Assembly: GCF_024741135.1 (NCBI RefSeq)
Contig: NZ_JANSUY010000027.1
Span: 1 to 64,000 of the forward strand
Reading direction: 5' to 3'
Origin: Aquiflexum gelatinilyticum
GTDB taxonomy: Bacteria > Bacteroidota > Bacteroidia > Cytophagales > Cyclobacteriaceae
Length of the DNA: 64,000 nt
Shown: positions 1 through 64,000 of the stretch, piece by piece
Numbering within the stretch: position 1 is the first letter of the stretch
How the letters are laid out: every line of letters begins with the position of its first letter
Made by a program: the position numbers and the translations under genes
Notes under the pieces: generated by a model
What the model was told of the DNA's origin: nothing
Database searches by the model: none
Seen by the model: the letters and a program-made list of their open reading frames with translations, nothing else

Positions 1-181
1 GGTAAGAATAAAATTTACAATCGGTGAAGAAAATAAAATTATTTTTTTGACCTTCTTATTTCAACAATTGTTCCCCCGTTTGGGAGTGCAAAGGTGTAAA
101 TCATTTCATTAAACACAAAGTTGTATTTTAAAATAATTAATAAATAGGACAAATGTCACTGATGGTCAGCAACAAAAATTT

Positions 182-219
182 AAAAAAAATCCTGCCCCGA
201 TTTTTAACCGAGGCAGGAT
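182..219 (-). terminator. Rho-independent terminator of the DUF1080 operon
   Basis: An 8-bp stem (189-196 with 212-219), extended inward by a wobble and two pairs, is followed on the minus strand by an unbroken run of Ts (182-188 on the plus strand are As). It lies just past the stop codon of the last DUF1080 gene. The bases from 1 to 181 are AT-rich and show no gene. Confidence 0.85.
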
Positions 220-242
220 ATCAATCAAAACCTGATATTTTC

Positions 243-839
243 TTAAAGTGCCTTCAAAGTGATGTTTCTCCAATACACTTTGATCCCACCGCCATCATGG
301 ATCTGCAATAAAATCCCACCTTCGCCTTTACCAATCTTCTCGTCTGTATAATCCACCATTTGGACACCATTAACATAAGATGTGACTCTATCACCATTTA
401 CAACGATCTTCATTTTGTTCCAATCGCCATATTTCAAGGCTTTGTCCTTTTCGGGATCAGGCTTGATCAACCAACCTCTGCCATAACTTTCATAAATCCC
501 ACCAGTATCGTTTCCCGGAGGGGCAACTTCTACCTGCCAACCTGATACTTTGGTACCGTCAACCGTAGATCGTATAAAAACCCCGCTGTTACCATCCGCT
601 TCTTGCTTAAACTCAAGGTTGATTTCAAAGTTTTTGTAATGCTTTTCTGTTCCCAAATAGCCGTAACCTTTATCAGGACCACTCTCAGATACAATCAATC
701 CGTTTTCCACATACCATTTTTCGGTACCGTAGACTATCCAACCCATCAAATCCTTGCCGTTGAACAACTTCTCTTTTTTCTGTCCAAATGAAACTTGCGC
801 CAATAAGAGGAATAAACATACAATCAATAACTTTTTCAT
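243..839 (-). CDS. Secreted DUF1080 (3-keto-disaccharide hydrolase family) protein
   Basis: The 198-residue protein begins with a clear signal peptide (hydrophobic core at residues 4-18, Gln at about 20) and is then a single DUF1080 domain, a concanavalin-like jelly roll. The family hallmarks are visible: LFNGKDL-GW at the start, a central GNSGVFIRS segment, and WQVEV followed by GGIYE. Some members of this family hydrolyse 3-keto-glycosides, so a role in breaking sugars oxidised by the Gfo/Idh enzyme two genes upstream is an inference from context. Its ATG overlaps the TGA of the preceding DUF1080 gene (ATGA), which implies translational coupling. It is the last gene of the operon and a strong terminator follows. 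Confidence 0.9.
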   Translation of the reverse strand: MKKLLIVCLFLLLAQVSFGQKKEKLFNGKDLMGWIVYGTEKWYVENGLIVSESGPDKGYGYLGTEKHYKNFEINLEFKQEADGNSGVFIRSTVDGTKVSGWQVEVAPPGNDTGGIYESYGRGWLIKPDPEKDKALKYGDWNKMKIVVNGDRVTSYVNGVQMVDYTDEKIGKGEGGILLQIHDGGGIKVYWRNITLKAL

Positions 840-1594
840 AATGGTCTAATCTTTATGTTTTTGTACCAAACTTCGCTACCGTGATCCTGAAGAGCAATCA
901 ATCCGGATTTTGAAATTGCGTAATCGGGAAAAACATCCCACTTACCACTGTTCCGCTTTGTTTTCCAATCCTCAGAGTAAGGCACGAATTCCACTGTCTT
1001 CTTTCCGTTCAAATAGTATTCCGCCTTTTCATTGGTGAAAATAATTTTCGAAACATTCCATTCGCCGGCAGGCTTAACTACTCCCTCGAAATCAGGGACG
1101 TACATCGCATAGTCAGCCGCCAATGATTGCCAATCTTCCAAAGGCTGCGGGAATCCAAGCTGATCTATCACCTGGTATTCAGGTCCTGTGTAATAAGGTG
1201 CCGCATATTTTGGATCCTCCACTACATGATAGAAGACGCCACTGTTTCCACCTGTAGCTATTTTCCAGGTAAACTCCATTTCAAATTGCTCGAAATCCAT
1301 TGGTGCAAATACAATATCCCCTCCGACATCTCCCCCATCATGACCTAGGCCCTTGAGGGCCCCATCTTCTACGGTCCAATTTGCAGGCAAAGAATCACCA
1401 TTAAATGCCCTCCATCCATCTGTATTGACACCATCAAACAACAACATCCAACCTGTTGATTTTTCATCCTCTGAGAGTGAATTGTCAGGAAGGATTACTT
1501 CAGCAACTTCTTCCGTCACTTCTTCGGCAGGCTTTGGGCCACAGGCCCAAGCCAAGGATATCAAAGCTATCCAAGCTATTCTTGTGTATTTCAT
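836..1594 (-). CDS. DUF1080 lipoprotein (3-keto-disaccharide hydrolase family)
   Basis: The reading frame is open to 1627, but the start is placed at the ATG at 1594. It begins a lipoprotein signal (MKYTRIAW..., lipobox ending at Cys18) two bases after the stop of the Gfo/Idh gene; an upstream start would bury the signal peptide. The 252-residue product has an acidic spacer after the Cys, then a DUF1080 domain with GWMLLFDGVNTDGW, GNSGVFYHV and EYQVID. It is a paralogue of the next gene but larger, and is predicted to be membrane-anchored whereas the other is free. The pair may divide the work of cleaving two 3-keto substrates or act on two sides of a membrane (inference). Confidence 0.9.
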   Translation of the reverse strand: MKYTRIAWIALISLAWACGPKPAEEVTEEVAEVILPDNSLSEDEKSTGWMLLFDGVNTDGWRAFNGDSLPANWTVEDGALKGLGHDGGDVGGDIVFAPMDFEQFEMEFTWKIATGGNSGVFYHVVEDPKYAAPYYTGPEYQVIDQLGFPQPLEDWQSLAADYAMYVPDFEGVVKPAGEWNVSKIIFTNEKAEYYLNGKKTVEFVPYSEDWKTKRNSGKWDVFPDYAISKSGLIALQDHGSEVWYKNIKIRPL

Positions 1595-1596
1595 AA

Positions 1597-2949
1597 TTAA
1601 ATCAATTTCATATTTACGGGATCCCATTTCATAAACTTATCTTGAAAGTAACTGTCGTTGCAGAGCAAGGCAGGTGCCGCAGCCCTGAATCCAAAAATCG
1701 GATCCTCGGCTACTGTGCCGTTTGTCCTTATGGCATTGAACCAATTTCCAAAATGGTCATAATGCGCGCCTTTCCAGCTTCTTTCGGCAGCGTATACAGT
1801 CTCACGGGGAGGAAGGATTTTGGCTCTGCTCTCTTCGGTAGCCCCTCTCAATTTCGCTTGTTCTCTTAAGAACGGATCATCACTTTCAGCATTTTGATTG
1901 AGTTTGACGACTACTTCTTCCCACTTCACGTCCATGGAACCTTTGGTACCCACTATTCTCAAATAAGTAGTACCGCTCGTGCCATCCACAAAATTACATC
2001 TTAGAGAAAGGTTGAATCCGGGATGCTCAGGAGTCTGGGGATAATCAAACATACCCAACAACACATCGGGAACTTCCCTTCCATCTTTCCAATACCTCAA
2101 GCCCCCCATGGAAGATACCTTGGTTGGACCTTTGGAATTGGTAATAAAATGCAAACTTGAAAAGAGGTGGACAAATAAATCGCCTGACATGCCTGTGCCA
2201 TAATCAAGGTAATTTCTCCATCTGAAGAATCTCAAAGGATCCCAATCTCTAGCTGTGGTATTGGAGATGTATTTTTTCCAATCAACGGTCTGTTCATTTC
2301 CATCCTTTGGAACATTATATTGCCATGCGCCTTCAGGAGAATGTCTCGCCCAAAATCCTTCTGCATAAACAATGTCCCCAATGGCCCCGGCGGCAAGAAG
2401 TTCTTTGGCCTTTTCATTTCCCAATGAAGAAACACCTTGGCTGCCCACTACCATCACTTTCCCTGATTTTTTCCAAGCGTTGACGACTTCCATTCCTTCT
2501 TTGACAGAATGGACCATCGGCTTCTCGCAATAGACATGCTTTCCAGCATTCATGGCATCGATACTGATCTGCTTGTGCCAATGGTCAGGAGTCGCAATGA
2601 TAACTGCATCAATATCTTTTCTTTTGAGGACTTCCTGATAATCTTGGGTAACAAACAGATTGGCTCCCCACTTCTGCTTGGCCGACTCAAGTCTGCCTTT
2701 GTACAAATCACAAACAGCCACCAACTTGACATTGGCATGCCTTAGCGCAGAATTGGTATCTTCTGTACCCATGATTCCAGCTCCAATTAATGCCAAGTTG
2801 ATAGGAGTATCGTTTACCATTTCAGAGGCAGGACCTCTTTCTAGGAAATTTTTATCGGGAATTTCTTCTGAAAATGCCAAAGGGCTGATCGCTGCTGCGG
2901 CACCTGTAGCACCAAGCTTTTTTAAGAAATGTCTTCTATTTTGCTTCAT
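1597..2949 (-). CDS. Tat-exported Gfo/Idh/MocA family oxidoreductase
   Basis: This 450-residue protein opens with a twin-arginine signal (NRRHFLKKLG, then an Ala-rich core), so it should be exported folded with its cofactor. A Rossmann nucleotide-binding motif follows (GAGIMGTED at about 56-64), then DHWH and the EKP motif (YCEKPM) whose Lys is catalytic in this family, then the C-terminal alpha/beta domain. Family members oxidise or reduce sugars and sugar acids with NAD(P). It is first in an operon with two DUF1080 proteins, two bases from the next start. This fits a periplasmic route in which the enzyme forms a 3-keto sugar and DUF1080 cleaves it; the substrate is not visible. Confidence 0.92.
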   Translation of the reverse strand: MKQNRRHFLKKLGATGAAAAISPLAFSEEIPDKNFLERGPASEMVNDTPINLALIGAGIMGTEDTNSALRHANVKLVAVCDLYKGRLESAKQKWGANLFVTQDYQEVLKRKDIDAVIIATPDHWHKQISIDAMNAGKHVYCEKPMVHSVKEGMEVVNAWKKSGKVMVVGSQGVSSLGNEKAKELLAAGAIGDIVYAEGFWARHSPEGAWQYNVPKDGNEQTVDWKKYISNTTARDWDPLRFFRWRNYLDYGTGMSGDLFVHLFSSLHFITNSKGPTKVSSMGGLRYWKDGREVPDVLLGMFDYPQTPEHPGFNLSLRCNFVDGTSGTTYLRIVGTKGSMDVKWEEVVVKLNQNAESDDPFLREQAKLRGATEESRAKILPPRETVYAAERSWKGAHYDHFGNWFNAIRTNGTVAEDPIFGFRAAAPALLCNDSYFQDKFMKWDPVNMKLI

Positions 2950-3071
2950 TTTCTAGGATTGGTTATTATTGATATTTGGAATCGAAAAGTTAATTAAAAT
3001 TTTTATAAAAGTATTTTCAAATGATCTATATTTTTATAAACGGGGGTTTTCCCAAGTAAGCAAACTCTTCT

Positions 3072-3833
3072 TTAAATACTTTCAAAATATCTTCCAGCAA
3101 AAAGCAATCTGCTTCCATACCAAGAAAACATTTCCCCATCCACTATCTTGATTTTAGTTTTGGGTAATTTTTCCTGAAAAAATAAAATGTGTTTTTCTTC
3201 GAATGGAAACGGCTCTGAACTGAGCAAAAGGAATTGCGGATTCAAATTGACGATTTCTTCCAAATCAATCTCAGGGTACCGAGATGGATTGATGAGATTT
3301 TTGAAACCTGCTTTTTCCAACATGAAATCTATAAAAGTATTGGAACCGACTGCAATCAAAGGATCTTTCCAAATTAGGTAAATAGCAGAACCTTTGAGTT
3401 TGAATTCTTTTTCTAAACCATGCTTAATCTCAGACACGATCTCATTGGCTTTTGAAAAAGTATCAGTCAATTCCCCAATGCTCAGAATCATCCGGTAGGC
3501 ATCTTCCAAGGTGTAAATGTCACTCATCCAAACCGGAAACTTTTCAGCAAGTTTTTCAATCCCTTCCTGATAGTTTTCCTCCTTGTTTCCAATAATCAGG
3601 TCAGGTTGAAGCGATTCGATTTTATCAAAATGGAAATTCTTTGTGCCCCCAATAACCGTTATTTCTTTTTTCAATCCTTTGGGATGGATACAAAATTTGG
3701 TAACGCCAACAATCTTATCTCTCAAACCCAAATCCACCAAAAACTCTGTCTGCGATGGAACCAAAGAGACAATCCTTTTTGGTGGATTAGGAAGGGAGAT
3801 GGTGCGATTGAGTTGGTCTTTGTGATAGGGCAT
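3072..3833 (-). CDS. BtuF-like helical-backbone metal/cobalamin receptor without signal peptide
   Basis: The 253-residue product matches the type III substrate-binding fold: PPKRIVSLVPSQTEFLVDLG near the N-terminus, a GGTKN loop, LQPDLIIG, and a C-terminal lobe with LNPQFLLLSSEPF. Relatives bind vitamin B12, haem or iron chelates for ABC importers. There is no signal peptide or lipobox and no permease or ATPase nearby, so periplasmic delivery is doubtful; a cytoplasmic or unconventional role is possible. The ATG at 3833 is adjacent to a tandem octamer repeat on its 5' side with no spacing, which leaves no normal ribosome-binding site. Confidence 0.85.
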   Translation of the reverse strand: MPYHKDQLNRTISLPNPPKRIVSLVPSQTEFLVDLGLRDKIVGVTKFCIHPKGLKKEITVIGGTKNFHFDKIESLQPDLIIGNKEENYQEGIEKLAEKFPVWMSDIYTLEDAYRMILSIGELTDTFSKANEIVSEIKHGLEKEFKLKGSAIYLIWKDPLIAVGSNTFIDFMLEKAGFKNLINPSRYPEIDLEEIVNLNPQFLLLSSEPFPFEEKHILFFQEKLPKTKIKIVDGEMFSWYGSRLLFAGRYFESI

Positions 3834-3873
3834 GGTTATTTGGTTATTTGGTTATTTGGTTAATTGGTTATTT
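3834..3873. repeat. Five-unit tandem octamer GGTTATTT touching a start codon
   Basis: Five consecutive 8-bp units (3834-3841, 3842-3849, 3850-3857, 3858-3865, 3866-3873) read GGTTATTT, with one change in the fourth unit. On the minus strand they read AAATAACC and end exactly at the ATG of the BtuF-like gene. A looser related tract occurs at 3901-3931 (ATTAACTTATTAACC type) and another at 30421-30475. Confidence 0.9.
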
Positions 3874-3933
3874 GATAACACAAAACCTCTGATTGTAAAT
3901 CTTAATAACTTATTAACTTATTAACCAATAACC

Positions 3934-5001
3934 TTATTTAATATATCTAAAATCAAACTCCGGATCCAATTCAGCCAAGAATTGATACATCAGAAGAATG
4001 ATATTTTCGATATCTTCTTTGCTAGCTGTCTCCACGGTCGTGTGCATGTATTTCAAAGGAAGGGAAATCAAGGCAGACGGAACGCCTTCATTGGAATAAG
4101 CAAAAGCATCTGTATCTGTTCCGGTACTTCTCGAAGCCGCTGCCCGTTGGAACGGAATGCTGTTTTTCTTAGCGGATTCGATGACCAAATCCAATAACTT
4201 TTTGTGAACTGCTGCACCATAAGTCAAGACAGGTCCTTTTCCTGCTACCTGCTCGCCACTTGTTATCTTGGAATACATTGGTGCAGTCGTATCGTGGCAC
4301 ACATCGGTGATGATCGCTACATTCGGCTTGATGCGGGCAGCAATCATTTCTGCGCCACGGAGACCGATTTCTTCCTGCACGGCATTCACTATATATAAGC
4401 CGAAAGGAAGCTTGAGACCTGCCTCTTGGATTTTCCTCGCTACCTGTGCGATCATATATCCCCCAATCCTGTTGTCCAAGGCCCTTCCTGAATAGAATTT
4501 TCCATTCAATTCCTGTAGTTCATCTTTGAAAGTAATCACGCAACCGACATGGATGCCCAATGCCTCCACTTCTTCTTTGTTTCTTGCCCCGACATCGATA
4601 AAAATATTATCCAAAGTCGGCCCTTCTTCTTTTCCTTCTTTCCTGACATGGATCGCCGGCCAACCAAAAACTCCGGGAATAGCAGCTTTGTCTGTGTGGA
4701 TATTTACTCTCATGGATGGAGCAATCATGTGGTCAGACCCGCCGTTTCTACGGACATAGATATAGCCGTCCCCATTGATATAATTGACAAACCAACTGAT
4801 CTCGTCGGCATGGGCTTCGATGACGACCTTGTATTCCGCTTCGGGATTGATCACCCCGACGACTGTTCCATAGCTGTCAGTAAAGTAGCTGTCCACATAA
4901 GGTTTGATATAATCCAACCAAATCTGTTGGCCCGAGGCCTCAAATCCTGTCGGAGAGGCGTTGTTGAGGTATTTGTAGAGGAAGGCTTGTTGTTTTTCCA
5001 T
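3934..5001 (-). CDS. M42 family metallo-aminopeptidase
   Basis: This 355-residue cytosolic enzyme is of normal length for the M42 (FrvX/glutamyl aminopeptidase/endoglucanase M) family of dinuclear metal peptidases that form tetrahedral dodecamers. The expected metal ligands are visible: His64-x-Asp66 in EAHADEI, the bridging Asp175 in RALDNRIGG, the catalytic Glu pair 209-210 in VQEEIGLRGA, Asp232 in ITDVCHD and His319 in KYMHTTVE. No signal peptide is present, in keeping with peptide recycling in the cytoplasm. It appears to be a single gene, separated by repeats from its neighbours. Confidence 0.93.
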   Translation of the reverse strand: MEKQQAFLYKYLNNASPTGFEASGQQIWLDYIKPYVDSYFTDSYGTVVGVINPEAEYKVVIEAHADEISWFVNYINGDGYIYVRRNGGSDHMIAPSMRVNIHTDKAAIPGVFGWPAIHVRKEGKEEGPTLDNIFIDVGARNKEEVEALGIHVGCVITFKDELQELNGKFYSGRALDNRIGGYMIAQVARKIQEAGLKLPFGLYIVNAVQEEIGLRGAEMIAARIKPNVAIITDVCHDTTAPMYSKITSGEQVAGKGPVLTYGAAVHKKLLDLVIESAKKNSIPFQRAAASRSTGTDTDAFAYSNEGVPSALISLPLKYMHTTVETASKEDIENIILLMYQFLAELDPEFDFRYIK

Positions 5002-5021
5002 TTTGAGTTTTTTTATATTCT

Positions 5022-5055
5022 AGTCAACAGTCGACAGACGACGGTCCACAGCAGG
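5022..5055. repeat. Left copy of a GTC-ACAG repeat flanking the S23 gene
   Basis: The segment contains GTCAACAG, TCGACAG and ACGGTCCACAG in succession. Its imperfect reverse complement lies at 5475-5508, so the two copies bracket the four-helix-bundle gene as degenerate inverted repeats. Confidence 0.65.
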
Positions 5056-5101
5056 TTTACAGGTTAGTTTATGTTGTTTCGTAAAGATTGAAGTTTCACA
5101 A

Positions 5102-5133
5102 TTAAATTCTCTATAGAAGCATAGAGAATTTAA
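5102..5133 (-). other. Perfect 13-bp hairpin overlapping the S23 stop codon
   Basis: Bases 5102-5114 pair perfectly with 5121-5133 around a 6-base loop. The hairpin includes the TAA stop of the four-helix-bundle gene. It is AT-rich and has no long T run after it, so it is a weak terminator at best; it may be part of the repeat unit that carries the gene. Confidence 0.6.
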
Positions 5134-5417
5134 AATTCATCTTCAACAATAATTCCTCTCTTTCTCCCTAAGTAAAGGCAACCTACTACCTCAATTCCTG
5201 ATCGGATAGAATATCCTAAAAATTTCTTGAATTCTGCATTCGATTGACCCGTTGATCCCTCTGCAATATTTAAAGCAATCGAATCAGCAGCTCGTTGAAG
5301 TTGCTGAGCTAAAACATACTTTTCATCTGCTGGGAATTTTTTAATTAGTTTATTTATCTCCAATGAATAATCCAACGACATTTCCCAAACCCTCAAGTTT
5401 TCGAACTTAAAAGCCAT
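5130..5417 (-). CDS. Four-helix bundle protein (S23/intervening-sequence protein family), C-terminally short
   Basis: The 95-residue product carries the family signature: FENLRVWEMS, then FPADEKYVLAQQLQRAADSIALNIAEGS, then EFKKFLGYSIRSGIEVVGCLYLGRKRGII. Members are usually about 115-120 residues and end with a fourth helix after the EDEF segment. Here translation stops right after EDEF, so about 25 residues are missing, and the lost part is not evident in another frame. Relatives occur inside 23S rRNA intervening sequences and, as here, as stand-alone genes among repeats; their function is not well defined. It is either a decayed copy or a short variant. Confidence 0.85.
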   Translation of the reverse strand: MAFKFENLRVWEMSLDYSLEINKLIKKFPADEKYVLAQQLQRAADSIALNIAEGSTGQSNAEFKKFLGYSIRSGIEVVGCLYLGRKRGIIVEDEF

Positions 5418-5474
5418 ACCTTATCTATTTGTTTCAATTACTATTTAAACCATGGTAATAATACCTTTTGCCGG

Positions 5475-5508
5475 GATCTGTCGACCGTGGACTGTGGTCT
5501 GTTGACCT
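5475..5508. repeat. Right copy of the GTC-ACAG repeat flanking the S23 gene
   Basis: It reads CTGTCGACCGTGGACTGTG followed by GTCTGTTGACC. Its reverse complement shares GTCAACAG and a CGGTCSACAG segment with 5022-5055. It ends only two bases before the stop codon of the carboxylase gene. Confidence 0.65.
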
Positions 5509-5509
5509 T

Positions 5510-7093
5510 TTACAATGGAATATTCCCATGCTTCTTCCTTGGTAATTTATCCACTTTGTTTTCGAGCATTTTGAAACCCCGGATAAGTTTTTCTCTTGTT
5601 TCGGAAGGGATGATCACCTCATCGATAAAACCTCTGTGGGCAGCGCGGTATGGATTGGCAAATTTGGAAGTATAGTCATCAATTTTTTCCTGAAGTTTGG
5701 AGGCCGGATCTTCTGCTTCAGCGATTTCTCTTTTGAAAATAATCTCTGCCGCACCTTTGGGACCCATTACGGCGATCTCAGCAGTAGGCCAAGCAAAATT
5801 CAGATCAGCACCTATATGCTTTGAATTCATCACATCGTAGGCTCCTCCATAGGCTTTTCGGGTGATGACGGTAATCCTTGGAACTGTCGCCTCTGAAAAC
5901 GCATAGAGCAACTTGGCCCCATTGGTAATGATTCCGTTCCATTCCTGATCTGTTCCAGGTAAAAATCCCGGTACATCCACCAAGACCAATAGCGGTACAT
6001 TGAAGGAGTCACAAGTCCTCACAAACCTTGCTGCTTTCATTGAAGCATGGTTGTCCAAAACACCTGCAAGTGATTGTGGTTGATTTCCGACTATTCCGAT
6101 GCTTCTACCTGCAAGTCTTGCAAATCCCACAACAATATTGTCTGCATAGTTTTTATGAACTTCCAGAAATGATCCTTCGTCACAGATTCCATCCACTACA
6201 TCGCGGATATCATAAGGATGATTGGGATTATCGGGAATGATGGTATCCAAAACTTTCCTGGACTCATCATCTTTCAGATCATAGGCATAAACAGGAGCGG
6301 TATCCTCGCAGTTTTGGGGCATATAACTGAGTAATTTTTTGATGTTTTGGATACATTCCAATTCATTGGCACAAGCAAAATGAGTTACCCCACTTTTGGT
6401 GGAATGTGTGCTAGCCCCGCCCAACTCTTCTGCAGTGACATTTTCGGCAGTGACGGTTTTTACGACATTGGGTCCGGTCACAAACATGTAAGAGGTGTTT
6501 TCGACCATCAGGATAAAATCTGTGATAGCAGGAGAATACACCGCCCCGCCGGCACATGGTCCCATGATGGCTGATATCTGAGGCACTACGCCCGAGGCCA
6601 AAGTATTTCTATAAAAAATATCCGCATATCCACCCAAAGAGACAACGCCTTCCTGAATCCTTGCGCCTCCCGAATCATTCAAACCAATGACGGGCGCACC
6701 GTTTTTCATGGCCATGTCCATGATTTTGCAGATTTTCTCCGCATGTGTTTCCGAAAGAGATCCTCCAAAAATTGTAAAGTCCTGTGAATACACATAGACC
6801 AAACGGCCATTGATTTCTCCATATCCTGTCACCACGCCATCGCCTAAATAATGCTCTTTGTCAAGACCAAAGTCTTTGGCACGGTGCATCACAAATTTGT
6901 CAATTTCCTGAAAAGTACCTTCGTCTAGCAAAAAATGTATCCTTTCCCTTGCCGTAAGTTTGCCTTTCTTGTGTTGGGCAGCAATTCTTGCTTCTCCCCC
7001 GCCGAGCAAAGCTTCCTCGTTTTTTTTATTCAGTAATTCAAACTTGTCCTTATTGGAGGGAAGGGTATACACGCCTTTGATTTTGCTGTCCAT
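5510..7093 (-). CDS. Acyl-CoA carboxylase carboxyltransferase (beta) subunit, propionyl-CoA type
   Basis: A 527-residue carboxyltransferase with both crotonase-like halves. Motifs include [35 protein letters not shown] (oxyanion loop) and the second-half [11 protein letters not shown]. The best relatives are propionyl-CoA/methylmalonyl-CoA carboxylase beta chains, which transfer CO2 from carboxybiotin to the acyl-CoA. The biotin carboxylase and biotin carrier subunits are not in the window. The frame stays open to a TTG at 7120, but I chose the ATG at 7093: the TTG lies inside the predicted -7 promoter element (7118-7125). Confidence 0.93.
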
Positions 7094-7117
7094 GTCTCTA
7101 AAGTTATTTGGTTTGGT

Positions 7118-7149
7118 CAAATATAATGCGGGACAATCTAGTGAGGAAA
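7118..7149 (-). promoter_or_regulatory. Candidate Bacteroidota promoter for the acyl-CoA carboxylase gene
   Basis: On the minus strand a TATATTTG element (7125-7118) matches the TAnnTTTG -7 consensus. It is preceded, after a 20-base spacer, by TTTC (7149-7146), one base off the TTTG -33 element. Transcription would begin about 20 bases before the ATG at 7093. Confidence 0.5.
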
Positions 7150-7258
7150 TTTAAATTGAGGAACATCCCGGAAATTCGATTTCGTGGCAATAGAAAAATT
7201 CTTAACAATGGAATTAGAATAAACTTTTTATATTCGCGCATTCAAAAATCAAGGTGGT

Positions 7259-8218
7259 ATGATTCCGACCAAAGCTGCAATCATCGACATGGGTACCAAT
7301 ACGTTTCACCTACTTTTAGTGGAATTGTATGCAGACAGGTTCGAGACAATTTATAAGGAGAAAATCCCTGTCAAAATCGGGCAGGGTGGCATCAGCCGCA
7401 ACACCATCCATCCGGATGCTGAAAAAAGGGCTTTTCATACATTGCATCATTTCAGAAACCTGATCGATGGAGAAGGAATCACCAGCATTTTTGCCTTTGC
7501 CACAAGCGGTGTACGAAATGCAGACAATGGAAAAGAATTTGTAGCCAAAATCAAAGAGGAATTTCAGATTGATGTTCTCGTCATCGATGGGGAACAGGAA
7601 GCCCAAATGATCTATGAAGGCATCAGATTTAGTGGTTCTTTAAATGGGGAAACCTGTTTGATGATGGACATAGGTGGCGGTTCGGTAGAATTTATCATCG
7701 GTAATTCACAGGAAGCATTTTGGAGAAAAAGTTTTGAAATTGGTGGACAAAGAATGCTTGATTTGTTTCATTACCATGATCCAATTTTGCCTGGTGAGGT
7801 GGAGAACCTGACTGTTTATCTTGAAGAAAAACTTGGAGACCTTGTCAATGCCATCAAAAAATATAATCCAACAGGAATCGTAGGCTCTTCAGGTACTTTT
7901 GATACGCTGACAGACATTTATTTTGCTTCGTTGCATGAAACCAAGTTGAAGACACAACAGGTATTTCAGCTGCCAAGAGAAGAATTCGAATTGATAGTCC
8001 AAAAGCTTTTGACCCTAAATAGAGAAGAAAGACTTTTGATCCCGGGCATGATCGAAATGCGAGTGGATATGATTGTCGTGGCAGCTTGTTTGATAGAGTA
8101 CATATTAAAGTTTGTTCCTGTTTCTACCTTGACATGTTCGAGTTTTGCATTGAAAGAAGGGGCAATTGCTGAATTGATGGGTAAGCATTCCCAAGCTGTC
8201 TCTTTGATGAGCAGGTAA
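7259..8218 (+). CDS. Ppx/GppA phosphatase (exopolyphosphatase / guanosine pentaphosphatase family)
   Basis: The 319-residue protein has the ASKHA actin-like ATPase fold: phosphate-1 loop IIDMGTNTFHLLL (residues 8-20), ATSGVRNA at 81-88, the second phosphate loop MMDIGGGSVEF (about 135-145) and GSSGTFDTL. It is the short form (two Ppx domains only, no C-terminal HD domain), common in Bacteroidota, so either polyphosphate or pppGpp may be the substrate. An AAGGTGG sequence lies directly before the ATG. The next gene begins 33 bases downstream and is probably co-transcribed. Confidence 0.9.
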   Translation: MIPTKAAIIDMGTNTFHLLLVELYADRFETIYKEKIPVKIGQGGISRNTIHPDAEKRAFHTLHHFRNLIDGEGITSIFAFATSGVRNADNGKEFVAKIKEEFQIDVLVIDGEQEAQMIYEGIRFSGSLNGETCLMMDIGGGSVEFIIGNSQEAFWRKSFEIGGQRMLDLFHYHDPILPGEVENLTVYLEEKLGDLVNAIKKYNPTGIVGSSGTFDTLTDIYFASLHETKLKTQQVFQLPREEFELIVQKLLTLNREERLLIPGMIEMRVDMIVVAACLIEYILKFVPVSTLTCSSFALKEGAIAELMGKHSQAVSLMSR

Positions 8219-8251
8219 TCAAATCATCCTACTAATCCGGATCACAAAAAC

Positions 8252-9322
8252 ATGGTATTTACTTACGCCGAATTATTCGATTTCACCAAATCCATACTTT
8301 TAAATATCGGATGTCCTGAAAAAGATGCTGCTCTGGCTGCGGATGTTTTGCTTTCTGCCGATCTCAGGGGAGTTGATTCTCATGGCGTGGCAAGGCTTTC
8401 GGGTTATGTGAGACTGTGGGAAAAAGAAAGAATCAACGCAACCCCAAATATCAAGATCGTCCATGAAACCCCGAGTACAGCTGTTGTTGATGGCGACGGT
8501 GGTTTGGGTTTGGTTGTCGCACCTTTTGCTATGCAAGTGGCAATTGACAAAGCTAAAATTGCAGGTACGGGATGGGTTTCGGTGAAGCATTCAAACCATT
8601 ACGGTATCGCAGGTTATCATGCTATGATGGCTCTCGAACATGACATGATCGGGATCTCGTTGACAAATGCCAGTCCTTTGGTAAGCCCGACTTTTTCTAA
8701 AGAAAGGTTGCTAGGAACCAATCCGATTGCAGTGGCAATCCCTGCCAAAAGCCAACCCGCTTTTGTGGCAGATATGGCCACCACAACGGCAGCAAATGGG
8801 AAATTGGAAATCCTGCAGAGAAAAGAAATGGATGCACCACTCGGTTGGGTGCAGGACAAAGACGGCAATCAGACGACCGATTCCAATGGCGTTAAAAAGG
8901 GAGGCGCTTTGTTGCCTCTGGGAGGAGACAGGGAACATGGTTCGCACAAAGGATATGCATTGGGGGCGATAGTGGATATATTTTCCGCAGTCCTTTCGGG
9001 AGCAAATTATGGGCCATGGGTCCCACCTTTCGTGGCATTCCTTGAGCCGGATCCCAATCCTGTCGGTGAGGGTTTAGGCCATTTTTTTGGTGCGATGCGC
9101 GTAGATGCTTTCCGTCCTGCGGATGACTTCAAATCCCATATGGACAATTGGATCGGTAGATTCCGTCAGGCAAAACCTACCGAAGGAAATGAAAAAGTAT
9201 TGATTCCTGGAGATCCTGAGCGTGAACTTGAAGCAGAAAGAAGAATCAGTGGAATCCCTTTATTAAAACCTGTAGTTGACGATTTGCGAAGTTTGGGAGA
9301 AAGGTTTGGAGTAAAATTATAA
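8252..9322 (+). CDS. Type-2 malate/L-lactate (Ldh family) NAD(P)-dependent dehydrogenase
   Basis: A 356-residue member of the Ldh_2 family, unrelated in fold to classic malate/lactate dehydrogenases. Conserved elements include DLRGVDSHGVARL with His44, VKHSNHYGIAGYHA with His116, GTNPIAVAIPA, and the lid segment with GSHKGYALGAIVDIFSAVLSGA. It would reduce or oxidise an alpha-hydroxy/alpha-keto acid with NAD(P)H in the cytoplasm. The specific substrate (malate, lactate, ureidoglycolate, sulfolactate) cannot be told from sequence. It follows the Ppx gene closely on the same strand. Confidence 0.9.
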   Translation: MVFTYAELFDFTKSILLNIGCPEKDAALAADVLLSADLRGVDSHGVARLSGYVRLWEKERINATPNIKIVHETPSTAVVDGDGGLGLVVAPFAMQVAIDKAKIAGTGWVSVKHSNHYGIAGYHAMMALEHDMIGISLTNASPLVSPTFSKERLLGTNPIAVAIPAKSQPAFVADMATTTAANGKLEILQRKEMDAPLGWVQDKDGNQTTDSNGVKKGGALLPLGGDREHGSHKGYALGAIVDIFSAVLSGANYGPWVPPFVAFLEPDPNPVGEGLGHFFGAMRVDAFRPADDFKSHMDNWIGRFRQAKPTEGNEKVLIPGDPERELEAERRISGIPLLKPVVDDLRSLGERFGVKL

Positions 9323-9529
9323 TCAGAGGTCTACCCAAAACATACCCCATCTTCATTTATTTTTTGAATAAATTTTCCCACTTTTTTTTTATTGGCAAGA
9401 TTGACCTCTAAATAATTTAAATTAGTTCGTGGTTGATCAACCACCCATCAAATCCCATTTGTTTGGTTTTTACCTTTTTGTAAATTGTATTTCTTTCAAA
9501 TCTTTTACCTATATCCCCAAAAAAAACCT

Positions 9530-10900
9530 ATGAACACATCCAACTACAACAGAAGACAATTCCTAAAAACCGGCGGTTTTGCCACCTTGGCATTGGCAAG
9601 CATGGGAATGATGGGAATGAACCCCATCCAAAATGAGAAACCGCTGAAAGTAGCACTCATCGGATCGGGTTGGTATGGCAAAAGTGACCTGTTCAGATTG
9701 ATCCAGGTAGCGAATGTGGATGTTGTTGCCCTTTGTGATGTGGATCAAAACATGTTGAAGGAAGCAGGCGATCTGGTATCCAAAAGACAAAAATCAGGGA
9801 AAATACCAAAGTTGTATACTGACTACCAGGAATTGCTGAAAGAAAACAAACTAGACATCACTGTGATCGGTACCCCCGATCATTGGCATGCCTTACAGGC
9901 CATTGCCGCCATCAAATCAGGTTCGCATGTTTACCTTCAAAAACCGATCTCAGTCGATGTCATCGAAGGAGAAGCAGTGGTAGCTGCTGCGCGAAAATAC
10001 AACAAAATGGTGCAGGTGGGTACACAGAGAAGAAGTACGCCACACCTTTTGGAAGCAAAAAAGCAAGTCTTGGAAAGTGGTATGTTAGGAAAAATCTCAC
10101 ATGCTGAAGTCTGTTGCTATTATCACATGAGAGCCAATGGCAATCCCCCGGTAGAACCTGTTCCTGCATTTTTGGATTATGACATGTGGACAGGTCCGGC
10201 TCCGCTCAGGCCTTATGATGGAATCCCACATACAAGGTGGTGGAGAACTTTCATGGAATATGGAAATGGGATCCCGGGCGATATGTGTGTTCACATGTTG
10301 GATACAGTACGTTGGCTTCTTGGATTAGGATGGCCAAAAAAAATCACCGCAACAGGTGGAATATATGTCCAAAAAGAGGGGAAATCAAATATTGCAGATA
10401 CCCAAACAGCCATCTATGAATTTGATGGACTGAATGTCGTGTGGCAACACCGTACTTGGGGCAATCCTGTGGATCCTGAATATCCTTGGGCGTTCAAGAT
10501 CTTTGGGGAAAAAGGTACTTTGGCAGGAAGCACCATGAAAGCCGAGTTTATTCCTATTGGCAAAGGTGAAAAAATCCTTTTCGATGTCTTGTATGAAAAG
10601 GAACAATATCCTGAAGACCTGACCGAAAACAGGATCGAACTCAATGCGGCTCCTGCTACAAGAAGACAGATGCAAAACCTATTGAATTCCATGAAAACAG
10701 GTGAACTTCCTGTAGCGGATATTGAGCAAGGCCATATTTCAACAGCAAGTTGCATTTTGGCAAATATGTCTATGGAATTGGGAAGACCACTGGTCTATGA
10801 TCCAAAAAAGAGAATTGTGGTAGGTGATGAAGAGGCAACTCAAAAACTCCGAAGACCATACCGCGGGCCTTGGGTACATCCCGAACCAGACAATGTTTAA
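9530..10900 (+). CDS. Tat-exported Gfo/Idh/MocA family oxidoreductase
   Basis: The frame opens at a TTG at 9485, but the ATG at 9530 puts the twin-arginine signal (NRRQFLKTGG) at the N-terminus, giving 456 residues. The Rossmann motif is GSGWYGKSD; TPDHWHAL follows. The catalytic-loop motif is YLQKP instead of the usual EKP, keeping the Lys but losing the Glu. The C-terminal half contains WTGPAPLRPYD and HTRWWRTFMEYGNGIPGDMCVHMLD, typical of exported Bacteroidota/Planctomycetes sugar dehydrogenases. It is a single gene with its own terminator and is a distant paralogue of the enzyme at 1597-2949. Confidence 0.9.
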   Translation: MNTSNYNRRQFLKTGGFATLALASMGMMGMNPIQNEKPLKVALIGSGWYGKSDLFRLIQVANVDVVALCDVDQNMLKEAGDLVSKRQKSGKIPKLYTDYQELLKENKLDITVIGTPDHWHALQAIAAIKSGSHVYLQKPISVDVIEGEAVVAAARKYNKMVQVGTQRRSTPHLLEAKKQVLESGMLGKISHAEVCCYYHMRANGNPPVEPVPAFLDYDMWTGPAPLRPYDGIPHTRWWRTFMEYGNGIPGDMCVHMLDTVRWLLGLGWPKKITATGGIYVQKEGKSNIADTQTAIYEFDGLNVVWQHRTWGNPVDPEYPWAFKIFGEKGTLAGSTMKAEFIPIGKGEKILFDVLYEKEQYPEDLTENRIELNAAPATRRQMQNLLNSMKTGELPVADIEQGHISTASCILANMSMELGRPLVYDPKKRIVVGDEEATQKLRRPYRGPWVHPEPDNV

Positions 10901-10903
10901 TCC

Positions 10904-10936
10904 AAATCCCCTGAAAAATTTCAGGGGATTTTTTTA
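10904..10936 (+). terminator. Rho-independent terminator after the Gfo/Idh gene
   Basis: A near-perfect palindrome, AAATCCCCTGAAA pairing with TTTCAGGGGATTT, is followed by a run of Ts, four bases after the stop codon. Confidence 0.9.
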
Positions 10937-10997
10937 TAACAATTGTCGCGATCCATGACCTCAAAGCGTCTTGAGGGAGAAATAACAAAAACCAACT

Positions 10998-11720
10998 ATG
11001 AAAATTACTGGATTGCAAACAAACTTTACCGGCCTAATGAAGTCGGTATCAACCTTATTTCTTTTTCTGATTTTATTTTCAGGATGTGTCAATGATTTGG
11101 AACAGCCGGCACAAGCTCCATCTGCTTTTGTTTCCATTTTTCATGGATCACCCGATGGTCCTGATTTGGATATTTACGCAGAGTCAAAAAAGATCAATAA
11201 CCAACCTTTACTGTTTGGTCAGTCTTTTCCTTACAGCGGTTTCTTTGCCGGTGAAAGAAGACTTCGATTTAATCCATTTAATGCGCAAAATACACTTTTG
11301 GAAAAAAATGTATCCCTCTTACAGGATAAAATCTATACCGTCTTTCTGGTGAATAAAGCAGCTGACATAGACGCTATTCAGGTCGAAGATATTTGGGAAG
11401 AACCTGACGGATTAAAAACCCAAATGAGACTTGTACACTTATCCCCTGATTCTGGAGACCTCGAAGTAAGCATAGCAGAACAAACTCCTTTTGGCCCTTC
11501 CACCACTTACCTTTCCATTTCAGATTTTCTTGAAATGGAAAAAGGTAAAGTAAAAGTTGTAGTCAAATCCAAATCCACAGGAGAAGTCCTTGTCACAGTC
11601 AATGAAATTGAATTGCTTGGAAATAGGGTATACACTTTGGTTGTAAGGGGATTTGCTAATCCTTCCAACGGCAACAACCCAATCAGTGTCCAACTGCAAA
11701 CCAATTTTATCAAATTCTAA
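10998..11720 (+). CDS. DUF4397 domain lipoprotein
   Basis: The 240-residue protein has a lipoprotein signal: an N-terminal stretch, a hydrophobic core (LFLFLILFSG) and Cys30 followed by Val-Asn-Asp. A second in-frame ATG at 11037 (MKSVSTLF) gives a more typical signal peptide of 16 residues before the Cys and may be the real start. The mature part shows the DUF4397 pattern: FVSIFHGSPDGPDLDIY, then MRLVHLSPDSGDLEVSIA, two related segments suggesting a repeated beta domain, and it ends with YTLVVRGFANPS. The function of this surface-protein family is unknown. It is a single gene, convergent with cysM. Confidence 0.85.
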   Translation: MKITGLQTNFTGLMKSVSTLFLFLILFSGCVNDLEQPAQAPSAFVSIFHGSPDGPDLDIYAESKKINNQPLLFGQSFPYSGFFAGERRLRFNPFNAQNTLLEKNVSLLQDKIYTVFLVNKAADIDAIQVEDIWEEPDGLKTQMRLVHLSPDSGDLEVSIAEQTPFGPSTTYLSISDFLEMEKGKVKVVVKSKSTGEVLVTVNEIELLGNRVYTLVVRGFANPSNGNNPISVQLQTNFIKF

Positions 11721-11743
11721 AAATTTTGTTTTTTTGTGGAAAA

Positions 11744-11773
11744 CCCGGGGGCAATGCTTCCGGGATTTTTTTT
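11744..11773. terminator. Shared terminator between the DUF4397 gene and cysM
   Basis: CCCGG (11744-11748) pairs with CCGGG (11760-11764), extended by a GC/GU inner stem, and eight Ts follow on the plus strand. On the minus strand the same stem is followed by only four Ts. The hairpin starts just past the DUF4397 stop and touches the cysM stop. Confidence 0.75.
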
Positions 11774-12650
11774 ACCCAAAAAGGTCTGAACTCAGATACC
11801 TATCCCCTCTGTCACAGGTAATGCAGACAATTGTCCCGGATTCAAGTTCTTCCGAAAGCCGGAGCGCAGCATACAATGCGCCCCCACTGCTCATTCCTGC
11901 TAATATACCTTCTTCCTTGGCCATCCTTCTGGTCATATTCGTTGCGGCTTCCTGACTGACATCTATCACCCGATCTACCCGGGTAGCATCAAAAATCCTT
12001 GGCAAAAATTCCGGAGTCCATCTCCTGATTCCAGGAATCTGAGAACCGTCAGTAGGTTGTGTACCTACAATCTGAATCGATGGATTTTTCTCTTTGAGGT
12101 ATTTCGATACCCCCATGATAGTACCTGTGGTACCCATTGCCGAAACAAAATGGGTGACTTTTCCTTCAGTATCTTTCCATATCTCCGGACCGGTACTATA
12201 ATAATGCGCCATATAATTGTCCGGATTAGAAAACTGGTCGAGCATAAAATACCCTTCCTCCGCAGCCATTTTATCCGCCAATTCCCTTGAATACTCAATG
12301 GTTCTTTCTGCAGGTGTCAAGATTACTTTGGCACCATATGCTTCCATGGATAAGATCCTTTCTCTGGTAGAATTGTCAGGCATAATCAAGGTCATTTTAA
12401 GACCGAGAATATTAGCAACCATGGCCAAAGCAATCCCTGTATTGCCTGAAGTGGCCTCCACAAGCCTGTCTCCGGGTTTGATATCCCCTCTTTCAAGAGC
12501 ACACTTGATCATATTGTATGCAGCGCGGTCCTTTACACTTCCCCCGGGGTTTTGTCCCTCCAGTTTACAAAAAATCTTCACCCTTGGATTGGTAGGGATT
12601 TTGACTGCCTCTACCAAAGGTGTATTTCCTATCAGGTCAATTAATTTCAT
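11772..12650 (-). CDS. cysM: Cysteine synthase (O-acetylserine sulfhydrylase, CysM type)
   Basis: A 292-residue fold-type II PLP enzyme that makes cysteine from O-acetylserine and sulfide (or thiosulfate). Lys40 in NPGGSVKDRAA is the PLP lysine; the phosphate/substrate loop is ATSGNTGIALA (66-76); the glycine-rich PLP-phosphate loop is GTTGTIMGVSKYL. The Arg/Thr-rich C-terminal region resembles CysM more than CysK. Its ATG overlaps the TGA of cysE (ATGA), so enzyme and substrate supplier are coupled and may form the cysteine synthase complex. Confidence 0.94.
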   Translation of the reverse strand: MKLIDLIGNTPLVEAVKIPTNPRVKIFCKLEGQNPGGSVKDRAAYNMIKCALERGDIKPGDRLVEATSGNTGIALAMVANILGLKMTLIMPDNSTRERILSMEAYGAKVILTPAERTIEYSRELADKMAAEEGYFMLDQFSNPDNYMAHYYSTGPEIWKDTEGKVTHFVSAMGTTGTIMGVSKYLKEKNPSIQIVGTQPTDGSQIPGIRRWTPEFLPRIFDATRVDRVIDVSQEAATNMTRRMAKEEGILAGMSSGGALYAALRLSEELESGTIVCITCDRGDRYLSSDLFG

Positions 12651-13480
12651 CCTTCATTTTTTATAATATAGGTATCAGTTTGATCCAGATCAGGATTATA
12701 CATTTTTGCCTGATAATAAATTTTACTGTTGGCAGGAACGCTTTTAGTGATCCAAACATTTCCTCCTATAGTAGAATTCCTTCCAATGACCGTATTTCCT
12801 CCTAAAATCGTCGCTCCTGCATAAATCACAACATCATCTTCTATAGTAGGATGTCTTTTTTTATCCGCATCTTCTTTGTCAACACTCAACGCACCCAAGG
12901 TGACTCCTTGGTATATCTTGACACAATTACCGATTACAGTAGTCTCGCCGATTACGATACCTGTACCATGGTCAATACAGAATCTTTCTCCGATCTTGGC
13001 ACCGGGATGAATATCCACGCCTGTTCTGCCATGGGAATATTCAGTTATCATTCTTGGAATCAGAGTCACTCCATAGGAATGTAACAAATGTGCGATTCTG
13101 TAAGCCGCAACCGCATAAAATCCGGGATAGCACCTGATGATCTCCGTCACGGATTTGGCTGCAGGATCTCCGTCATACAAAGCCTGTACGTCCTGGATCA
13201 AAAGATCATAAACCCGTTCCAGATTGTCAAAAAAGCCATTGGCTATTTCAATTCCATCTCCCTTATAGAGGTGCTTATTTCTCAATAAAACCTGGGAAAG
13301 TTTATGCTTCAGTTCTTCGATTTTTTCTGCAACCTGCTCTTCTTCTTTCAAAATCTCTGATGCAAAATCAGGAAAAAGCAATCCGAGTACACTTTCAAAA
13401 AAAGTATGGATCAACTTTGGGGAAGGACATTGAGGGCAATCCTGATGTGATTTACTGAGTTTTTTTATCAAAGAATTCAT
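12647..13480 (-). CDS. cysE: Serine O-acetyltransferase
   Basis: The 277-residue protein has an N-terminal helical region (about 1-110) and a left-handed beta-helix of hexapeptide repeats: HPGAKIGERFCIDHGTGIVIGETTVIG, then VTLGAL, and NTVIGRNSTIGGNVWITKSVP. It transfers acetyl from acetyl-CoA to serine, the first step of cysteine synthesis. It resembles the EpsC/Bacteroidota form with a long N-terminal domain. It is fused by an ATGA overlap to cysM and starts 18 bases after the outer-membrane-protein gene, so the four genes 14321 to 11772 are probably one transcript. Confidence 0.93.
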   Translation of the reverse strand: MNSLIKKLSKSHQDCPQCPSPKLIHTFFESVLGLLFPDFASEILKEEEQVAEKIEELKHKLSQVLLRNKHLYKGDGIEIANGFFDNLERVYDLLIQDVQALYDGDPAAKSVTEIIRCYPGFYAVAAYRIAHLLHSYGVTLIPRMITEYSHGRTGVDIHPGAKIGERFCIDHGTGIVIGETTVIGNCVKIYQGVTLGALSVDKEDADKKRHPTIEDDVVIYAGATILGGNTVIGRNSTIGGNVWITKSVPANSKIYYQAKMYNPDLDQTDTYIIKNEG

Positions 13481-13498
13481 ATTCTTTTTATTGAATGA

Positions 13499-14053
13499 TT
13501 AAAGAAAAAATCCAACCCTGATGACATAAGGCTGGTTATAAGGAGACCTCAAAGGGTCATATAAGAAGTTATACAAAATGGTGAAATTGGCTCCTCCCCT
13601 ATTTCCAAAAGGAGTAAAATATCCTCCTCCAAGAAATAAACCCGGAACCCATTCTCTTTCAAACCTATCCAAACGGGGATTGTACAGGTCAAGGTTAAGA
13701 CTTTCAAATTCGGAATGCAAAAAGAAATTTTGAAAAACATTATTTCTCAAAAAACCCCTTCCTCCATAAATGATATTGTCACCTTCAGGAAATCTTGAAT
13801 CATTAAAGTATTGAAAAGTCCCACCTAGGCCTCCTGATAGGGTATTGGTTAACATCACTCCAGCGAGCGGGGAAATATCGACAAAAGTGATGGTACCAAA
13901 TGAGAGCCCTAAATTCCCCCCAAAATAAACCCTGTCTTTAAACGGTGCTTTTTCGCCTTGCTGAATTTCTCTTTGGGCAAGTGTAGGAACGGTGACTAGC
14001 AAGAAAAAAAACAATCCTGCAAAAAAAACCGCTCTATTCTTCGACCACCACAT
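13499..14053 (-). CDS. Predicted outer-membrane beta-barrel protein, unknown function
   Basis: The frame extends to a GTG at 14065, but the ATG at 14053 has a GAGGA ribosome-binding site and gives 184 residues with a signal peptide (FFAGLFFFLLVTVPTLAQ). The rest is rich in alternating aromatic/Gly beta-strands (VYFGGNLGLSFGTITF, GLGGTFQYF, PGLFLGGGYFTPF) and ends in a terminal Phe-Phe-Leu, as in small eight-strand barrels. I do not recognise the family. It overlaps the 3' end of the divIC-like gene by 20 bases and precedes cysE, so it sits between division and cysteine genes without an obvious link. Confidence 0.8.
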   Translation of the reverse strand: MWWSKNRAVFFAGLFFFLLVTVPTLAQREIQQGEKAPFKDRVYFGGNLGLSFGTITFVDISPLAGVMLTNTLSGGLGGTFQYFNDSRFPEGDNIIYGGRGFLRNNVFQNFFLHSEFESLNLDLYNPRLDRFEREWVPGLFLGGGYFTPFGNRGGANFTILYNFLYDPLRSPYNQPYVIRVGFFL

Positions 14054-14321
14054 ATAAATCCTCACTTTCTTTTTTCATCAAATACCTTTCACGGGCAAAC
14101 TTTTCCAGAAGTTCGTAATTGCTCATCAATTCCTCCCTGTCTGCTAAGATTTTTTCTTTCCTATCTTGGTAGAATTCCTTTTGCTTCTCTAATTCTTTGA
14201 TTTTTGAACGAAGCTTAAACTGGGTGAGAATATCATTAGAATCAATAAACACCATCCATACAATAAAAAATAGAGTAAACAGGAAATAGAAATTCTTGGT
14301 GTATTTGAGGTACTTTTTCAT
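14034..14321 (-). CDS. FtsB/DivIC-like septum formation initiator protein
   Basis: The start is set at the ATG at 14321, which has a strong AAGGAG site five bases upstream; the frame itself opens at 14363. The 95-residue product has one N-terminal membrane helix (FYFLFTLFFIVWMVFI), then a coiled coil (FKLRSKIKELEKQKEFYQDRKEKI) and the FARERYLMKKESEDLY motif typical of the DivIC/FtsB family. Such proteins bridge FtsL and FtsQ in the divisome at the inner membrane. It heads the apparent operon with the beta-barrel protein, cysE and cysM. Confidence 0.88.
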   Translation of the reverse strand: MKKYLKYTKNFYFLFTLFFIVWMVFIDSNDILTQFKLRSKIKELEKQKEFYQDRKEKILADREELMSNYELLEKFARERYLMKKESEDLYVVVEE

Positions 14322-14341
14322 GGTATTCTCCTTGGTCAAAA

Positions 14342-14349
14342 CAAATATA
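14342..14349 (-). promoter_or_regulatory. Candidate -7 element upstream of the divIC-like gene
   Basis: The minus strand carries TATATTTG, a match to TAnnTTTG, 20 bases before the ATG. No clear TTTG element is found at the right distance, so this is only a partial promoter. Confidence 0.35.
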
Positions 14350-14511
14350 TACATTGAAGTCAAATATTTCCACTATTGGCCATTATTTGAATATCCCCGT
14401 TTTTTTCAAGTACGGCTGTATCCGATCAAACAGAAAGCAAATCAGTTTATACCTTATTTTACAAATTTAAATTCTTGAATAATTATATTGTTGGAATAAC
14501 AAATCAATCTT

Positions 14512-17298
14512 ATGAGAAGAAATTTAACAAAGGTCTGTACCGGTTTGAGCCTGGCTTTATCTCTGGTTCATTTTTCGGCTGTTAAGGCACAGGAAATAAA
14601 ACCCACCACAGCCAAAGAAATGAAAGAAGCGGTAATCTTACATCAAGAGATGTTGACCAATTCTCCTTTTAGAAACTATCCGGCAAGAAATATCGGTCCT
14701 ACCAATATGAGCGGAAGGATAGTCGACATTGAAGTGACCAATGATTTCAAAACATATTTTGTTGCAGCGGCTTCAGGTGGAATTTGGAAAACCAAAGACA
14801 ACGGACAATCTTTCAAACCAGTTTTTGATCATCAAGGAGCATTAGGAATCGGTGATATGGCCATTTCCCCATCCAATAACGATATCATTTGGATTGGAAC
14901 AGGAGAGAATAACTCTAGCCGGTCCACCTATGCCGGATCAGGAATTTATAAATCAACAGATGGCGGAGCTACCTGGGAATTTATGGGATTGCCGCATTCG
15001 CAGCATATAGGTCAGATTCAGATCCATCCAACCAACCCGGATATTGTTTGGGTTGCTTCTATGGGATCTTTGTATTCCAAAAATGAGGAACGTGGAATTT
15101 ACAAAACCAAAGACGGAGGGAAAACCTGGAAAAAGACACTTTTTATTGACGATAACACAGGGGTTATCGACCTAAAATTCCATCCATCCAATCCAAACAT
15201 CATGTTGGCAGCATCTTGGGAAAGGTTCAGACAAGGTCATGATTTCATCGGAAATGGAAAAGGGTCAGGTATCTGGAGATCCGAAGATGGAGGTGACTCT
15301 TGGAAAAAATCAGGTACAGGTTTCCCACAGGATGAATTTGTAGGAAGAATTGGGTTTGACTTCAGTCTCAGCAATCCTTCTGTAGTCTATGCCCTACATG
15401 ATTATCAAAAAATGCAGGAAAGACCAGCCAGACAAAACCAAAATCAAAACAACGAGGATCTGAAATTTGAAAGTTTCAAAACAATGTCTGCCTCAGATGT
15501 AGAAAGTATTGACAATGATAAACTGAATAAATTTCTAAGAACCAATCGATTTGCTACTAAATATAATGCGGAAAGTGTCAAGAAACTGATAAAATCAGGG
15601 AAAATCACGCCACTTCAGATAGCGGAATATAATGGCTCTGGTCAAGATGCCAATTCGAATCTCTTTAATGCTTCAGTCATAGGCGCTGAAGTGTACCGCT
15701 CAGATGATGCGGGTAGTACTTGGAAAAAAGTCAGCGAATCCAATCTTGACAGATTGTATAATTCATATGGATATTACTTTGGTGAAATCAGGGTCAGCAC
15801 ACAAGATGAAAATGAAATGTTTATTTTGGGCGTACCTCTTTTGGTTTCAAGGGATGGGGGAAAGAATTTCGCAAGAACCGACACAGTCGGAGACGTCCAT
15901 TCAGACCATCAGTCCATGTGGATCAATCCAAAAGACTCTAAGCACATTCTTTTAGGAACAGACGGTGGTATCTACAGTTCATTTGGAAGTGGCGAAAGAT
16001 GGACCCATCTTAATGACCAATTGACGATCAGTCAGTTTTATTCCATTATGGTAGATGAAAAAACACCCTACAATGTCTATGGAGGTATGCAGGACAATGG
16101 TGTTTGGTTTGGTTCCTCTACCAACAAACCCGAAGTGCCTTGGGCCTCACTCATGGGTGGAGATGGAATGGTGGTTGCGGTAGATACCAGATCCAATGAT
16201 GTGATTTATACTGGATTCCAATTTGGAAATTACTTCAGAATCAATACAAAAACTGAAGAGAGAAAATTGGTTACGCCTGGACATGACATCGGGCGTGCCC
16301 CAAATCGATGGAACTGGAGAACGCCTGCTATCCTGAGCAGCCATAATCAGGATATTTTCTATATGGGTTCCCAGTATGTTTACAGAAGTTTGGACAGGGG
16401 GGATACTTGGGAGACCATTTCTCCTGATCTGACCAAAAACCAAAAAAGCGGAAATGTTCCTTTTGCCACACTTTCAGTGATTGAAGAATCCCCTCTTGAA
16501 TTTGGAACTCTCTATGCGGGTTCGGATGATGGAAATATCTGGGTGACCAAAGACCATGGAAATTCTTGGATAGATATATCCAAAGGTTTGCCACAAAATA
16601 GATGGATCAGTAGCATTTCACCTTCTCAACATGCTGAGGGAACTGTATATGTTACCCTTACCGGATATAGGTTTGACGAGTTTACCCCATTTGTGTATAA
16701 AAGTCAGGACTACGGCAAGACTTGGGCACAAATCTCAGGCAATTTGCCAAAAGAGGCTATCAACATCGTCAAAGAAGACCATACCAATCCGAATATTCTT
16801 TATCTGGGAACTGACCACGGTCTTTATGCTTCCCTCAACGGCGGAAAAAGTTATGATTTGTTTCAGGGAAATATCCCAAATGTCGCAATCTATGATATGG
16901 TGATCCAAAAAAGAGAAAATGACTTGGTAATTGGTTCTCATGGCAGAAGTGTATTCATTGTGGACTTGGACCCACTTCAAAAGCTCGCCCAGAACCCTGC
17001 TGCTGAAGCAATATTGTTGAGTGCCTCTGAAATAAGGTTAAACCAAAGGAGATCACCTTGGGCAGAAGCACCTACGACAAAGCCTAATCAGTCGATAATG
17101 TTTTTTGTAAATCAGGCCGGAGAAACAAGCTTCGAAGTGAAGAACGAAAATGGAGATAGTCTGAAATCTTGGTCCGTGGATTCCACAAAAGGAATCAATA
17201 GCACAAGTTGGGAATACGGAAATATCGGGAAAGGAAAATATAAAATCCTGATCAAGAAGAATTCAGGAGCCGATGAGTTGGCCTTTGAAATCAAATAA
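14512..17298 (+). CDS. Secreted BNR/sortilin (VPS10)-like beta-propeller protein
   Basis: A 928-residue protein with a cleavable signal peptide (to Ala26-Gln27) and many Asp-box (BNR) repeats spread along the chain: STDGGATW, TKDGGKTW, SEDGGDSW, SDDAGSTW, SRDGGKNF, SLDRGDTW, TKDHGNSW and SQDYGKTW. These give a sortilin-like ten-bladed or double propeller. Such proteins are often labelled glycosyl hydrolase, but I see no catalytic residues to support that; ligand or protease-related binding is equally likely. A C-terminal beta domain of about 90 residues (MFFVNQAGETSFEVKNENGD) follows the propeller. It is a single gene with a strong terminator. Confidence 0.85.
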   Translation: MRRNLTKVCTGLSLALSLVHFSAVKAQEIKPTTAKEMKEAVILHQEMLTNSPFRNYPARNIGPTNMSGRIVDIEVTNDFKTYFVAAASGGIWKTKDNGQSFKPVFDHQGALGIGDMAISPSNNDIIWIGTGENNSSRSTYAGSGIYKSTDGGATWEFMGLPHSQHIGQIQIHPTNPDIVWVASMGSLYSKNEERGIYKTKDGGKTWKKTLFIDDNTGVIDLKFHPSNPNIMLAASWERFRQGHDFIGNGKGSGIWRSEDGGDSWKKSGTGFPQDEFVGRIGFDFSLSNPSVVYALHDYQKMQERPARQNQNQNNEDLKFESFKTMSASDVESIDNDKLNKFLRTNRFATKYNAESVKKLIKSGKITPLQIAEYNGSGQDANSNLFNASVIGAEVYRSDDAGSTWKKVSESNLDRLYNSYGYYFGEIRVSTQDENEMFILGVPLLVSRDGGKNFARTDTVGDVHSDHQSMWINPKDSKHILLGTDGGIYSSFGSGERWTHLNDQLTISQFYSIMVDEKTPYNVYGGMQDNGVWFGSSTNKPEVPWASLMGGDGMVVAVDTRSNDVIYTGFQFGNYFRINTKTEERKLVTPGHDIGRAPNRWNWRTPAILSSHNQDIFYMGSQYVYRSLDRGDTWETISPDLTKNQKSGNVPFATLSVIEESPLEFGTLYAGSDDGNIWVTKDHGNSWIDISKGLPQNRWISSISPSQHAEGTVYVTLTGYRFDEFTPFVYKSQDYGKTWAQISGNLPKEAINIVKEDHTNPNILYLGTDHGLYASLNGGKSYDLFQGNIPNVAIYDMVIQKRENDLVIGSHGRSVFIVDLDPLQKLAQNPAAEAILLSASEIRLNQRRSPWAEAPTTKPNQSIMFFVNQAGETSFEVKNENGDSLKSWSVDSTKGINSTSWEYGNIGKGKYKILIKKNSGADELAFEIK

Positions 17299-17332
17299 AA
17301 AAGAGGTCCGGAAATCCAGACCTCTTTTTTTT
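17297..17332. terminator. Bidirectional terminator between the BNR protein and the beta-barrel gene
   Basis: AAAAAAGAGGTC pairs with GACCTCTTTTTT around a 10-base loop. T runs occur on both strands, so it serves both convergent genes. Confidence 0.92.
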
Positions 17333-17921
17333 AGAACAATCTAAAACCTGCTGATAAAATGATTTGATTTTGGCGTTGATCGGTCTGGAATAAAGGAGAG
17401 CTTTTTGAAATCTTGCTCAAGGAACTTTCGTATTTGAGGTCAAAAATCAAATTGCCCACATCAAGACCAATGCCTGCCTGATAGCCAAAGGTGGAAGTTT
17501 TGTAATCCAGATCCAAAGGCACGTTCAAGGCATCTTCGATTTTATAATCTACGAGAATCGTCGCTATCGGCCCTGCCTGGACCCTGAAAAAATCGAAAAA
17601 CTTAAATCCAAACATGAGAGGAATGTCGAACCTGTCAAAATTTGCATCAAAGGTAGTTTCGGTATTTCCATTGTCAGTTTTGATCACAGATCCTCCTGTG
17701 TTAGTATAAAGGAATTCGGGCTGAACAAAGATGGAACTTCCTCCCATTCTGACAAAAAGTCCCAAATGATAGCCAAATTCATTACTTCCTGATTCAAATT
17801 CATCGCCGTTAACGTGAATATTTGCAGATGAAATCCCCGCTTTAGGGCCTATGGAAAAGTCCTGACCATAAACGCCAATACTAAGAATCATCGAAGAAAT
17901 AAGGAAAATAAGTTTTTTCAT
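17331..17921 (-). CDS. Porin-family outer-membrane beta-barrel protein
   Basis: The 196-residue protein has a signal peptide (LIFLISSMILSIGVYGQ) and then the pattern of the OMP_b-brl_2 family: FSIGPKAGISSANIHV, EFGYHLGLFVRMG, IFVQPEFLYTNTGG, FDIPLMFGFKFFDFFRVQAGP, FGYQAGIGLDVGNLIFDLKYE and a C-terminal ILSAGFRLF ending in Phe. These are eight-strand barrels of unknown function, common in Bacteroidota. It stands alone. The 291 bases upstream to the receiver-domain gene hold no gene that I can see. Confidence 0.88.
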   Translation of the reverse strand: MKKLIFLISSMILSIGVYGQDFSIGPKAGISSANIHVNGDEFESGSNEFGYHLGLFVRMGGSSIFVQPEFLYTNTGGSVIKTDNGNTETTFDANFDRFDIPLMFGFKFFDFFRVQAGPIATILVDYKIEDALNVPLDLDYKTSTFGYQAGIGLDVGNLIFDLKYESSLSKISKSSPLFQTDQRQNQIILSAGFRLF

Positions 17922-18212
17922 TGTCGCAGATGTTTAAGTTCTCGACAATTTAACGAGTAAAAAACAGGAAATTGCAAAAAAAATGATTTTTTATGCTTTG
18001 AATAAAAGTCCCGGATGAAACGGTTAAATGATTAATCTTTTGTTTGAAAGTCTAGAATTCCTTAATCGAAAACAGTTTAAAAGTCCTATTAATTTAACCG
18101 ATGGAATTCCTACTCTAGGCTTTGACAAATGAGCAAATTCAATCCAAACAGTAATCATTAACCCCTTAAATACCTAAAAAACTTGAGAAGGTATTGTTTG
18201 GACCCGGAAAAA

Positions 18213-18584
18213 TTAGGATGCTCTATCTAATACAAACTGATTGGCAATATTATACAACTCAGTATAATCCATCGGTTTTGGCAATAATCGGTCAAATGGA
18301 ATAACAGTGATGCTTCTAAAATAATCGATATCCCCTGCGGTAAATCCGATAATTGGAATCTGTCCGGTCTTATCTCTTTGTTTGATTTCAGCAAGGAGTT
18401 CAATCCCGTCCATTTCCGGCATCATGATATCAGTGATTACAATATTGATTTCATCATCACCTACAAACAAATCAAGCGCCTCTTGTCCGTTTTGTGCAGT
18501 CACAACGGTATTGTTTCTCCTTTCAAATAATTTTTGAAGGATCAGTCTGTTTATAGCATCATCATCGACTACTAAAACTTTCAT
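18213..18584 (-). CDS. Stand-alone response regulator receiver protein
   Basis: The 123 residues form a complete CheY-like receiver with no output domain: acidic pair Asp8-Asp9, phosphoacceptor Asp52 in VITDIMMPEMDG, Thr82 in GFTAGD and the invariant Lys103 in LLPKPMDY. It would relay phosphate within a multi-step phosphorelay or act by protein contact. No histidine kinase or phosphotransfer gene is near, so its partner is encoded elsewhere. Confidence 0.93.
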   Translation of the reverse strand: MKVLVVDDDAINRLILQKLFERRNNTVVTAQNGQEALDLFVGDDEINIVITDIMMPEMDGIELLAEIKQRDKTGQIPIIGFTAGDIDYFRSITVIPFDRLLPKPMDYTELYNIANQFVLDRAS

Positions 18585-18682
18585 ATGTCAGATCAGGTGA
18601 CCGGGTGATAAAAACGCTTTGTGGGTAATACCTTTAAATAAGGCTATTTTTTAAACAAAAAGCAAATTTGATTACTCAAAAC

Positions 18683-18711
18683 AAAAAAAGGGCCAAAAAA
18701 TTGGCCCTTTT
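18683..18711. terminator. Terminator of the symporter operon
   Basis: AAAAGGGCCAA pairs with TTGGCCCTTTT around four As. On the minus strand a run of seven Ts follows. It lies 23 bases past the stop of the SNF symporter. Confidence 0.9.
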
Positions 18712-18734
18712 AAATTATTTTTTTTGAAATGATA

Positions 18735-20123
18735 TCAACCACCTTCCTGAGGAGTTCCGAATACACCTAAAAGATCTAACAATACCAAAGCAATGACAAC
18801 AGGACATACCCATTTGATAAAGAATATCCATGTTTTTCTAGCCGCACCCTTAAATCCGGGAGATCCTTGTGCAATTTCATCGGCAAAATCCCCGATTTTC
18901 TTAGCCCAACCTGTATACAAACTTAACATCAAACAAATCACCACTACTGCAACAGTACCGAAAGTGAAATCCATGATGTCAAAAAATCCGATTTTGGTAT
19001 TTCCCAAAAATGATATAGACATGCTATTGAATATACTTCCTTCGATTGAAGACATAGCTGAAGGTATGGAAAGAGCCATGGCCGCAATCCCGACAATCCA
19101 GGCTGCTTTTTTCCTGCTCCATTTTCTATCATCAATCAAATAAGAAACAGGTACTTCCAACATAGAAATCGTAGAAGTCAAGGCCGCAACCATTAACAAT
19201 AAGAAAAACAAACCTCCTATGATATTTCCACCCGGCATTGCATCAAAAACTCTTGGCAATACATCAAAAACCAAAGCAGGACCTGCAGCAGGGTCTTTTC
19301 CAGGAAGCAACGCAAATAAAGCAGGGAAAACCATCAAACCACCCATCAAGGCAACCGCAGTATCCATACCGGCTATCCATCCAGAAGAAGCAACAATATT
19401 ACCGTTTTTGGGCAGATAAGAACCAAAAGTAATCATCAGACCCCAACCTACAGACATGGAAAAGAAAGCCTGTCCCAAAGCCTGAAGCACAACTTTAGAA
19501 TTAATCTTTGAGAAATCAGGATTCAGGTAATATTCAATACCGGCACTTGCACCTTCAAGGGTGACACTTCTACCCGCAATAAAGACCACAATGATCAGCA
19601 AAAGAGGCATCAAAAATTTTGCTGCCTTCTCGATTCCTCCTGAAATACCGCCCAATACAATTCCGATTGTCATCAATATAAAGGCAAATGTCAAAGGAAT
19701 GATATACATCGGGGTTTCTTGGAACTCCTCAAAATCAACTGGGATATTGATTACTTCAGTGAAAATATATCCAAGCGTCCACCCGGCAATCACTGAATAA
19801 TAACTCAACACAAAAAAACAAACCAAAACGCAAAGGATACCTGCAAGCTGCCAAAATTTGTTACCTCCGGTACCTCTGATAGCACCTATGGGGTTTTTAC
19901 CGGACAATCTCCCCAAAGAAACTTCATTGAGCAAAAGTGGAAGTCCGATAAGCAATACGCAGAGGACATAAACAAATACAAAGGCACCTCCACCATTTTG
20001 TCCTGTGAGGTATGGAAACCTCCAAATATTACCCAAACCTACCGCTGAACCGGCAGCAGCCATAATAAACCCAAAACTTGAGCCGAATTGACCCCTACCT
20101 GGAGCATCTGTTTTAATCGCCAT
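18735..20123 (-). CDS. Sodium:neurotransmitter symporter family (SNF/LeuT-type) transporter
   Basis: A 462-residue inner-membrane protein with the LeuT-fold signature at the start (GFIMAAAGSAVGLGNIWRFPYLTGQNGGGAF, the Na+ and substrate-binding unwound helix 1) and eleven to twelve hydrophobic helices. It would import an amino acid or related solute with Na+. The later helix GQAFFSMSVGWGLMITFGSYLP corresponds to helix 6. Its start is 39 bases after the rmlD-like stop and it ends at a strong terminator, so it is probably the last gene of the long operon starting at 26549. Confidence 0.92.
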   Translation of the reverse strand: MAIKTDAPGRGQFGSSFGFIMAAAGSAVGLGNIWRFPYLTGQNGGGAFVFVYVLCVLLIGLPLLLNEVSLGRLSGKNPIGAIRGTGGNKFWQLAGILCVLVCFFVLSYYSVIAGWTLGYIFTEVINIPVDFEEFQETPMYIIPLTFAFILMTIGIVLGGISGGIEKAAKFLMPLLLIIVVFIAGRSVTLEGASAGIEYYLNPDFSKINSKVVLQALGQAFFSMSVGWGLMITFGSYLPKNGNIVASSGWIAGMDTAVALMGGLMVFPALFALLPGKDPAAGPALVFDVLPRVFDAMPGGNIIGGLFFLLLMVAALTSTISMLEVPVSYLIDDRKWSRKKAAWIVGIAAMALSIPSAMSSIEGSIFNSMSISFLGNTKIGFFDIMDFTFGTVAVVVICLMLSLYTGWAKKIGDFADEIAQGSPGFKGAARKTWIFFIKWVCPVVIALVLLDLLGVFGTPQEGG

Positions 20124-20162
20124 AGTCTATCAATTACTTGTGATTTGATTAATTTTTTATTT

Positions 20163-21095
20163 TTAAGAATCGGCTAATTTAAGTTGTTTTGCCAAAATAC
20201 CAATCCCAGCCAAAAAAGATTTGGGGGAATACCCAAGTTCCTTCTTTGCCTTGTCAATTATAAAACCTGTTCGTGGCGGACGCCTAGCTGGCTGTGTAAA
20301 AAGTGTGGAATCCGACTCAGTAATCAAGCTTTTATCAAGTCCGAAATATTCAGCAGTCTGAATCGCCATGTCATATGGCGTCAAAAAATCAGCTCCGGAA
20401 ATATTAAAAATCCCCGTTGCTCCTTTTTTCATGATCAAAACACAGCCTTCCGCAAGGTCTTCTGCCAATGTCGGAGTTCGCCATTGGTCATTCACAACTT
20501 TGATATTCTTCCCTTCCTCTAATGATTTTTTGACCCAAAGGATAATATTGGATCTGCTCATGTCCTCGGCAATTCCATATACCAAAACTGTCCTGACAAT
20601 CGCCCAAGGGATTTTTGATTGAACCAAAAGGTTTTCGGCTTCCATTTTTGTAACTCCATAATAATTAACCGGATTGGCTTTAGCTTCCTCTGTGTAAGGC
20701 CCATCAGCTCCGTCAAAAATAAAATCCGTGGAAAGGTGGATCAGATGGGTGTTATTATTCTCACAAGCTTCGATCAAATACCTGACTGCCTCCACATTCA
20801 AAATCCTGCACCCTTCCATGTCTTTTTCACAGTCATCCACTTGGGTCATCGCCGCGGTATGAATCACTGTGCCAGGATTTTTAATAGAAAAGACTTGCAA
20901 AACCTGGTCTCTATCTGTGATGTCTAAATCTACCCAAGAGTAACTTCCTACCCATTTTTTGGGTAATCTTGATGGTCCCTTTCCAGTTGCAATCACCTCT
21001 ACAGAATCATCTAATCTTAAAAAGCCGACTAATTTTTGTCCCAAGAGCCCATTTGCCCCGGTGATCAAAACCTTTTTTTTATTTATTGATTTCAT
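20163..21095 (-). CDS. NAD-dependent sugar epimerase/reductase, RmlD (dTDP-4-dehydrorhamnose reductase)-like
   Basis: The 310-residue extended SDR has the Rossmann motif TGANGLLGQKL, a VIHTAAMTQVDDCE segment and the catalytic Tyr-x3-Lys in YYGVTKMEAE, with STDFIFDG upstream supplying the Ser/Thr. It is closest to RmlD-like reductases, but no rmlA, rmlB or rmlC gene is adjacent, so dTDP-rhamnose synthesis is not assured. Its first 17 bases overlap the 3' end of the cyclophilin gene. Confidence 0.87.
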   Translation of the reverse strand: MKSINKKKVLITGANGLLGQKLVGFLRLDDSVEVIATGKGPSRLPKKWVGSYSWVDLDITDRDQVLQVFSIKNPGTVIHTAAMTQVDDCEKDMEGCRILNVEAVRYLIEACENNNTHLIHLSTDFIFDGADGPYTEEAKANPVNYYGVTKMEAENLLVQSKIPWAIVRTVLVYGIAEDMSRSNIILWVKKSLEEGKNIKVVNDQWRTPTLAEDLAEGCVLIMKKGATGIFNISGADFLTPYDMAIQTAEYFGLDKSLITESDSTLFTQPARRPPRTGFIIDKAKKELGYSPKSFLAGIGILAKQLKLADS

Positions 21096-21924
21096 AGACG
21101 TAGCCGAATTCTTTGGAGATTTTAGCTTTTGAAATCAATTCCACTGTGACCTTCATATAAATGGGATCAAGTGGCTTACCTCTTTGCCCTGTCTGAACAG
21201 ATGCGATTTTTTCCATAACATCGAGTCCCTTGATCACTTCCCCAAAGACGGTGTATTCTCCATCCAAATGGGGTGTACCTCCGATTGTGGTATAGGTTTG
21301 TACCTGTTTGGGAGTCATTGGCTCTTCTAAATTCAAATTGTAAAAAGCTTCCAGATTGGCCTTTTCAGAAAGCATCCGTTGTCTAAGACTGTCAAACTGT
21401 TGGGCTTCATAGAGTCTGGCATATTCCTCTTTCAAGGCTACGTTACTGCCCAATTGAATGTACTTGAAATAGGTCTCCGACAAAAGCTCCATGTCTGTCA
21501 CTAATTCATCAGGGGCGTAGGTTTTTCCTTGAACAATATAAAACTGCGAACCGCTAGATCTCTTTTCAGGATTTACCTTGTCATCCATCCTTGCAGCGGC
21601 TATCATCCCCTTTTTATGGATCAATCCGTGAACAATTTCCGCCTCAATTGTCGGCCAAGTATTTGCAGGAAGTTTCTCTTTGGCAAATACATCTCCGCCC
21701 TGAATCATAAAACCCTTGATAATTCTATGGAATTCGGTCGAATCGAATCTTCCTGCTTCGGCTAATTCAATAAAATTTTGCTTGTGTTTAGGTGCCTCAT
21801 CAAACAAAACAGCGTACATGTCTCCATGCTTTGTTTGGATCTTGACAACATAATCCTTTTCGACCGAACAGGAAAAAAGTGCCAAAACCAATAATACAAC
21901 AGGAATAAAACTTAATCTTTTCAT
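21079..21924 (-). CDS. Cyclophilin-type peptidyl-prolyl isomerase lipoprotein
   Basis: The 281-residue protein has a lipobox (VLLVLALFSC, Cys19) and a cyclophilin domain that begins KIQTKHGDMYAVLFDEAPKHKQNFIELA. It contains FHRIIKGFMIQGGD with the catalytic Arg/Phe, and GSQFYIVQGK. An insert of roughly 75 residues separates this from the last strands (GEYTVFGEVIKGLDVMEKIA), an arrangement seen in other Bacteroidota cyclophilins. It should act on envelope proteins. Its ATG overlaps the hemC TGA (ATGA). Confidence 0.92.
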   Translation of the reverse strand: MKRLSFIPVVLLVLALFSCSVEKDYVVKIQTKHGDMYAVLFDEAPKHKQNFIELAEAGRFDSTEFHRIIKGFMIQGGDVFAKEKLPANTWPTIEAEIVHGLIHKKGMIAAARMDDKVNPEKRSSGSQFYIVQGKTYAPDELVTDMELLSETYFKYIQLGSNVALKEEYARLYEAQQFDSLRQRMLSEKANLEAFYNLNLEEPMTPKQVQTYTTIGGTPHLDGEYTVFGEVIKGLDVMEKIASVQTGQRGKPLDPIYMKVTVELISKAKISKEFGYVYEINK

Positions 21925-22859
21925 TTTTTCAGATCTGATTTAATTTGTTTCAATATCTCATCTCCTCCACTTTCCAATACCAATTTGGCCAATTCCTTTC
22001 CCAACTCTTCAGCCTGAAATGATGGGCCCGACACTTGGTGAATAATCCTTTTAGAACCATCTAGCGAAACGATTCCTCCTTTGAGAAGAAGTTTGTCTGC
22101 TTTATTTTCTGCCAAAGCAAAAACCGGTATACTGCAACCGCCTTCCAAAACTCTCAGATATGCCCTTTCTGCAAGCAAACGGTATCCTGTGGCTTCATGA
22201 TGGCAGGCTTTAATGATTTTTGACTTGAGCATGGAGTCTAGGTTTACAGAAGACTCTATCGCCACAGAACCCTGACCTACTGCCGGTGTAAATTCATCCA
22301 ATGAAAGTTCATGTCGGATCATCTCATCGTATCCCATTCTGTGAGCACCTGCATAAGCGAGCAGCAGTGCATCGCACAGTCCTGCTTCCATTTTGGAGAT
22401 TCTCGTTTGGAGATTCCCCCTAACTTCTACTGTTTTGATATGGGGATAAAAATGCTTCAGTGTGGCTACTCGCCTTGTAGAGGATGTTCCCAAAAGCAGG
22501 GGTTTGTCAGAGTTTGTATAGTCGATATCTGTCTGATGGCTTAGTATGATGTCATTTTCTTTTTCCCTTTCGGTAAAAGCGATGATTTCAAATCCATCGG
22601 GCAACTTGGACTGCATGTCTTTGGCACTGTGGACGGCAATATCGATGGCTCCGGTGGTAAGTTGCTCCTCCAACTCCTCCGTAAAAACTCCTTTGCTTCC
22701 GATTTTGGCAATGGAGACATCCAAGATTTTATCGCCTTTGGTATCAATTTGGACGATCTCAGTTTCAAGTCCTTTTGCTTTGAGAAGGTCAGCGATGTGA
22801 TACGCCTGCCAAAGGGCTAATTTACTTCCCCTAGTGCCTATCCGGATCGGTTTGTTCAT
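21921..22859 (-). CDS. hemC: Hydroxymethylbilane synthase (porphobilinogen deaminase)
   Basis: The 312-residue enzyme polymerises four porphobilinogens to hydroxymethylbilane in haem synthesis. It opens with [14 protein letters not shown], has [17 protein letters not shown] with the catalytic Asp, GTSSTRR, and the dipyrromethane cofactor Cys in LEGGCSIPV at about residue 242. The gene overlaps rimK by 29 bases and is coupled to the cyclophilin gene by an ATGA overlap. Another haem gene, hemE, is at 41.2 kb, outside this operon. Confidence 0.96.
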
Positions 22860-23763
22860 TCTTTTTTTTCTTTTTATTAATTCTCTTCTCTACAGATTCT
22901 TCTATGAACTTAACAATCTCTCCGGCGATATTCACTCCAGTGGCCTGCTCAATTCCTTCCAATCCGGGAGAGCTGTTTACTTCCAATATCAAAGGTCCTC
23001 TCTCGGACTGCAACATATCCACCCCAGCAATGTCCAAACCAAGGGCTTTTGCTGCGCCAAGGGCAGCGGCTTTTTCTTCCTTGGTCAATTTGATAACTGT
23101 AGCCACACCCCCCCTATGTAAGTTGGATCGGAATTCACCTTCTGCGCCTTGCCTTTTCATTGCCCCCACTACTTTGCCGTTGACGACAAATGCCCGGATA
23201 TCAGCTCCTTTTGCTTCTTTGATAAATTCCTGCACGATGATCCTTGCTTTCAACCCATGAAAAGCTTCAATGACTGACTGTCCGGCTTTTTTGGTTTCGG
23301 CAAGGACCACACCTAATCCTTGTGTTCCTTCCAACAACTTGATGATTAGCGGTGCCCCACCCACCCTTTCGATCAGGGCTTTTTCACCTCCTTTGGAAAA
23401 ATTAGTAAATGCCGTCTTTGGCATCCCTAGACCTGCTTTGGACAAGATCTGAAGACTTCTGAGCTTGTCCCGACTTCTGACAATCGCCTGAGAATCCACC
23501 GCAGAAAATACCCCCATCAACTCAAACTGACGGACTACGGCTGTTCCATAAAAGGTGACCGAAGCTCCGATTCTTGGGATAATTGCATCGACACCTTCCA
23601 GTTTTTCACCTTTGTAGATGATATAAGGCCCCTCCTGCTCAATGATCAGATCGCAAAGGGAATGGTCCACGACCAAAGCCTCATGCCCGGCAGTCCTGAT
23701 GGCTTCTATCAACCTTTTGGTAGAAAAAAGGTGTGGATTTCTGGAAAGTATTGCAATCTTCAT
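22831..23763 (-). CDS. rimK: RimK-type ATP-grasp glutamate ligase (ribosomal protein S6 modification)
   Basis: This 310-residue ATP-grasp ligase has the RimK hallmarks: [14 protein letters not shown] at the N-terminus, [51 protein letters not shown] and the metal-binding [16 protein letters not shown]. RimK adds glutamate residues to the C-terminus of ribosomal protein S6, although some homologues modify other targets. A lysine-rich tail (about residues 300-308) is unusual. It directly follows the RimB-like protease gene by an ATGA overlap, which matches the known rimB-rimK linkage. Confidence 0.92.
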
Positions 23764-24191
23764 TTTTGTGATTTCTTTGACAGGTTAATAGAATCTACGT
23801 CCACTAAAAATCTCCCTCTTAACAATTTCCTTCCAATCAATATCGGAATCCTCATTTTTGACCTGTCTGTAAGGGTAAATTCGGCATCAAATTCCTCCCC
23901 AAACATAACGACTTTTGTATTCACTTTGTACCTGACTTCTGCCTGACCAAAGGAATTCTTTACTACCTTTTCAGTAAAATCTTCAGTCCGAATCACTTTG
24001 CTTTTATATTTTTTGTGGTTTGGGGAAAGAACTTTGAAATATAGTACCGGAATAGAATTTTCGATTTTCTCCTCCGCAAATTCACAATGGATCGAGGAGG
24101 TATAGGCACCGGTGTCAATTTTGGCAGTGACATTTTTCAAACCCCATATTGGGATGTAAATTTTTTCCCTTCTACCGATTGTCTTTTTCAT
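23760..24191 (-). CDS. RimB-like retropepsin-type aspartic protease (ATP-dependent zinc protease family)
   Basis: The 143-residue protein contains the aspartic protease motif Asp26-Thr27-Gly28-Ala29 ([12 protein letters not shown]), a strand pattern ending [20 protein letters not shown] (second retropepsin-like motif), and no transmembrane part. It belongs to the family named putative ATP-dependent zinc protease, whose member RimB acts together with RimK in other bacteria. The adjacent, translationally coupled rimK supports that role. Its start is two bases after the holB stop. Confidence 0.85.
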
Positions 24192-24193
24192 AG

Positions 24194-25342
24194 TCAGGTT
24201 GTTTGGGCAGGTCTCATGATCCTAGCTATCCGGAATGACAGATCAGCAAAAAGTATCCGGACATTGGCGTTTCTTTCTATATGGTAATGAGTCTCATTCA
24301 AAGCCTGATAGATCGCCATGAGCTTTTCCTCATCGAGGACATGTACACCGAGGTTATGTATAAATTCACGGTCAGATTCAATACTGCGCATCAATTCCCC
24401 CAATTGTGACTTGTCCAGCATCACTTCTCTCATCACATTGATCCCGCTAAGAAGGAGGGATTTTTGGGCTTCTTTGTCTTTGGAACTGAATATTTCAACA
24501 AATTCCAACATCTCGTTGACATTCACAGAATAGCAGGAACGGAACCAATCCCTGACCAACCGCGTAAATTCATCACCTACCTGATCCACCATCCTGTAAG
24601 CCTCCCGCATATTCCCATCTGCCAAAGGTGCTATCTGCATGGCTGTTTCCCTTGAAATCTTATGCTCCTGTATCAAGTGCTGCATCACTTCTTCATCAGT
24701 AAATGCCCTGATCATGATCTTTTGGGTTCGGGAAAGAATGGTCGTCAACAATTGCTCAGGATGGGAAGTCACGAGAATAAAAAGTGTCTTGGCAGGCGGT
24801 TCCTCCAATATTTTCAAAAGGGAATTTGCAGATTGGGCATTCAGATATTCCGAAGACCAGATCAGCATGATCTTGTACCCGCCTTCAAATGATTTGAGCG
24901 AAATTGTTTTGATGATCTGCTTTGCAGCTGCTTTAGAAATGTTGAGCTGCTTTTTCTCAAAGTTATTCTTGTAAATCCAGTCAGAAACATTCCCAAAAGG
25001 AGTCTCTATTGCAAAACCTCTGAATGAGGATGGGAAGTCGGTCTTTTTTCCTTTATTTTCCTCATCCTCGTCTTCCTTACTTTCCCCCACCAATGGAAAC
25101 ACGAAGTTCATATCCGGATGGACAAGCCGGGACATTTTTTGGCAGGAAGGGCAGGTCCCACAGGAATCATTGTCACCGGGTTGTTGGCAAAGCGAATAGG
25201 TCGCCAATGCTATGGCCATCTTGAGATTTGCAGAACCCTCCGGCCCATGAAACAACAGGGCATGCGCCAAATGGTTATTTTTGACAGCTTGGACAATTTT
25301 CTCCTTTACTTCTTCCAATCCTGGAATAGATGAAAACAGCAT
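24194..25342 (-). CDS. holB: DNA polymerase III delta-prime subunit
   Basis: The 382-residue protein is the clamp-loader delta-prime subunit. It has a degenerate P-loop (GPEGSANLKMA at 33-43, lacking the Gly-Lys-Ser/Thr order, as expected for the non-hydrolysing subunit) and a four-cysteine zinc module (Cys52, Cys61, Cys64, Cys67). It also has the sensor region SLLKILEEPPAKTLFILVTSHPEQLLTTILSRTQ. An acidic-basic linker of about 15 residues (EDEDEENKGKK) is inserted after the zinc module. It lies seven bases after the nucleotidyltransferase stop. Confidence 0.93.
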   Translation of the reverse strand: MLFSSIPGLEEVKEKIVQAVKNNHLAHALLFHGPEGSANLKMAIALATYSLCQQPGDNDSCGTCPSCQKMSRLVHPDMNFVFPLVGESKEDEDEENKGKKTDFPSSFRGFAIETPFGNVSDWIYKNNFEKKQLNISKAAAKQIIKTISLKSFEGGYKIMLIWSSEYLNAQSANSLLKILEEPPAKTLFILVTSHPEQLLTTILSRTQKIMIRAFTDEEVMQHLIQEHKISRETAMQIAPLADGNMREAYRMVDQVGDEFTRLVRDWFRSCYSVNVNEMLEFVEIFSSKDKEAQKSLLLSGINVMREVMLDKSQLGELMRSIESDREFIHNLGVHVLDEEKLMAIYQALNETHYHIERNANVRILFADLSFRIARIMRPAQTT

Positions 25343-25349
25343 ATTTTTA

Positions 25350-26549
25350 TCAGGCTTCTTTGTCCCAAATACGGTAATGTCTTGTCAAATCGAAAACCTT
25401 TTGGATAATTTCTTTTTCGGTTTGGTTGTATTCCATTCCCCTTCTTTTCATTACCGCAATGGCCGTTTCTTCAAATTTTCTCACCTGAAAAGTACTGAAC
25501 CCTGAAGCACCGCCCCAAGAAAATGATGGGATAAAATTTCTCGGAAAACCGTCACCAAAAACATTGGCCCCTACGCCGACTACCGTCCCGGTGTTAAACA
25601 TCGTATTGATGCCTGCCTTGGCATGGTCTCCCATCATCAGGCCGCAAAACTGCAAGCCTGTATTGGTAAATCCACCTTTGGTATAATCCCAGATTTTGAC
25701 TTCTGCGTAGTTGTTCTTTAGGTTGGAAGTATTGGTGTCGGCACCGAGGTTACACCATTCGCCGATCACGGCATTGCCGAGAAATCCCTCATGTCCTTTA
25801 TTAGAGTAGCCAAATAGAACCGCATTGGAGATCTCTCCCCCAACTTTAGAAAATGGTCCCACAGTCGTATCTCCCCGCATTTTGGCCCCCATATTCACGG
25901 TGGAACCTTCGCAAAGCGCAAATGGACCTCTGATCAGTGAACCTTCCTGCACTTCGGCGTTTTTTCCGATATAGATCGGCCCGCCTTCGGCATTGAGGAC
26001 AGCGGCTTTGATTTTTGCCCCAAGTTCAATAAAAACCTGTGACGCATTATATACTATGGTATGTGGATCTTCCAAAGGTTCCGACCGTCTGCCGGCAGTG
26101 ATCAGCTCATAATCTTTTCTGATCTCAGCAGCATTGACCTGAAAAATATGCCATGATTTTTGGATGGCTGTAACCGATCCTTCATAATGGATCTTGGTCA
26201 AAGATTTTGCCTGATCTGGATGAAAGGAACCGGGATTTTCTGAAAAGGCAGCAACCAAAAGGTTATTGGACCAAAGTGACTCGGTGCTTTTCAGTTGGTG
26301 GATGGCTGACCAAAGCATCTGGTCCGGGCAAACGGCTCCATTGACCATCAAAGCAGCACCTTCTCTTTTGGGAAACTTTACAGAAAGGTAATCCTGCGTC
26401 AAAAACCCAGGTTGGTCGCCTGAGTATTTTTCCCATTTCTCCGAAATCTTCAAAATCCCCACCCGGATATCCCCGATAGGCCTGGTAAAAGTAAATGGCA
26501 ACAAAGAACCCCGGATGGCAGGGTCATCGAATAGAATCAGATTGTCCAT
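25350..26549 (-). CDS. GlmU-like putative sugar nucleotidyltransferase with left-handed beta-helix
   Basis: The 399-residue protein starts with LILFDDPAIRGSLLPFTFTRPIGDIRVGILKISEKW. This is typical of the Bacteroidota protein named putative sugar nucleotidyltransferase/GlmU family, which lacks the canonical LxxGxGTRM nucleotide loop. The C-terminal half (about 190-370) is a hexapeptide-repeat beta-helix: GPIYIGKNAEVQEGSLIRGPFAL, ANVFGDGFPRNF. It may thus be an acyl- or acetyltransferase-like enzyme; its true reaction is not evident. It appears to be the first gene of the operon through holB, rimB-like, rimK, hemC, cyclophilin, rmlD-like and symporter. Confidence 0.85.
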   Translation of the reverse strand: MDNLILFDDPAIRGSLLPFTFTRPIGDIRVGILKISEKWEKYSGDQPGFLTQDYLSVKFPKREGAALMVNGAVCPDQMLWSAIHQLKSTESLWSNNLLVAAFSENPGSFHPDQAKSLTKIHYEGSVTAIQKSWHIFQVNAAEIRKDYELITAGRRSEPLEDPHTIVYNASQVFIELGAKIKAAVLNAEGGPIYIGKNAEVQEGSLIRGPFALCEGSTVNMGAKMRGDTTVGPFSKVGGEISNAVLFGYSNKGHEGFLGNAVIGEWCNLGADTNTSNLKNNYAEVKIWDYTKGGFTNTGLQFCGLMMGDHAKAGINTMFNTGTVVGVGANVFGDGFPRNFIPSFSWGGASGFSTFQVRKFEETAIAVMKRRGMEYNQTEKEIIQKVFDLTRHYRIWDKEA

Positions 26550-26560
26550 GGTACAAAAAT

Positions 26561-26594
26561 AAAAAAGTCTCCCGGAAAACCGATTCCGGGAGAC
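26561..26594 (-). terminator. Terminator after rpmE2
   Basis: GTCTCCCGG (26567-26575) pairs perfectly with CCGGGAGAC (26586-26594), and on the minus strand it is followed by six Ts. It separates rpmE2 from the nucleotidyltransferase gene, whose ATG lies 11 bases beyond. Confidence 0.92.
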
Positions 26595-26620
26595 CTTTAC
26601 CTGCTAGCAGGCTGGTAAAT

Positions 26621-26866
26621 TTATTTTTTGGCGTACCTCTTGTTGAACTTGTCAACACGACCTGCTGTATCCAACATCATCTTCTTACCTGTGTAAAAAG
26701 GGTGTGAGTTGGAGCTTACTTCGACTTTGTATACCGGATAAGTGTTACCATCTTCCCATACGATCGTCTCAGAAGTCTGGATGGTGGATTTGGTGATGAA
26801 CTTATATTCACTTGAAGTATCGTAAAATACGACATCTCTGTAATTAGGATGAATGTCTTTTTTCAT
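26621..26866 (-). CDS. rpmE2: Ribosomal protein L31 type B (zinc-free)
   Basis: This is an 81-residue large-subunit protein with the L31 signature ([41 protein letters not shown]). It contains no cysteine, so it is the C-minus paralogue that replaces zinc-binding L31 under zinc limitation in bacteria with both. A well-formed Bacteroidota promoter lies about 45 bases upstream and a terminator lies downstream, so it is expressed as a single gene. Confidence 0.95.
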
Positions 26867-26909
26867 TGTATTGCTATTTATCTTTTTATCGCTTTTCCGA
26901 AATGAGGCA

Positions 26910-26941
26910 CAAAGTTATTTCTTTTTTGAAATGTATCCAAA
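26910..26941 (-). promoter_or_regulatory. Bacteroidota-type promoter of rpmE2
   Basis: On the minus strand TTTG (26941-26938) is followed after exactly 20 bases by TAACTTTG (26917-26910), matching the TTTG / TAnnTTTG consensus. The predicted leader is about 35-40 bases to the ATG at 26866. Confidence 0.75.
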
Positions 26942-26984
26942 TCTTGTTTGGTAATAATTTGACGGGTGAAGGAATTAAGTATCT

Positions 26985-27010
26985 CGCAAAGACGCAAAGG
27001 AGCAAAGGGG
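26985..27010. repeat. CGCAAAG-type intergenic repeat, copy 1
   Basis: CGCAAAGACGCAAAGG is followed by AGCAAAGGGG, a short direct repeat of a (C/A)GCAAAG unit. It recurs at 27171, 42282 and 56322. Confidence 0.8.
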
Positions 27011-27091
27011 GTTTGGGGATTTTGGTAATAATCGTTGTAGTTGTTGTATAGGTTGGGTTGTCAGGTTATCAGGTTGTCAAGTTTACGGATT

Positions 27092-27120
27092 CCGTCACCC
27101 TGAGGTACGAAGGGTCTCTT
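27092..27120. repeat. Half copy of the dispersed palindromic repeat
   Basis: CCGTCACCCTGAGGTACG followed by AAGGGTCTC matches one arm of the 75-bp palindromes at 39043-39119 and 52251-52325. The opposite arm is absent. Confidence 0.65.
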
Positions 27121-27170
27121 GTCTCTCGATATTTGGGTTTGAATTTTGGGTTTGTTGAAGAAAAAGAATC

Positions 27171-27195
27171 ACGCAAAGACGCAGGGACGCAAAGG
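27171..27195. repeat. CGCAAAG-type intergenic repeat, copy 2
   Basis: It reads ACGCAAAGACGCAGGG then ACGCAAAGG, the same unit as at 26985. Confidence 0.8.
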
Positions 27196-27435
27196 AAAAA
27201 TCTAAAACCCATTAATAGAAGTTAAGAACATTTTTTTTGGGTGGTTAAAATTTACGCTGATATAACATTTGCTAAAGGCTTTACCTTGTCACCACGACTT
27301 AGGAGATATCTATCCTTTTTTAAACCAACCCTAAAAGATTTCTCAACCGTACCTTCTTCTAAATGACAAGGGTAAGTTGTTATCTGAACTTTTTCCGCTA
27401 TTTGGTCTCGGCTCTAAAATCTCGTCTCTACCCTC

Positions 27436-28401
27436 TCATTTCCCCCGTCCCTCCAAAGGAATCCCAAACGAAATGAAATTGGTTATTGGCGGGTTGGAGA
27501 AGGTATTTCTGCTTAACGGAACTGCTGCATCTCCAAAATTATACCTGTCCAAAGCTGACCTGGTGTGGTTTCTTGCACTTCGCCGAACCTGACCAGATAC
27601 AATGCTCAAGCCGAGGCTGGTAAAAACCAATGGCAGCAGGATATCATTAGGGGTGGAAGATTGAAACTGTGGAGAAATGAAATACCATGTAAACACCAAC
27701 TGAAGGCCTAATCTTGTCAAATCCAAAGCATTTACGAAGGTCTGTTTTCGGATTGCTTTTTCATAGTCCGCATACATGTCAGGCCTGTTTTCCATCAGGG
27801 TTCTGATTTGCGCTTTATTCAGCATATTTGGACCGTCATAGATGTTGATTTTTTGGCCGATCAGGTTTCCTTCAATTTTCATTTTCAAGTAATGCGATCC
27901 TAACCTATCCTTATCTATCACATAATTGTAAGATTCTAGAATATTGGACAGGTGCATTTTGGCATTGCGCTCCATGCCTCCACCAACACTTTCCAAAACC
28001 TCCCCTCCAAGTGTCACCAAGAAGAAAGTAGTATAATTTTCTTGAATCAATTCAGTGGTAAATAAGTAAGCCATTGTACCCAAACTGACAGCTCGTCCTG
28101 CAAAATAAAGTGCAGAACCGATTCGTAATTTGGAAATGTTTGCCGCAAAATCCTGTGCATCTCCCGGCATGATTTCGAGGTAAGCAAGGACTTCCTGGGG
28201 CTTGGCTTTTTGGCCATTGATATAGTAAACAGGCTGGTTTAAGAAATTTTCCCGGAAGGTGATAAAGGGATAATCAGCGTATTTGTTTTCCTGATAAAAC
28301 GGCGACCGCTTGTCTTGGGCTTGGACGGAATGGATGGAAAGAAGACAAAAACACAACAAATTTACGGCTAAGGAAAAATTAAAAACTCGGGGCCTTTTCA
28401 T
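27436..28401 (-). CDS. Secreted protein of unknown function
   Basis: A 321-residue protein I do not recognise. It starts with a probable signal peptide (LAVNLLCFCLLSIHSVQAQ). The mature part has several moderately hydrophobic segments: SALYFAGRAVSLGTMAYLF at about 94-112, NYTTFFLVTLGGEVLESVGGG at about 119-139, and LLPLVFTSLGLSIVSG near 255-270. It also has a VYYINGQKAKPQEVLAYLEIMPGDA region near the N-terminus. These could be membrane helices or a hydrophobic envelope domain. It is a single gene, divergent from remB, with repeat-rich DNA downstream. Confidence 0.75.
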   Translation of the reverse strand: MKRPRVFNFSLAVNLLCFCLLSIHSVQAQDKRSPFYQENKYADYPFITFRENFLNQPVYYINGQKAKPQEVLAYLEIMPGDAQDFAANISKLRIGSALYFAGRAVSLGTMAYLFTTELIQENYTTFFLVTLGGEVLESVGGGMERNAKMHLSNILESYNYVIDKDRLGSHYLKMKIEGNLIGQKINIYDGPNMLNKAQIRTLMENRPDMYADYEKAIRKQTFVNALDLTRLGLQLVFTWYFISPQFQSSTPNDILLPLVFTSLGLSIVSGQVRRSARNHTRSALDRYNFGDAAVPLSRNTFSNPPITNFISFGIPLEGRGK

Positions 28402-28723
28402 AAATAGACTGATTTATGGTATAAAGTCTTTCCCATCTAAATGAAATAGAACTTTTCTTTAGAGCTAAAGATACTTTAGGATTATTAAAACTCAAACTAT
28501 ATCCGTAGCCATTTTTCAAAAGGATGTTATGGGCCTGAAATATCACCAGTCCCATTTCAAAAAAGAGTATAACAAATCAGTTGATAATCCGAGAATAATT
28601 TTTTTAACTCCATAAAAAGTTTTCTATCTGAGAAAGAAAGACATCCCAGTCTTTGAAAACCTGATCCCCTCCTTCCATTTTCCACTGTTTTTTTTAGCTT
28701 TACACCATTATAGCATCACCCCT
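28402..28723. other. 322-bp gene-free interval between divergent genes
   Basis: It must carry promoters for the secreted unknown protein and for remB. A TAGCTTTA at 28695-28702, upstream of remB, resembles a -7 element, but no TTTG lies at the right distance. I see no repeats, hairpins or small genes. Confidence 0.6.
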
Positions 28724-30418
28724 ATGAAAAAAAAATTTCTTTTGACTTTTTGTCTTGCTGCTTTTTTTACCCTTGATGGTTTTGCCCAAGGTGCTTACAT
28801 CCCTTTCAACAGGGATTATTACCATATGCTGGAGCGGTACGAAATCCTGGAAGGCAAAAACAACCCGAATTTTCATACAGGCTTCAAACCTTACAGGAGA
28901 GACCATGTTGCGGCTTTTCGGGATTCACTTTCTGAGGCTGATATTTCCCGCTCCAAAGCTGACAAGTTCAACTTCAACTACCTGAGCAACGACAATTGGG
29001 AATTTATCAGCGGAGAAACTGAAGCCTCCAAAAAACCATTTCTGAAGCACCTTTACACCAAACCTGCCGACTTTTACCATTACCGTGATTCGGTGGTAGA
29101 CATCCACATCAATCCGGTTTTATACCTTGCTGCGGGATTTGAGCCCGGGATAGATGAGATGCGCTTCCGCAATTCCCGGGGAATAGAAATCAGGGGAAGC
29201 ATAGACAGAAAGGTCGCTTTCTATACTTTTATGACTTCCACACAGACTATTTTTCCCTCTTGGGTCAAGGACTTTGCCGAACACAGCGGTGCAATACCGG
29301 GAGAAGGATTTTGGAAAAGGTACAATGAAACCGGCTATGGCTTCTTTTCGGCACGGGCACATTTGAGTTTCAATGTCACAAGGCACATCGAAGCCCAATT
29401 TGGTCAGGACCGGAACTTTACAGGAGAAGGTTACCGTTCTATGATCCTTTCGGATTTTTCCAACCCCTACCTGTTTTTCAAGCTGAATACTAAAATCTGG
29501 CGATTTCAGTTGACCAACCTTTGGGCACAGCAGACTGCGGACATCTTTTTTGACAATCAGGGCCGGCCAACAGACAAAATCCGCTATCCCAAAAAATGGT
29601 TTGCCATGCACCGACTTGGGGTCAATCTAGGGAAAAAGCTAAACATAGGTATATTTGAATCCATCATGTCTGACCAATTTGACTGGAACTACCTCAATCC
29701 CATTATCTTTTACCGGTGGGTAGAGCATCAGGGCGGTTCACCTGACAAGTTGATGCTTGGTACGGATTTCAAATGGAACATGACCCGTGGCATGCAGCTT
29801 TACGGACAGTTTGCCTTGAATGAATTTGTCTTTACCGAATTTTTTGAATTGGAGGGTGAAAATTCTTCCCGCAACAAACATGGGATACAGGTGGGTTATA
29901 AATACATCGATGTGCTAAAAATCCCAAACCTCGACCTGCAACTTGAATACAATCAGGCAAGACCCTATACCTATCAGGAAAAAAGGCCTTACCAGTCCTT
30001 TTCCAACTACAGGACACCACTCACTCACCCACTTGGTGCCAACTTCAAGGAGGCCATTGGCATCATCAGGTATCAGCCCGAGTTTCTGCCGCGTCTCTTT
30101 GCCACATTTACTGGCCTGTACCAATTCTATGGCGATGATCCTTCACCGGAAGTGAACTTTGGCAAAGATGTGCTGAAAAACCGCACCGTAACCAATACCG
30201 GAAAAGGCCTCTATGGCCACTATATCGGTCAGGGCGTGGAAAATACTGTGATCATGGGCAACCTGAACCTGAGCTATATGGTCAAACAAAATGTATTTTT
30301 GGACCTAAGCCATAGCTACAGAAAGCGAACCGCGGAAGACCTTTCCAGCCCGGAGTCAACCAATTTTACCCAGTTTTCGATCAGGGTGAATATGGTGAGG
30401 AATGATTTTAATTTTTAG
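28724..30418 (+). CDS. RemB-like gliding motility / outer-membrane protein
   Basis: The 564-residue protein has a signal peptide (FLLTFCLAAFFTLDGFAQ) followed by the family pattern AYIPFNRDYYHMLERYEI. A long beta-rich region follows with many aromatic strands (FYTFMTSTQTIFPSWV, LFKLNTKIWRFQLTNLWAQ, MQLYGQFALNEFVFTEFF) ending in FSIRVNMVRNDFNF, which resembles a large outer-membrane barrel. RemB contributes to gliding and surface spreading in Flavobacterium. Relatives are also called capsule assembly Wzi-like, so a polysaccharide-anchoring role is possible. It is a single gene. Confidence 0.8.
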   Translation: MKKKFLLTFCLAAFFTLDGFAQGAYIPFNRDYYHMLERYEILEGKNNPNFHTGFKPYRRDHVAAFRDSLSEADISRSKADKFNFNYLSNDNWEFISGETEASKKPFLKHLYTKPADFYHYRDSVVDIHINPVLYLAAGFEPGIDEMRFRNSRGIEIRGSIDRKVAFYTFMTSTQTIFPSWVKDFAEHSGAIPGEGFWKRYNETGYGFFSARAHLSFNVTRHIEAQFGQDRNFTGEGYRSMILSDFSNPYLFFKLNTKIWRFQLTNLWAQQTADIFFDNQGRPTDKIRYPKKWFAMHRLGVNLGKKLNIGIFESIMSDQFDWNYLNPIIFYRWVEHQGGSPDKLMLGTDFKWNMTRGMQLYGQFALNEFVFTEFFELEGENSSRNKHGIQVGYKYIDVLKIPNLDLQLEYNQARPYTYQEKRPYQSFSNYRTPLTHPLGANFKEAIGIIRYQPEFLPRLFATFTGLYQFYGDDPSPEVNFGKDVLKNRTVTNTGKGLYGHYIGQGVENTVIMGNLNLSYMVKQNVFLDLSHSYRKRTAEDLSSPESTNFTQFSIRVNMVRNDFNF

Positions 30419-30420
30419 GA

Positions 30421-30475
30421 TTGGTTATTGAGTTAATGGTTATTGGGTTATTTGGTTATTTACTATAGGTTATTG
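30421..30475. repeat. GGTTATT-type degenerate tandem repeat after remB
   Basis: About six imperfect units of GGTTATT with variable spacers occupy the space after the remB stop. They resemble the perfect octamer array at 3834-3873. Confidence 0.75.
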
Positions 30476-30563
30476 GAATGAAATTGGGTTTTCTGAATTT
30501 TTACAAAAAACCAAAACCTATTTTTATTCCGTAACTTGCGCCACTAATCCGTAAAAGCATTTC

Positions 30564-32396
30564 ATGAATACTTACCTCCGTATTTTGTCTTATGCCCGGC
30601 CTTACCGCAGGTATTTTCCGATATACGTTCTATATACGATTTTAGCCATTGTTTTTGGCTTGCTGAATTTCACTTTGCTGAAGCCTCTTTTCGATGTGAT
30701 CTTCGAACAGGCTCCGCAGGCTGACATGAGCAAATACCTCAACAAGCCTGATTTTACTTTCACAATTGACTATTTTCTGACCCTGTTCAATTTCTATTTC
30801 CATCAGATCTCAGAGGCTTATGGAAAGTTTGGGACTTTGGTCTATGTCTGTATCATCATCGTCATTTCCGTTTTTCTTGCAAATCTTTTCACCTATCTCT
30901 CTGGGGTAGTTTTGGCTAAAGTCCGTGCAGAAGTCATCAAGAAAATGAGGATGTCGATTTTTGAGCAGGTGTCAAGGATGCACATCGGGTACTTTTCCAA
31001 TGAGAGAAAAGGCGACCTGATGTCCAAGATGACGAATGATATCCAAGAGGTGGAAAACAGCATTGTTCAATCCCTGAGGGTGGTTTTCAAAGAACCTGTA
31101 ACCATCATTCTTTACTTTGCCGTGTTGTTTTTCATGTCCGTTAAACTGACTTTGTTTACCATATTGGTGATTCCGATTTCCGGGGCAATTATCGGCGGGA
31201 TTACACGAAGGCTGAAAAAGAAGGCAGTCGAAAGCCAAGAATCACTTGGAAGGATTGTCAATATATTGGATGAAACCATAGGTGGCATGCGCGTCATCAA
31301 AGCATTTGGTGCACAGAAATACATCAGAAGCAAGTTTGATGGGGAGACTGATTATTACTCCGATGTGAATATTTCAATGGCCAAGAAAAACGAATTGGCT
31401 TCGCCGATTTCCCAGTTTTTGGGTGTATCAGTAGTAGCGGGGATTTTGGTCTATGGAGGGAGTTTGGTATTGAACAACAGTTCGGACTTGAGCGCTTCAG
31501 ATTTCATCACCTACATCATCATCTTTACGCAGGTACTCAATCCTGCCAAGGAAATCTCCCGGGCGGCAAGCAGCATACAAAGGGGTTTGGCCTCTGCCGA
31601 CAGGATCTTCAAAGTAGTCGATACGCCAAGCGAAATCAAGAATTCAGACAATCCCATTATTATCGACACCTTTACCGATTCTGTACAATTTCACCATGTT
31701 TCTTTCAGCTATGAAAAGGAAAAGGTGTTGGATAATATTTCTTTTAGTCTCCAAAAAGGAAAGACCATTGCTTTGGTGGGACCATCAGGCGGGGGGAAAT
31801 CAACGATTGCAGACCTTGTTCCAAGATTCTATGATCCCACAGAAGGGAAAGTGACTTTGGATGGAGTGGATTTGAAAGCCATAGAAATCAATTCTCTGAT
31901 CAAACAGATGGGAATTGTCACCCAAGAATCCATCTTGTTCAATGACTCGGTTTTCAACAACATCGCCTTTGGGCTTGAAGGAATATCCGAGGAGAAAGTC
32001 ATCGAAGCTGCCAAGATTGCCAATGCCCATGAATTTATCGTCGAATTGGAAAATGGCTATCAAACTTCCATCGGGGAGCGTGGTTCGAAGCTTTCAGGTG
32101 GTCAGAGGCAGCGACTCAGTATTGCGCGTGCGGTATTGAAAAACCCTCCGATCCTGATTTTGGATGAAGCGACTTCGGCTTTGGATTCGCAGTCAGAGAA
32201 ACTGGTCCAAGAAGCCCTAACTAATCTGATGGCAAACCGTACAACATTGGTAATCGCCCACAGACTCAGTACCATCCAACATGCAGATGAAATCCTTGTG
32301 ATCAAAAAAGGGCAGATCGTGCAGCGCGGAACCCATCAAAAACTCATTTTGGAAGAAGGTTTGTATAAGAAACTTTCTACAATGCAGTCAGTTTAA
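30564..32396 (+). CDS. ABC exporter, fused membrane and ATPase domains (MsbA-like)
   Basis: The 610-residue half-transporter has six transmembrane helices in residues 1-320 and a nucleotide-binding domain at about 365-605. The domain has Walker A GPSGGGKST (about 405), signature LSGGQRQR (about 510), Walker B ILILDEATSALD (about 530) and an IAHRLSTI switch. It acts as a homodimer and exports lipids, peptides or drugs; the similarity to MsbA suggests lipid A-core flipping, but that is inference. A second ABC exporter lies at 37127; the two are not adjacent and do not look like a heterodimer. Confidence 0.92.
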   Translation: MNTYLRILSYARPYRRYFPIYVLYTILAIVFGLLNFTLLKPLFDVIFEQAPQADMSKYLNKPDFTFTIDYFLTLFNFYFHQISEAYGKFGTLVYVCIIIVISVFLANLFTYLSGVVLAKVRAEVIKKMRMSIFEQVSRMHIGYFSNERKGDLMSKMTNDIQEVENSIVQSLRVVFKEPVTIILYFAVLFFMSVKLTLFTILVIPISGAIIGGITRRLKKKAVESQESLGRIVNILDETIGGMRVIKAFGAQKYIRSKFDGETDYYSDVNISMAKKNELASPISQFLGVSVVAGILVYGGSLVLNNSSDLSASDFITYIIIFTQVLNPAKEISRAASSIQRGLASADRIFKVVDTPSEIKNSDNPIIIDTFTDSVQFHHVSFSYEKEKVLDNISFSLQKGKTIALVGPSGGGKSTIADLVPRFYDPTEGKVTLDGVDLKAIEINSLIKQMGIVTQESILFNDSVFNNIAFGLEGISEEKVIEAAKIANAHEFIVELENGYQTSIGERGSKLSGGQRQRLSIARAVLKNPPILILDEATSALDSQSEKLVQEALTNLMANRTTLVIAHRLSTIQHADEILVIKKGQIVQRGTHQKLILEEGLYKKLSTMQSV

Positions 32397-32428
32397 TAAA
32401 TTTGGAATAACTTAAATTCAGCAATCAT

Positions 32429-32794
32429 ATGAAACAAATAGATAAAATCTCGCACCTGGTTACCACTCTCTATTTTGCGATAGCGTTGGTCATTTTCCTG
32501 TTATTTGACAATATTAAAGGCATATTGAAGATCGAGGAACTGACCCCAACTTTGGTAGTCAATTTTCTCCTGATAGGATTATTGCTTTTCTTAATTTCTT
32601 GGGGTATCAGTACAATGGCAAAAAACAACTTGGAAGCAGAACTTTCAAAAAAGGAAACAGAGAAAAACGAACTGAAAGCAAAACTCTATGACTTCGAACA
32701 AGGCATAAAACTCAAAAACATTGAGAAGAAATTAGATAGCATTGAGGAAGAAAGAGAGGCCTCAGTACTTCGCAAAAGACAAAATTTTAAATAA
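32429..32794 (+). CDS. Small membrane protein with coiled-coil tail, unknown function
   Basis: The 121-residue product has two transmembrane helices (LVTTLYFAIALVIFLLF and LVVNFLLIGLLLFLISWGIS). A charged coiled coil of about 60 residues follows (LEAELSKKETEKNELKAKLYDFEQ and KLDSIEEEREASVLRKR), predicted cytoplasmic. I do not recognise a family. It begins 32 bases after the ABC exporter stop and ends before a terminator, so it is likely its co-transcribed partner. Confidence 0.8.
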   Translation: MKQIDKISHLVTTLYFAIALVIFLLFDNIKGILKIEELTPTLVVNFLLIGLLLFLISWGISTMAKNNLEAELSKKETEKNELKAKLYDFEQGIKLKNIEKKLDSIEEEREASVLRKRQNFK

Positions 32795-32825
32795 CTAAAG
32801 GATATTTGCAGTAAATAGCTAATTT

Positions 32826-32852
32826 AGGAAACCCAATAGGTTTCCTTTTTTT
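32826..32852 (+). terminator. Terminator between the coiled-coil gene and yifB
   Basis: AGGAAACC pairs with GGTTTCCT around a 5-base loop and is followed by a run of Ts. Confidence 0.85.
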
Positions 32853-32872
32853 ATTGCCTTAATTTTAATACA

Positions 32873-34411
32873 ATGGTCGCAAAAACTTTTGGATGTGCTG
32901 TTTCGGGTGTTGATGCCAAAGTCATCACCATAGAGGTCAATGTCGGACAAGGAACGAGCTTTTTTATGGTAGGATTGCCTGATTCTGCTGTAAAAGAAAG
33001 TCAGCAGCGGGTCGAATCTGCTCTCAAATACTTCGGTTACCGCATGCCTAGGCAAAAAATGGTAGTCAACCTTGCTCCTGCTGATATCAGAAAAGAAGGT
33101 TCAGCATATGACCTTCCCATCGCTTTGGGGATTATGAAAGCCTCCGAACAAGTGCTTTTTCCTGAATTGGAAAGCTATATCATCATGGGTGAACTCTCAC
33201 TTGACGGCAACTTGAGACCCATCAAAGGAGCCTTGCCGATTGCGATTGAAGCAAGAAAACAAGGATTCAAAGGATTTATCCTCCCGGTAGAAAATGCTTC
33301 AGAAGCTTCCATAGTGAATAAACTTGACGTCATTGGAGTCAATACTTTGGAAGAGGCAATCAAATTTCTTGAAGGCGAATTGGAAATTGAACCCTTGGTG
33401 ACTGATACCAGGGATATATTTTATAATTCTCTGGAGCAATATGAGTTTGATTTTGCAGATGTGCAAGGACAGGAAAACATCAAAAGGGCGATGGAAATCG
33501 CAGCGGCCGGCGGGCACAATGTCATCATGATCGGACCTCCCGGCGCAGGAAAAACCATGCTTGCCAAAAGACTTCCCTCTATTCTCCCACCGCTTTCCTT
33601 ACAAGAAGCTTTGGAGACTACCAAAATACATTCCGTAGCCGGAAAACTTGGAAAGCACGCTTCTTTGATAGCCAACAGGCCTTTTAGATCTCCACACCAC
33701 ACCATCAGTGATGTCGCTTTGGTCGGCGGTGGAGGCAATCCCCAACCAGGAGAAATATCGCTTTCACATAACGGAGTATTATTTTTGGATGAATTGCCGG
33801 AGTTCAAGCGTACTGTGTTGGAAGTGATGCGTCAGCCTTTGGAAGAAAGGAAAGTGACGATTTCACGGGCGAAGGTCTCAGTAGAGTTTCCAGCCAATTT
33901 TATGCTGATAGCCAGCATGAATCCATGCCCCTGTGGCTATTATAACCACCCCGAAAAGGAATGTGTCTGCGGTCCCGGAATTGTGCAACGTTACCTGAAC
34001 AAAATCAGCGGCCCGCTTTTGGACAGGATAGATTTGCACGTCGAAGTCACACCGGTACGGTTTGAAGAAATGACCTCAACCCGAAAAACGGAAAACAGCA
34101 AATCCATCAGAGAGCGGGTTATCATTGGCAGGGAAGTTCAGATTGAGCGCTTCAAAAACAACCCTGAAGTATATTGCAATGCCATGATGCCGTCACACCT
34201 CGTCAAAGAAGTCTGTCAGATCAATGAGGCAGGCAAAGCCCTTCTTAAAACAGCTATGGAAAGACTTGGACTTTCGGCAAGAGCATATGATAGAATTCTG
34301 AAAGTATCCCGAACAATTGCTGACCTTAATCAAAGTGAAACCATCAAAGTTGAGCACCTTGCCGAAGCAATCCAGTACAGAAGTCTGGATAGAGAGGGTT
34401 GGGCAGGTTAA
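32873..34411 (+). CDS. YifB/ComM family Mg-chelatase-like AAA ATPase
   Basis: The 512-residue protein has an N-terminal lon-like/ChlI substrate region (FMVGLPDSAVKESQQRV, NLAPADIRKEGSAYDLPIALG). An AAA core follows with Walker A GPPGAGKTM (about 221-229), FRSPHHTIS, Walker B GVLFLDELPEF (about 301-311) and a cysteine loop MNPCPCGYYNHPEKECVCGPG (about 341-361). A C-terminal helical domain carries SARAYDRILKVSRTIADL. The ComM homologue is a hexameric helicase that extends branch migration during natural transformation. It is a single gene, following a terminator. Confidence 0.93.
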   Translation: MVAKTFGCAVSGVDAKVITIEVNVGQGTSFFMVGLPDSAVKESQQRVESALKYFGYRMPRQKMVVNLAPADIRKEGSAYDLPIALGIMKASEQVLFPELESYIIMGELSLDGNLRPIKGALPIAIEARKQGFKGFILPVENASEASIVNKLDVIGVNTLEEAIKFLEGELEIEPLVTDTRDIFYNSLEQYEFDFADVQGQENIKRAMEIAAAGGHNVIMIGPPGAGKTMLAKRLPSILPPLSLQEALETTKIHSVAGKLGKHASLIANRPFRSPHHTISDVALVGGGGNPQPGEISLSHNGVLFLDELPEFKRTVLEVMRQPLEERKVTISRAKVSVEFPANFMLIASMNPCPCGYYNHPEKECVCGPGIVQRYLNKISGPLLDRIDLHVEVTPVRFEEMTSTRKTENSKSIRERVIIGREVQIERFKNNPEVYCNAMMPSHLVKEVCQINEAGKALLKTAMERLGLSARAYDRILKVSRTIADLNQSETIKVEHLAEAIQYRSLDREGWAG

Positions 34412-34561
34412 TCTATTGCCAAATTAAGTTTTGGTAAAATTTCGATGAATAAGAAAATAATGGATTAAAAATTTCACGAATTAAAAAAATTTTATTTTAT
34501 TTACTAAGCATACGAAACAGTTGTGTTGGTCGCCCTTTTTTAGCTTACCGTTTCAAAAATA

Positions 34562-34586
34562 TAAAGGCTGTCCTGAACAGCCTTTA
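34562..34586 (-). terminator. Terminator of the trans-sulfuration gene
   Basis: TAAAGGCTGT pairs with ACAGCCTTTA around a 5-base loop. It overlaps the stop codon of the PLP enzyme gene and is followed on the minus strand by a short, interrupted T-rich stretch. Confidence 0.7.
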
Positions 34587-35687
34587 TTCTTGTAAGGCCT
34601 GACTCAAATCCTCCAATAAATCATCCAAGTGTTCCAAACCCACTGACATTCTGATCAGATTTGAGGGTGTTTTAGAATCCGGTCCTTCGACCGCCGCTCT
34701 TCTTTCGACCAAGCTTTCTACTCCTCCTAGACTAGTTGCGTTGGTAAAATATTTCAGTTTGGAAATTACCCTGTCTGCCTCTGCCGCACTGCCTTTGACC
34801 ATAAAAGAAAGCATCCCACCAAAACCTGACATTTGTGAAGCAGCCACATGGTGGTTTTTGTGGGATTTCAATCCAGGATAGCAAACTTCCTCCACATTGG
34901 GATGGCTGTAAAGAAATTCGGCAATAATGCCTGCATGTTCCGCATGGCCTTTCATCCGGTAAGCCAGGGTTTTGATGCTTCTGACCAAAAGGTAGGTATC
35001 AAATGGAGAAGGGACTGCCCCTCCAACATGTTGGATCATTTTGATTCGTTGCCAAAAATCATCTGCTTTTTTGCAAATCAGAGCCCCTCCTAAAATATCG
35101 CTATGCCCACCGAGGTATTTGGTGGTGCTGTGCATGACGATATCTGCCCCGAGAAGGATTGGATTTTGAAAAACAGATGTTGCAAAAGTATTGTCGCAGG
35201 CCACTTTCGCCCCGATTTCTTTTGCTATTGCCACAAGTGCACGGATGTCTGTAATTTTGAGCAAAGGATTGGAAGGGGTTTCGATCCAAAGGAGTTTGGT
35301 ATTGGGTTTAACAGAAGCTCTGACCATTTCCAGGTCTGCCAAATCCACAAAACTAACCTCCACAATTCCTTTCAATATCTCCACCAATTGGCGGTGGATT
35401 CCATGGTACATGTCGTCCGGTGCAATTATATGGCTTCCCGGTTCCAAAGCCTGAAAAACTGCCAAAGCAGCGGCATTTCCTGAAGAGAAAGCAGCCGCAT
35501 CTTCGCCATGTTCCAGTTTGGCCAATACATTTTCCAAAGCCATCCTGTTGGGATTATTAGCCCTGGAATAGATCACGGAACCTTCATGGTGTACAAAAGT
35601 GGTAGAAGTCGTGATCGGCTGCACAGCAGGTTGGTGGGAATCCGTGATGATATTTCCGGCGTGTATGGCTAGTGTTTCGAGTCTCAT
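34584..35687 (-). CDS. Trans-sulfuration PLP enzyme (cystathionine gamma-synthase/lyase family)
   Basis: The 367-residue fold-type I enzyme has AIHAGNIITDSHQPAVQPI at the start, SSGNAAALAV, ETPSNPLLKITDI, VACDNTFAT and the PLP lysine Lys190 in HSTTKYLGGHSD. Its closing region is SLGGVESLVERRA and IRMSVGLEHLDDLLEDL. The sequence fits a cystathionine gamma-synthase or cystathionine beta/gamma-lyase; the choice between them cannot be made from this alone. It ends at a hairpin terminator and lies downstream, on the same strand, of the DUF4293 gene, separated from it by a terminator. Confidence 0.88.
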   Translation of the reverse strand: MRLETLAIHAGNIITDSHQPAVQPITTSTTFVHHEGSVIYSRANNPNRMALENVLAKLEHGEDAAAFSSGNAAALAVFQALEPGSHIIAPDDMYHGIHRQLVEILKGIVEVSFVDLADLEMVRASVKPNTKLLWIETPSNPLLKITDIRALVAIAKEIGAKVACDNTFATSVFQNPILLGADIVMHSTTKYLGGHSDILGGALICKKADDFWQRIKMIQHVGGAVPSPFDTYLLVRSIKTLAYRMKGHAEHAGIIAEFLYSHPNVEEVCYPGLKSHKNHHVAASQMSGFGGMLSFMVKGSAAEADRVISKLKYFTNATSLGGVESLVERRAAVEGPDSKTPSNLIRMSVGLEHLDDLLEDLSQALQE

Positions 35688-35722
35688 GGCTGTTTTTTTT
35701 CAAACTTACTATTTATAAAAAG

Positions 35723-35752
35723 AAAAGCCAGCGAAATCAACCGCCGGCTTTT
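35723..35752 (-). terminator. Terminator of the DUF4293 gene
   Basis: An 11-bp stem (35723-35733 with 35742-35752) contains a G-U pair on the minus strand and an A-C mismatch on the plus strand, so it forms well only in minus-strand RNA. Ts follow on that strand. Confidence 0.85.
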
Positions 35753-35775
35753 GTATCATTATGTATATGGTAATT

Positions 35776-36255
35776 TTATCGGATTCTGTCCACAGACCTG
35801 ACAAGCAATTCATCTTTACGGATAAATCTATTTGCAAGCAGGTTACAGATCATTCCCCCGAAAATCGCCCAAAACCCGGTCACAAAAGCACCGTTGACCT
35901 CGGGATTGATGAGGGCATTGGCTGTGTGAGTGGTCCAAATTATGAGTCCGACATTTACCACCATCACAAAAGAATTGACCATATTGAGAAACATCTGCCT
36001 TGTTCGGTTTTTATATTGCGTCAAGCTGAAAATTGCAATCCCTGCAGAAATGACTGCAAGAATGCCAATAAAAATTTTGGAGGAAGTATCCACAGGTTCC
36101 TGACCCACAACATCTAATGTCGTCAGATTCCAGGCAGTGAGGGTCATCAGTTGGGTCTGGCTTGGGTTGACTTGCTGCCAGATGGGGAAGGAAATTACCA
36201 ATATCATGGCTACTGCCACGAGAAACAGGAATATGGTCTGTATGCGTTGTATCAT
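35776..36255 (-). CDS. DUF4293 family membrane protein
   Basis: The frame is open upstream to 36441, but the first 62 codons overlap the divergent truA and carry no family features. The ATG at 36255 starts MIQRIQTIFLFLVAVAMILVI, the family's usual N-terminus, giving 159 residues with four predicted transmembrane helices and a short lysine/arginine-containing tail. DUF4293 is a Bacteroidota membrane protein of unknown function, often beside truA, as here (divergent, sharing a region of about 105 bases). Confidence 0.88.
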   Translation of the reverse strand: MIQRIQTIFLFLVAVAMILVISFPIWQQVNPSQTQLMTLTAWNLTTLDVVGQEPVDTSSKIFIGILAVISAGIAIFSLTQYKNRTRQMFLNMVNSFVMVVNVGLIIWTTHTANALINPEVNGAFVTGFWAIFGGMICNLLANRFIRKDELLVRSVDRIR

Positions 36256-36343
36256 TTTGACTTTAAATTTTGACAAAGAAACGGGGTAATTTTTTGAATC
36301 GCAAGGTTTGTATAAAAGGTGGTTTTTATTTGCCTCCGAATAA

Positions 36344-36351
36344 TATCTTTG
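36344..36351 (+). promoter_or_regulatory. Candidate -7 element of truA
   Basis: TATCTTTG matches TAnnTTTG and lies nine bases before the truA ATG. No TTTG is found at a proper distance, and the implied leader would be very short. Confidence 0.35.
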
Positions 36352-36360
36352 CACTGTAAA

Positions 36361-37113
36361 ATGGAAATCCAAAGGTATTTTATAGAATTCGCTTACCGCG
36401 GGACACATTATCATGGCTGGCAATTCCAGAAAAACGCCCATTCTGTGCAGGCAGAAATGGAAAAAGCGCTTTCTGTGATTTTGAAACAGCCTTCATACCT
36501 TACCGGTAGCGGAAGAACGGATACTGGTGTACATGCTTCTCAGCAGTTTGCGCATTTTGATACTGATTTAAACCTTGACCAAGAGGATTTTGTCAAACGC
36601 ATCAATGGCGTCCTTCCAAAAGACATTGCGGTATATTCTTTGCTTAAAGTGAAAAATGATGCCCATGCCAGATTTGATGCAAGGTGGAGAAGCTACCTTT
36701 ATCGCATTACTTTGCGCAAAGACCCATTCGAAGAAGAAAGTGCTTGGTTGGTATACCACAAGCCCTGCATTGACAAAATGAATGAAGCCGCAAAATTGCT
36801 GTTGGACCATGAAGATTTTCAATGCTTTTCGAAAGTCCATACCGATGTCAACCACTTTAATTGTAAAATAAAAGAAGCGTATTGGGAACAAAATGACCAT
36901 CAATTGCTCTTTCATATAACTGCCAACAGATTTTTGCGTGGAATGGTTAGGGCGATTGTAGGAACTTTGGTCCACGTGGGTTTGGGTAGATTGGATTGTG
37001 GGCAGTTTCAAGAAATTTTGGACAGTAAAGACCGGAGTCAGGCAAAATCTGCTTCTCCGGCCCAAGGTCTATACCTTTGCAGGGTTGTTTATCACGAAGA
37101 TATATTTATTTAA
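36361..37113 (+). CDS. truA: tRNA pseudouridine synthase A
   Basis: The 250-residue enzyme isomerises uridines 38-40 of the tRNA anticodon stem-loop. The start is the ATG at 36361 (MEIQRYFIEFAYRGTHYHGWQ), since the upstream extension to 36319 lies in the promoter region. Catalytic Asp54 is in GSGRTDTGVHA (49-59), and FARWRSYLYRI-type and NRFLRGMVRAIVG motifs are present. It is followed 13 bases later by an ABC exporter that starts with TTG, so the two are probably co-transcribed. Confidence 0.95.
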   Translation: MEIQRYFIEFAYRGTHYHGWQFQKNAHSVQAEMEKALSVILKQPSYLTGSGRTDTGVHASQQFAHFDTDLNLDQEDFVKRINGVLPKDIAVYSLLKVKNDAHARFDARWRSYLYRITLRKDPFEEESAWLVYHKPCIDKMNEAAKLLLDHEDFQCFSKVHTDVNHFNCKIKEAYWEQNDHQLLFHITANRFLRGMVRAIVGTLVHVGLGRLDCGQFQEILDSKDRSQAKSASPAQGLYLCRVVYHEDIFI

Positions 37114-37126
37114 ATACTGAAATATT

Positions 37127-38902
37127 TTGAGCCTGGAAAAAGAAAATATCAAAAGTGGTGACATCATTGACGCCCAGGTATTAAAGAAACTATACGAGTT
37201 CGTCAAGCCATACCAAGGCCGGTTTTATTTTTTGGTATTCCTTACTATTGCCATGGCTGTATTGGCACCGACAAGGCCGTATTTTATCCAGATAGCCATC
37301 GATGATTATGTGGCTATAGGGGATAGTAAAGGATTGCTGAATATCATCTACCTATTGATTGTGCTGCTTTTGCTCCAATCGCTTGTACAGTTTGCCCATA
37401 CTTACCTTTCAGGATGGATCGGGCAGGTGATTATCAAGGACATCAGGATCAAACTTTACCGTCATTTGCTTAAAATGAGGTTGAAGTTTTTTGACAATAC
37501 ACCGATAGGCAGATTGGTGACAAGGAATGTATCCGATGTAGAAACTCTTGCTGATGTTTTCAGTGAAGGCTTGGCAGCCATTATCGGGGATTTGCTGCAA
37601 TTGATTACCATTCTGGCTGTGATGTTTTATGTGGATTGGAAACTGACCTTGGTGAGTTTGAGTACTTTGCCACTCCTGATTATTTCCACCTATATTTTCA
37701 AAGAGAAAATCAAAGTAGCCTTCAATGACGTCAGAAATGCCGTATCCAACCTGAATTCGTTTTTGCAGGAGCATATCACAGGCATGAATATTGTTCAGAT
37801 TTTTAATAGAGAAAAAAGGGAATACGATAAATTTAAAGAGATCAACAAAGAACATAGAGTAGCGCATGTCAAGTCGGTCTTGTATTATTCGATCTACTAT
37901 CCTGTCGCTGAAATCATACAGGCGATCGGTACAGGTGTAGTGGTGTGGTATGGCGCAACGGGGGTATTTGACATGGAAATCCAAATCGGGATCCTGATCT
38001 CCTTTATTATGTACCTGCAGCTTTTCTTCAGACCAATAAGGATGATTGCAGATAGGTTCAATACCCTGCAGATGGGGGTAGTAAGTTCCTCCAGGATTTT
38101 AAAACTACTTGAAAGCGATGACCAAATCCCGAATGAAGGAAAGTTCAAGCCAGAAAAAATTGAGGGAAACATCAAATTAGAGAACGTTTGGTTTGCGTAT
38201 AACGACGAAGAATGGGTTTTGAAAAATATCAATTTTGAAGTAAAACACGGGGAAACAGTCGCCATGGTCGGGGCCACCGGAGCTGGAAAATCTTCCATCA
38301 TCAACCTGATCAACCGCTTCTACGATATTAACAAGGGCAAAATAACACTTGACGGCACTGACATCAAGGAATATGAACTAGGTACTTTGCGAAAACATAT
38401 AGGCGTGGTATTGCAGGATGTTTTCCTTTTCTCAGATACGATATTGAATAACATTACCCTTGGGAATCCTGAGATTACGAGGGAGGAAGTTATGAAAGCC
38501 GCCAAATTGGTAGGTGCAAAGAAGTTTATTGAAAGACTTCCCGGAGGTCTGGATTACAATGTCATGGAACGGGGCGCCACACTTTCAGTTGGTCAGCGAC
38601 AACTGATATCATTTGTAAGGGCAATCGTCTACAATCCTGAAATCATCATCTTGGATGAGGCTACCTCCTCGGTGGATACCGAAACTGAGGAAATGATACA
38701 AAAGGCCATTTCTAAAATGATGAAAGGCAGGACGTCCATTGTGATTGCCCACAGGCTTTCGACCATCCAAAAAGCGGATAAAATCATGGTTCTGAACCAA
38801 GGAGAAATCAAGGAAACGGGCACCCATGAGTCGCTCTTGGAATTGGGAGGCTACTACTCCAAACTCCATCAGATGCAGCTGAAGTCGATGGCCATTGGAT
38901 AA
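37127..38902 (+). CDS. ABC exporter, fused membrane and ATPase domains, with TTG start
   Basis: A 591-residue half-transporter with an extended N-terminus, six transmembrane helices and a nucleotide-binding domain. The domain has Walker A GATGAGKSS (about 381), signature LSVGQRQL (about 485, a variant with Val for the first Gly of LSGGQ), Walker B IIILDEATSSVD and IAHRLSTI. A stop (TGA) lies three codons upstream and the first ATG is deep inside the membrane domain, so a TTG start at 37127 (or the ATT before it) is required. The signature variant is normal for this multidrug/lipid-exporter branch. Confidence 0.9.
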   Translation: MSLEKENIKSGDIIDAQVLKKLYEFVKPYQGRFYFLVFLTIAMAVLAPTRPYFIQIAIDDYVAIGDSKGLLNIIYLLIVLLLLQSLVQFAHTYLSGWIGQVIIKDIRIKLYRHLLKMRLKFFDNTPIGRLVTRNVSDVETLADVFSEGLAAIIGDLLQLITILAVMFYVDWKLTLVSLSTLPLLIISTYIFKEKIKVAFNDVRNAVSNLNSFLQEHITGMNIVQIFNREKREYDKFKEINKEHRVAHVKSVLYYSIYYPVAEIIQAIGTGVVVWYGATGVFDMEIQIGILISFIMYLQLFFRPIRMIADRFNTLQMGVVSSSRILKLLESDDQIPNEGKFKPEKIEGNIKLENVWFAYNDEEWVLKNINFEVKHGETVAMVGATGAGKSSIINLINRFYDINKGKITLDGTDIKEYELGTLRKHIGVVLQDVFLFSDTILNNITLGNPEITREEVMKAAKLVGAKKFIERLPGGLDYNVMERGATLSVGQRQLISFVRAIVYNPEIIILDEATSSVDTETEEMIQKAISKMMKGRTSIVIAHRLSTIQKADKIMVLNQGEIKETGTHESLLELGGYYSKLHQMQLKSMAIG

Positions 38903-39230
38903 AGGTAGGAAGTGGGGAAGAGGGAAGTACGATTTACGAAGTACGAGAGGGAAAGCGGGAATTACAAAGTATAAGGTGGAGTTCAAAATGGGAATCAGGA
39001 TTTAAGAGTTCGGGATAAGAAGTGGGTATTTCAAGGTACCGAGCCGTCACTCTGAGTGAAGCGAAGAGTCTCCGGGAAATAGAACCTTCACCTCCGATAG
39101 CTCCGGTTCAGGATGACGGGACAAATCTCTGACCTTGATTCTCATCTCTCGCTTCCTGTTTCTCGTATCTTGCGTCTTATGTCTCACATCTCATATCTAG
39201 TAAAGAAACTAAACCAAAAATAAAAACACA
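38903..39230. other. 328-bp gene-free interval built from repeats
   Basis: The interval holds a purine-rich tract of GGAAG-type and TTTACGAAGTACGA-type units (about 38908-38985), the 75-bp dispersed palindrome (39043-39119) and a pyrimidine tract of TCTC/ATCTC-type units (about 39130-39200). Nothing in it looks coding. Confidence 0.75.
39043..39119. repeat. Dispersed palindromic repeat, full copy
   Basis: The ends CCGTCACTCTGA and TCAGGATGACGG are near inverted repeats, so the whole element can fold. Related copies lie at 52251-52325 (full) and 27092-27120 (half). Confidence 0.75.
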
Positions 39231-39812
39231 GTGAAAAAGTTGCTTGTTTTGGCTTTTGCCATGCTACCGTTATTTGCTTTTGCTCAGGAACCGGGGATCG
39301 GTCTTAGATTTGGAGAACCATTTTCAATTACCTACAAAACCTTTATCGATGATAAAATTTCCTTGGAAGGAATGGTCGGAAGAGTCGGACCCAACAGCGG
39401 TCAATATTACCGGAGAGATTTTGACAACAACAGGCCAAGCCCCAATGCATTTTATGTAGGCCACAGTACCTCCAACACCTGGTCATTGAATTTCCGCGGA
39501 GCATATCATGAGGACTTCTCGGATGATTTCAATATCGGTTCAGGTTACTTGTTGGGCTATGCAGGGGCTGGTGTTCAGCTTCGTTCTGTATTGGTAGATT
39601 ACGCCTTTACTGATTCTTCCATTTCGCAGGCGACGCTTAGAGAAACACGAAGAAATATGGATTTTGGCCCTGAGGCATTTGGCGGCGCGGAGTATTACTT
39701 TGATGAAGCTCCGATCAGTGTTTTTGGGGAAGTTGGTTTCTTTATGGAATTGTTGGACCGTTTTGGGCACTTTAGGCTGCAAGGCGCAATCGGAGTCCGG
39801 TACTTATTTTGA
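39231..39812 (+). CDS. Predicted small outer-membrane beta-barrel protein, GTG start
   Basis: The 193-residue protein starts at a GTG followed directly by a signal peptide (KKLLVLAFAMLPLFAFAQ). The mature part has beta-strands with aromatic ends (GIGLRFGEPFSITYKTFI, AYHEDFSDDFNIGSGYLLGYAGAG, EAFGGAEYYFDEAPISVFGEVGFFMELL) and ends LQGAIGVRYLF with a C-terminal Phe. I do not recognise a specific family. Its start lies after the repeat-rich interval. Confidence 0.8.
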   Translation: MKKLLVLAFAMLPLFAFAQEPGIGLRFGEPFSITYKTFIDDKISLEGMVGRVGPNSGQYYRRDFDNNRPSPNAFYVGHSTSNTWSLNFRGAYHEDFSDDFNIGSGYLLGYAGAGVQLRSVLVDYAFTDSSISQATLRETRRNMDFGPEAFGGAEYYFDEAPISVFGEVGFFMELLDRFGHFRLQGAIGVRYLF

Positions 39813-39879
39813 TCTAACTACCTTTAAGGAAAAACCTTATGAAAACATTTTTTAATATCATCCAAGTAATATCCCATTC

Positions 39880-40401
39880 ATGAAAAAAACTATTGTTCTC
39901 ATTTTTGTCATTTTATTGACTGCAATTGGTTTTTATGTTTTCAATAAAATGGGAGGCTTCAATGAAGTCCACCTTGAGGTTGTCGAGGATGTGAATATTA
40001 ATTTGGTTGGAAGAAAGTTTAAGGGAATTCCTCAAGATGAGAAGCTTACAAAGGCCTTTCAGGAAATTGAAAGTATCAAGAATAACAATCCGGGAGCTGC
40101 ACTTTATACCATTTACTATTCTGAACCTGCAGGAAAATTGGATACGATGGAGGTTTTTGTAGGTCTGGATTCCAAATGGATACCTGATACTGCCGGATTT
40201 GAAACCATTTCATTTTCAAATGAAAATGCAATTGTTGCCACCATTACTGCCCATCGTTTTGTAATGCCAAGCCCATTGAAAATCAAAAACAAAATCATTG
40301 TCTTTGCAAAAGAAAATAGCTTGCCTGAACCTGTGGTATTTATTGATCAGTTTGTCGGGCTCGACGAAGTCAAAGTCATTGGGATAAAAAACACAAAATA
40401 A
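39880..40401 (+). CDS. Membrane-anchored or secreted protein of unknown function
   Basis: The 173-residue product has an N-terminal hydrophobic helix (IVLIFVILLTAIGFYVF), best read as a membrane anchor or uncleaved signal. The soluble part contains LDTMEVFVGLD and a region ATITAHRFVMPSPLKIKNKI that looks like an AraC-ligand/GyrI-like fold, but the similarity is too weak to assign. It follows the outer-membrane protein on the same strand 67 bases downstream. Confidence 0.7.
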   Translation: MKKTIVLIFVILLTAIGFYVFNKMGGFNEVHLEVVEDVNINLVGRKFKGIPQDEKLTKAFQEIESIKNNNPGAALYTIYYSEPAGKLDTMEVFVGLDSKWIPDTAGFETISFSNENAIVATITAHRFVMPSPLKIKNKIIVFAKENSLPEPVVFIDQFVGLDEVKVIGIKNTK

Positions 40402-40494
40402 AACCTGTTTCAATTTTACTTCGTTGAGTTGAAACAAATCAAATTGAAATTTCTCTTTCTTAGCTTTTATTCAAAATTTTAAACCAGAATTATC

Positions 40495-41028
40495 ATGAGA
40501 AAATTACTTTCTTTATTACTAGTGGGAGCTTTGGCTACCATTTATGCCTGTGTAGGACCTGTAGGACCTCCGGGGGTACCGGGACCTCAAGGACCACAAG
40601 GTCAGGCAGGAGTTAATATAGTTGCTGAGGCATTTGAAGTGAATGTCAATTTTACATCTGCAAATAACTATCTGGCTGTCTTTGATTTTCAGCCGCCAAT
40701 TTTTGACAGCGATGTGGTCTTGATGTATGTCCGATGGGAAACAGCCAATGGCAATACAATCTGGAGGGCATTGCCTCAGACAGTCCTTTTTGATGAAGGT
40801 ACTTTGATCTATAATTATGATTTCAGCAAAGATGATTTTAGCGTCTTTTTAGAAACAAATTTCGATCCTAGCCTGTTGGGAACAGATTGGACTGCAAACC
40901 AAAGATTCAGGGTGGTAGTTGTTCCGGCGGATTTCAGTTCTAGGATTGATTACAATGATTATGAAGGAGTGGTCAAAATGCTTGGACTTTCCGAAAGCGA
41001 TTTTGTGAAACTCGAAGCAAGAAAATAA
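40495..41028 (+). CDS. Lipoprotein with short collagen-like segment
   Basis: The 177-residue protein has a lipobox (ALATIYAC, Cys19) followed at once by GPVGPPGVPGPQGPQGQAG, six Gly-x-y triplets (about 21-39). A folded domain of about 135 residues follows, with NYLAVFDFQPPI, VLMYVRWE and RFRVVVVPADFS. Many Bacteroidota genomes encode one such protein; the role is unknown, but the proline-rich triplets probably lift the domain off the membrane. A terminator follows. Confidence 0.85.
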   Translation: MRKLLSLLLVGALATIYACVGPVGPPGVPGPQGPQGQAGVNIVAEAFEVNVNFTSANNYLAVFDFQPPIFDSDVVLMYVRWETANGNTIWRALPQTVLFDEGTLIYNYDFSKDDFSVFLETNFDPSLLGTDWTANQRFRVVVVPADFSSRIDYNDYEGVVKMLGLSESDFVKLEARK

Positions 41029-41036
41029 AATTCAAA

Positions 41037-41062
41037 AGCCTCCAAATCGGAGGTTTTTTTTT
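41037..41062 (+). terminator. Terminator after the collagen-like lipoprotein
   Basis: CCTCC (41039-41043) pairs with GGAGG (41049-41053), extended by a G-U pair, and nine Ts follow. Confidence 0.85.
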
Positions 41063-41223
41063 GCTTTTGAATCATCCAAATGTACCCCAACTCCGTAAAT
41101 CGGAATATAAAAAATAGGGCTTATGAACTCAAAATTGGTTTTTTAATGAAAAGGAGTGTTATTTTCTTTGACAAAGTCTTTTATAAGTTTTCTATCCTTA
41201 CCTCCTAATTCAAATTGGGATTC

Positions 41224-41231
41224 TATATTTG
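41224..41231 (+). promoter_or_regulatory. Candidate -7 element at the hemE start
   Basis: TATATTTG matches TAnnTTTG and ends four bases before the hemE ATG, so transcription would begin at or near the start codon. There is no clear -33 element. Confidence 0.35.
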
Positions 41232-41235
41232 CAGC

Positions 41236-42261
41236 ATGCAATTGAAGAATGATTTATTGATACGTGCCGCAAAAGGCGAAAAAGTAGAAAGAACCCCTGT
41301 GTGGCTGATGCGACAGGCAGGAAGGATTCTTCCTGAATACCGGGCAGTCCGTGAAAGTGTGAGCGGTTTTATTGAATTGGCTCAGACACCGGAATTGGCG
41401 GCTGAGGTGACCATACAGCCGGTGGATATTTTAGACGTTGATGCGGCGATTATTTTTTCAGATATTTTGGTGATTCCTGAAGCCATGGGATTGCCCTATG
41501 AAATGCAGGAAAAGCGAGGGCCTTGGTTTCCAGAGACTGTAAAGGATGTTTCTGACTTAAAGAAACTGAGGATTGCTGATGGAGTTGATGACCTCAGCTA
41601 CGTAATCGAAGCGATCAAAATCACCAAAAAAGCACTGAACGGCAGGGTTCCGTTGATAGGATTTGCCGGAGCGCCTTGGACGATTTTCGCTTATATGGTC
41701 GAAGGGTCAGGAAGCAAGACTTTTTCCAAGTCCAGGGCGATGCTATATACCCAACCGGAGTTTTCGCATCAACTGCTGCAGATGATTACTGACAGCACGA
41801 TCAACTACCTGAAAGCACAGGTTGCGGCAGGTGCTAACCTCGTGCAGATATTTGACAGTTGGGCAGGAATCTTACCTCCAAATCATTACCTCGAATTCTC
41901 CCTTCCCTATATCTCACAAATCTGCGATGTCATCCAAAATGTACCGACAACGGTTTTTGCGAAAGGTGCTTTTTTTGCAAGAAAAGAAATGGCCGGACTG
42001 AATTGCGACACCATAGGATTGGATTGGAATATGGGGATAGCTGAATCAAGAGATATCATCGGTCCCAATAAAACCTTGCAGGGAAATTTGGATCCTGCTG
42101 CACTTTATGGCTCTGCCAAAGAAGTGGAAGCAGCCACGAGACTGATGATGGACCAATTCAAAGGGACTAGGCACATCGCAAACCTTGGTCATGGCGTCTA
42201 TCCTGACATTGATCCCGAGATGGTAAAAGTGTTTATTGAGACAGTGAAAAATTATTCCTAA
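41236..42261 (+). CDS. hemE: Uroporphyrinogen decarboxylase
   Basis: The 341-residue enzyme decarboxylates uroporphyrinogen III to coproporphyrinogen III in haem synthesis. It shows the family N-terminus [33 protein letters not shown] (catalytic Asp in the SDIL segment), [15 protein letters not shown] and [14 protein letters not shown] chose the ATG at 41236 because the upstream TTG at 41215 adds residues outside the family and overlaps a -7-like element. It is a single gene, convergent with the MOSC gene. Confidence 0.95.
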
Positions 42262-42281
42262 TCATAAGGAAACTTTATTTA

Positions 42282-42320
42282 CCGCAATGGACGCAAAGGT
42301 TTCGCAAGGGTCGCAATGGA
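42282..42320. repeat. CGCAAAG-type intergenic repeat, copy 3
   Basis: The units CGCAATGG, ACGCAAAGG, CGCAAGGG and CGCAATGG follow one another, a degenerate version of the copies at 26985 and 27171, in the gap between hemE and the MOSC gene. Confidence 0.75.
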
Positions 42321-42371
42321 CTCAAAATTAGGCCGGCGGAGTTGTAAGTGGGCGACCAGAATACGCTATCC

Positions 42372-43172
42372 CTATTTCAAAAACGGAACCACCTCATCCC
42401 CTACCTTAACCTTGTCTCCTTTAAGTAAAAGCAAATTTTGGCCAAACATCACCTTATTGTCAAAAGTCCTGAATGTTGCCAAGGTCTTTAAGGGCTCTTT
42501 GCCTTTTTCAGCCGTTTCCTGATTGACTGTCGTCATCACGCAGCGGGCGCAGGGTTTGGTGATTTTAAATTCAGCCTCCCCTACTTTGATTTTGTCCCAA
42601 GCATCATCTTCAAAAGGTAATCCTCCCGAAAAAACAAGATTTGGCCTGAACCTGTCCATGGGGACAGGTTTCTCCAGTTTTGCATTAAGCCCATCCAACG
42701 AAGCCTGACCTATCAAGAGATATGGCATGGCATCAGCAAAACCAACAGATTCATTGTTGACCGCATATTTAGGAGACAATTTCCTTTTAGTGGATTCAGG
42801 CATGATGACCAAATCACATTCCATTCCAAGGATTTCTGAAAACCATTTGCTGACTTTTTCTCCCACTATCTGACCGATTACCTCATCTTCCCATACCTGA
42901 ACAGACTTAAAAATTTCAGATTGGGGGAGAAACGGAATTTGAATCCTATATACGTTGTCTTTTTTATGGAAAACCAAAAGACCTTGTTCCCCAACCTCTA
43001 CCTGTAAAAGTGCCATTTCAGGAAAAGTCCTTTGGGACAGAAACATCCCCTCTTTATCTACCAACATCCACCTCCGGTCAAATTTCAATCCCCTCTCTTC
43101 CAGTTTAGATTCTTCTAACCTGATGCCTCCAAGTGATTTGATGGGATAAATATAGATGTCTTGTAGCTGCAT
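42372..43172 (-). CDS. MOSC domain protein with N-terminal beta barrel (mARC/YcbX-like)
   Basis: The 266-residue protein has the MOSC_N region (DIYIYPIKSLGGIRLEESKLEERGLKFDRRWMLVD) and a C-terminal MOSC domain. The conserved cysteine region is PCARCVMTTV, where one Cys ligates the molybdenum cofactor in mARC enzymes, followed by TLATFR and GQNLLLLKGDKVKVGDEV. Relatives reduce N-hydroxylated bases or carry molybdopterin. No redox partner (ferredoxin, flavoprotein) is beside it. It is a single gene. Confidence 0.9.
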   Translation of the reverse strand: MQLQDIYIYPIKSLGGIRLEESKLEERGLKFDRRWMLVDKEGMFLSQRTFPEMALLQVEVGEQGLLVFHKKDNVYRIQIPFLPQSEIFKSVQVWEDEVIGQIVGEKVSKWFSEILGMECDLVIMPESTKRKLSPKYAVNNESVGFADAMPYLLIGQASLDGLNAKLEKPVPMDRFRPNLVFSGGLPFEDDAWDKIKVGEAEFKITKPCARCVMTTVNQETAEKGKEPLKTLATFRTFDNKVMFGQNLLLLKGDKVKVGDEVVPFLK

Positions 43173-43282
43173 TATGTTTTAAAATGGATTAAACGGCTGA
43201 TATTCTTTGATTTTAGCAAATTAAAATCCAAAGGTAAGAAGTCTTTCAGGGGTTAAAATGTTTACCTCTTGAAACAAAAAAT

Positions 43283-43519
43283 CTAATTCCATTCCTTGAG
43301 TCTATCGGGAATTTCTTGGGGAATAAATTTGGTAACAATGTTCCTAATTGGATTGCCCTCACCATTACTCCAAGCATAGAAAGGATTAAAAAGTTGGTAT
43401 GCCATGGTGTTTTTGGAAGATTGATTGGAATAAAAAAAAGCGGTACCAATGCAAATCAGGAAGACGAGCACCCATTTTTTTCTTTCATGGTTTCTTTTCT
43501 TAGTATCCAAAACCTTCAT
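43283..43519 (-). CDS. Short single-pass membrane protein, unknown
   Basis: The ATG at 43519 starts a 78-residue product: a basic N-terminus (KRNHERKK), one hydrophobic helix (WVLVFLICIGTAFFYS) and a soluble tail with FNPFYAWSNGEGNPIRNIVTKFIPQEIPDRLKEWN. The frame extends to 43558 but adds no recognisable residues. The Pro- and charge-rich tail suggests a true gene; no family is recognised. Confidence 0.6.
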   Translation of the reverse strand: MKVLDTKKRNHERKKWVLVFLICIGTAFFYSNQSSKNTMAYQLFNPFYAWSNGEGNPIRNIVTKFIPQEIPDRLKEWN

Positions 43520-44004
43520 ACGGCTAAGATACAGATAAGAATAAAAAAGTTGCATCAATTAAAGAAAAAATAACAACAAAAAAATATAAAACCACTCAGT
43601 TAAAATAGAGATAGGGAAATTTTTTGACCAGGTTCCTAAGGAAATCCACCTGATTTTCCCTCAAATGATTCATAAATATTTAGGGCTTGCTATCAAAAAT
43701 TTACCTAGAAAAACAAGGCTTGTCACCTCAATTTCTCAGCTTTTCTTTCTCCAATTTCCTTCGATAAAACGGACGTTTTTTCACTTCAATCTTGCCAAAA
43801 GCTGATCAAAATAAAACCAATGTAAATTCCTGATTATTGATGATTTAGACCTTAAAAACTCCAAATGCAAAAATAAGCTTGCTCAATGGTAATATGGTAC
43901 AGCATCCTGTTTATTTACCCAAACGATTAATTTTAACAGCCAATTTTCACATTTTTAATAAAATTGAAAAATTTTAAGTATTCGAAAAATTCAAACGTTT
44001 TCGG

Positions 44005-44035
44005 TTGCTGATTCTATTTGTAAAAATAGATTTTG
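44005..44035 (+). promoter_or_regulatory. Candidate promoter of the susCD operon
   Basis: TTG (44005-44007), a 19-base spacer and TAGATTTTG (44027-44035) are close to the TTTG / TAnnTTTG consensus with one extra base. This gives a leader of about 150 bases before the susC ATG. Confidence 0.45.
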
Positions 44036-44090
44036 TTAACGATTAATAAAAAATAACATTATTCTGTTAACAGGCATTTGACCAAAAGCC

Positions 44091-44104
44091 CAAATGGCCA
44101 TTTG
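44091..44104. promoter_or_regulatory. Perfect palindrome CAAATGGCCATTTG upstream of susC
   Basis: A 14-bp perfect inverted repeat lies about 90 bases before the susC ATG, inside the predicted leader. It may be a dimeric regulator site or a small hairpin in the leader RNA. Confidence 0.4.
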
Positions 44105-44194
44105 TTAAAAATTGCAAAATATAATTTAAACATTCAATTTAGAATTGAAATCAACTACATAAACAATTTCGTTTTTTTCAAAACAACAAACCCT

Positions 44195-47100
44195 ATGAGA
44201 AATTATTTACAAAAACTAAAGGCTTTTGCTATGGTTTCAGTACTGATGATTTTCAGTATTGCCTCGGCATTTGCTCAAGGCAGGGAGGTATCAGGAACTG
44301 TCCTGGATGCTACCTTAAGAGATCCCCTTCCGGGAGTAACAGTTCTGGTTAAAGGTACTACAAGAGGTACCACCACTGACCTGGATGGAAAATTTAAATT
44401 AGACGTACAGCCGGGAGATGCTACTTTGGTTTTCTCTTTCGTTGGCTTTACGGCACAAGAAGTAGCGATTGGAAACCAAAGTGTATTCAACATCGAATTG
44501 GCTGAGGATATCCAAAGCTTGCAGGAGGCTGTTGTAATCGGTTACGGTACACAAGACAAGAAGGAAATCACTTCAGCTGTTACGAACGTCGGAACAGAGC
44601 AATTCAACCGTGGTAACTTCCCTAACCCAACCCAATTGCTTCAGGGTAAAGTAGCCGGTCTTTCTGTGACACGTGCAGGTGGTAACCCCAACTCACAGCC
44701 TACTTTGAGATTGAGAGGTATTTCTTCTTTCGGTGCTACGCAATCTCCCTTGATCGTATTGGATGGGGTCATCGGTGCTTCTATTGATGCGGTCGATCCA
44801 AATGACATCGAATCTTTTGACGTATTGAAAGATGCATCTGCTGCTGCAATCTATGGTACAAGAGGGGCTGCCGGTGTGATTTTGATTACTACCAAAAAGG
44901 GTTCTTCCAAAAAAGGGGTTTCCAATGTCACCATCAATACTTTTGGTGCAGTTGAAGTTCCTACCAACCTGATTCCTATCCTTTCTCCGGAGGAATTCGT
45001 GGCAAGAGGAGGTACAGATTATGGTTCCAGAACCGATTGGAGAGATGAAGTTACCCAGACTGCTTTGAACGGAACAGTTAATGCTTCTGTAACAGGCGGT
45101 TTTGAAAACACCAACTACCTTGCTTCTGTCAACTACCGTAATAACGACGGTATCGTAAAAGGAACTAACAGGGAAACACTCAACACCCGTTTCAACTTGA
45201 ACCATGGTGCATTGCAAAACAGGTTGAGAATGAATATGGGATTGGCATATACGCAGACAAATACAACTGATGTAAATGGTGAAGCGGTAAGATATGCTAC
45301 TATTTACAACCCAACTGCTCCTATCTTTGAAAGAGACTTTATCGGCACAGGTGAATCAACTGTCGACAGAGATACTCGTATTGCAAATGCAAACAGGGAT
45401 TTTGGTGGTTATTTCCAAAGACCGTTGTTTGATTATTTCAACCCAGTTGCTTTGATCAATCAACAAAAATTCACAAACGACATTAAGAGTGCGATATATT
45501 CTTACAGAATGGAATATGACTTGAGTGATAAATTTATCATCGCAACACAGTTTTCAGAAGATAGATTGTCAGTCAATTCTACAGAGTTTTTCTCTTATCA
45601 GGATTATAATGTCGGTTTTGGTAGAAGTGGTTCTGCGGGTCAAAGTTTATTTAACAGAACAACCAGTATTTGGAATGGAACCATCAGATTCCAAGATGAA
45701 ATTTTTGACAAAATGGATTTCACGTTCTTGGGAGGTGCTGAAACCCAGATCTTCAATGAAAACGGTTTTAACGCTTCATCTTCAAGATTTCTATTTGACC
45801 AAGGTGCAAACAACCTAGGTGCAGGTGGTCTAAGATTCGGTCCGGGCACAGGCATGGGTTCATTTGCTACTAGAGCGGTTTTGAATTCTGTGTTTGGAAG
45901 GGCAAACTTTAACTACAACAATACTTATTTCTTCTCTGCCTCAGTAAGGGCTGAGACTTATTCAGGATTTGGTAAAGAAAACCAAACCGGTATCTTCCCT
46001 GCAGTAACCGCAGGTGCTGATTTGACGCAGGTTTTGGACATGGGGCCATTCAGCCAATTCAAGCCAAGAGTCTCTTTGGGTGTTGTAGGTCAGTTGCCTC
46101 CTTCCCCAACATTGGCTTTGGGTATCTTCGGGAACGGTAATAGAATCCCTTTGAACCTTGCAGAGCCAATCAACTCTGTATTTGTGGGAGTTAACCAACT
46201 TTCAAACCCTAACCCTCAGTTGAAGTGGGAAACAACCCAAGAATTGAACTTCGGTTTGGATTATGCTTTATTGAATGGTAAAATCACAGGTACGATGGAT
46301 TACTGGAGAAGAAACATCTCTGACTTGTTGTTCAACACACAAGTTCCTGTAGGTGCTCCAAATGAATTCCTTCCAGGCAACTTCTACACCGCCACCACCA
46401 TTTGGGCGAATATCGCTGATCTTTCAAGTGCAGGTTTTGAGTTCTTAGTAAATGTCAATAATATAAAATTGGGTGCTGTCAATTGGAATCCTTCTGCGAA
46501 TTTCACGATCTATAGAAGAACAACTATCGATCGAATCGGCGTTGGTTCTATCAGCCTTCCTGAAATCCGTCAGGCAACTCCAGGATCTCCGGGACAAAAC
46601 AATAACGAAATCGTCTGGAACAGAGTGGGTGAGGAAATCGGTAATTTCTATGGACCGAAATTCTTGGGCTTGACCGAAAACGGAGAGTACATCCTCAGCA
46701 CAGAAAGACCTGAAGAATTTGAGAACTTAGGAAATGGACTTCCTACGGCTGACTTTGGTTTTTCTAACTCATTCTCTTACAAAAACTGGGATTTGAATTT
46801 CTTACTAAGAGGTAGTGTTGGCCACTTGATCTACAACTCTTTCAGAGGTTTCTATGAAAATGCTGATGGCGCTTCTAATACTTGGAACTCTGTTGTGACC
46901 AAAAATACGCCAACCAACCCACTTGTTACATCTACACCAACATTCTCTGACCTTTATCTGGAAAGAGGAGACTTTGTAAGGTTGGACAACTTGCAGTTGG
47001 GCTATAACCTTCCTGTCAAATCTGCTGCAATCAGCAATTTCAGGTTGTATGCAGGTGTTCAAAACCTTTTTACGATCACTCAGTTTTCAGGTGTAGATCC

Positions 47101-47212
47101 TGAAGTTAGATGGACAGATGATGGAAATCCATTAGCTCCTGGTATCGAAAGAAGAAATACTTATTTCGTGCCTAGAACCTGGACCGCAGGTTTAACCTTT
47201 ACATTAAAATAA
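44195..47212 (+). CDS. SusC/RagA family TonB-linked outer-membrane transporter
   Basis: The frame opens at 44078, but the ATG at 44195 gives a true signal peptide (FAMVSVLMIFSIASAFAQ) and a 1,005-residue protein. In order it has a carboxypeptidase-regulatory-like domain (REVSGTVLDATLRDPLPGVTVLVKG, about 28-110), the SusC-type plug (EAVVIGYGTQDKKEITSAV with DVLKDASAAAIYGTRGAAGVILITTKKG near 205-230) and a 22-strand barrel ending WTAGLTFTLK. There is no STN signalling domain, so it does not talk directly to an anti-sigma factor. It forms the gated import channel with the SusD lipoprotein encoded 18 bases downstream. Confidence 0.95.
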   Translation: MRNYLQKLKAFAMVSVLMIFSIASAFAQGREVSGTVLDATLRDPLPGVTVLVKGTTRGTTTDLDGKFKLDVQPGDATLVFSFVGFTAQEVAIGNQSVFNIELAEDIQSLQEAVVIGYGTQDKKEITSAVTNVGTEQFNRGNFPNPTQLLQGKVAGLSVTRAGGNPNSQPTLRLRGISSFGATQSPLIVLDGVIGASIDAVDPNDIESFDVLKDASAAAIYGTRGAAGVILITTKKGSSKKGVSNVTINTFGAVEVPTNLIPILSPEEFVARGGTDYGSRTDWRDEVTQTALNGTVNASVTGGFENTNYLASVNYRNNDGIVKGTNRETLNTRFNLNHGALQNRLRMNMGLAYTQTNTTDVNGEAVRYATIYNPTAPIFERDFIGTGESTVDRDTRIANANRDFGGYFQRPLFDYFNPVALINQQKFTNDIKSAIYSYRMEYDLSDKFIIATQFSEDRLSVNSTEFFSYQDYNVGFGRSGSAGQSLFNRTTSIWNGTIRFQDEIFDKMDFTFLGGAETQIFNENGFNASSSRFLFDQGANNLGAGGLRFGPGTGMGSFATRAVLNSVFGRANFNYNNTYFFSASVRAETYSGFGKENQTGIFPAVTAGADLTQVLDMGPFSQFKPRVSLGVVGQLPPSPTLALGIFGNGNRIPLNLAEPINSVFVGVNQLSNPNPQLKWETTQELNFGLDYALLNGKITGTMDYWRRNISDLLFNTQVPVGAPNEFLPGNFYTATTIWANIADLSSAGFEFLVNVNNIKLGAVNWNPSANFTIYRRTTIDRIGVGSISLPEIRQATPGSPGQNNNEIVWNRVGEEIGNFYGPKFLGLTENGEYILSTERPEEFENLGNGLPTADFGFSNSFSYKNWDLNFLLRGSVGHLIYNSFRGFYENADGASNTWNSVVTKNTPTNPLVTSTPTFSDLYLERGDFVRLDNLQLGYNLPVKSAAISNFRLYAGVQNLFTITQFSGVDPEVRWTDDGNPLAPGIERRNTYFVPRTWTAGLTFTLK

Positions 47213-47230
47213 CATAAACTCAAAATAAAT

Positions 47231-48748
47231 ATGTTACGATCAATTAAATCATTATTTGTTGGAGGTCTCGTGGCAGTATCCATGGGATCATGCTGGGAAT
47301 TGGAACAGGAAGTTCTGACTGGGGTAACCCAAGAAGATTTGGCAAATAGCCCACGTCCCGAGTTGATTGAAGTACTGAAGCAATCTGCTTATGCTGCCGT
47401 AGTCGGCAACTGGGGAGGTCACGGAGGTATGTACAGTATCAACGAAGTTTCATCTGACCAATTGGCAATTCCTCAAAAAGGGGCTGACTGGGAAGATGGA
47501 GGTATTTGGCTAAGAAACCACAGACATACATGGGCTGTTGGTGACGGAGCTTACAACGGTGCTTGGCAATATTGCTTCAGAATCGTTGGTGAGACCAACT
47601 TGTTGTTGCAGCAATATCCTGATGTGGAAGCCTTGGGTGCAGAATTGAGAGTTTTGAGAGCATTGGCTTACTTGTGGTTGATTGACAACTTCGGTAATGT
47701 GCCTATCATTGTGGAAACTGATAGAGGTGGAAATCCTCCACAGAACACAAGGGCTGAAGTTTTCGCTTTCATTGAAAGCAGCATCAAAGACAATGTGGAT
47801 TTACTTCCAAAAACCAATGTGAAGACCAACTTGAACTATTGGACCGCACACATGATCTTGGCCAAGCTTTATTTAAATGCTGAGGTTTATTTGAGCACTA
47901 CTCCGGGAGTATTGGATCCTTCCAAAGGAAGATGGGCTGATGCTGAAGCTGCTTTGGATGTGATCATCAATTCAGGTCAGTACAGTTTGACTCCTAATTT
48001 CTTCCAAAATTTCTCAGCTACGAATGCAAATTCAACTGAGAATATGTTTACTCTTCCTTATGACGCAAACAATGCAGGTGGTTTTAATATCCACCACATG
48101 ACATTCCATTATGTCAACCAAGCTACTTTCAACTTGGTAGAACAGCCATGGAATGGTTATACAGCCTTGGAAGAATTCTACAACAGCTTTGAAGCAGGAG
48201 ACTTAAGAAAAGGTTCTTTGAGAGAAGGAATCCAAAGATCCTCTACAGGAGTTGACTTGATAGATGCCTCCGCTGAAGCTGGAGATCCTGACGGACCCGT
48301 TGTAAACTTTACTCCTGAAATCAATCAATTGGCTCCAAATGCTTTCAGACAAGCCGGAACCAGAATCAACAAATTTGAAGTTCCACTTGGATCTGCAAAC
48401 AGCTTGAACAACGACTTCCCGATCTTCAGATATGGTGATGTCATCTTGATGAAAGCAGAATGCGCATGGAAACTCGGAAGGACCGCAGACGCCATTGCTT
48501 TGGTAAATCAGATCAGAACAAGATCTTCAGCGCCTGCTTTGACTACTTTGGATGCTGATATCTTATTGGCAGAAAGAGGAAAAGAATTCTTTGCTGAAGG
48601 CCAAAGAAGATCTGATTTGATTAGATTCGGAAAATACACTGCTGCATGGTGGGAGAAGCCTGCTTCTCAGCCCTTCAGAACATTGTTCCCGATTCCTCAA
48701 GGACAGCTTCAGGCTAATCCAAACCTGACACAAAATCCTGGATATTAA
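47231..48748 (+). CDS. SusD/RagB family substrate-binding lipoprotein
   Basis: The 505-residue protein has a lipobox (AVSMGSC, Cys21) and the SusD fold: a helical TPR scaffold with LRVLRALAYLWLIDNFGNVPIIVE (the family's RALAYF-like motif), AKLYLNAEVYLST, and the C-terminal RYGDVILMKAECAWKLGRTADAIALVNQIRTRS and LLAERGKEFFAEGQRRSDLIRFGKY. It caps the SusC barrel and captures the ligand at the cell surface. It is in one transcript with susC and is followed within 27 bases by a strong hairpin. Confidence 0.95.
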   Translation: MLRSIKSLFVGGLVAVSMGSCWELEQEVLTGVTQEDLANSPRPELIEVLKQSAYAAVVGNWGGHGGMYSINEVSSDQLAIPQKGADWEDGGIWLRNHRHTWAVGDGAYNGAWQYCFRIVGETNLLLQQYPDVEALGAELRVLRALAYLWLIDNFGNVPIIVETDRGGNPPQNTRAEVFAFIESSIKDNVDLLPKTNVKTNLNYWTAHMILAKLYLNAEVYLSTTPGVLDPSKGRWADAEAALDVIINSGQYSLTPNFFQNFSATNANSTENMFTLPYDANNAGGFNIHHMTFHYVNQATFNLVEQPWNGYTALEEFYNSFEAGDLRKGSLREGIQRSSTGVDLIDASAEAGDPDGPVVNFTPEINQLAPNAFRQAGTRINKFEVPLGSANSLNNDFPIFRYGDVILMKAECAWKLGRTADAIALVNQIRTRSSAPALTTLDADILLAERGKEFFAEGQRRSDLIRFGKYTAAWWEKPASQPFRTLFPIPQGQLQANPNLTQNPGY

Positions 48749-48774
48749 TCCAAATATTTTGATATTACAATGAT

Positions 48775-48805
48775 AAAAGAAGTGCACATCCGTGCACTTC
48801 TTTTT
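48775..48805. terminator. Strong bidirectional hairpin terminator after susD
   Basis: AAAAGAAGTGCAC pairs perfectly over 13 bp with GTGCACTTCTTTT around a 4-base ATCC loop and a T run follows. It lies between the susD stop (48748) and the first CRTAC1 gene, whose ATG is at 48866. Confidence 0.9.
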
Positions 48806-48865
48806 GATTTAATGGATACCTTCGGATTAGAAAACAGAACCCAATCGCATATTAACCCTTCCAAA

Positions 48866-51800
48866 ATGTCTTCACTGACACATAACATCTTCTTTTTTTT
48901 AATTGGCTTACTCCTCTTTTCTTCCTGCGCAAAAAAGGGAGAAGAAAAAACAACTCTTTTTGAACTGATGGATAAAAAGTTGACAGGAATCAACTTCAAC
49001 AATAACCTAGAATATAACGAAAAATTCAATCCTTATCTTTTTAGAAATTTTTATAATGGGGCAGGTGTAGCCCTTGGTGATATTAACAATGACGGTTTGG
49101 TTGATATCTTTTTGTCCGGAAACCAACAAGAAAATAAATTATACCTCAATAAAGGAAATTTTCAATTTGAAGACATTACCGCAAAAGCAGGATTGGCTGT
49201 AAAGGGAATATGGTCGACCGGAGTAAGCATGGCCGATATTAACGCTGACGGTTGGCTTGATATATATGTATGTAAATCCGGCCCTTTGGGTGGAACTCAG
49301 CGTTATAATGAACTTTTTATCAACAACGGTGACTTGACATTCACAGAAAGTGCAAGAGAATTTGGAATAGCCGATGAAGGGCTTTCCCAGCATGCAGTAT
49401 TTTTTGACTATGACAAAGACGGTGACTTGGACATGTACCTGCTCAACAATTCCATCAGGTCTATAGGTGTAAATGACCTAAGGATCGGACAGAGAGATAT
49501 CCGAGATCCATTTGGAGGGAACAAACTTTACCGAAACGACAGTGGAAAATATACCGATGTAAGCGAATCTGCTGGTATTTATGGTTCCGCCATAGGTTAT
49601 GGATTGGGTGTAACAGTAGCTGACCTCAATAAGGATACTTGGCCGGACTTGTATGTCTCCAATGATTTTTTTGAAAAAGACTACCTGTACATCAATAATG
49701 GCGACGGTACCTTTAGCGAATCTCTTGAAGACATGATGACTGAAATCAGCATGGGTTCTATGGGTGCTGACATCGCCGACCTGGACAATGACGGTTGGCA
49801 GGATGTCTTTGTCACTGAAATGCTACCGGCTACCATGGCGAGGGTGAAAACCAAAACTCCATTTGAGGAATGGGACAAGTATCAAGCGAACGTTGCAGGT
49901 GGGTATTTCCATCAGTTTACCCGAAACACCTTACAAAGGAATCTTGGTTTTCAACCCAACAGTAATCAGATTCATTTTTCGGAAATAGGCAGACAGGCAG
50001 GCGTACATGCTACCGACTGGAGTTGGGGGGCTTTGATTTTTGACACTGACAATGACGGACTGAAAGATATTTTTGTAGCAAACGGAATAGTCAAAGACCT
50101 GACAGACTTTGATTATGTCGACTATTATGTCAATAACCAGGACCTGATTGCCCAATTCAAGCGGGACAGTATTTTGTTAACCAAGATGATTGATGAATTT
50201 CCTTCTAATCCTCAGATGAACTTTCTGTTTCAAAACGAGGGCGATTTCAAGTTCAAAAACATAGCTGCAGAATCAGGAATGGAGCAATTGACTTTTTCTA
50301 CAGGCGCTGCTTATGCTGACTTTGACAATGACGGCGACCTTGACTTGGTGGTCAATAACCTCAACGGTGAGGTTTCCATATTCAAAAACAACAGCAGGGA
50401 AATCAACAAAAACCATTTTCTCCAATTTGATCTCAAGGGTCAATTCGGAACCCAAGTGACACTTTTTGCCGGAAATGATCTGTTCTTTGCGGAGCACAAT
50501 CCAGTCAAAGGCTATATGTCATCCGTAGACCACAAGCTTCATTTTGGACTTGGCCAGGTAGAGAAAATTGATTCTGTGATCGTCCTTTGGCCAAATGGAA
50601 AAGCCACCAAGATAACCGATGTATTACCGGATCAATTGTTGGTATTGGATCCTTCCACAGCGACTGAAGATTGGAAATTTGTCAAAGCGGTCACAAATCC
50701 CCTCCTCTTACCCTCTTCTATCAAACTTCCATGGAAACATCAGGAAAGCGATTTTATCGATTTTGACAGAGACAGGCTGAGGTTTCATATGATTTCCAAT
50801 GAAGGACCAAAAATGGCTGTAGGAGATGTCAACAGCGATGGACTCGATGACCTTTTTCTTCCCGGTGCAAAAGGTCAAGCCTCCTCCATTTATATTCAAA
50901 AGCCCTCAGGAGACTTTCAAATCCATCAAAAATTCGAGGCAGATTCAGTCGCTGAAGATGTCGACGGATTGTTTTTTGATGCTGACGGAGATGGTGATCT
51001 TGACCTGTATGTAGTTAGTGGAAGCTTGGAATTCAGTGCTTTCAACATGAATTACCTGGATCGGCTTTACCTCAACAATGGCAAGGGAAATTTCTCCAAA
51101 ACAAAAGAAAGCCTTCCGATGGTTTTTCAGAGTTCCTCTTTTGCAAAGGCTTTTGACTACACCGGAGACGGAAAAATGGATCTTTTGATCGGGACGAGAA
51201 CAGTGCCTTTTGCCCACGGTGTACCCGGTGATGTGACACTGTTGGAAAATCAAGGCAATGCTGTTTTTGTGGATAAAACCATGGAGTTTGCTCCGGAATT
51301 GAAGAATATCGGAATGACAAGGGAAACATGGATTGGGGATTTGAATGGGGATGGAAATGAAGAAATTCTGATTGTCGGGGAGTGGATGGGAATCAAAGTA
51401 TTTAAAAAAGCCAGTGGAAAATATTATGATGCTTCCTCTGAATTTGGATTTGACAAAACCGGCGGTCTTTGGAATACCCTCCACGTAGCAGATGTCAATG
51501 GAGACGGGTTGCCTGATATTCTTGCAGGAAATTCAGGAACCAATACACGTCTTCAGGCTTCTTCTGAAAAACCATTGCAATTACAAATCAATGATTACGA
51601 TCAAAACGGAAGCGTCGAACAAATCCTTACCCAATACGAAGGTGACTCCACCTATCCATTGGTTTTGAAATCCACCTTAATCAAGCAATTACCTGCCTTG
51701 CGAAAGCAATTGTTGACTTATGATTCCTACAAAAGCAAAAGATTGGAGGACTTATTCCCCCAAGAGATATTGTCCCGAAACATGGTCCTGAATGTACATA

Positions 51801-52177
51801 CTTTGGAAACAAGCCTGTTTATCAATCAGGGAAATGGTACATTTGTAAAAGCATTTCTGCCCTACACCATCCAACGAAGCCCTGTCTATGCTATCCATTC
51901 CTTTATGGATGATTTAGGAAAAATCCATTTGCTGTTTGGAGGAAACCAAAGCCGGATCAAACCTGAATTGGGCATCAACATGGGAAGCTATGGATGGCAC
52001 CTAACAGGATCAAATGAAAAAGACCTCCACTTGATTCCTGCCAATCAATCGGGATTCTTTGTAAGAGGAGAAATTAGGGATATCAAAAACATCAAAACTT
52101 CAAAAGGAAACAGAATTGTAGTCAGTAGGAATAATGAGTTGCCGGTGGTTTTCGAAATCCACGGCAGTGGGAAGTAA
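48866..52177 (+). CDS. CRTAC1/ASPIC-UnbV family FG-GAP propeller lipoprotein, copy A
   Basis: The frame starts upstream at 48770, inside the terminator; the ATG at 48866 gives a lipobox (LLLFSSC, Cys21) and 1,103 residues. The N-terminal half is a propeller of FG-GAP/VCBS repeats with calcium loops of the DxNxDG type: DINNDGLVD, DINADGWLD, DYDKDGDLD, DLDNDGWQD, DTDNDGLKD and DFDNDGDLD. An ASPIC/UnbV domain follows (about 520-590, GTQVTLFAG to HFGLGQ). A second propeller (from NEGPKMAVGDVNSDGLDD) then carries more such loops, ending in a conserved DQNGSVEQ region. It is a calcium-stabilised binding protein; the ligand is unknown. It is first of three tandem paralogues. Confidence 0.92.
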   Translation: MSSLTHNIFFFLIGLLLFSSCAKKGEEKTTLFELMDKKLTGINFNNNLEYNEKFNPYLFRNFYNGAGVALGDINNDGLVDIFLSGNQQENKLYLNKGNFQFEDITAKAGLAVKGIWSTGVSMADINADGWLDIYVCKSGPLGGTQRYNELFINNGDLTFTESAREFGIADEGLSQHAVFFDYDKDGDLDMYLLNNSIRSIGVNDLRIGQRDIRDPFGGNKLYRNDSGKYTDVSESAGIYGSAIGYGLGVTVADLNKDTWPDLYVSNDFFEKDYLYINNGDGTFSESLEDMMTEISMGSMGADIADLDNDGWQDVFVTEMLPATMARVKTKTPFEEWDKYQANVAGGYFHQFTRNTLQRNLGFQPNSNQIHFSEIGRQAGVHATDWSWGALIFDTDNDGLKDIFVANGIVKDLTDFDYVDYYVNNQDLIAQFKRDSILLTKMIDEFPSNPQMNFLFQNEGDFKFKNIAAESGMEQLTFSTGAAYADFDNDGDLDLVVNNLNGEVSIFKNNSREINKNHFLQFDLKGQFGTQVTLFAGNDLFFAEHNPVKGYMSSVDHKLHFGLGQVEKIDSVIVLWPNGKATKITDVLPDQLLVLDPSTATEDWKFVKAVTNPLLLPSSIKLPWKHQESDFIDFDRDRLRFHMISNEGPKMAVGDVNSDGLDDLFLPGAKGQASSIYIQKPSGDFQIHQKFEADSVAEDVDGLFFDADGDGDLDLYVVSGSLEFSAFNMNYLDRLYLNNGKGNFSKTKESLPMVFQSSSFAKAFDYTGDGKMDLLIGTRTVPFAHGVPGDVTLLENQGNAVFVDKTMEFAPELKNIGMTRETWIGDLNGDGNEEILIVGEWMGIKVFKKASGKYYDASSEFGFDKTGGLWNTLHVADVNGDGLPDILAGNSGTNTRLQASSEKPLQLQINDYDQNGSVEQILTQYEGDSTYPLVLKSTLIKQLPALRKQLLTYDSYKSKRLEDLFPQEILSRNMVLNVHTLETSLFINQGNGTFVKAFLPYTIQRSPVYAIHSFMDDLGKIHLLFGGNQSRIKPELGINMGSYGWHLTGSNEKDLHLIPANQSGFFVRGEIRDIKNIKTSKGNRIVVSRNNELPVVFEIHGSGK

Positions 52178-52250
52178 TGGGTATGAAATATGGAAGTTGT
52201 AATGAGGAGTTAAATTTGTATTTCCGGTATGGAGATGACGGATGGTTTCG

Positions 52251-52325
52251 CGTCATCCTGAAGGAGGTACGACTGAAGGATCTCATTTACTTTAGGTGAG
52301 ACCCTTCGCTTCACTCAGGGTGACG
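52251..52325. repeat. Dispersed palindromic repeat, full copy
   Basis: CGTCATCCTGA and TCAGGGTGACG form the ends; an inner pair (AAGGATCTCA with TGAGACCCTT) extends the fold over about 75 bases. It lies between the first CRTAC1 gene and the next small lipoprotein gene. Confidence 0.8.
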
Positions 52326-52407
52326 AACCCAGAAATCTGACATATATACCTTTTAGAAATTTTGAGAAATAAAAGAGTAGAAGCTTAAAATTTAGAATCA
52401 AAAACAA

Positions 52408-52995
52408 ATGATCAGAGTATTTATATTGTTCATCGCTTTGGGTTTGGCATTATCATGCAAACCAAAGACTGAATATGATTTGGTAAAAGAAAGAGAGCTT
52501 GCTTCAGGGAAAATTGAGGAAGATCTTTTTTTGGATATCCGATTTGGAATGGGCCGTAAAGAGTTCTATGGCACCTGTTGGGAACACAACAAAAATGGGA
52601 TTTTGGTAAATGGTGACCATTACCTTCAGATCCAATACCTGCCAAAAGTGGCCTCGGGAAAAAGTGTTGTAATGAATTTTTACCCTGAATTTGAGGAAGA
52701 CAAGCTGTTTTTCATGCCCATGGAGTTTGGATATACACAATGGTTTCCGGGAAATGAGGAATTCACAAACGAAAAATTAATCGTCGATGTAGTTGATCTT
52801 TTGGAATCCTGGTTTGGGGATGGATTTTTTGAAGTTTCTGACAAAGACAAAAAAATAAGTGCTATGGTCAAAATAGATGGAAATAGATTGATCAGAGTCT
52901 TTAAAAAAAATATCAATACCATTCGGGTCGAAATCCTTGATTTACGTGTAAAGGATATCACCGAAATGACAAAAAAAGTAGAAGATGCATCTTAA
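52408..52995 (+). CDS. Small lipoprotein of unknown function within the CRTAC1 cluster
   Basis: The 195-residue product has a short lipobox (IALGLALSC, Cys17) followed by KPKTE and a soluble domain with no family I can name. Notable parts are EDLFLDIRFGMGRKEFYGTC, KVASGKSVVMNFYPEFEEDKL and a C-terminal INTIRVEILDLRVKDITEMTKKVE. The last 11 bases overlap the start of the second CRTAC1 gene, so it is probably made in step with it. It may be an accessory lipoprotein of the system (inference). Confidence 0.8.
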   Translation: MIRVFILFIALGLALSCKPKTEYDLVKERELASGKIEEDLFLDIRFGMGRKEFYGTCWEHNKNGILVNGDHYLQIQYLPKVASGKSVVMNFYPEFEEDKLFFMPMEFGYTQWFPGNEEFTNEKLIVDVVDLLESWFGDGFFEVSDKDKKISAMVKIDGNRLIRVFKKNINTIRVEILDLRVKDITEMTKKVEDAS

Positions 52996-55900
52996 TAAAT
53001 CCCTCTCTGTTTCCTTTTTGATCATTGCGGCATTTGCCTCCTGCAAGCCATCTGAATCTGAAAAAAAGGAAACCCTATTTGAAAAAATCGATTCCTCTAC
53101 CTCAGGCGTCAACTTCCGGAACGACCTTCCATTTGATGAAAAATTCAATATTTTCACCTACCGAAATTTCTACAATGGTGGTGGAGTAGCTTTGGGTGAT
53201 GTCAACAACGACGGTCTTATTGACATGTACCTGACGGCCAATTTGGGGGAAAACAAACTTTATCTGAATGAGGGCGATTTTAAGTTCAAAGATGTCACTG
53301 AAACCGCCGGAGTAGCCGGTACCCGTGCATGGAGCACAGGCGTTGCGATGGCAGATGTCAATGGCGATGGCTATTTGGATATATATGTCTGCAATTCAGG
53401 AGATATTGCCGGCGATAACAAACAGAATGAGTTATTTATCAATAACGGAGACGGCACTTTCACAGAAAAAGCCGAAGAATTTGGCTTGGCAGATCAAGGA
53501 TACTCTACCCATGCAGTATTTTTTGACTATGACAATGACGGGGACTTGGACGTCTACTTACTCAACAACAGCTACCAATCCATCGGAAGCTTCAATAAAA
53601 TGCAAAATGAACGTCCGAAAAGAGATCCTGTCGGTGGTGATAAATTATTCAGAAATGACGGTGAAAAATTCTCAGATGTTTCTGAAGTAGCGGGGATATA
53701 TGGAAGTACAATCGGATTTGGATTAGGTATCACAATCGGTGATGTCAATCAGGACGGTTGGATGGACATTTTCATTTCCAATGATTTCTTTGAAAGGGAC
53801 TATCTCTACATCAACAATCAGGACGGGACTTTTACTGAAAGCCTGACCACTTACATGCGCGCCATCTCAGCAGCTTCCATGGGTGCGGATATTGCGGATA
53901 TCAACAATGACGGTCATTTAGACATCTTTGTCACTGAAATGCTTCCCGAGCCCTCAGAACGCCTCAAACAGATCACGACATTTGAGAGCTATGACAAGTT
54001 CCAATTCAATGTCCAACACGATTACCACTACCAATACACGAGAAACATGTTCCATATCAACAATGGCGATGGGTCGTTTTCGGATATGGGAAGACTGGCC
54101 AATGTGGAAGCGACAGATTGGAGTTGGGCAGCATTGATGTTTGACATGGACAATGACGGTTTGAAAGACATTTTCGTGGCCAATGGTATCTATAAGGACT
54201 TGACGGATCTGGATTACCTCAATTTCATCGACAATGATGAAACCAAACAAAAAATCATCAGTAAAGCCGGTGTAAACTACAAAGCATTGGTAGACCCGAT
54301 GCCCATCAATCCAATCTCTAACTACGCATTCAAAAACAAAGGAGACCTTGTTTTTGAAAATGTCATCATCGAATGGGGAATGGGAGATCCGATCCATTCC
54401 AACGGTTCAGCTTATGGTGACCTTGACAACGATGGCGCCATGGACCTTGTCATCAACAATGTCAACAATGAGGTCCTGATTTATAAAAACAGGACCAAAG
54501 AATTCGAACCCGAGAATTCATTCCTTAAAATCCAACTTATCGGTAAGGACAAAAATACTGCTGCCATCGGCACCCAGGTGAGGTTGGTAGCTGGTGAACA
54601 GGTTTTTTATCTGGAACAGATGCCCAATAGGGGTTTTCAATCTTCAGTGGATCCAAGATTGAATTTCGGTTTGGGAAAAATAAGTAGGCTCAATGAAGTA
54701 CAAGTCAGGTGGCCGGACGGAAAAATTACCTTGCTCAATGATGTAGCTTCTGATACCACTTTGGTTTTGGAATGGGAAGATGCCAAAGAAGCAACGGAAG
54801 GATCTGCCTTTTTTGAAAAGCCTGCAAGTCAGATTTTCTCCAAAATTGATCCCAGTACCATTTTGAACTATACCCATCAGGAAAATCTCATGGTAGATTT
54901 TGACCGTGACCGACTTACCTACCACATGATTTCTACCGAAGGTCCAAAGGCGATTTGGGGAGATGTCAATGGAGATGGCCTTGATGACGTCTTCATCGGT
55001 GGAGCCAAAGGATTTGCCGGACAGCTTTTTATCCAAAATGCCAATGGAAATTTCAAGCCAAGCAATCAGATAGTGTTTGAAAATGACAAATTCTCTGAAG
55101 ATCGCAGTGGCGTATTTTTCGATGCAAACGGAGACGGAAGTCTTGATTTGGTGGTGGCATCAGGAGGCAATGAATCCGGATTCGGTTCACCGGATCTGGC
55201 AGATAGATTGTATTTGAATGACGGAAAGGGAAATTTTAGCAAATCCGAAAACAGTGGCTTACAGTTTTTGACCAACAGCACTTCGGTCATCAGAACCTTA
55301 GATATCAATGGCGATGGGGCATTGGATCTTTTTGCTGGATCGAGGTTGGTACCATTTGTTTATGGAGTCAATCCCAACTCATCTATTTTGATCAATGACG
55401 GAAAAGGGAATTTTACGGACGGGACGGCACAATTTGCCCCCCAATTGAAAGATTTGGGAATGGTTACCGATGCCGCTGCGGTCGATTACGATGGCGATGG
55501 GAAAATGGATTTGGTGATAGTGGGTGAATGGATGGCCCCGACATTTTTTAGAAATACAGGCAATAAGCTTGAAAAAATAGAAATGCCTGAAATGAACCGG
55601 TATAAAGGGTGGTATCAGGCGATCTTGGTGGGAGATTTTAACAATGATGGTCAGCCGGATTTTGCCTTGGCAAACCATGGATTGAACACCCGATTCAAAG
55701 CCTCTGAAGAAAGTCCGATCAAAATGTATGTCAACGACTTTGACCAAAACGGTTCTGTAGAACACGTTTATGTCAAAAAGCAAGGTGAAAAACATGTTCC
55801 TTTCACACTGAAGCACCAACTCGAAGGTCAGCTACCTGGAATCAAAAAAAGATACCTGAAATACAGCTCATTCAATAACCAAACTTTGGAGGATATCTTT

Positions 55901-56314
55901 ACTCCAGAACAATTGTCTCCTGCGGTTGTCAAAGAAGTGAATTTCCTTTCCTCGGCAGTATTGATGAATCAGGGAAATGGGAAATTTGAAATGAAACCAT
56001 TACCTAGATTTGCGCAGCGCTCGTGGATGTATACCCTTTTGATCACAGATCTAAATGGCGATGGCAATCCGGATCTTATCATGGGAGGAAACCTGAGAGG
56101 TGCAAAACCTGAAGTAGGTCAATATGACGGAAGCTATGGAGAAGTATTGATTGGAAAAGGAGACGGCACATTTGACTATTGGACAAACAGAGAACATGGT
56201 CTAAGATTAGATGGTGAAATCAGAGATTTGAAAATCCTAGATCTGAAAGGAAAGAAAGTCTTGATGGTAGTCAAAAACAATGAACCCGTGGAATTTTGGA
56301 AAATAGAGAAATGA
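52985..56314 (+). CDS. CRTAC1/ASPIC-UnbV family FG-GAP propeller lipoprotein, copy B
   Basis: The 1,109-residue protein has a lipobox (LIIAAFASC, Cys20) and the same layout as copy A: a first propeller with DVNNDGLID, DVNGDGYLD, DYDNDGDLD, DVNQDGWMD, DINNDGHLD and DMDNDGLKD calcium loops, the ASPIC/UnbV domain (about 525-595), and a second propeller. The junction FDRDRLTYHMISTEGPK matches copy A (FDRDRLRFHMISNEGPK). Its C-terminal region repeats FDQNGSVEHVYVKKQGE. It starts inside the preceding small lipoprotein gene and its stop overlaps an ATG of copy C (ATGA). Confidence 0.93.
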   Translation: MHLNKSLSVSFLIIAAFASCKPSESEKKETLFEKIDSSTSGVNFRNDLPFDEKFNIFTYRNFYNGGGVALGDVNNDGLIDMYLTANLGENKLYLNEGDFKFKDVTETAGVAGTRAWSTGVAMADVNGDGYLDIYVCNSGDIAGDNKQNELFINNGDGTFTEKAEEFGLADQGYSTHAVFFDYDNDGDLDVYLLNNSYQSIGSFNKMQNERPKRDPVGGDKLFRNDGEKFSDVSEVAGIYGSTIGFGLGITIGDVNQDGWMDIFISNDFFERDYLYINNQDGTFTESLTTYMRAISAASMGADIADINNDGHLDIFVTEMLPEPSERLKQITTFESYDKFQFNVQHDYHYQYTRNMFHINNGDGSFSDMGRLANVEATDWSWAALMFDMDNDGLKDIFVANGIYKDLTDLDYLNFIDNDETKQKIISKAGVNYKALVDPMPINPISNYAFKNKGDLVFENVIIEWGMGDPIHSNGSAYGDLDNDGAMDLVINNVNNEVLIYKNRTKEFEPENSFLKIQLIGKDKNTAAIGTQVRLVAGEQVFYLEQMPNRGFQSSVDPRLNFGLGKISRLNEVQVRWPDGKITLLNDVASDTTLVLEWEDAKEATEGSAFFEKPASQIFSKIDPSTILNYTHQENLMVDFDRDRLTYHMISTEGPKAIWGDVNGDGLDDVFIGGAKGFAGQLFIQNANGNFKPSNQIVFENDKFSEDRSGVFFDANGDGSLDLVVASGGNESGFGSPDLADRLYLNDGKGNFSKSENSGLQFLTNSTSVIRTLDINGDGALDLFAGSRLVPFVYGVNPNSSILINDGKGNFTDGTAQFAPQLKDLGMVTDAAAVDYDGDGKMDLVIVGEWMAPTFFRNTGNKLEKIEMPEMNRYKGWYQAILVGDFNNDGQPDFALANHGLNTRFKASEESPIKMYVNDFDQNGSVEHVYVKKQGEKHVPFTLKHQLEGQLPGIKKRYLKYSSFNNQTLEDIFTPEQLSPAVVKEVNFLSSAVLMNQGNGKFEMKPLPRFAQRSWMYTLLITDLNGDGNPDLIMGGNLRGAKPEVGQYDGSYGEVLIGKGDGTFDYWTNREHGLRLDGEIRDLKILDLKGKKVLMVVKNNEPVEFWKIEK

Positions 56315-59300
56315 TTTTTCCCGCAAAGACGCAAAGACACAAAGTTTTGAAGCTTAGAAATTTTGATTTGAAACCATCGGCCTATTTAGTAATAGGAATG
56401 TTTTATTTCATTTTTATAGGATTATTTTCCTGTTCCAAACCCAAAGAGGAGACACTTTTCAAACTTTTAGATCCCAAAGAAACCGGAATCGAATTCCGAA
56501 ACGACCTGGTATCCTCCGAGGAGATGAACATTCTCGAATACCTGTACTTCTACAATGGTGGCGGTGTGGCTACAGGGGACATCAACAATGACGGTTTGGT
56601 AGATATTTATTTCTCCTCAAACCAAGGCGAGAACAAACTATACCTAAACAAAGGAGATTTCAAATTTGAGGATATCACCCAAAAAGCGGCGGTCACAGGC
56701 GATGGCGGATGGTCAACCGGAGTCACGATGGGAGATGTAAACGGAGACGGAATGCTGGACATTTACGTCACCCAAGTCGGGGATTACAAAGGCCTGACCG
56801 GAAAAAACAAACTTTACATCAATAACGGTGATTTGACTTTCTCTGAAAAAGGTGCAGCATATGGAGTGGATTTTGTAGGCTTTTCAACCCATTCACTGTT
56901 TTTTGACTATGACCAAGATGGAGACTTAGACCTCTATTTGCTCAATCATTCCATCAAAAAACCAGAAGTATTTTCCCATGCCGACACCAAATTCACGAAT
57001 CAGGATGAAAAAGGAGGAGACAAACTTTTCAAAAATCTTTTGGCTGAAGGAGAAAACAGGATGGTTGAAGTGACCGAAGAAGCAGGAATTCTTTCAAGCA
57101 GCTTGGGTTTTGGGTTGGGTATAGGCATGGCTGACATCAATGGGGATGGTTGGATGGACTTGTATGTTTCCAATGATTTTACCGAGGACGATTACCTCTA
57201 TATCAATCAGGCTGACGGAACTTTCAAGGAATCCTTGAAAGAATACATCTCCAACACAAGTCGATATAGCATGGGAAATGACCTGGGAGACATCAACAAT
57301 GATGGCTTGTCGGATATTTTTACAACAGACATGCTTCCCTCCGATCCTCAGATCTGGATGAAGTCAGTAGGTGAAGACAAGCAGGAAGTATTTGATGTCA
57401 AAAAGCGTCTCGGCTACGGCGACCAATATGTCCGAAACCACCTCCAACTCAACCGCGGTGACGGGAGGTTCAGTGAAATCGGTCTCTTGACCAATACCTT
57501 TGCAACAGATTGGAGCTGGTCTCCCCTGATTTTTGATATGGATAATGACGGCCAAAAAGACATCCACATCACAAACGGAATAGTCAAACGCCCAAATGAC
57601 CTCGACTTTATACAATACAGTCAGGAACCTAGCCCGGGTTTGTCGGAAAAGGAAATCCAAACGAAACAGATTGAAATGCTCCCGACTGTCAAGCTGTCCA
57701 ATTTTTCATTTAGGAATGAGGGCGATCTGAAATTTACCAATATGGCCAAAGAATGGGGTTTGGACCAACTCTCCTACTCCAACGGTTCTGCTTATGCGGA
57801 TTTGGATAATGACGGCGACCTTGATTTGGTGATCAATAACATTGACCAAGAGGCATTTGTATACCAAAACCAAACAGCTGCAAAACTTCAAAACCATTTT
57901 GTACAGTTTGATTTGAAAGGAGAATATCCAAATACTTTTGGGATTGGCACGCAGGTTATTGTGTATGCAGGAAAAGAAATATTTCACCAAACGCTGAGTA
58001 CTTCCCGTGGATTTCAATCAGGGACGTCTACAACTTTGACTTTTGGTTTGGGAAAAAATCCTGCTTTGGATTCTGTCGTAGTTGTCTGGAATGACGCACA
58101 TTCGGAAATTTTCCGAAATCTTGCCGTCAATAAAAGACATCTATTGGAAAAAGGAAAAGGTGAAAAATCAGCTTTTCCCAACAAGGAATTCATTCCCATA
58201 TTGGAAATAACCGATCTTGGAATTGACTGGAAACATGAAGAAAACTTTGAATTTGATGATTTCAGAAGGGAATACCTGATCCCAAGAAAGTATTCCACAG
58301 AAGGGCCGGCATTGGCTGTGGGAGATGTGAATGGTGATGGATTGGAGGACATTTTCTTTGGTGGGGCCAAGGGTCAAGCAGGAGTTTTTTATTTTCAAAA
58401 AGAAGATGGCAAGTTTGAAAAAGCAAATCAACCTGTATTCCAAAAACTCAATATGGCGGAGGATGTGGTCGCCATCTTGGAGGATTTTAACCTTGACGGC
58501 ACTTTGGACCTTTACGTGGGAAGTGGCGGTAACGAATCTACCAGAAAAGAATTTTTCAATTTTGACAGGCTTTTCCTGAACGATGGCATGGGAAATTTCT
58601 TCTTTTCCATGAATTCGCTCCCTCCTATTGCTGAAAATACCTCAACCCTCGCAGTCCATGATGTCAATGGCGACGGTGCCCCTGATATTTTTGTAGGATC
58701 CACTATTGTAACTGGAAATTATGGTGAAATCCCCAAAAGTTATTTGTTGCTCAATGATGGCAAAGGTCAATTTAAAGAAGCAACTACCACCTATTTCGGG
58801 GAAAATTTCCAGCCTGGAATGGTTAAAAAAGCAAAATGGGCCGACTTGAATAAAGATGGAACAAAAGAGCTCATCTTGTCTGGAGAATGGATGCCAGTCC
58901 AGATTTATCACCATAACCCTCAAGGTAATTTCGAAATTGCCCAAGATGAAACACTTCAAATCCCCGGTTGGTTTTTTGGTTTGGAAGTGAAAGATATGGA
59001 CGGAGACGGGATGGAAGATATCTTGGTAGGAAACCTGGGATTGAATTCCAAACTCAAAGCTAGTCCCGAGAAACCAGTTTGGCTTTACCACGGAGATTTT
59101 GATGAAAACGGGCAGGCTGATCCCTTGATTTTCCATTACATGGAAGGTCATTTAGTACCATTTGCCACTAGAGATGACCTGATCAAGCAGATCCCGGGCA
59201 TCAAAAGAAAACATTCAAATTATATTGAATATGCCAGTATCCTAACCCCTGCAGATCTTTTTGAAAGTTCTCAGATTGATAAGGCTTCCAAATACCAAGC

Positions 59301-59664
59301 TTCGGAATTTAGATCAGGGGTATTTTGGAACAAAGGTGAAAAAGGGTTCGAGTTCAGTCCTTTTCCAACAGATGCCCAGTTTAGTCCAATCCATGAATTT
59401 GAAACCTTCGAAAAAGACGGAGTCCAATACCTAATAGGTGTTGGCAATTTTAATGGATTTAGGAGTGATTTTGGAACTGCTGATGCACAGCCATTGGTTT
59501 TGATGGAGTTTGAAAACGGAAGCTGGAAAACAAAACCAACCGGAATCGCAGCGAATGACTATTGGGGTGAATTCAGAAACATTTCAAAAATCAAGGTTAA
59601 TAGGGAAGAAGTTCTGATTGCTGTAAGAAACAATGCCCCGCCTCTATCTCTCAAAGTCCAATAA
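56311..59664 (+). CDS. CRTAC1/ASPIC-UnbV family FG-GAP propeller lipoprotein, copy C
   Basis: The frame is open from 56296. The ATG at 56311 overlaps the copy B stop as ATGA, giving 1,117 residues, but the next 12 codons read through a CGCAAAG-type repeat. A later ATG at 56398 starts just at the hydrophobic segment (FYFIFIGLFSC), so the start is not settled. The mature protein keeps calcium loops (DINNDGLVD, DVNGDGMLD, DYDQDGDLD, DINGDGWMD, DINNDGLSD, DMDNDGQKD), the ASPIC/UnbV domain (about 535-610) and a second propeller. The inter-propeller junction differs from A and B: DFRREYLIPRKYSTEGPA. Confidence 0.9.
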   Translation: MIFPAKTQRHKVLKLRNFDLKPSAYLVIGMFYFIFIGLFSCSKPKEETLFKLLDPKETGIEFRNDLVSSEEMNILEYLYFYNGGGVATGDINNDGLVDIYFSSNQGENKLYLNKGDFKFEDITQKAAVTGDGGWSTGVTMGDVNGDGMLDIYVTQVGDYKGLTGKNKLYINNGDLTFSEKGAAYGVDFVGFSTHSLFFDYDQDGDLDLYLLNHSIKKPEVFSHADTKFTNQDEKGGDKLFKNLLAEGENRMVEVTEEAGILSSSLGFGLGIGMADINGDGWMDLYVSNDFTEDDYLYINQADGTFKESLKEYISNTSRYSMGNDLGDINNDGLSDIFTTDMLPSDPQIWMKSVGEDKQEVFDVKKRLGYGDQYVRNHLQLNRGDGRFSEIGLLTNTFATDWSWSPLIFDMDNDGQKDIHITNGIVKRPNDLDFIQYSQEPSPGLSEKEIQTKQIEMLPTVKLSNFSFRNEGDLKFTNMAKEWGLDQLSYSNGSAYADLDNDGDLDLVINNIDQEAFVYQNQTAAKLQNHFVQFDLKGEYPNTFGIGTQVIVYAGKEIFHQTLSTSRGFQSGTSTTLTFGLGKNPALDSVVVVWNDAHSEIFRNLAVNKRHLLEKGKGEKSAFPNKEFIPILEITDLGIDWKHEENFEFDDFRREYLIPRKYSTEGPALAVGDVNGDGLEDIFFGGAKGQAGVFYFQKEDGKFEKANQPVFQKLNMAEDVVAILEDFNLDGTLDLYVGSGGNESTRKEFFNFDRLFLNDGMGNFFFSMNSLPPIAENTSTLAVHDVNGDGAPDIFVGSTIVTGNYGEIPKSYLLLNDGKGQFKEATTTYFGENFQPGMVKKAKWADLNKDGTKELILSGEWMPVQIYHHNPQGNFEIAQDETLQIPGWFFGLEVKDMDGDGMEDILVGNLGLNSKLKASPEKPVWLYHGDFDENGQADPLIFHYMEGHLVPFATRDDLIKQIPGIKRKHSNYIEYASILTPADLFESSQIDKASKYQASEFRSGVFWNKGEKGFEFSPFPTDAQFSPIHEFETFEKDGVQYLIGVGNFNGFRSDFGTADAQPLVLMEFENGSWKTKPTGIAANDYWGEFRNISKIKVNREEVLIAVRNNAPPLSLKVQ
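56322..56344. repeat. CGCAAAG-type repeat, copy 4, inside a reading frame
   Basis: CGCAAAGACGCAAAGACAC followed by AAAG, the same unit as the intergenic copies near 27 kb. It lies just after the ATGA overlap of copies B and C and would encode basic residues in the N-terminus of copy C. Confidence 0.85.
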
Positions 59665-59815
59665 TAAAACATGCTTAAAATCAGTTGATTTGGATTTTGA
59701 AAATCCATGATTTTATAAGAATATTATTTAGATTTGAACCCAGAAACCCGAAAAATAAAGTCCTTACATCCTCCAAAGGACTCAAAGTTGCTCAAGAAAT
59801 AGCCAAAAACAATTT

Positions 59816-61177
59816 ATGAAAAGTTTATTCCAAAAATTATTAATTGCAACCATAGCTTCATTTCTGGGCTTTGGCTGTGGGCAGAACAAAGATTACCAAA
59901 ATGCCATTTCGGATGGTTCTTACCAGATTGCTGCACAGGACAAACTCACCACAGTCATCATCAATGATATTTTTTCCCCACCGGTTGCGAGCAGGATTTA
60001 TGCCTATTCTTCCCTTGCAGCATATGAGGTAACTGCGCTCTCAGATCCCAATTACCAATCCTTGATGGGTCAACTCAATGGTTTTGAGAAAACCGAATTT
60101 GATACCACAGGCCAAATCTATTATCCTTTGGCCTCACTAGCGGCATATTATAAAGTGGCGACAGCATTGATATTTTCGGAAAATCTAATGACAGAGCACA
60201 GAGACAAAGCCTATGCTGATCTTCTTGAAAAAGGAATTCCTGATGAGGTTTTTGAGCGGTCTATCAAACTTGGAGATGAAGTTGGCGCCTATGTCATAGC
60301 CTATTTCAAAAAAGACAATTACCATGAAAGCCGCTCTTTCGAAAAATATACTGTCAGCAATGATCCAGGTACATGGCAGCCAACTCCGCCTGCATACATG
60401 GAAGGAATAGAACCACATTGGAATAAAATCCGGCCTTTTGTCCTTGATTCTGCAGCACAATACAAAACCATCCCGGGAACCGAATTCAGTACCGATCCTT
60501 CAAGTCAGTTTTACAAAGAGGCCGAGGAGGTTTTCAAAATCGTTAATGAATTGAACGAGGACCAAAAGGATATCGCTATGTTTTGGGATTGCAATCCCTA
60601 CAAAGTCAATGTCAAAGGACATGTGATGTTTGCTGAAAAGAAAATCACTCCGGGAGGACATTGGATGGGTATCGCAGCCATTTCATCCAAAACAGCAGGA
60701 CAGGACTGGAAAGGAACCTCTGAAACCCTCGTATTTACCAGCATCGCCATTTTTGATGCATTTATAGCTTGTTGGGATGAAAAATACAGAAGCAGACTAA
60801 TCCGACCTGAGACATATATCAACCGCTACATTGACGAAGATTGGTTGCCACTATTGCAGACTCCTCCATTTCCTGAATACACAAGTGGACACAGTGTGGC
60901 ATCCAATGCGGCTGCGGAAGCATTGACCAGTCTTTTTGGTGAGCCCTTCCATTTTGTGGATTCTACAGAAGTTAATTATGGACTTCCTGTAAGAGAGTTT
61001 GACTCATTCAGACAAGCGGCAGACGAAGCAGCAATCAGCAGGCTCTATGGAGGAATCCATTATATGCCGGCAATTGTCAATGGTTCTACAAAAGGAAAAA
61101 GCATCGGGAATCATCTTGTGGAAAATGTTAAAACCAAATCTCCTTCATTTTCCCCAATGGCTGAAAACAAAAAATAA
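59816..61177 (+). CDS. Vanadium-dependent haloperoxidase-type PAP2 lipoprotein
   Basis: The 453-residue protein has a lipobox (SFLGFGC, Cys21) and all three PAP2/haloperoxidase motifs: K323-x6-RP (KYRSRLIRP), TSGH at 356-359 with the acid His359, and SRLYGGIH at 408-415 whose His415 would bind vanadate. In this family the enzyme oxidises halides with H2O2, but phosphatase action of the same fold cannot be excluded. Being a lipoprotein, it acts at the cell envelope. It follows the three CRTAC1 genes, 151 bases after copy C, and ends at a terminator. Confidence 0.92.
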   Translation: MKSLFQKLLIATIASFLGFGCGQNKDYQNAISDGSYQIAAQDKLTTVIINDIFSPPVASRIYAYSSLAAYEVTALSDPNYQSLMGQLNGFEKTEFDTTGQIYYPLASLAAYYKVATALIFSENLMTEHRDKAYADLLEKGIPDEVFERSIKLGDEVGAYVIAYFKKDNYHESRSFEKYTVSNDPGTWQPTPPAYMEGIEPHWNKIRPFVLDSAAQYKTIPGTEFSTDPSSQFYKEAEEVFKIVNELNEDQKDIAMFWDCNPYKVNVKGHVMFAEKKITPGGHWMGIAAISSKTAGQDWKGTSETLVFTSIAIFDAFIACWDEKYRSRLIRPETYINRYIDEDWLPLLQTPPFPEYTSGHSVASNAAAEALTSLFGEPFHFVDSTEVNYGLPVREFDSFRQAADEAAISRLYGGIHYMPAIVNGSTKGKSIGNHLVENVKTKSPSFSPMAENKK

Positions 61178-61196
61178 ATCAATGATTTTCTATTTT

Positions 61197-61237
61197 AAAG
61201 GGACAAATGATTGGATCATTTGCCCCTTTTTTGTTTT
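61197..61237 (+). terminator. Terminator after the haloperoxidase gene
   Basis: AAAGGGACAAATGAT pairs with ATCATTTGCCCCTTT (one A-C mismatch) and runs into TTTTTTGTTTTT. Confidence 0.88.
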
Positions 61238-61304
61238 TATTCTATACTGAAGAAACTTTCCTGCCAGAAAGCTTTAATTTTGAAATTCAAATTCAAATGC
61301 TTTT

Positions 61305-61937
61305 ATGGATTTAATCCTCAAATACTTTCCAGATCTTTCTGAATCTCAAATAGAAAAATTGACCAAACTTGGTCCATTGTATGCTGATTGGAATGAAAAG
61401 ATCAATGTAATCAGCAGAAAAGACATGGAACACTTTTACGAAAAGCATGTCTTACATTCATTGGGAATTGCCAAAGTGATTTCTTTTGAACCAGGTACGA
61501 AGGTTTTGGATATCGGGACGGGAGGAGGTTTTCCCGGAATTCCATTGGCGATCATGTTTCCCGAAACACATTTTCACCTAGTGGATTCGATCGGTAAAAA
61601 AATCAATGTCGTCAAGGACATCGCCAAGCAGCTCAAGCTATCCAATGTCGAAGCCCAACAGGTTCGAGCTGAAGATTTGGTGAGGAAATACGACTTTATT
61701 CTCAGCAGGGCTGTGACACGTTTTGCCAATATCCTTCCTTGGGTCAAAAACAAATTCAAAAAAGAAGATTTCAACGAACTTCAAAACGGACTGCTGCTGC
61801 TCAAAGGCGGTGATGTCGATGAAGAAATGGAAGAAAGAGAAGTCAGCTATGTCTCTTACCACCTAGACGATTATTTCCAAGAGGATTTTTTTGAGACCAA
61901 AAAAGTGGTCTATGTACCTTGGGAAGGGAAAAGGTGA
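61305..61937 (+). CDS. rsmG: 16S rRNA (guanine527-N7) methyltransferase
   Basis: The 210-residue SAM enzyme methylates G527 of 16S rRNA. It has the N-terminal helical segment with YADWNEKINVISRKD (27-41), the SAM loop VLDIGTGGGFPGIPLAI (68-83), the HLVDSIGKKINVVKDIA region and the late SRAVTRF motif. It is a single gene in a plus-strand position after the haloperoxidase terminator. A purine-rich GGAAG tract occupies 61936-61975 between it and the convergent mscS-type gene. Confidence 0.95.
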   Translation: MDLILKYFPDLSESQIEKLTKLGPLYADWNEKINVISRKDMEHFYEKHVLHSLGIAKVISFEPGTKVLDIGTGGGFPGIPLAIMFPETHFHLVDSIGKKINVVKDIAKQLKLSNVEAQQVRAEDLVRKYDFILSRAVTRFANILPWVKNKFKKEDFNELQNGLLLLKGGDVDEEMEEREVSYVSYHLDDYFQEDFFETKKVVYVPWEGKR

Positions 61938-62086
61938 GAAAAAGGGAAGTCAGGAAGTTTGGAAGTAGGAAGTAAGATCCAAAAAAAGGTTAAGCATAGA
62001 AAATAACTTATTCTTGTCATATCGACCAGATAGAGATATCTGTATAAAAGAAGGGTGGAAAGACGAAAAAGAAAATAAAGCTTTCC

Positions 62087-64000
62087 TTAATCCTTTTCAG
62101 GACTTCCGGTATTTGCATCTTCATCAAAATCACCTTTTTGGGTTTCAAAACTTGACCTGAAGTGAATATCCCTTTGAGGGAAAGGAATAACGATTCCTTC
62201 TTTTTTGAACAAGACATCAACCTTATTGATGATGTCCCCTTTGACAAATGGAACTTCAAGGTAATGCGTTACCCAAAAAGCAATTTCAAGATCTATTCTA
62301 CTGTCACCAAATAGTAATGGAAGGACTCGTGGTACCGGTTGTTTATTAATCCGACCATCATTCATCAACATTTCTTTGATCAAATTGGATGCCTTTTCGA
62401 GATCTGTTCCATAAGCAACACCTACTACAATGGATACTTTTTTCCCTTTGCCCATGGTCCAGTTCACCAATTGTTGACCAAGCAAATCCCCATTGGGAAT
62501 GATAATGCTTGCCCCCTCAAACATATTGACTACACTGCTTCTAAATCCGATCGATTTCATCACTCCGGGTTTTCCGTTGATTTCGATCAGGTCACCTACC
62601 TTGACAGGATTCTCAAATGCAATGATGACACCACTCACCAGGTTATTGAACAATCCTTGCAGACCAAGTCCTATACCCACTCCCAAAGCACCAAGTACAA
62701 TGGTGATTTTGTCGAGTGGAATCCCTGATGCTGCAAAAGCCAAAAACAATCCCATACTGATAATAAAAATCTGTACCAAAAGAAGCCAACTGCCCAAACT
62801 GATGTGTTTTCTTTGGGCAGGTGAATTTGCCACATCCGGATCAGAACTGAAAAATGATACTATCCTTGACAAAAGGACCGAAACAACCAATATCACCAGG
62901 AATATAAAAAGTCCATTGATCGTAAAATCATAATTCCCTAGTGTCCTGGGATCATTAAGAAAATTATTAAAATTACTTGTGATCAGGTGAAAGGTGTAGA
63001 AATTCCTGCCAACCAAAATAATCCAGCCGATACCTAGAAGGAAATAAAATATACCCGGTACCTTTTCTCCAATCCTATCAAAGTTTATGAAAAATAATTT
63101 TTTGTCAGGTTTATTGTACATGTTGGATGCCAATGCCAATACCTGATTGATCAACCTCACTGTCCATAACAAAATGATGCCTGCCACCACGCCCAAATAA
63201 CCACTGACTAAGAGTGCTTTGGATAAATTAATGCTGCCAAAAAGATTGAATATCAGGGACAGAGTTTGCATAAAAACCATGTAGCCAACAAAATACAATA
63301 TCCTTCTTTCCTTTAATTGGGCTCTTTTGTCATTCAGAAACAAAAAGCTGCCATATACCATTCCGATTATGGATAATAGCAAAATTAGAATTCTTTCAAT
63401 TTTGGTGAATATCAGTATCAGGTTGATGGAATTTGAAATAAAAAAAACCAAAAGCACAACAATCCAAAAAGTCAGCCAATACCTAGATAAAAACCGAAAA
63501 AACAGCACTGTGAGCGCAAGTCCTGCCACCATCCAAAGAAAAAAGTGAAAAACAAACGGAGGAGAAGGGAAAAAAAACTGAAAGAAACCGATGATTATGA
63601 TCAAAGCCGATAATAACGGGTTTTTGACGACAAGGTGTTGGTTGTCGCTTCCCTCAATCAATCCTTCCTCATTTGCCCGAACTTTTAAATTGTGAATAAA
63701 ATATGCCAACATTAACACCAAAATTACCATCAACCCTATTCTACCTCCATACAATTGGAAATAAAGACTGAATGCAATGATTTCTTTTTCGTTTGAGATT
63801 TTGATGACCTCTTTGAAAGGCAAGTCAGAAAAACCAAGCCCCATAAATCCAAAAGTCTCTTTTGAAAATAATACACTGTTAAGCTCAGTACGTTTGGTTT
63901 CGATTTCCATTATCGAAGCTTCAAGTAAAATTAATTCTCCATCCACCCTTGCCAACAATTTATCCAGACTGTTTAATGTATTGTGGAGCATGTTGAAAGT
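62087..64000 (-). CDS. MscS-family mechanosensitive ion channel, partial at window edge
   Basis: The visible part has a start-like ATG at 63991 (634 residues), but the codons before it stay open to the window end, and an N-terminal soluble region normally precedes them, so the gene probably continues past 64000. About ten transmembrane helices lead to the MscS pore and beta domain: LGALGVGIGLGLQGLFNNLVSGVIIAFENPVKVGDLIEI, SIGFRSSVVNMFEGASIIIPNG and VSIVVGVAYGTDLEKA. The C-terminus (PQRDIHFRS) is short and acidic. It is a large MscK/YbdG-like channel that would open under membrane tension on osmotic downshift. Confidence 0.88.
   Translation of the reverse strand, partial: TFNMLHNTLNSLDKLLARVDGELILLEASIMEIETKRTELNSVLFSKETFGFMGLGFSDLPFKEVIKISNEKEIIAFSLYFQLYGGRIGLMVILVLMLAYFIHNLKVRANEEGLIEGSDNQHLVVKNPLLSALIIIIGFFQFFFPSPPFVFHFFLWMVAGLALTVLFFRFLSRYWLTFWIVVLLVFFISNSINLILIFTKIERILILLLSIIGMVYGSFLFLNDKRAQLKERRILYFVGYMVFMQTLSLIFNLFGSINLSKALLVSGYLGVVAGIILLWTVRLINQVLALASNMYNKPDKKLFFINFDRIGEKVPGIFYFLLGIGWIILVGRNFYTFHLITSNFNNFLNDPRTLGNYDFTINGLFIFLVILVVSVLLSRIVSFFSSDPDVANSPAQRKHISLGSWLLLVQIFIISMGLFLAFAASGIPLDKITIVLGALGVGIGLGLQGLFNNLVSGVIIAFENPVKVGDLIEINGKPGVMKSIGFRSSVVNMFEGASIIIPNGDLLGQQLVNWTMGKGKKVSIVVGVAYGTDLEKASNLIKEMLMNDGRINKQPVPRVLPLLFGDSRIDLEIAFWVTHYLEVPFVKGDIINKVDVLFKKEGIVIPFPQRDIHFRSSFETQKGDFDEDANTGSPEKD

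Follow-up and report, generated by a model that had tools for sequence, protein, structure and literature searches.

A putative envelope operon of a SusC-SusD importer, CRTAC1-like lipoproteins and a vanadium haloperoxidase-type enzyme in Aquiflexum gelatinilyticum

Results

A seven-gene locus on one strand

Here, we describe a seven-gene locus that we read, with a probability of roughly 55%, as a conserved envelope operon bringing together a SusC-SusD importer, surface CRTAC1 lipoproteins and a lipoprotein vanadium haloperoxidase as working partners. The locus occupies positions 44,195-61,177 of the window, that is, the whole stretch of 64,000 nucleotides from Aquiflexum gelatinilyticum that was analysed. 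All of its genes lie on the + strand with near-contiguous coding (Table 1), and both the open reading frames and the domain matches bear out the gene content proposed in a previous sequence-only reading: susC-susD, three long lipoproteins, one small lipoprotein and a PAP2 lipoprotein.

Table 1. Genes of the locus, with positions in the window
Product	Position	Strand	Remarks
SusC/RagA TonB-dependent outer-membrane transporter	44195..47212	+	TIGR04056 602.6 bits, above cut-off; Plug and barrel domains
SusD/RagB lipoprotein	47231..48748	+	PF07980 99.6 bits; PF14322
CRT-A, CRTAC1-like lipoprotein	48770..52177	+	FG-GAP repeats - ASPIC/UnbV - FG-GAP repeats; adjoins SusD
Small lipoprotein	52408..52995	+	relative in 49/80 related loci
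CRT-B, CRTAC1-like lipoprotein	52985..56314	+	11 bp overlap with small lipoprotein gene
CRT-C, CRTAC1-like lipoprotein	56296..59664	+	adjoins haloperoxidase gene
Vanadium haloperoxidase-type lipoprotein, Zobellia iodoperoxidase kind (by sequence)	59816..61177	+	4CIT E 1.9e-142; vanadate-site residues

The TonB-dependent SusC gene and the SusD gene are adjacent, separated by 18 bp, as in SusC/SusD importers. Although a TTG at 44078 is the first in-frame start of SusC, we kept the ATG at 44195 chosen in the earlier reading, since it opens a signal-peptide-like stretch. The start listed for CRT-C is a TTG overlapping CRT-B, and the real one may be the ATG at 56311 or a later codon. The lipoprotein signals and lipobox cysteines of the locus proteins were judged by eye. 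A pattern scan of positions 59500-62300 returned 10 promoter-like sites versus 5.9 +- 2.8 in shuffled sequences, numbers that permit no promoter claim, together with four terminator-like sites (2.5 +- 1.4 in shuffles), all of them on the - strand; none was a terminator between the haloperoxidase gene and rsmG.

By sequence, the enzyme belongs with the vanadium haloperoxidases

The only PDB match of the PAP2-fold protein at E<=0.001 was the Zobellia haloperoxidase 4CIT/4USZ, which aligned over residues 5-438. The identity of 50.8% over 441 positions amounts to whole-length homology, so the protein resembles the vanadium iodoperoxidase of Zobellia galactanivorans nearly end to end, vanadate-site residues included. 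The three motifs that had been picked out from the letters are indeed intact (K323-x6-R330-P331, T356-S357-G358-H359 and S408-R409-x5-H415). Moreover, W320 and the vanadate-binding residues are conserved among 141 relatives: W320, K323, R330, H359, R409 and H415 are kept in every one, G358 in 139 and S357 in 136. Judged by its sequence, then, this protein is a Zobellia iodoperoxidase-type vanadium haloperoxidase.

PAP2 phosphatases have the same fold and the same vanadate/phosphate-site residues as haloperoxidases, and PAP2 is all that Pfam sees here (24.9 bits, just under the 27.2 cut-off). One could therefore picture a secreted acid phosphatase, with the locus scavenging phosphorylated ligands. 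We hold this to be very improbable, as the only sequence match in the PDB is to a haloperoxidase and both W320 and the residues around it agree with the Zobellia enzyme. The sequence-only reading had left halogenation, oxidation and dephosphorylation side by side; among these, the 51% identity shared with a vanadium haloperoxidase of known structure favours halide oxidation over dephosphorylation as the probable activity.

Three CRTAC1-like proteins and a small lipoprotein

The three proteins of about 1,110 amino acids each carry 8-10 FG-GAP_3 stretches and, as had been noticed from the sequence, a central UnbV_ASPIC domain, which Pfam places at residues 559-624 of CRT-A, 527-593 of CRT-B and 549-615 of CRT-C. 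All three thus show the FG-GAP repeats followed by UnbV_ASPIC that define the CRTAC1 / ASPIC-UnbV family. They are 40-48% identical to one another and rich in calcium-type Dx[DN]xDG motifs (10, 13 and 12, respectively). Both the CRT-A sequence, which matched cartilage acidic protein 1 (PDB 9etn, E 4.3e-17), and the AlphaFold model of CRT-B, whose top PDB match was the same murine CRTAC1 structure (E 4e-26, TM 0.72 by target length), point to this family; the other matches listed for the model were general propeller proteins. The bacterial proteins differ from 9etn in that FG-GAP repeats flank the ASPIC domain on both sides and a lipoprotein signal is present. CRT-C groups with the haloperoxidase-adjacent CRTs of its own family, and the number of CRTAC1 copies varies between lineages from one to three. 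The trio may, as the earlier reading proposed, reflect distinct ligands or a hetero-complex.

The small lipoprotein matched nothing in Pfam or NCBIfam at E<=0.001. Its AlphaFold model (pLDDT 88.3) found nothing in Foldseek at the same threshold, and the VIA-align matches were weak (top Z 5.5, DcrB, with PsbP in lower rows), so that no fold was assigned.

The CRTAC1-haloperoxidase neighbourhood recurs

The search for the same gene order in other Bacteroidota, as proposed in the earlier reading, showed that CRTAC1-haloperoxidase adjacency recurs and that SusCD recurs upstream. A CRTAC1 gene lies upstream on the same strand in 42 of 60 haloperoxidase loci of the Bacteroidota sample, a set that comprises the closer matches and excludes 16 non-own ones of lower similarity; these cases span 10 of 13 families, and in 32 the two genes are adjacent, with gaps of -37 to 223 bp. 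The fetched pieces, reaching at most about 10 kb to each side, held no CRTAC1 gene at 16 of the 60. Among close homologues the figures rise to 73 of 80 with CRTAC1 upstream and 63 adjacent. SusC and SusD were found upstream on the same strand in all 16 loci chosen for extension, with intervening genes in L177 and L178, while 11 of 20 CRTAC1-anchored loci showed no SusD upstream in range.

In a sample of 61 genomes, nine of 18 haloperoxidase matches had a CRTAC1 gene no more than 10 kb away, where random placement would lead one to expect about 0.36. Ten of these genomes have both genes, one the enzyme only, seven CRT only and 43 neither (enzyme presence set at E<=1e-30; Fisher p 2e-6). Similarly, all 15 of 24 relatives that have the enzyme also carry CRT when compared by eye, and the two genes are co-inherited (distance correlation r 0.73; none of 1000 permutations was as high). 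Kinship between genomes inflates these statistics. The sequence-only reading had named rare co-occurrence of CRTAC1 and PAP2 genes with susCD, or loss of the motifs, as evidence against itself; instead, the two genes occur together, in many cases alongside susCD, and the residues of the vanadate site are conserved.

Individual cases extend this picture. A second CRT-haloperoxidase pair is present elsewhere in the Aquiflexum gelatinilyticum genome. In another genome (G182), a gene with 98.4% identity to 4CIT immediately follows three CRTAC1 genes, although SusCD is further upstream there, with other genes between. Even in another phylum, a Gemmatirosa plasmid carries the order SusC-SusD-CRT-haloperoxidase-CRT-SusC-SusD; the haloperoxidase on an Adhaeribacter plasmid has no CRTAC1 neighbour. 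Conversely, for 38 of the 55 CRTAC1 genes no haloperoxidase lies less than 10 kb away, and seven of 17 CRTAC1-bearing genomes have no match to the enzyme at E<=1e-30, so CRTAC1 must be able to function in its absence as well. Taken together, the recurrence suggests a working partnership of these propeller proteins with peroxide-using enzymes. In the open-access collection searched, we found no paper joining haloperoxidase with CRTAC1, or haloperoxidase with SusD and TonB; in the literature on haloperoxidase, FG-GAP and Bacteroidetes, the pairing was absent from the titles and abstract openings among the matches listed.

Discussion

Our preferred reading can be put as a sequence of steps. The seven genes would be co-transcribed, and the CRTAC1 propellers, rich in calcium motifs, may hold the ligand, or else the haloperoxidase, at the surface of the cell. 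With hydrogen peroxide and iodide, perhaps bromide, the enzyme would produce hypohalite, which could modify the ligand or some organic moiety of it near the importer. SusCD would then import the resulting product.

What the ligand might be brings the locus close to polysaccharide utilisation loci, in which a SusC-SusD pair is likewise followed by lipoproteins. In contrast to these, the haloperoxidase and the CRTAC1 proteins stand in place of a glycosidase, lyase, sulfatase or peptidase: Pfam and NCBIfam found no such domain in the seven genes and three flanking ones, a stretch that thus lacks the pairing of SusCD with carbohydrate-active enzymes at one locus. GH65 likewise has no match in the Aquiflexum gelatinilyticum genome. 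The relatives weaken the earlier claim that this is not a standard polysaccharide utilisation locus, although its observation of no glycosidase at the locus itself stands. At 10 of 60 related loci, a GH65 or GH116/GDE-like protein is encoded next to the enzyme, which makes a glycoside or glycoconjugate a plausible ligand and the likeliest one; in addition, GH3 and arabinofuranosidase-type genes accompany a Hymenobacter SusCD-CRTAC1-haloperoxidase locus, and GH30 one SusCD-CRTAC1 locus. Together with the ROK and MFS genes among the neighbours of haloperoxidase loci, and with SusCD-CRTAC1 loci that lack the enzyme, these genes would fit ordinary glycan uptake in which CRTAC1 proteins are surface glycan binders and the haloperoxidase is accessory, defensive or detoxifying, with no direct role in uptake. 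We regard this as rather unlikely, given the missing glycosidase and given that CRTAC1 and haloperoxidase genes sit side by side and are inherited together to a degree not called for in a loosely associated accessory gene. The envelope system inferred in the sequence-only reading is thus supported in part: the co-occurrence was borne out and halide oxidation is favoured, while its argument against a glycan is weakened.

It is also tempting to speculate that halogen itself is the cargo, the enzyme oxidising iodide with hydrogen peroxide and CRTAC1 and SusCD binding and importing the oxidised iodine, as the peroxide-dependent uptake machinery of a marine Flavobacteriaceae strain. Iodine uptake by Arenibacter C-21 requires glucose, oxygen and calcium, a peroxide- or iodide-oxidising system can replace the glucose, and the genome encodes five or more homologues of the Zobellia iodoperoxidase (PMC5064120). 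This peroxide-linked uptake, the CRTAC1 neighbours of the near-identical Zobellia-type gene and the abundance of calcium-type motifs in CRTAC1 proteins all speak for iodine capture. Nevertheless, the calcium requirement of C-21 could come from its glucose oxidase, glycosidases occur in related loci and many CRTAC1 loci have no haloperoxidase. Moreover, it is organic ligands for which SusCD systems are known. We consider iodine capture improbable.

More broadly, and only tentatively, CRTAC1/UnbV modules (an FG-GAP propeller plus ASPIC) may be dedicated partners of peroxide-driven oxidants and halogenating enzymes across bacteria, in which case the operon described here would couple an importer to an oxidising unit of this type. 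The cases gathered under this general reading are vanadium haloperoxidases with SusCD in Bacteroidota and Gemmatimonadota, di-haem cytochrome c peroxidases (Rhodobacterales, and a fusion in Alteromonas), peroxidase-like hydrazine-synthase homologues and an iodinating enediyne cassette. CRTAC1 adjoins a di-haem cytochrome c peroxidase in Phaeobacter and Rhodobacteraceae SC52 and is fused to one in Alteromonas, where the peroxidase half has its best match in an unannotated Vibrio region. These systems resemble the locus in joining the module to a peroxidase, but the enzyme contains haem, not vanadium, neighbouring genes are convergent rather than co-directional, and SusCD is missing. A CCP_MauG search of the 61 genomes of the Bacteroidota sample gave 65 matches in 29 genomes; by eye, none of the 22 in CRTAC1-bearing genomes was near CRTAC1, the one on a shared contig being more than 1 megabase away. 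This negative control limits the general claim, as within Bacteroidota the vanadium enzyme is the only partner found. The plasmid CRTAC1 regions of Acidisarcina, Granulicella, Ruegeria TM1040, Halobaculum and Leisingera also have no annotated peroxidase beside CRTAC1.

The UnbV-type CRTAC1 protein of enediyne cassettes, for example in Streptomyces globisporus C-1027, shares FG-GAP and UnbV_ASPIC with the proteins described here but is about half as long and belongs to a polyketide cassette. Five enediyne regions contained no haloperoxidase annotation, and one has a 'peroxidase-related enzyme'. The enediyne cassette reportedly gives iodinated intermediates (Gui et al. 2024). In the open-access collection searched we found no paper joining enediyne with UnbV, and diiodotetrayne appeared only in a reference list.

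We know of no biochemical role for CRTAC1-type proteins, from bacteria to mammals, and to our knowledge the cellular role of bacterial vanadium iodoperoxidases is not established. A recurring operon that ties both to a nutrient importer would give each a testable function. Finally, such an operon would bear on halogen cycling and may offer a hypothesis of wider reach for ASPIC/UnbV domains, among them that of enediyne biosynthesis.

Results

The grouping proposed by the sequence-only reading, in which susC, susD, CRT-A, a small lipoprotein gene, CRT-B, CRT-C and a PAP2-fold gene fill one stretch of a single strand, was confirmed by gene coordinates and Pfam domains (CRT denotes a CRTAC1-like gene or protein). 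Pfam recognised SusC and SusD domains in the first two genes, and one central UnbV_ASPIC domain with 8-10 FG-GAP_3 stretches in each CRT of the window. The top solved match of the AlphaFold model predicted for CRT-B (pLDDT 80.9, built from 23 sequences) is murine CRTAC1 (9etn; E 4e-26, TM 0.72 by target length). The locus is flanked by an opposite-strand MOSC-domain gene on its 5' side and by rsmG and an MscS-type channel gene on its 3' side. The gap behind CRT-A contains a palindrome-like stretch, presumably similar to a dispersed repeat; when up to 3 mismatches are permitted, a 33-base segment of this stretch has a single occurrence in the window.

Features of the window and of fetched loci (L-numbers)
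Feature	Position or length	Strand	Basis
Seven-gene locus	44,195-61,177	+	gene coordinates, Pfam
SusC-SusD gap	18 bp	+	gene coordinates
SusD-CRT-A gap	21 bp	+	gene coordinates
CRT-A to small lipoprotein gap	230 bp	+	gene coordinates
Small lipoprotein/CRT-B overlap	11 bp	+	gene coordinates
CRT-B/CRT-C overlap	19 bp	+	gene coordinates
CRT-C to PAP2 gene gap	151 bp	+	gene coordinates
Palindrome-like stretch	52210-52335
GyrI-like domain protein	L105:8449-9345
GyrI-like domain protein	L094:6327-7214
ROK-family gene	L086:13397-14632
Peroxidase-CRTAC1 fusion	L194:4357-7674
Trp_halogenase-family FAD gene	L157:14888-16423		Pfam
Copper type II monooxygenase-like protein	L159:12414-13742		Pfam, below cut-off
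Cytochrome c554-like protein	L161:11686-13014

Searched against the PDB at E<=0.001, the PAP2 protein matched solely the Zobellia galactanivorans haloperoxidase 4CIT/4USZ (E 1.9e-142; 50.8% identity to 4CIT across 441 residues). The Zobellia enzyme is reportedly strictly iodide-specific (Fournier et al. 2014). All 141 distinct relatives taken from fetched loci (>400 aa, profile score >450) share W320, K323, R330, P331, H359, R409 and H415; 139 retain G358 and 136 retain S357, and a lipobox-like pattern lies close to the N-terminus in 112. Sequence evidence could not place the protein more securely in the vanadium haloperoxidase family. The Zobellia representative is termed an iodoperoxidase in PMC13198595.

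The enzyme is repeatedly found directly behind a CRT. A scan of GTDB species genomes kept 80 of 445 enzyme loci, a set of close relatives (titles mostly Algoriphagus and related genera) with some contigs ending early; a same-strand CRT lies upstream in 73/80, immediately adjacent in 63/80, and 47/80 hold the small lipoprotein and at least 3 CRT reading frames, split frames being counted separately. In 198 genomes sampled across the phylum, 78 enzyme matches (E<=1e-30) fell in 45 genomes, and 60 of the 76 matches outside the window genome were fetched from 43 genomes (59 with E<=8.1e-88, one with 3.3e-58). Upstream on the same strand within the fetched piece, a CRT was present in 42 of these 60 loci, spread over 10 of 13 families, with a gap of -37 to 223 bp in 32 of the 42; 16 loci had no CRT on either strand. 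Some of the 60 pieces are truncated by contig ends.

In 61 of the 198 genomes, considered without this fetching selection, 9 of 18 haloperoxidase matches had a CRT gene no more than 10 kb away, versus about 0.36 expected at random, and 17 of 55 CRT genes had a haloperoxidase at that range. Both genes were present in 10 genomes, the enzyme only in 1, CRT only in 7 and neither in 43 (Fisher p 2e-6, a value that ignores kinship). Another peroxidase family, CCP_MauG, showed no comparable CRT neighbourhood in the same genomes when compared by eye with CRT positions. Among 24 relatives including the window genome, all 15 enzyme carriers (E<=1e-30) fall, compared by eye, within the 18 CRT carriers (E<=1e-150).

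Distance matrices of the enzyme and its adjacent CRT correlate (r 0.73, 33 pairs; as high in 0/1000 permutations), and in some pairs (L132-L086, L126-L130) the nearest partner of both lies in another family. In a 92-row CRT tree, 10 label changes account for all the rows next to an enzyme taken together, and the 25 that are enzyme- but not SusD-adjacent need 8 versus 22.1 when shuffled (0/500 as low). Judged from this tree, the enzyme is carried by several CRT lineages. The window genome holds a second CRT-enzyme pair, its enzyme 41% identical, preceded by a ROK-family gene; ROK regulators likewise precede CRTAC1 in Phaeobacter and Ruegeria.

Upstream sequence was extended for 16 of the 42 CRT-enzyme loci, and SusC and SusD lay upstream on the same strand in all 16, with other genes intervening in two (L177, L178). 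SusD was upstream on the same strand in 9 of 20 CRT-anchored regions picked from CRT matches not yet covered; therefore, CRT genes are often, not always, companions of SusCD, with or without the enzyme. In L104, an enzyme gene 98.4% identical to 4CIT over 439 residues stands directly behind three CRT genes, an identity from which the source genome is probably a Zobellia. Beyond the phylum, a Gemmatirosa kalamazoonensis plasmid (Gemmatimonadota) carries SusC, SusD, CRT, haloperoxidase, CRT, SusC and SusD on one strand, the enzyme match standing 35 bp from that of the first CRT. The unit may have been transferred, or may be very old.

Discussion

The sequence-only reading had described an envelope system that captures a ligand and then halogenates, oxidises or dephosphorylates it. 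This is partly supported: the CRT-enzyme grouping recurs, often with SusCD, and the enzyme belongs by sequence to the vanadium haloperoxidases. The search of the window locus turned up no CAZyme, and GH65 had no match in the window genome. Near the enzyme, 10 of the 60 fetched loci encode a GH65 (7) or GH116/GDE-like (3) protein, placed between CRT and enzyme in 9; the tenth, L127, has no CRT in reach. Such a protein likewise occurs in L080-L083 of the 80-locus set (in L083 as a short piece only), a GH30 in L161, and GH3 and arabinofuranosidase-type genes accompany SusCD, CRT and a haloperoxidase annotated as two pieces on a Hymenobacter plasmid. A glycoside or glycoconjugate would be the likeliest ligand, and hypohalite would act close to the importer. 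A GyrI-like domain protein of about 300 aa (below the Pfam cut-off in L094), its cluster covering 7 loci, was also seen next to the haloperoxidase or in the interval from CRT to GH65.

Outside the operon, CRT-B matched 75 plasmid records by tblastn, with 16 Streptomyces among the 60 records listed. All 5 Streptomyces regions read, including C-1027, show the order DUF1702-DUF1702-CRTAC1-(RnfD-like or 'enediyne biosynthesis protein')-type I PKS, and the C-1027 protein carries FG-GAP and UnbV_ASPIC. The enediyne cassette is said, in Gui et al. 2024, to give iodinated polyenes. A convergent cytochrome c peroxidase gene abuts CRTAC1 in Phaeobacter and in Rhodobacteraceae SC52, and CCP_MauG (a di-haem peroxidase domain), FG-GAP and UnbV_ASPIC are fused in one 1,106-aa protein on an Alteromonas macleodii plasmid. 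These Phaeobacter and SC52 peroxidases are among the matches listed for the peroxidase half of the fusion, scoring below a Vibrio region without annotation. The gene row of the fusion also holds a PQQ alcohol dehydrogenase, a Rieske protein and an alpha-hydroxy acid oxidase. No annotated peroxidase stood beside CRTAC1 in five other CRTAC1 regions read. According to a 2025 paper (PMC12758564), a CRTAC1 gene lies between hydrazine synthase subunit homologues in two clades, lies upstream in a third and is absent in a fourth; the paper also points to a likeness of the gamma subunit to di-haem cytochrome c peroxidases.

The L157 locus (SusCD-CRT-small lipoprotein-CRT) has a Trp_halogenase-family FAD gene (44.8 bits, cut-off 21) on the opposite strand at a distance of about 1 kb; its genome gave no vanadium haloperoxidase match at E<=1e-30. 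Between SusD and CRT, L159 (opposite strand, weak match) and L161 encode further redox neighbours of CRTAC1.

The system is a variant of SusCD-type loci built around a known kind of enzyme; no earlier description of a SusCD-CRTAC1-haloperoxidase system was found in the open-access literature searched, at title and listing level. The boldest reading of the data, to which we give a probability of roughly 0.3, is a general link between CRTAC1 and oxidants. The cases outside the operon, few and partly related, tentatively suggest that CRTAC1/UnbV acts as a module that partners halogenating enzymes or enzymes driven by peroxide.
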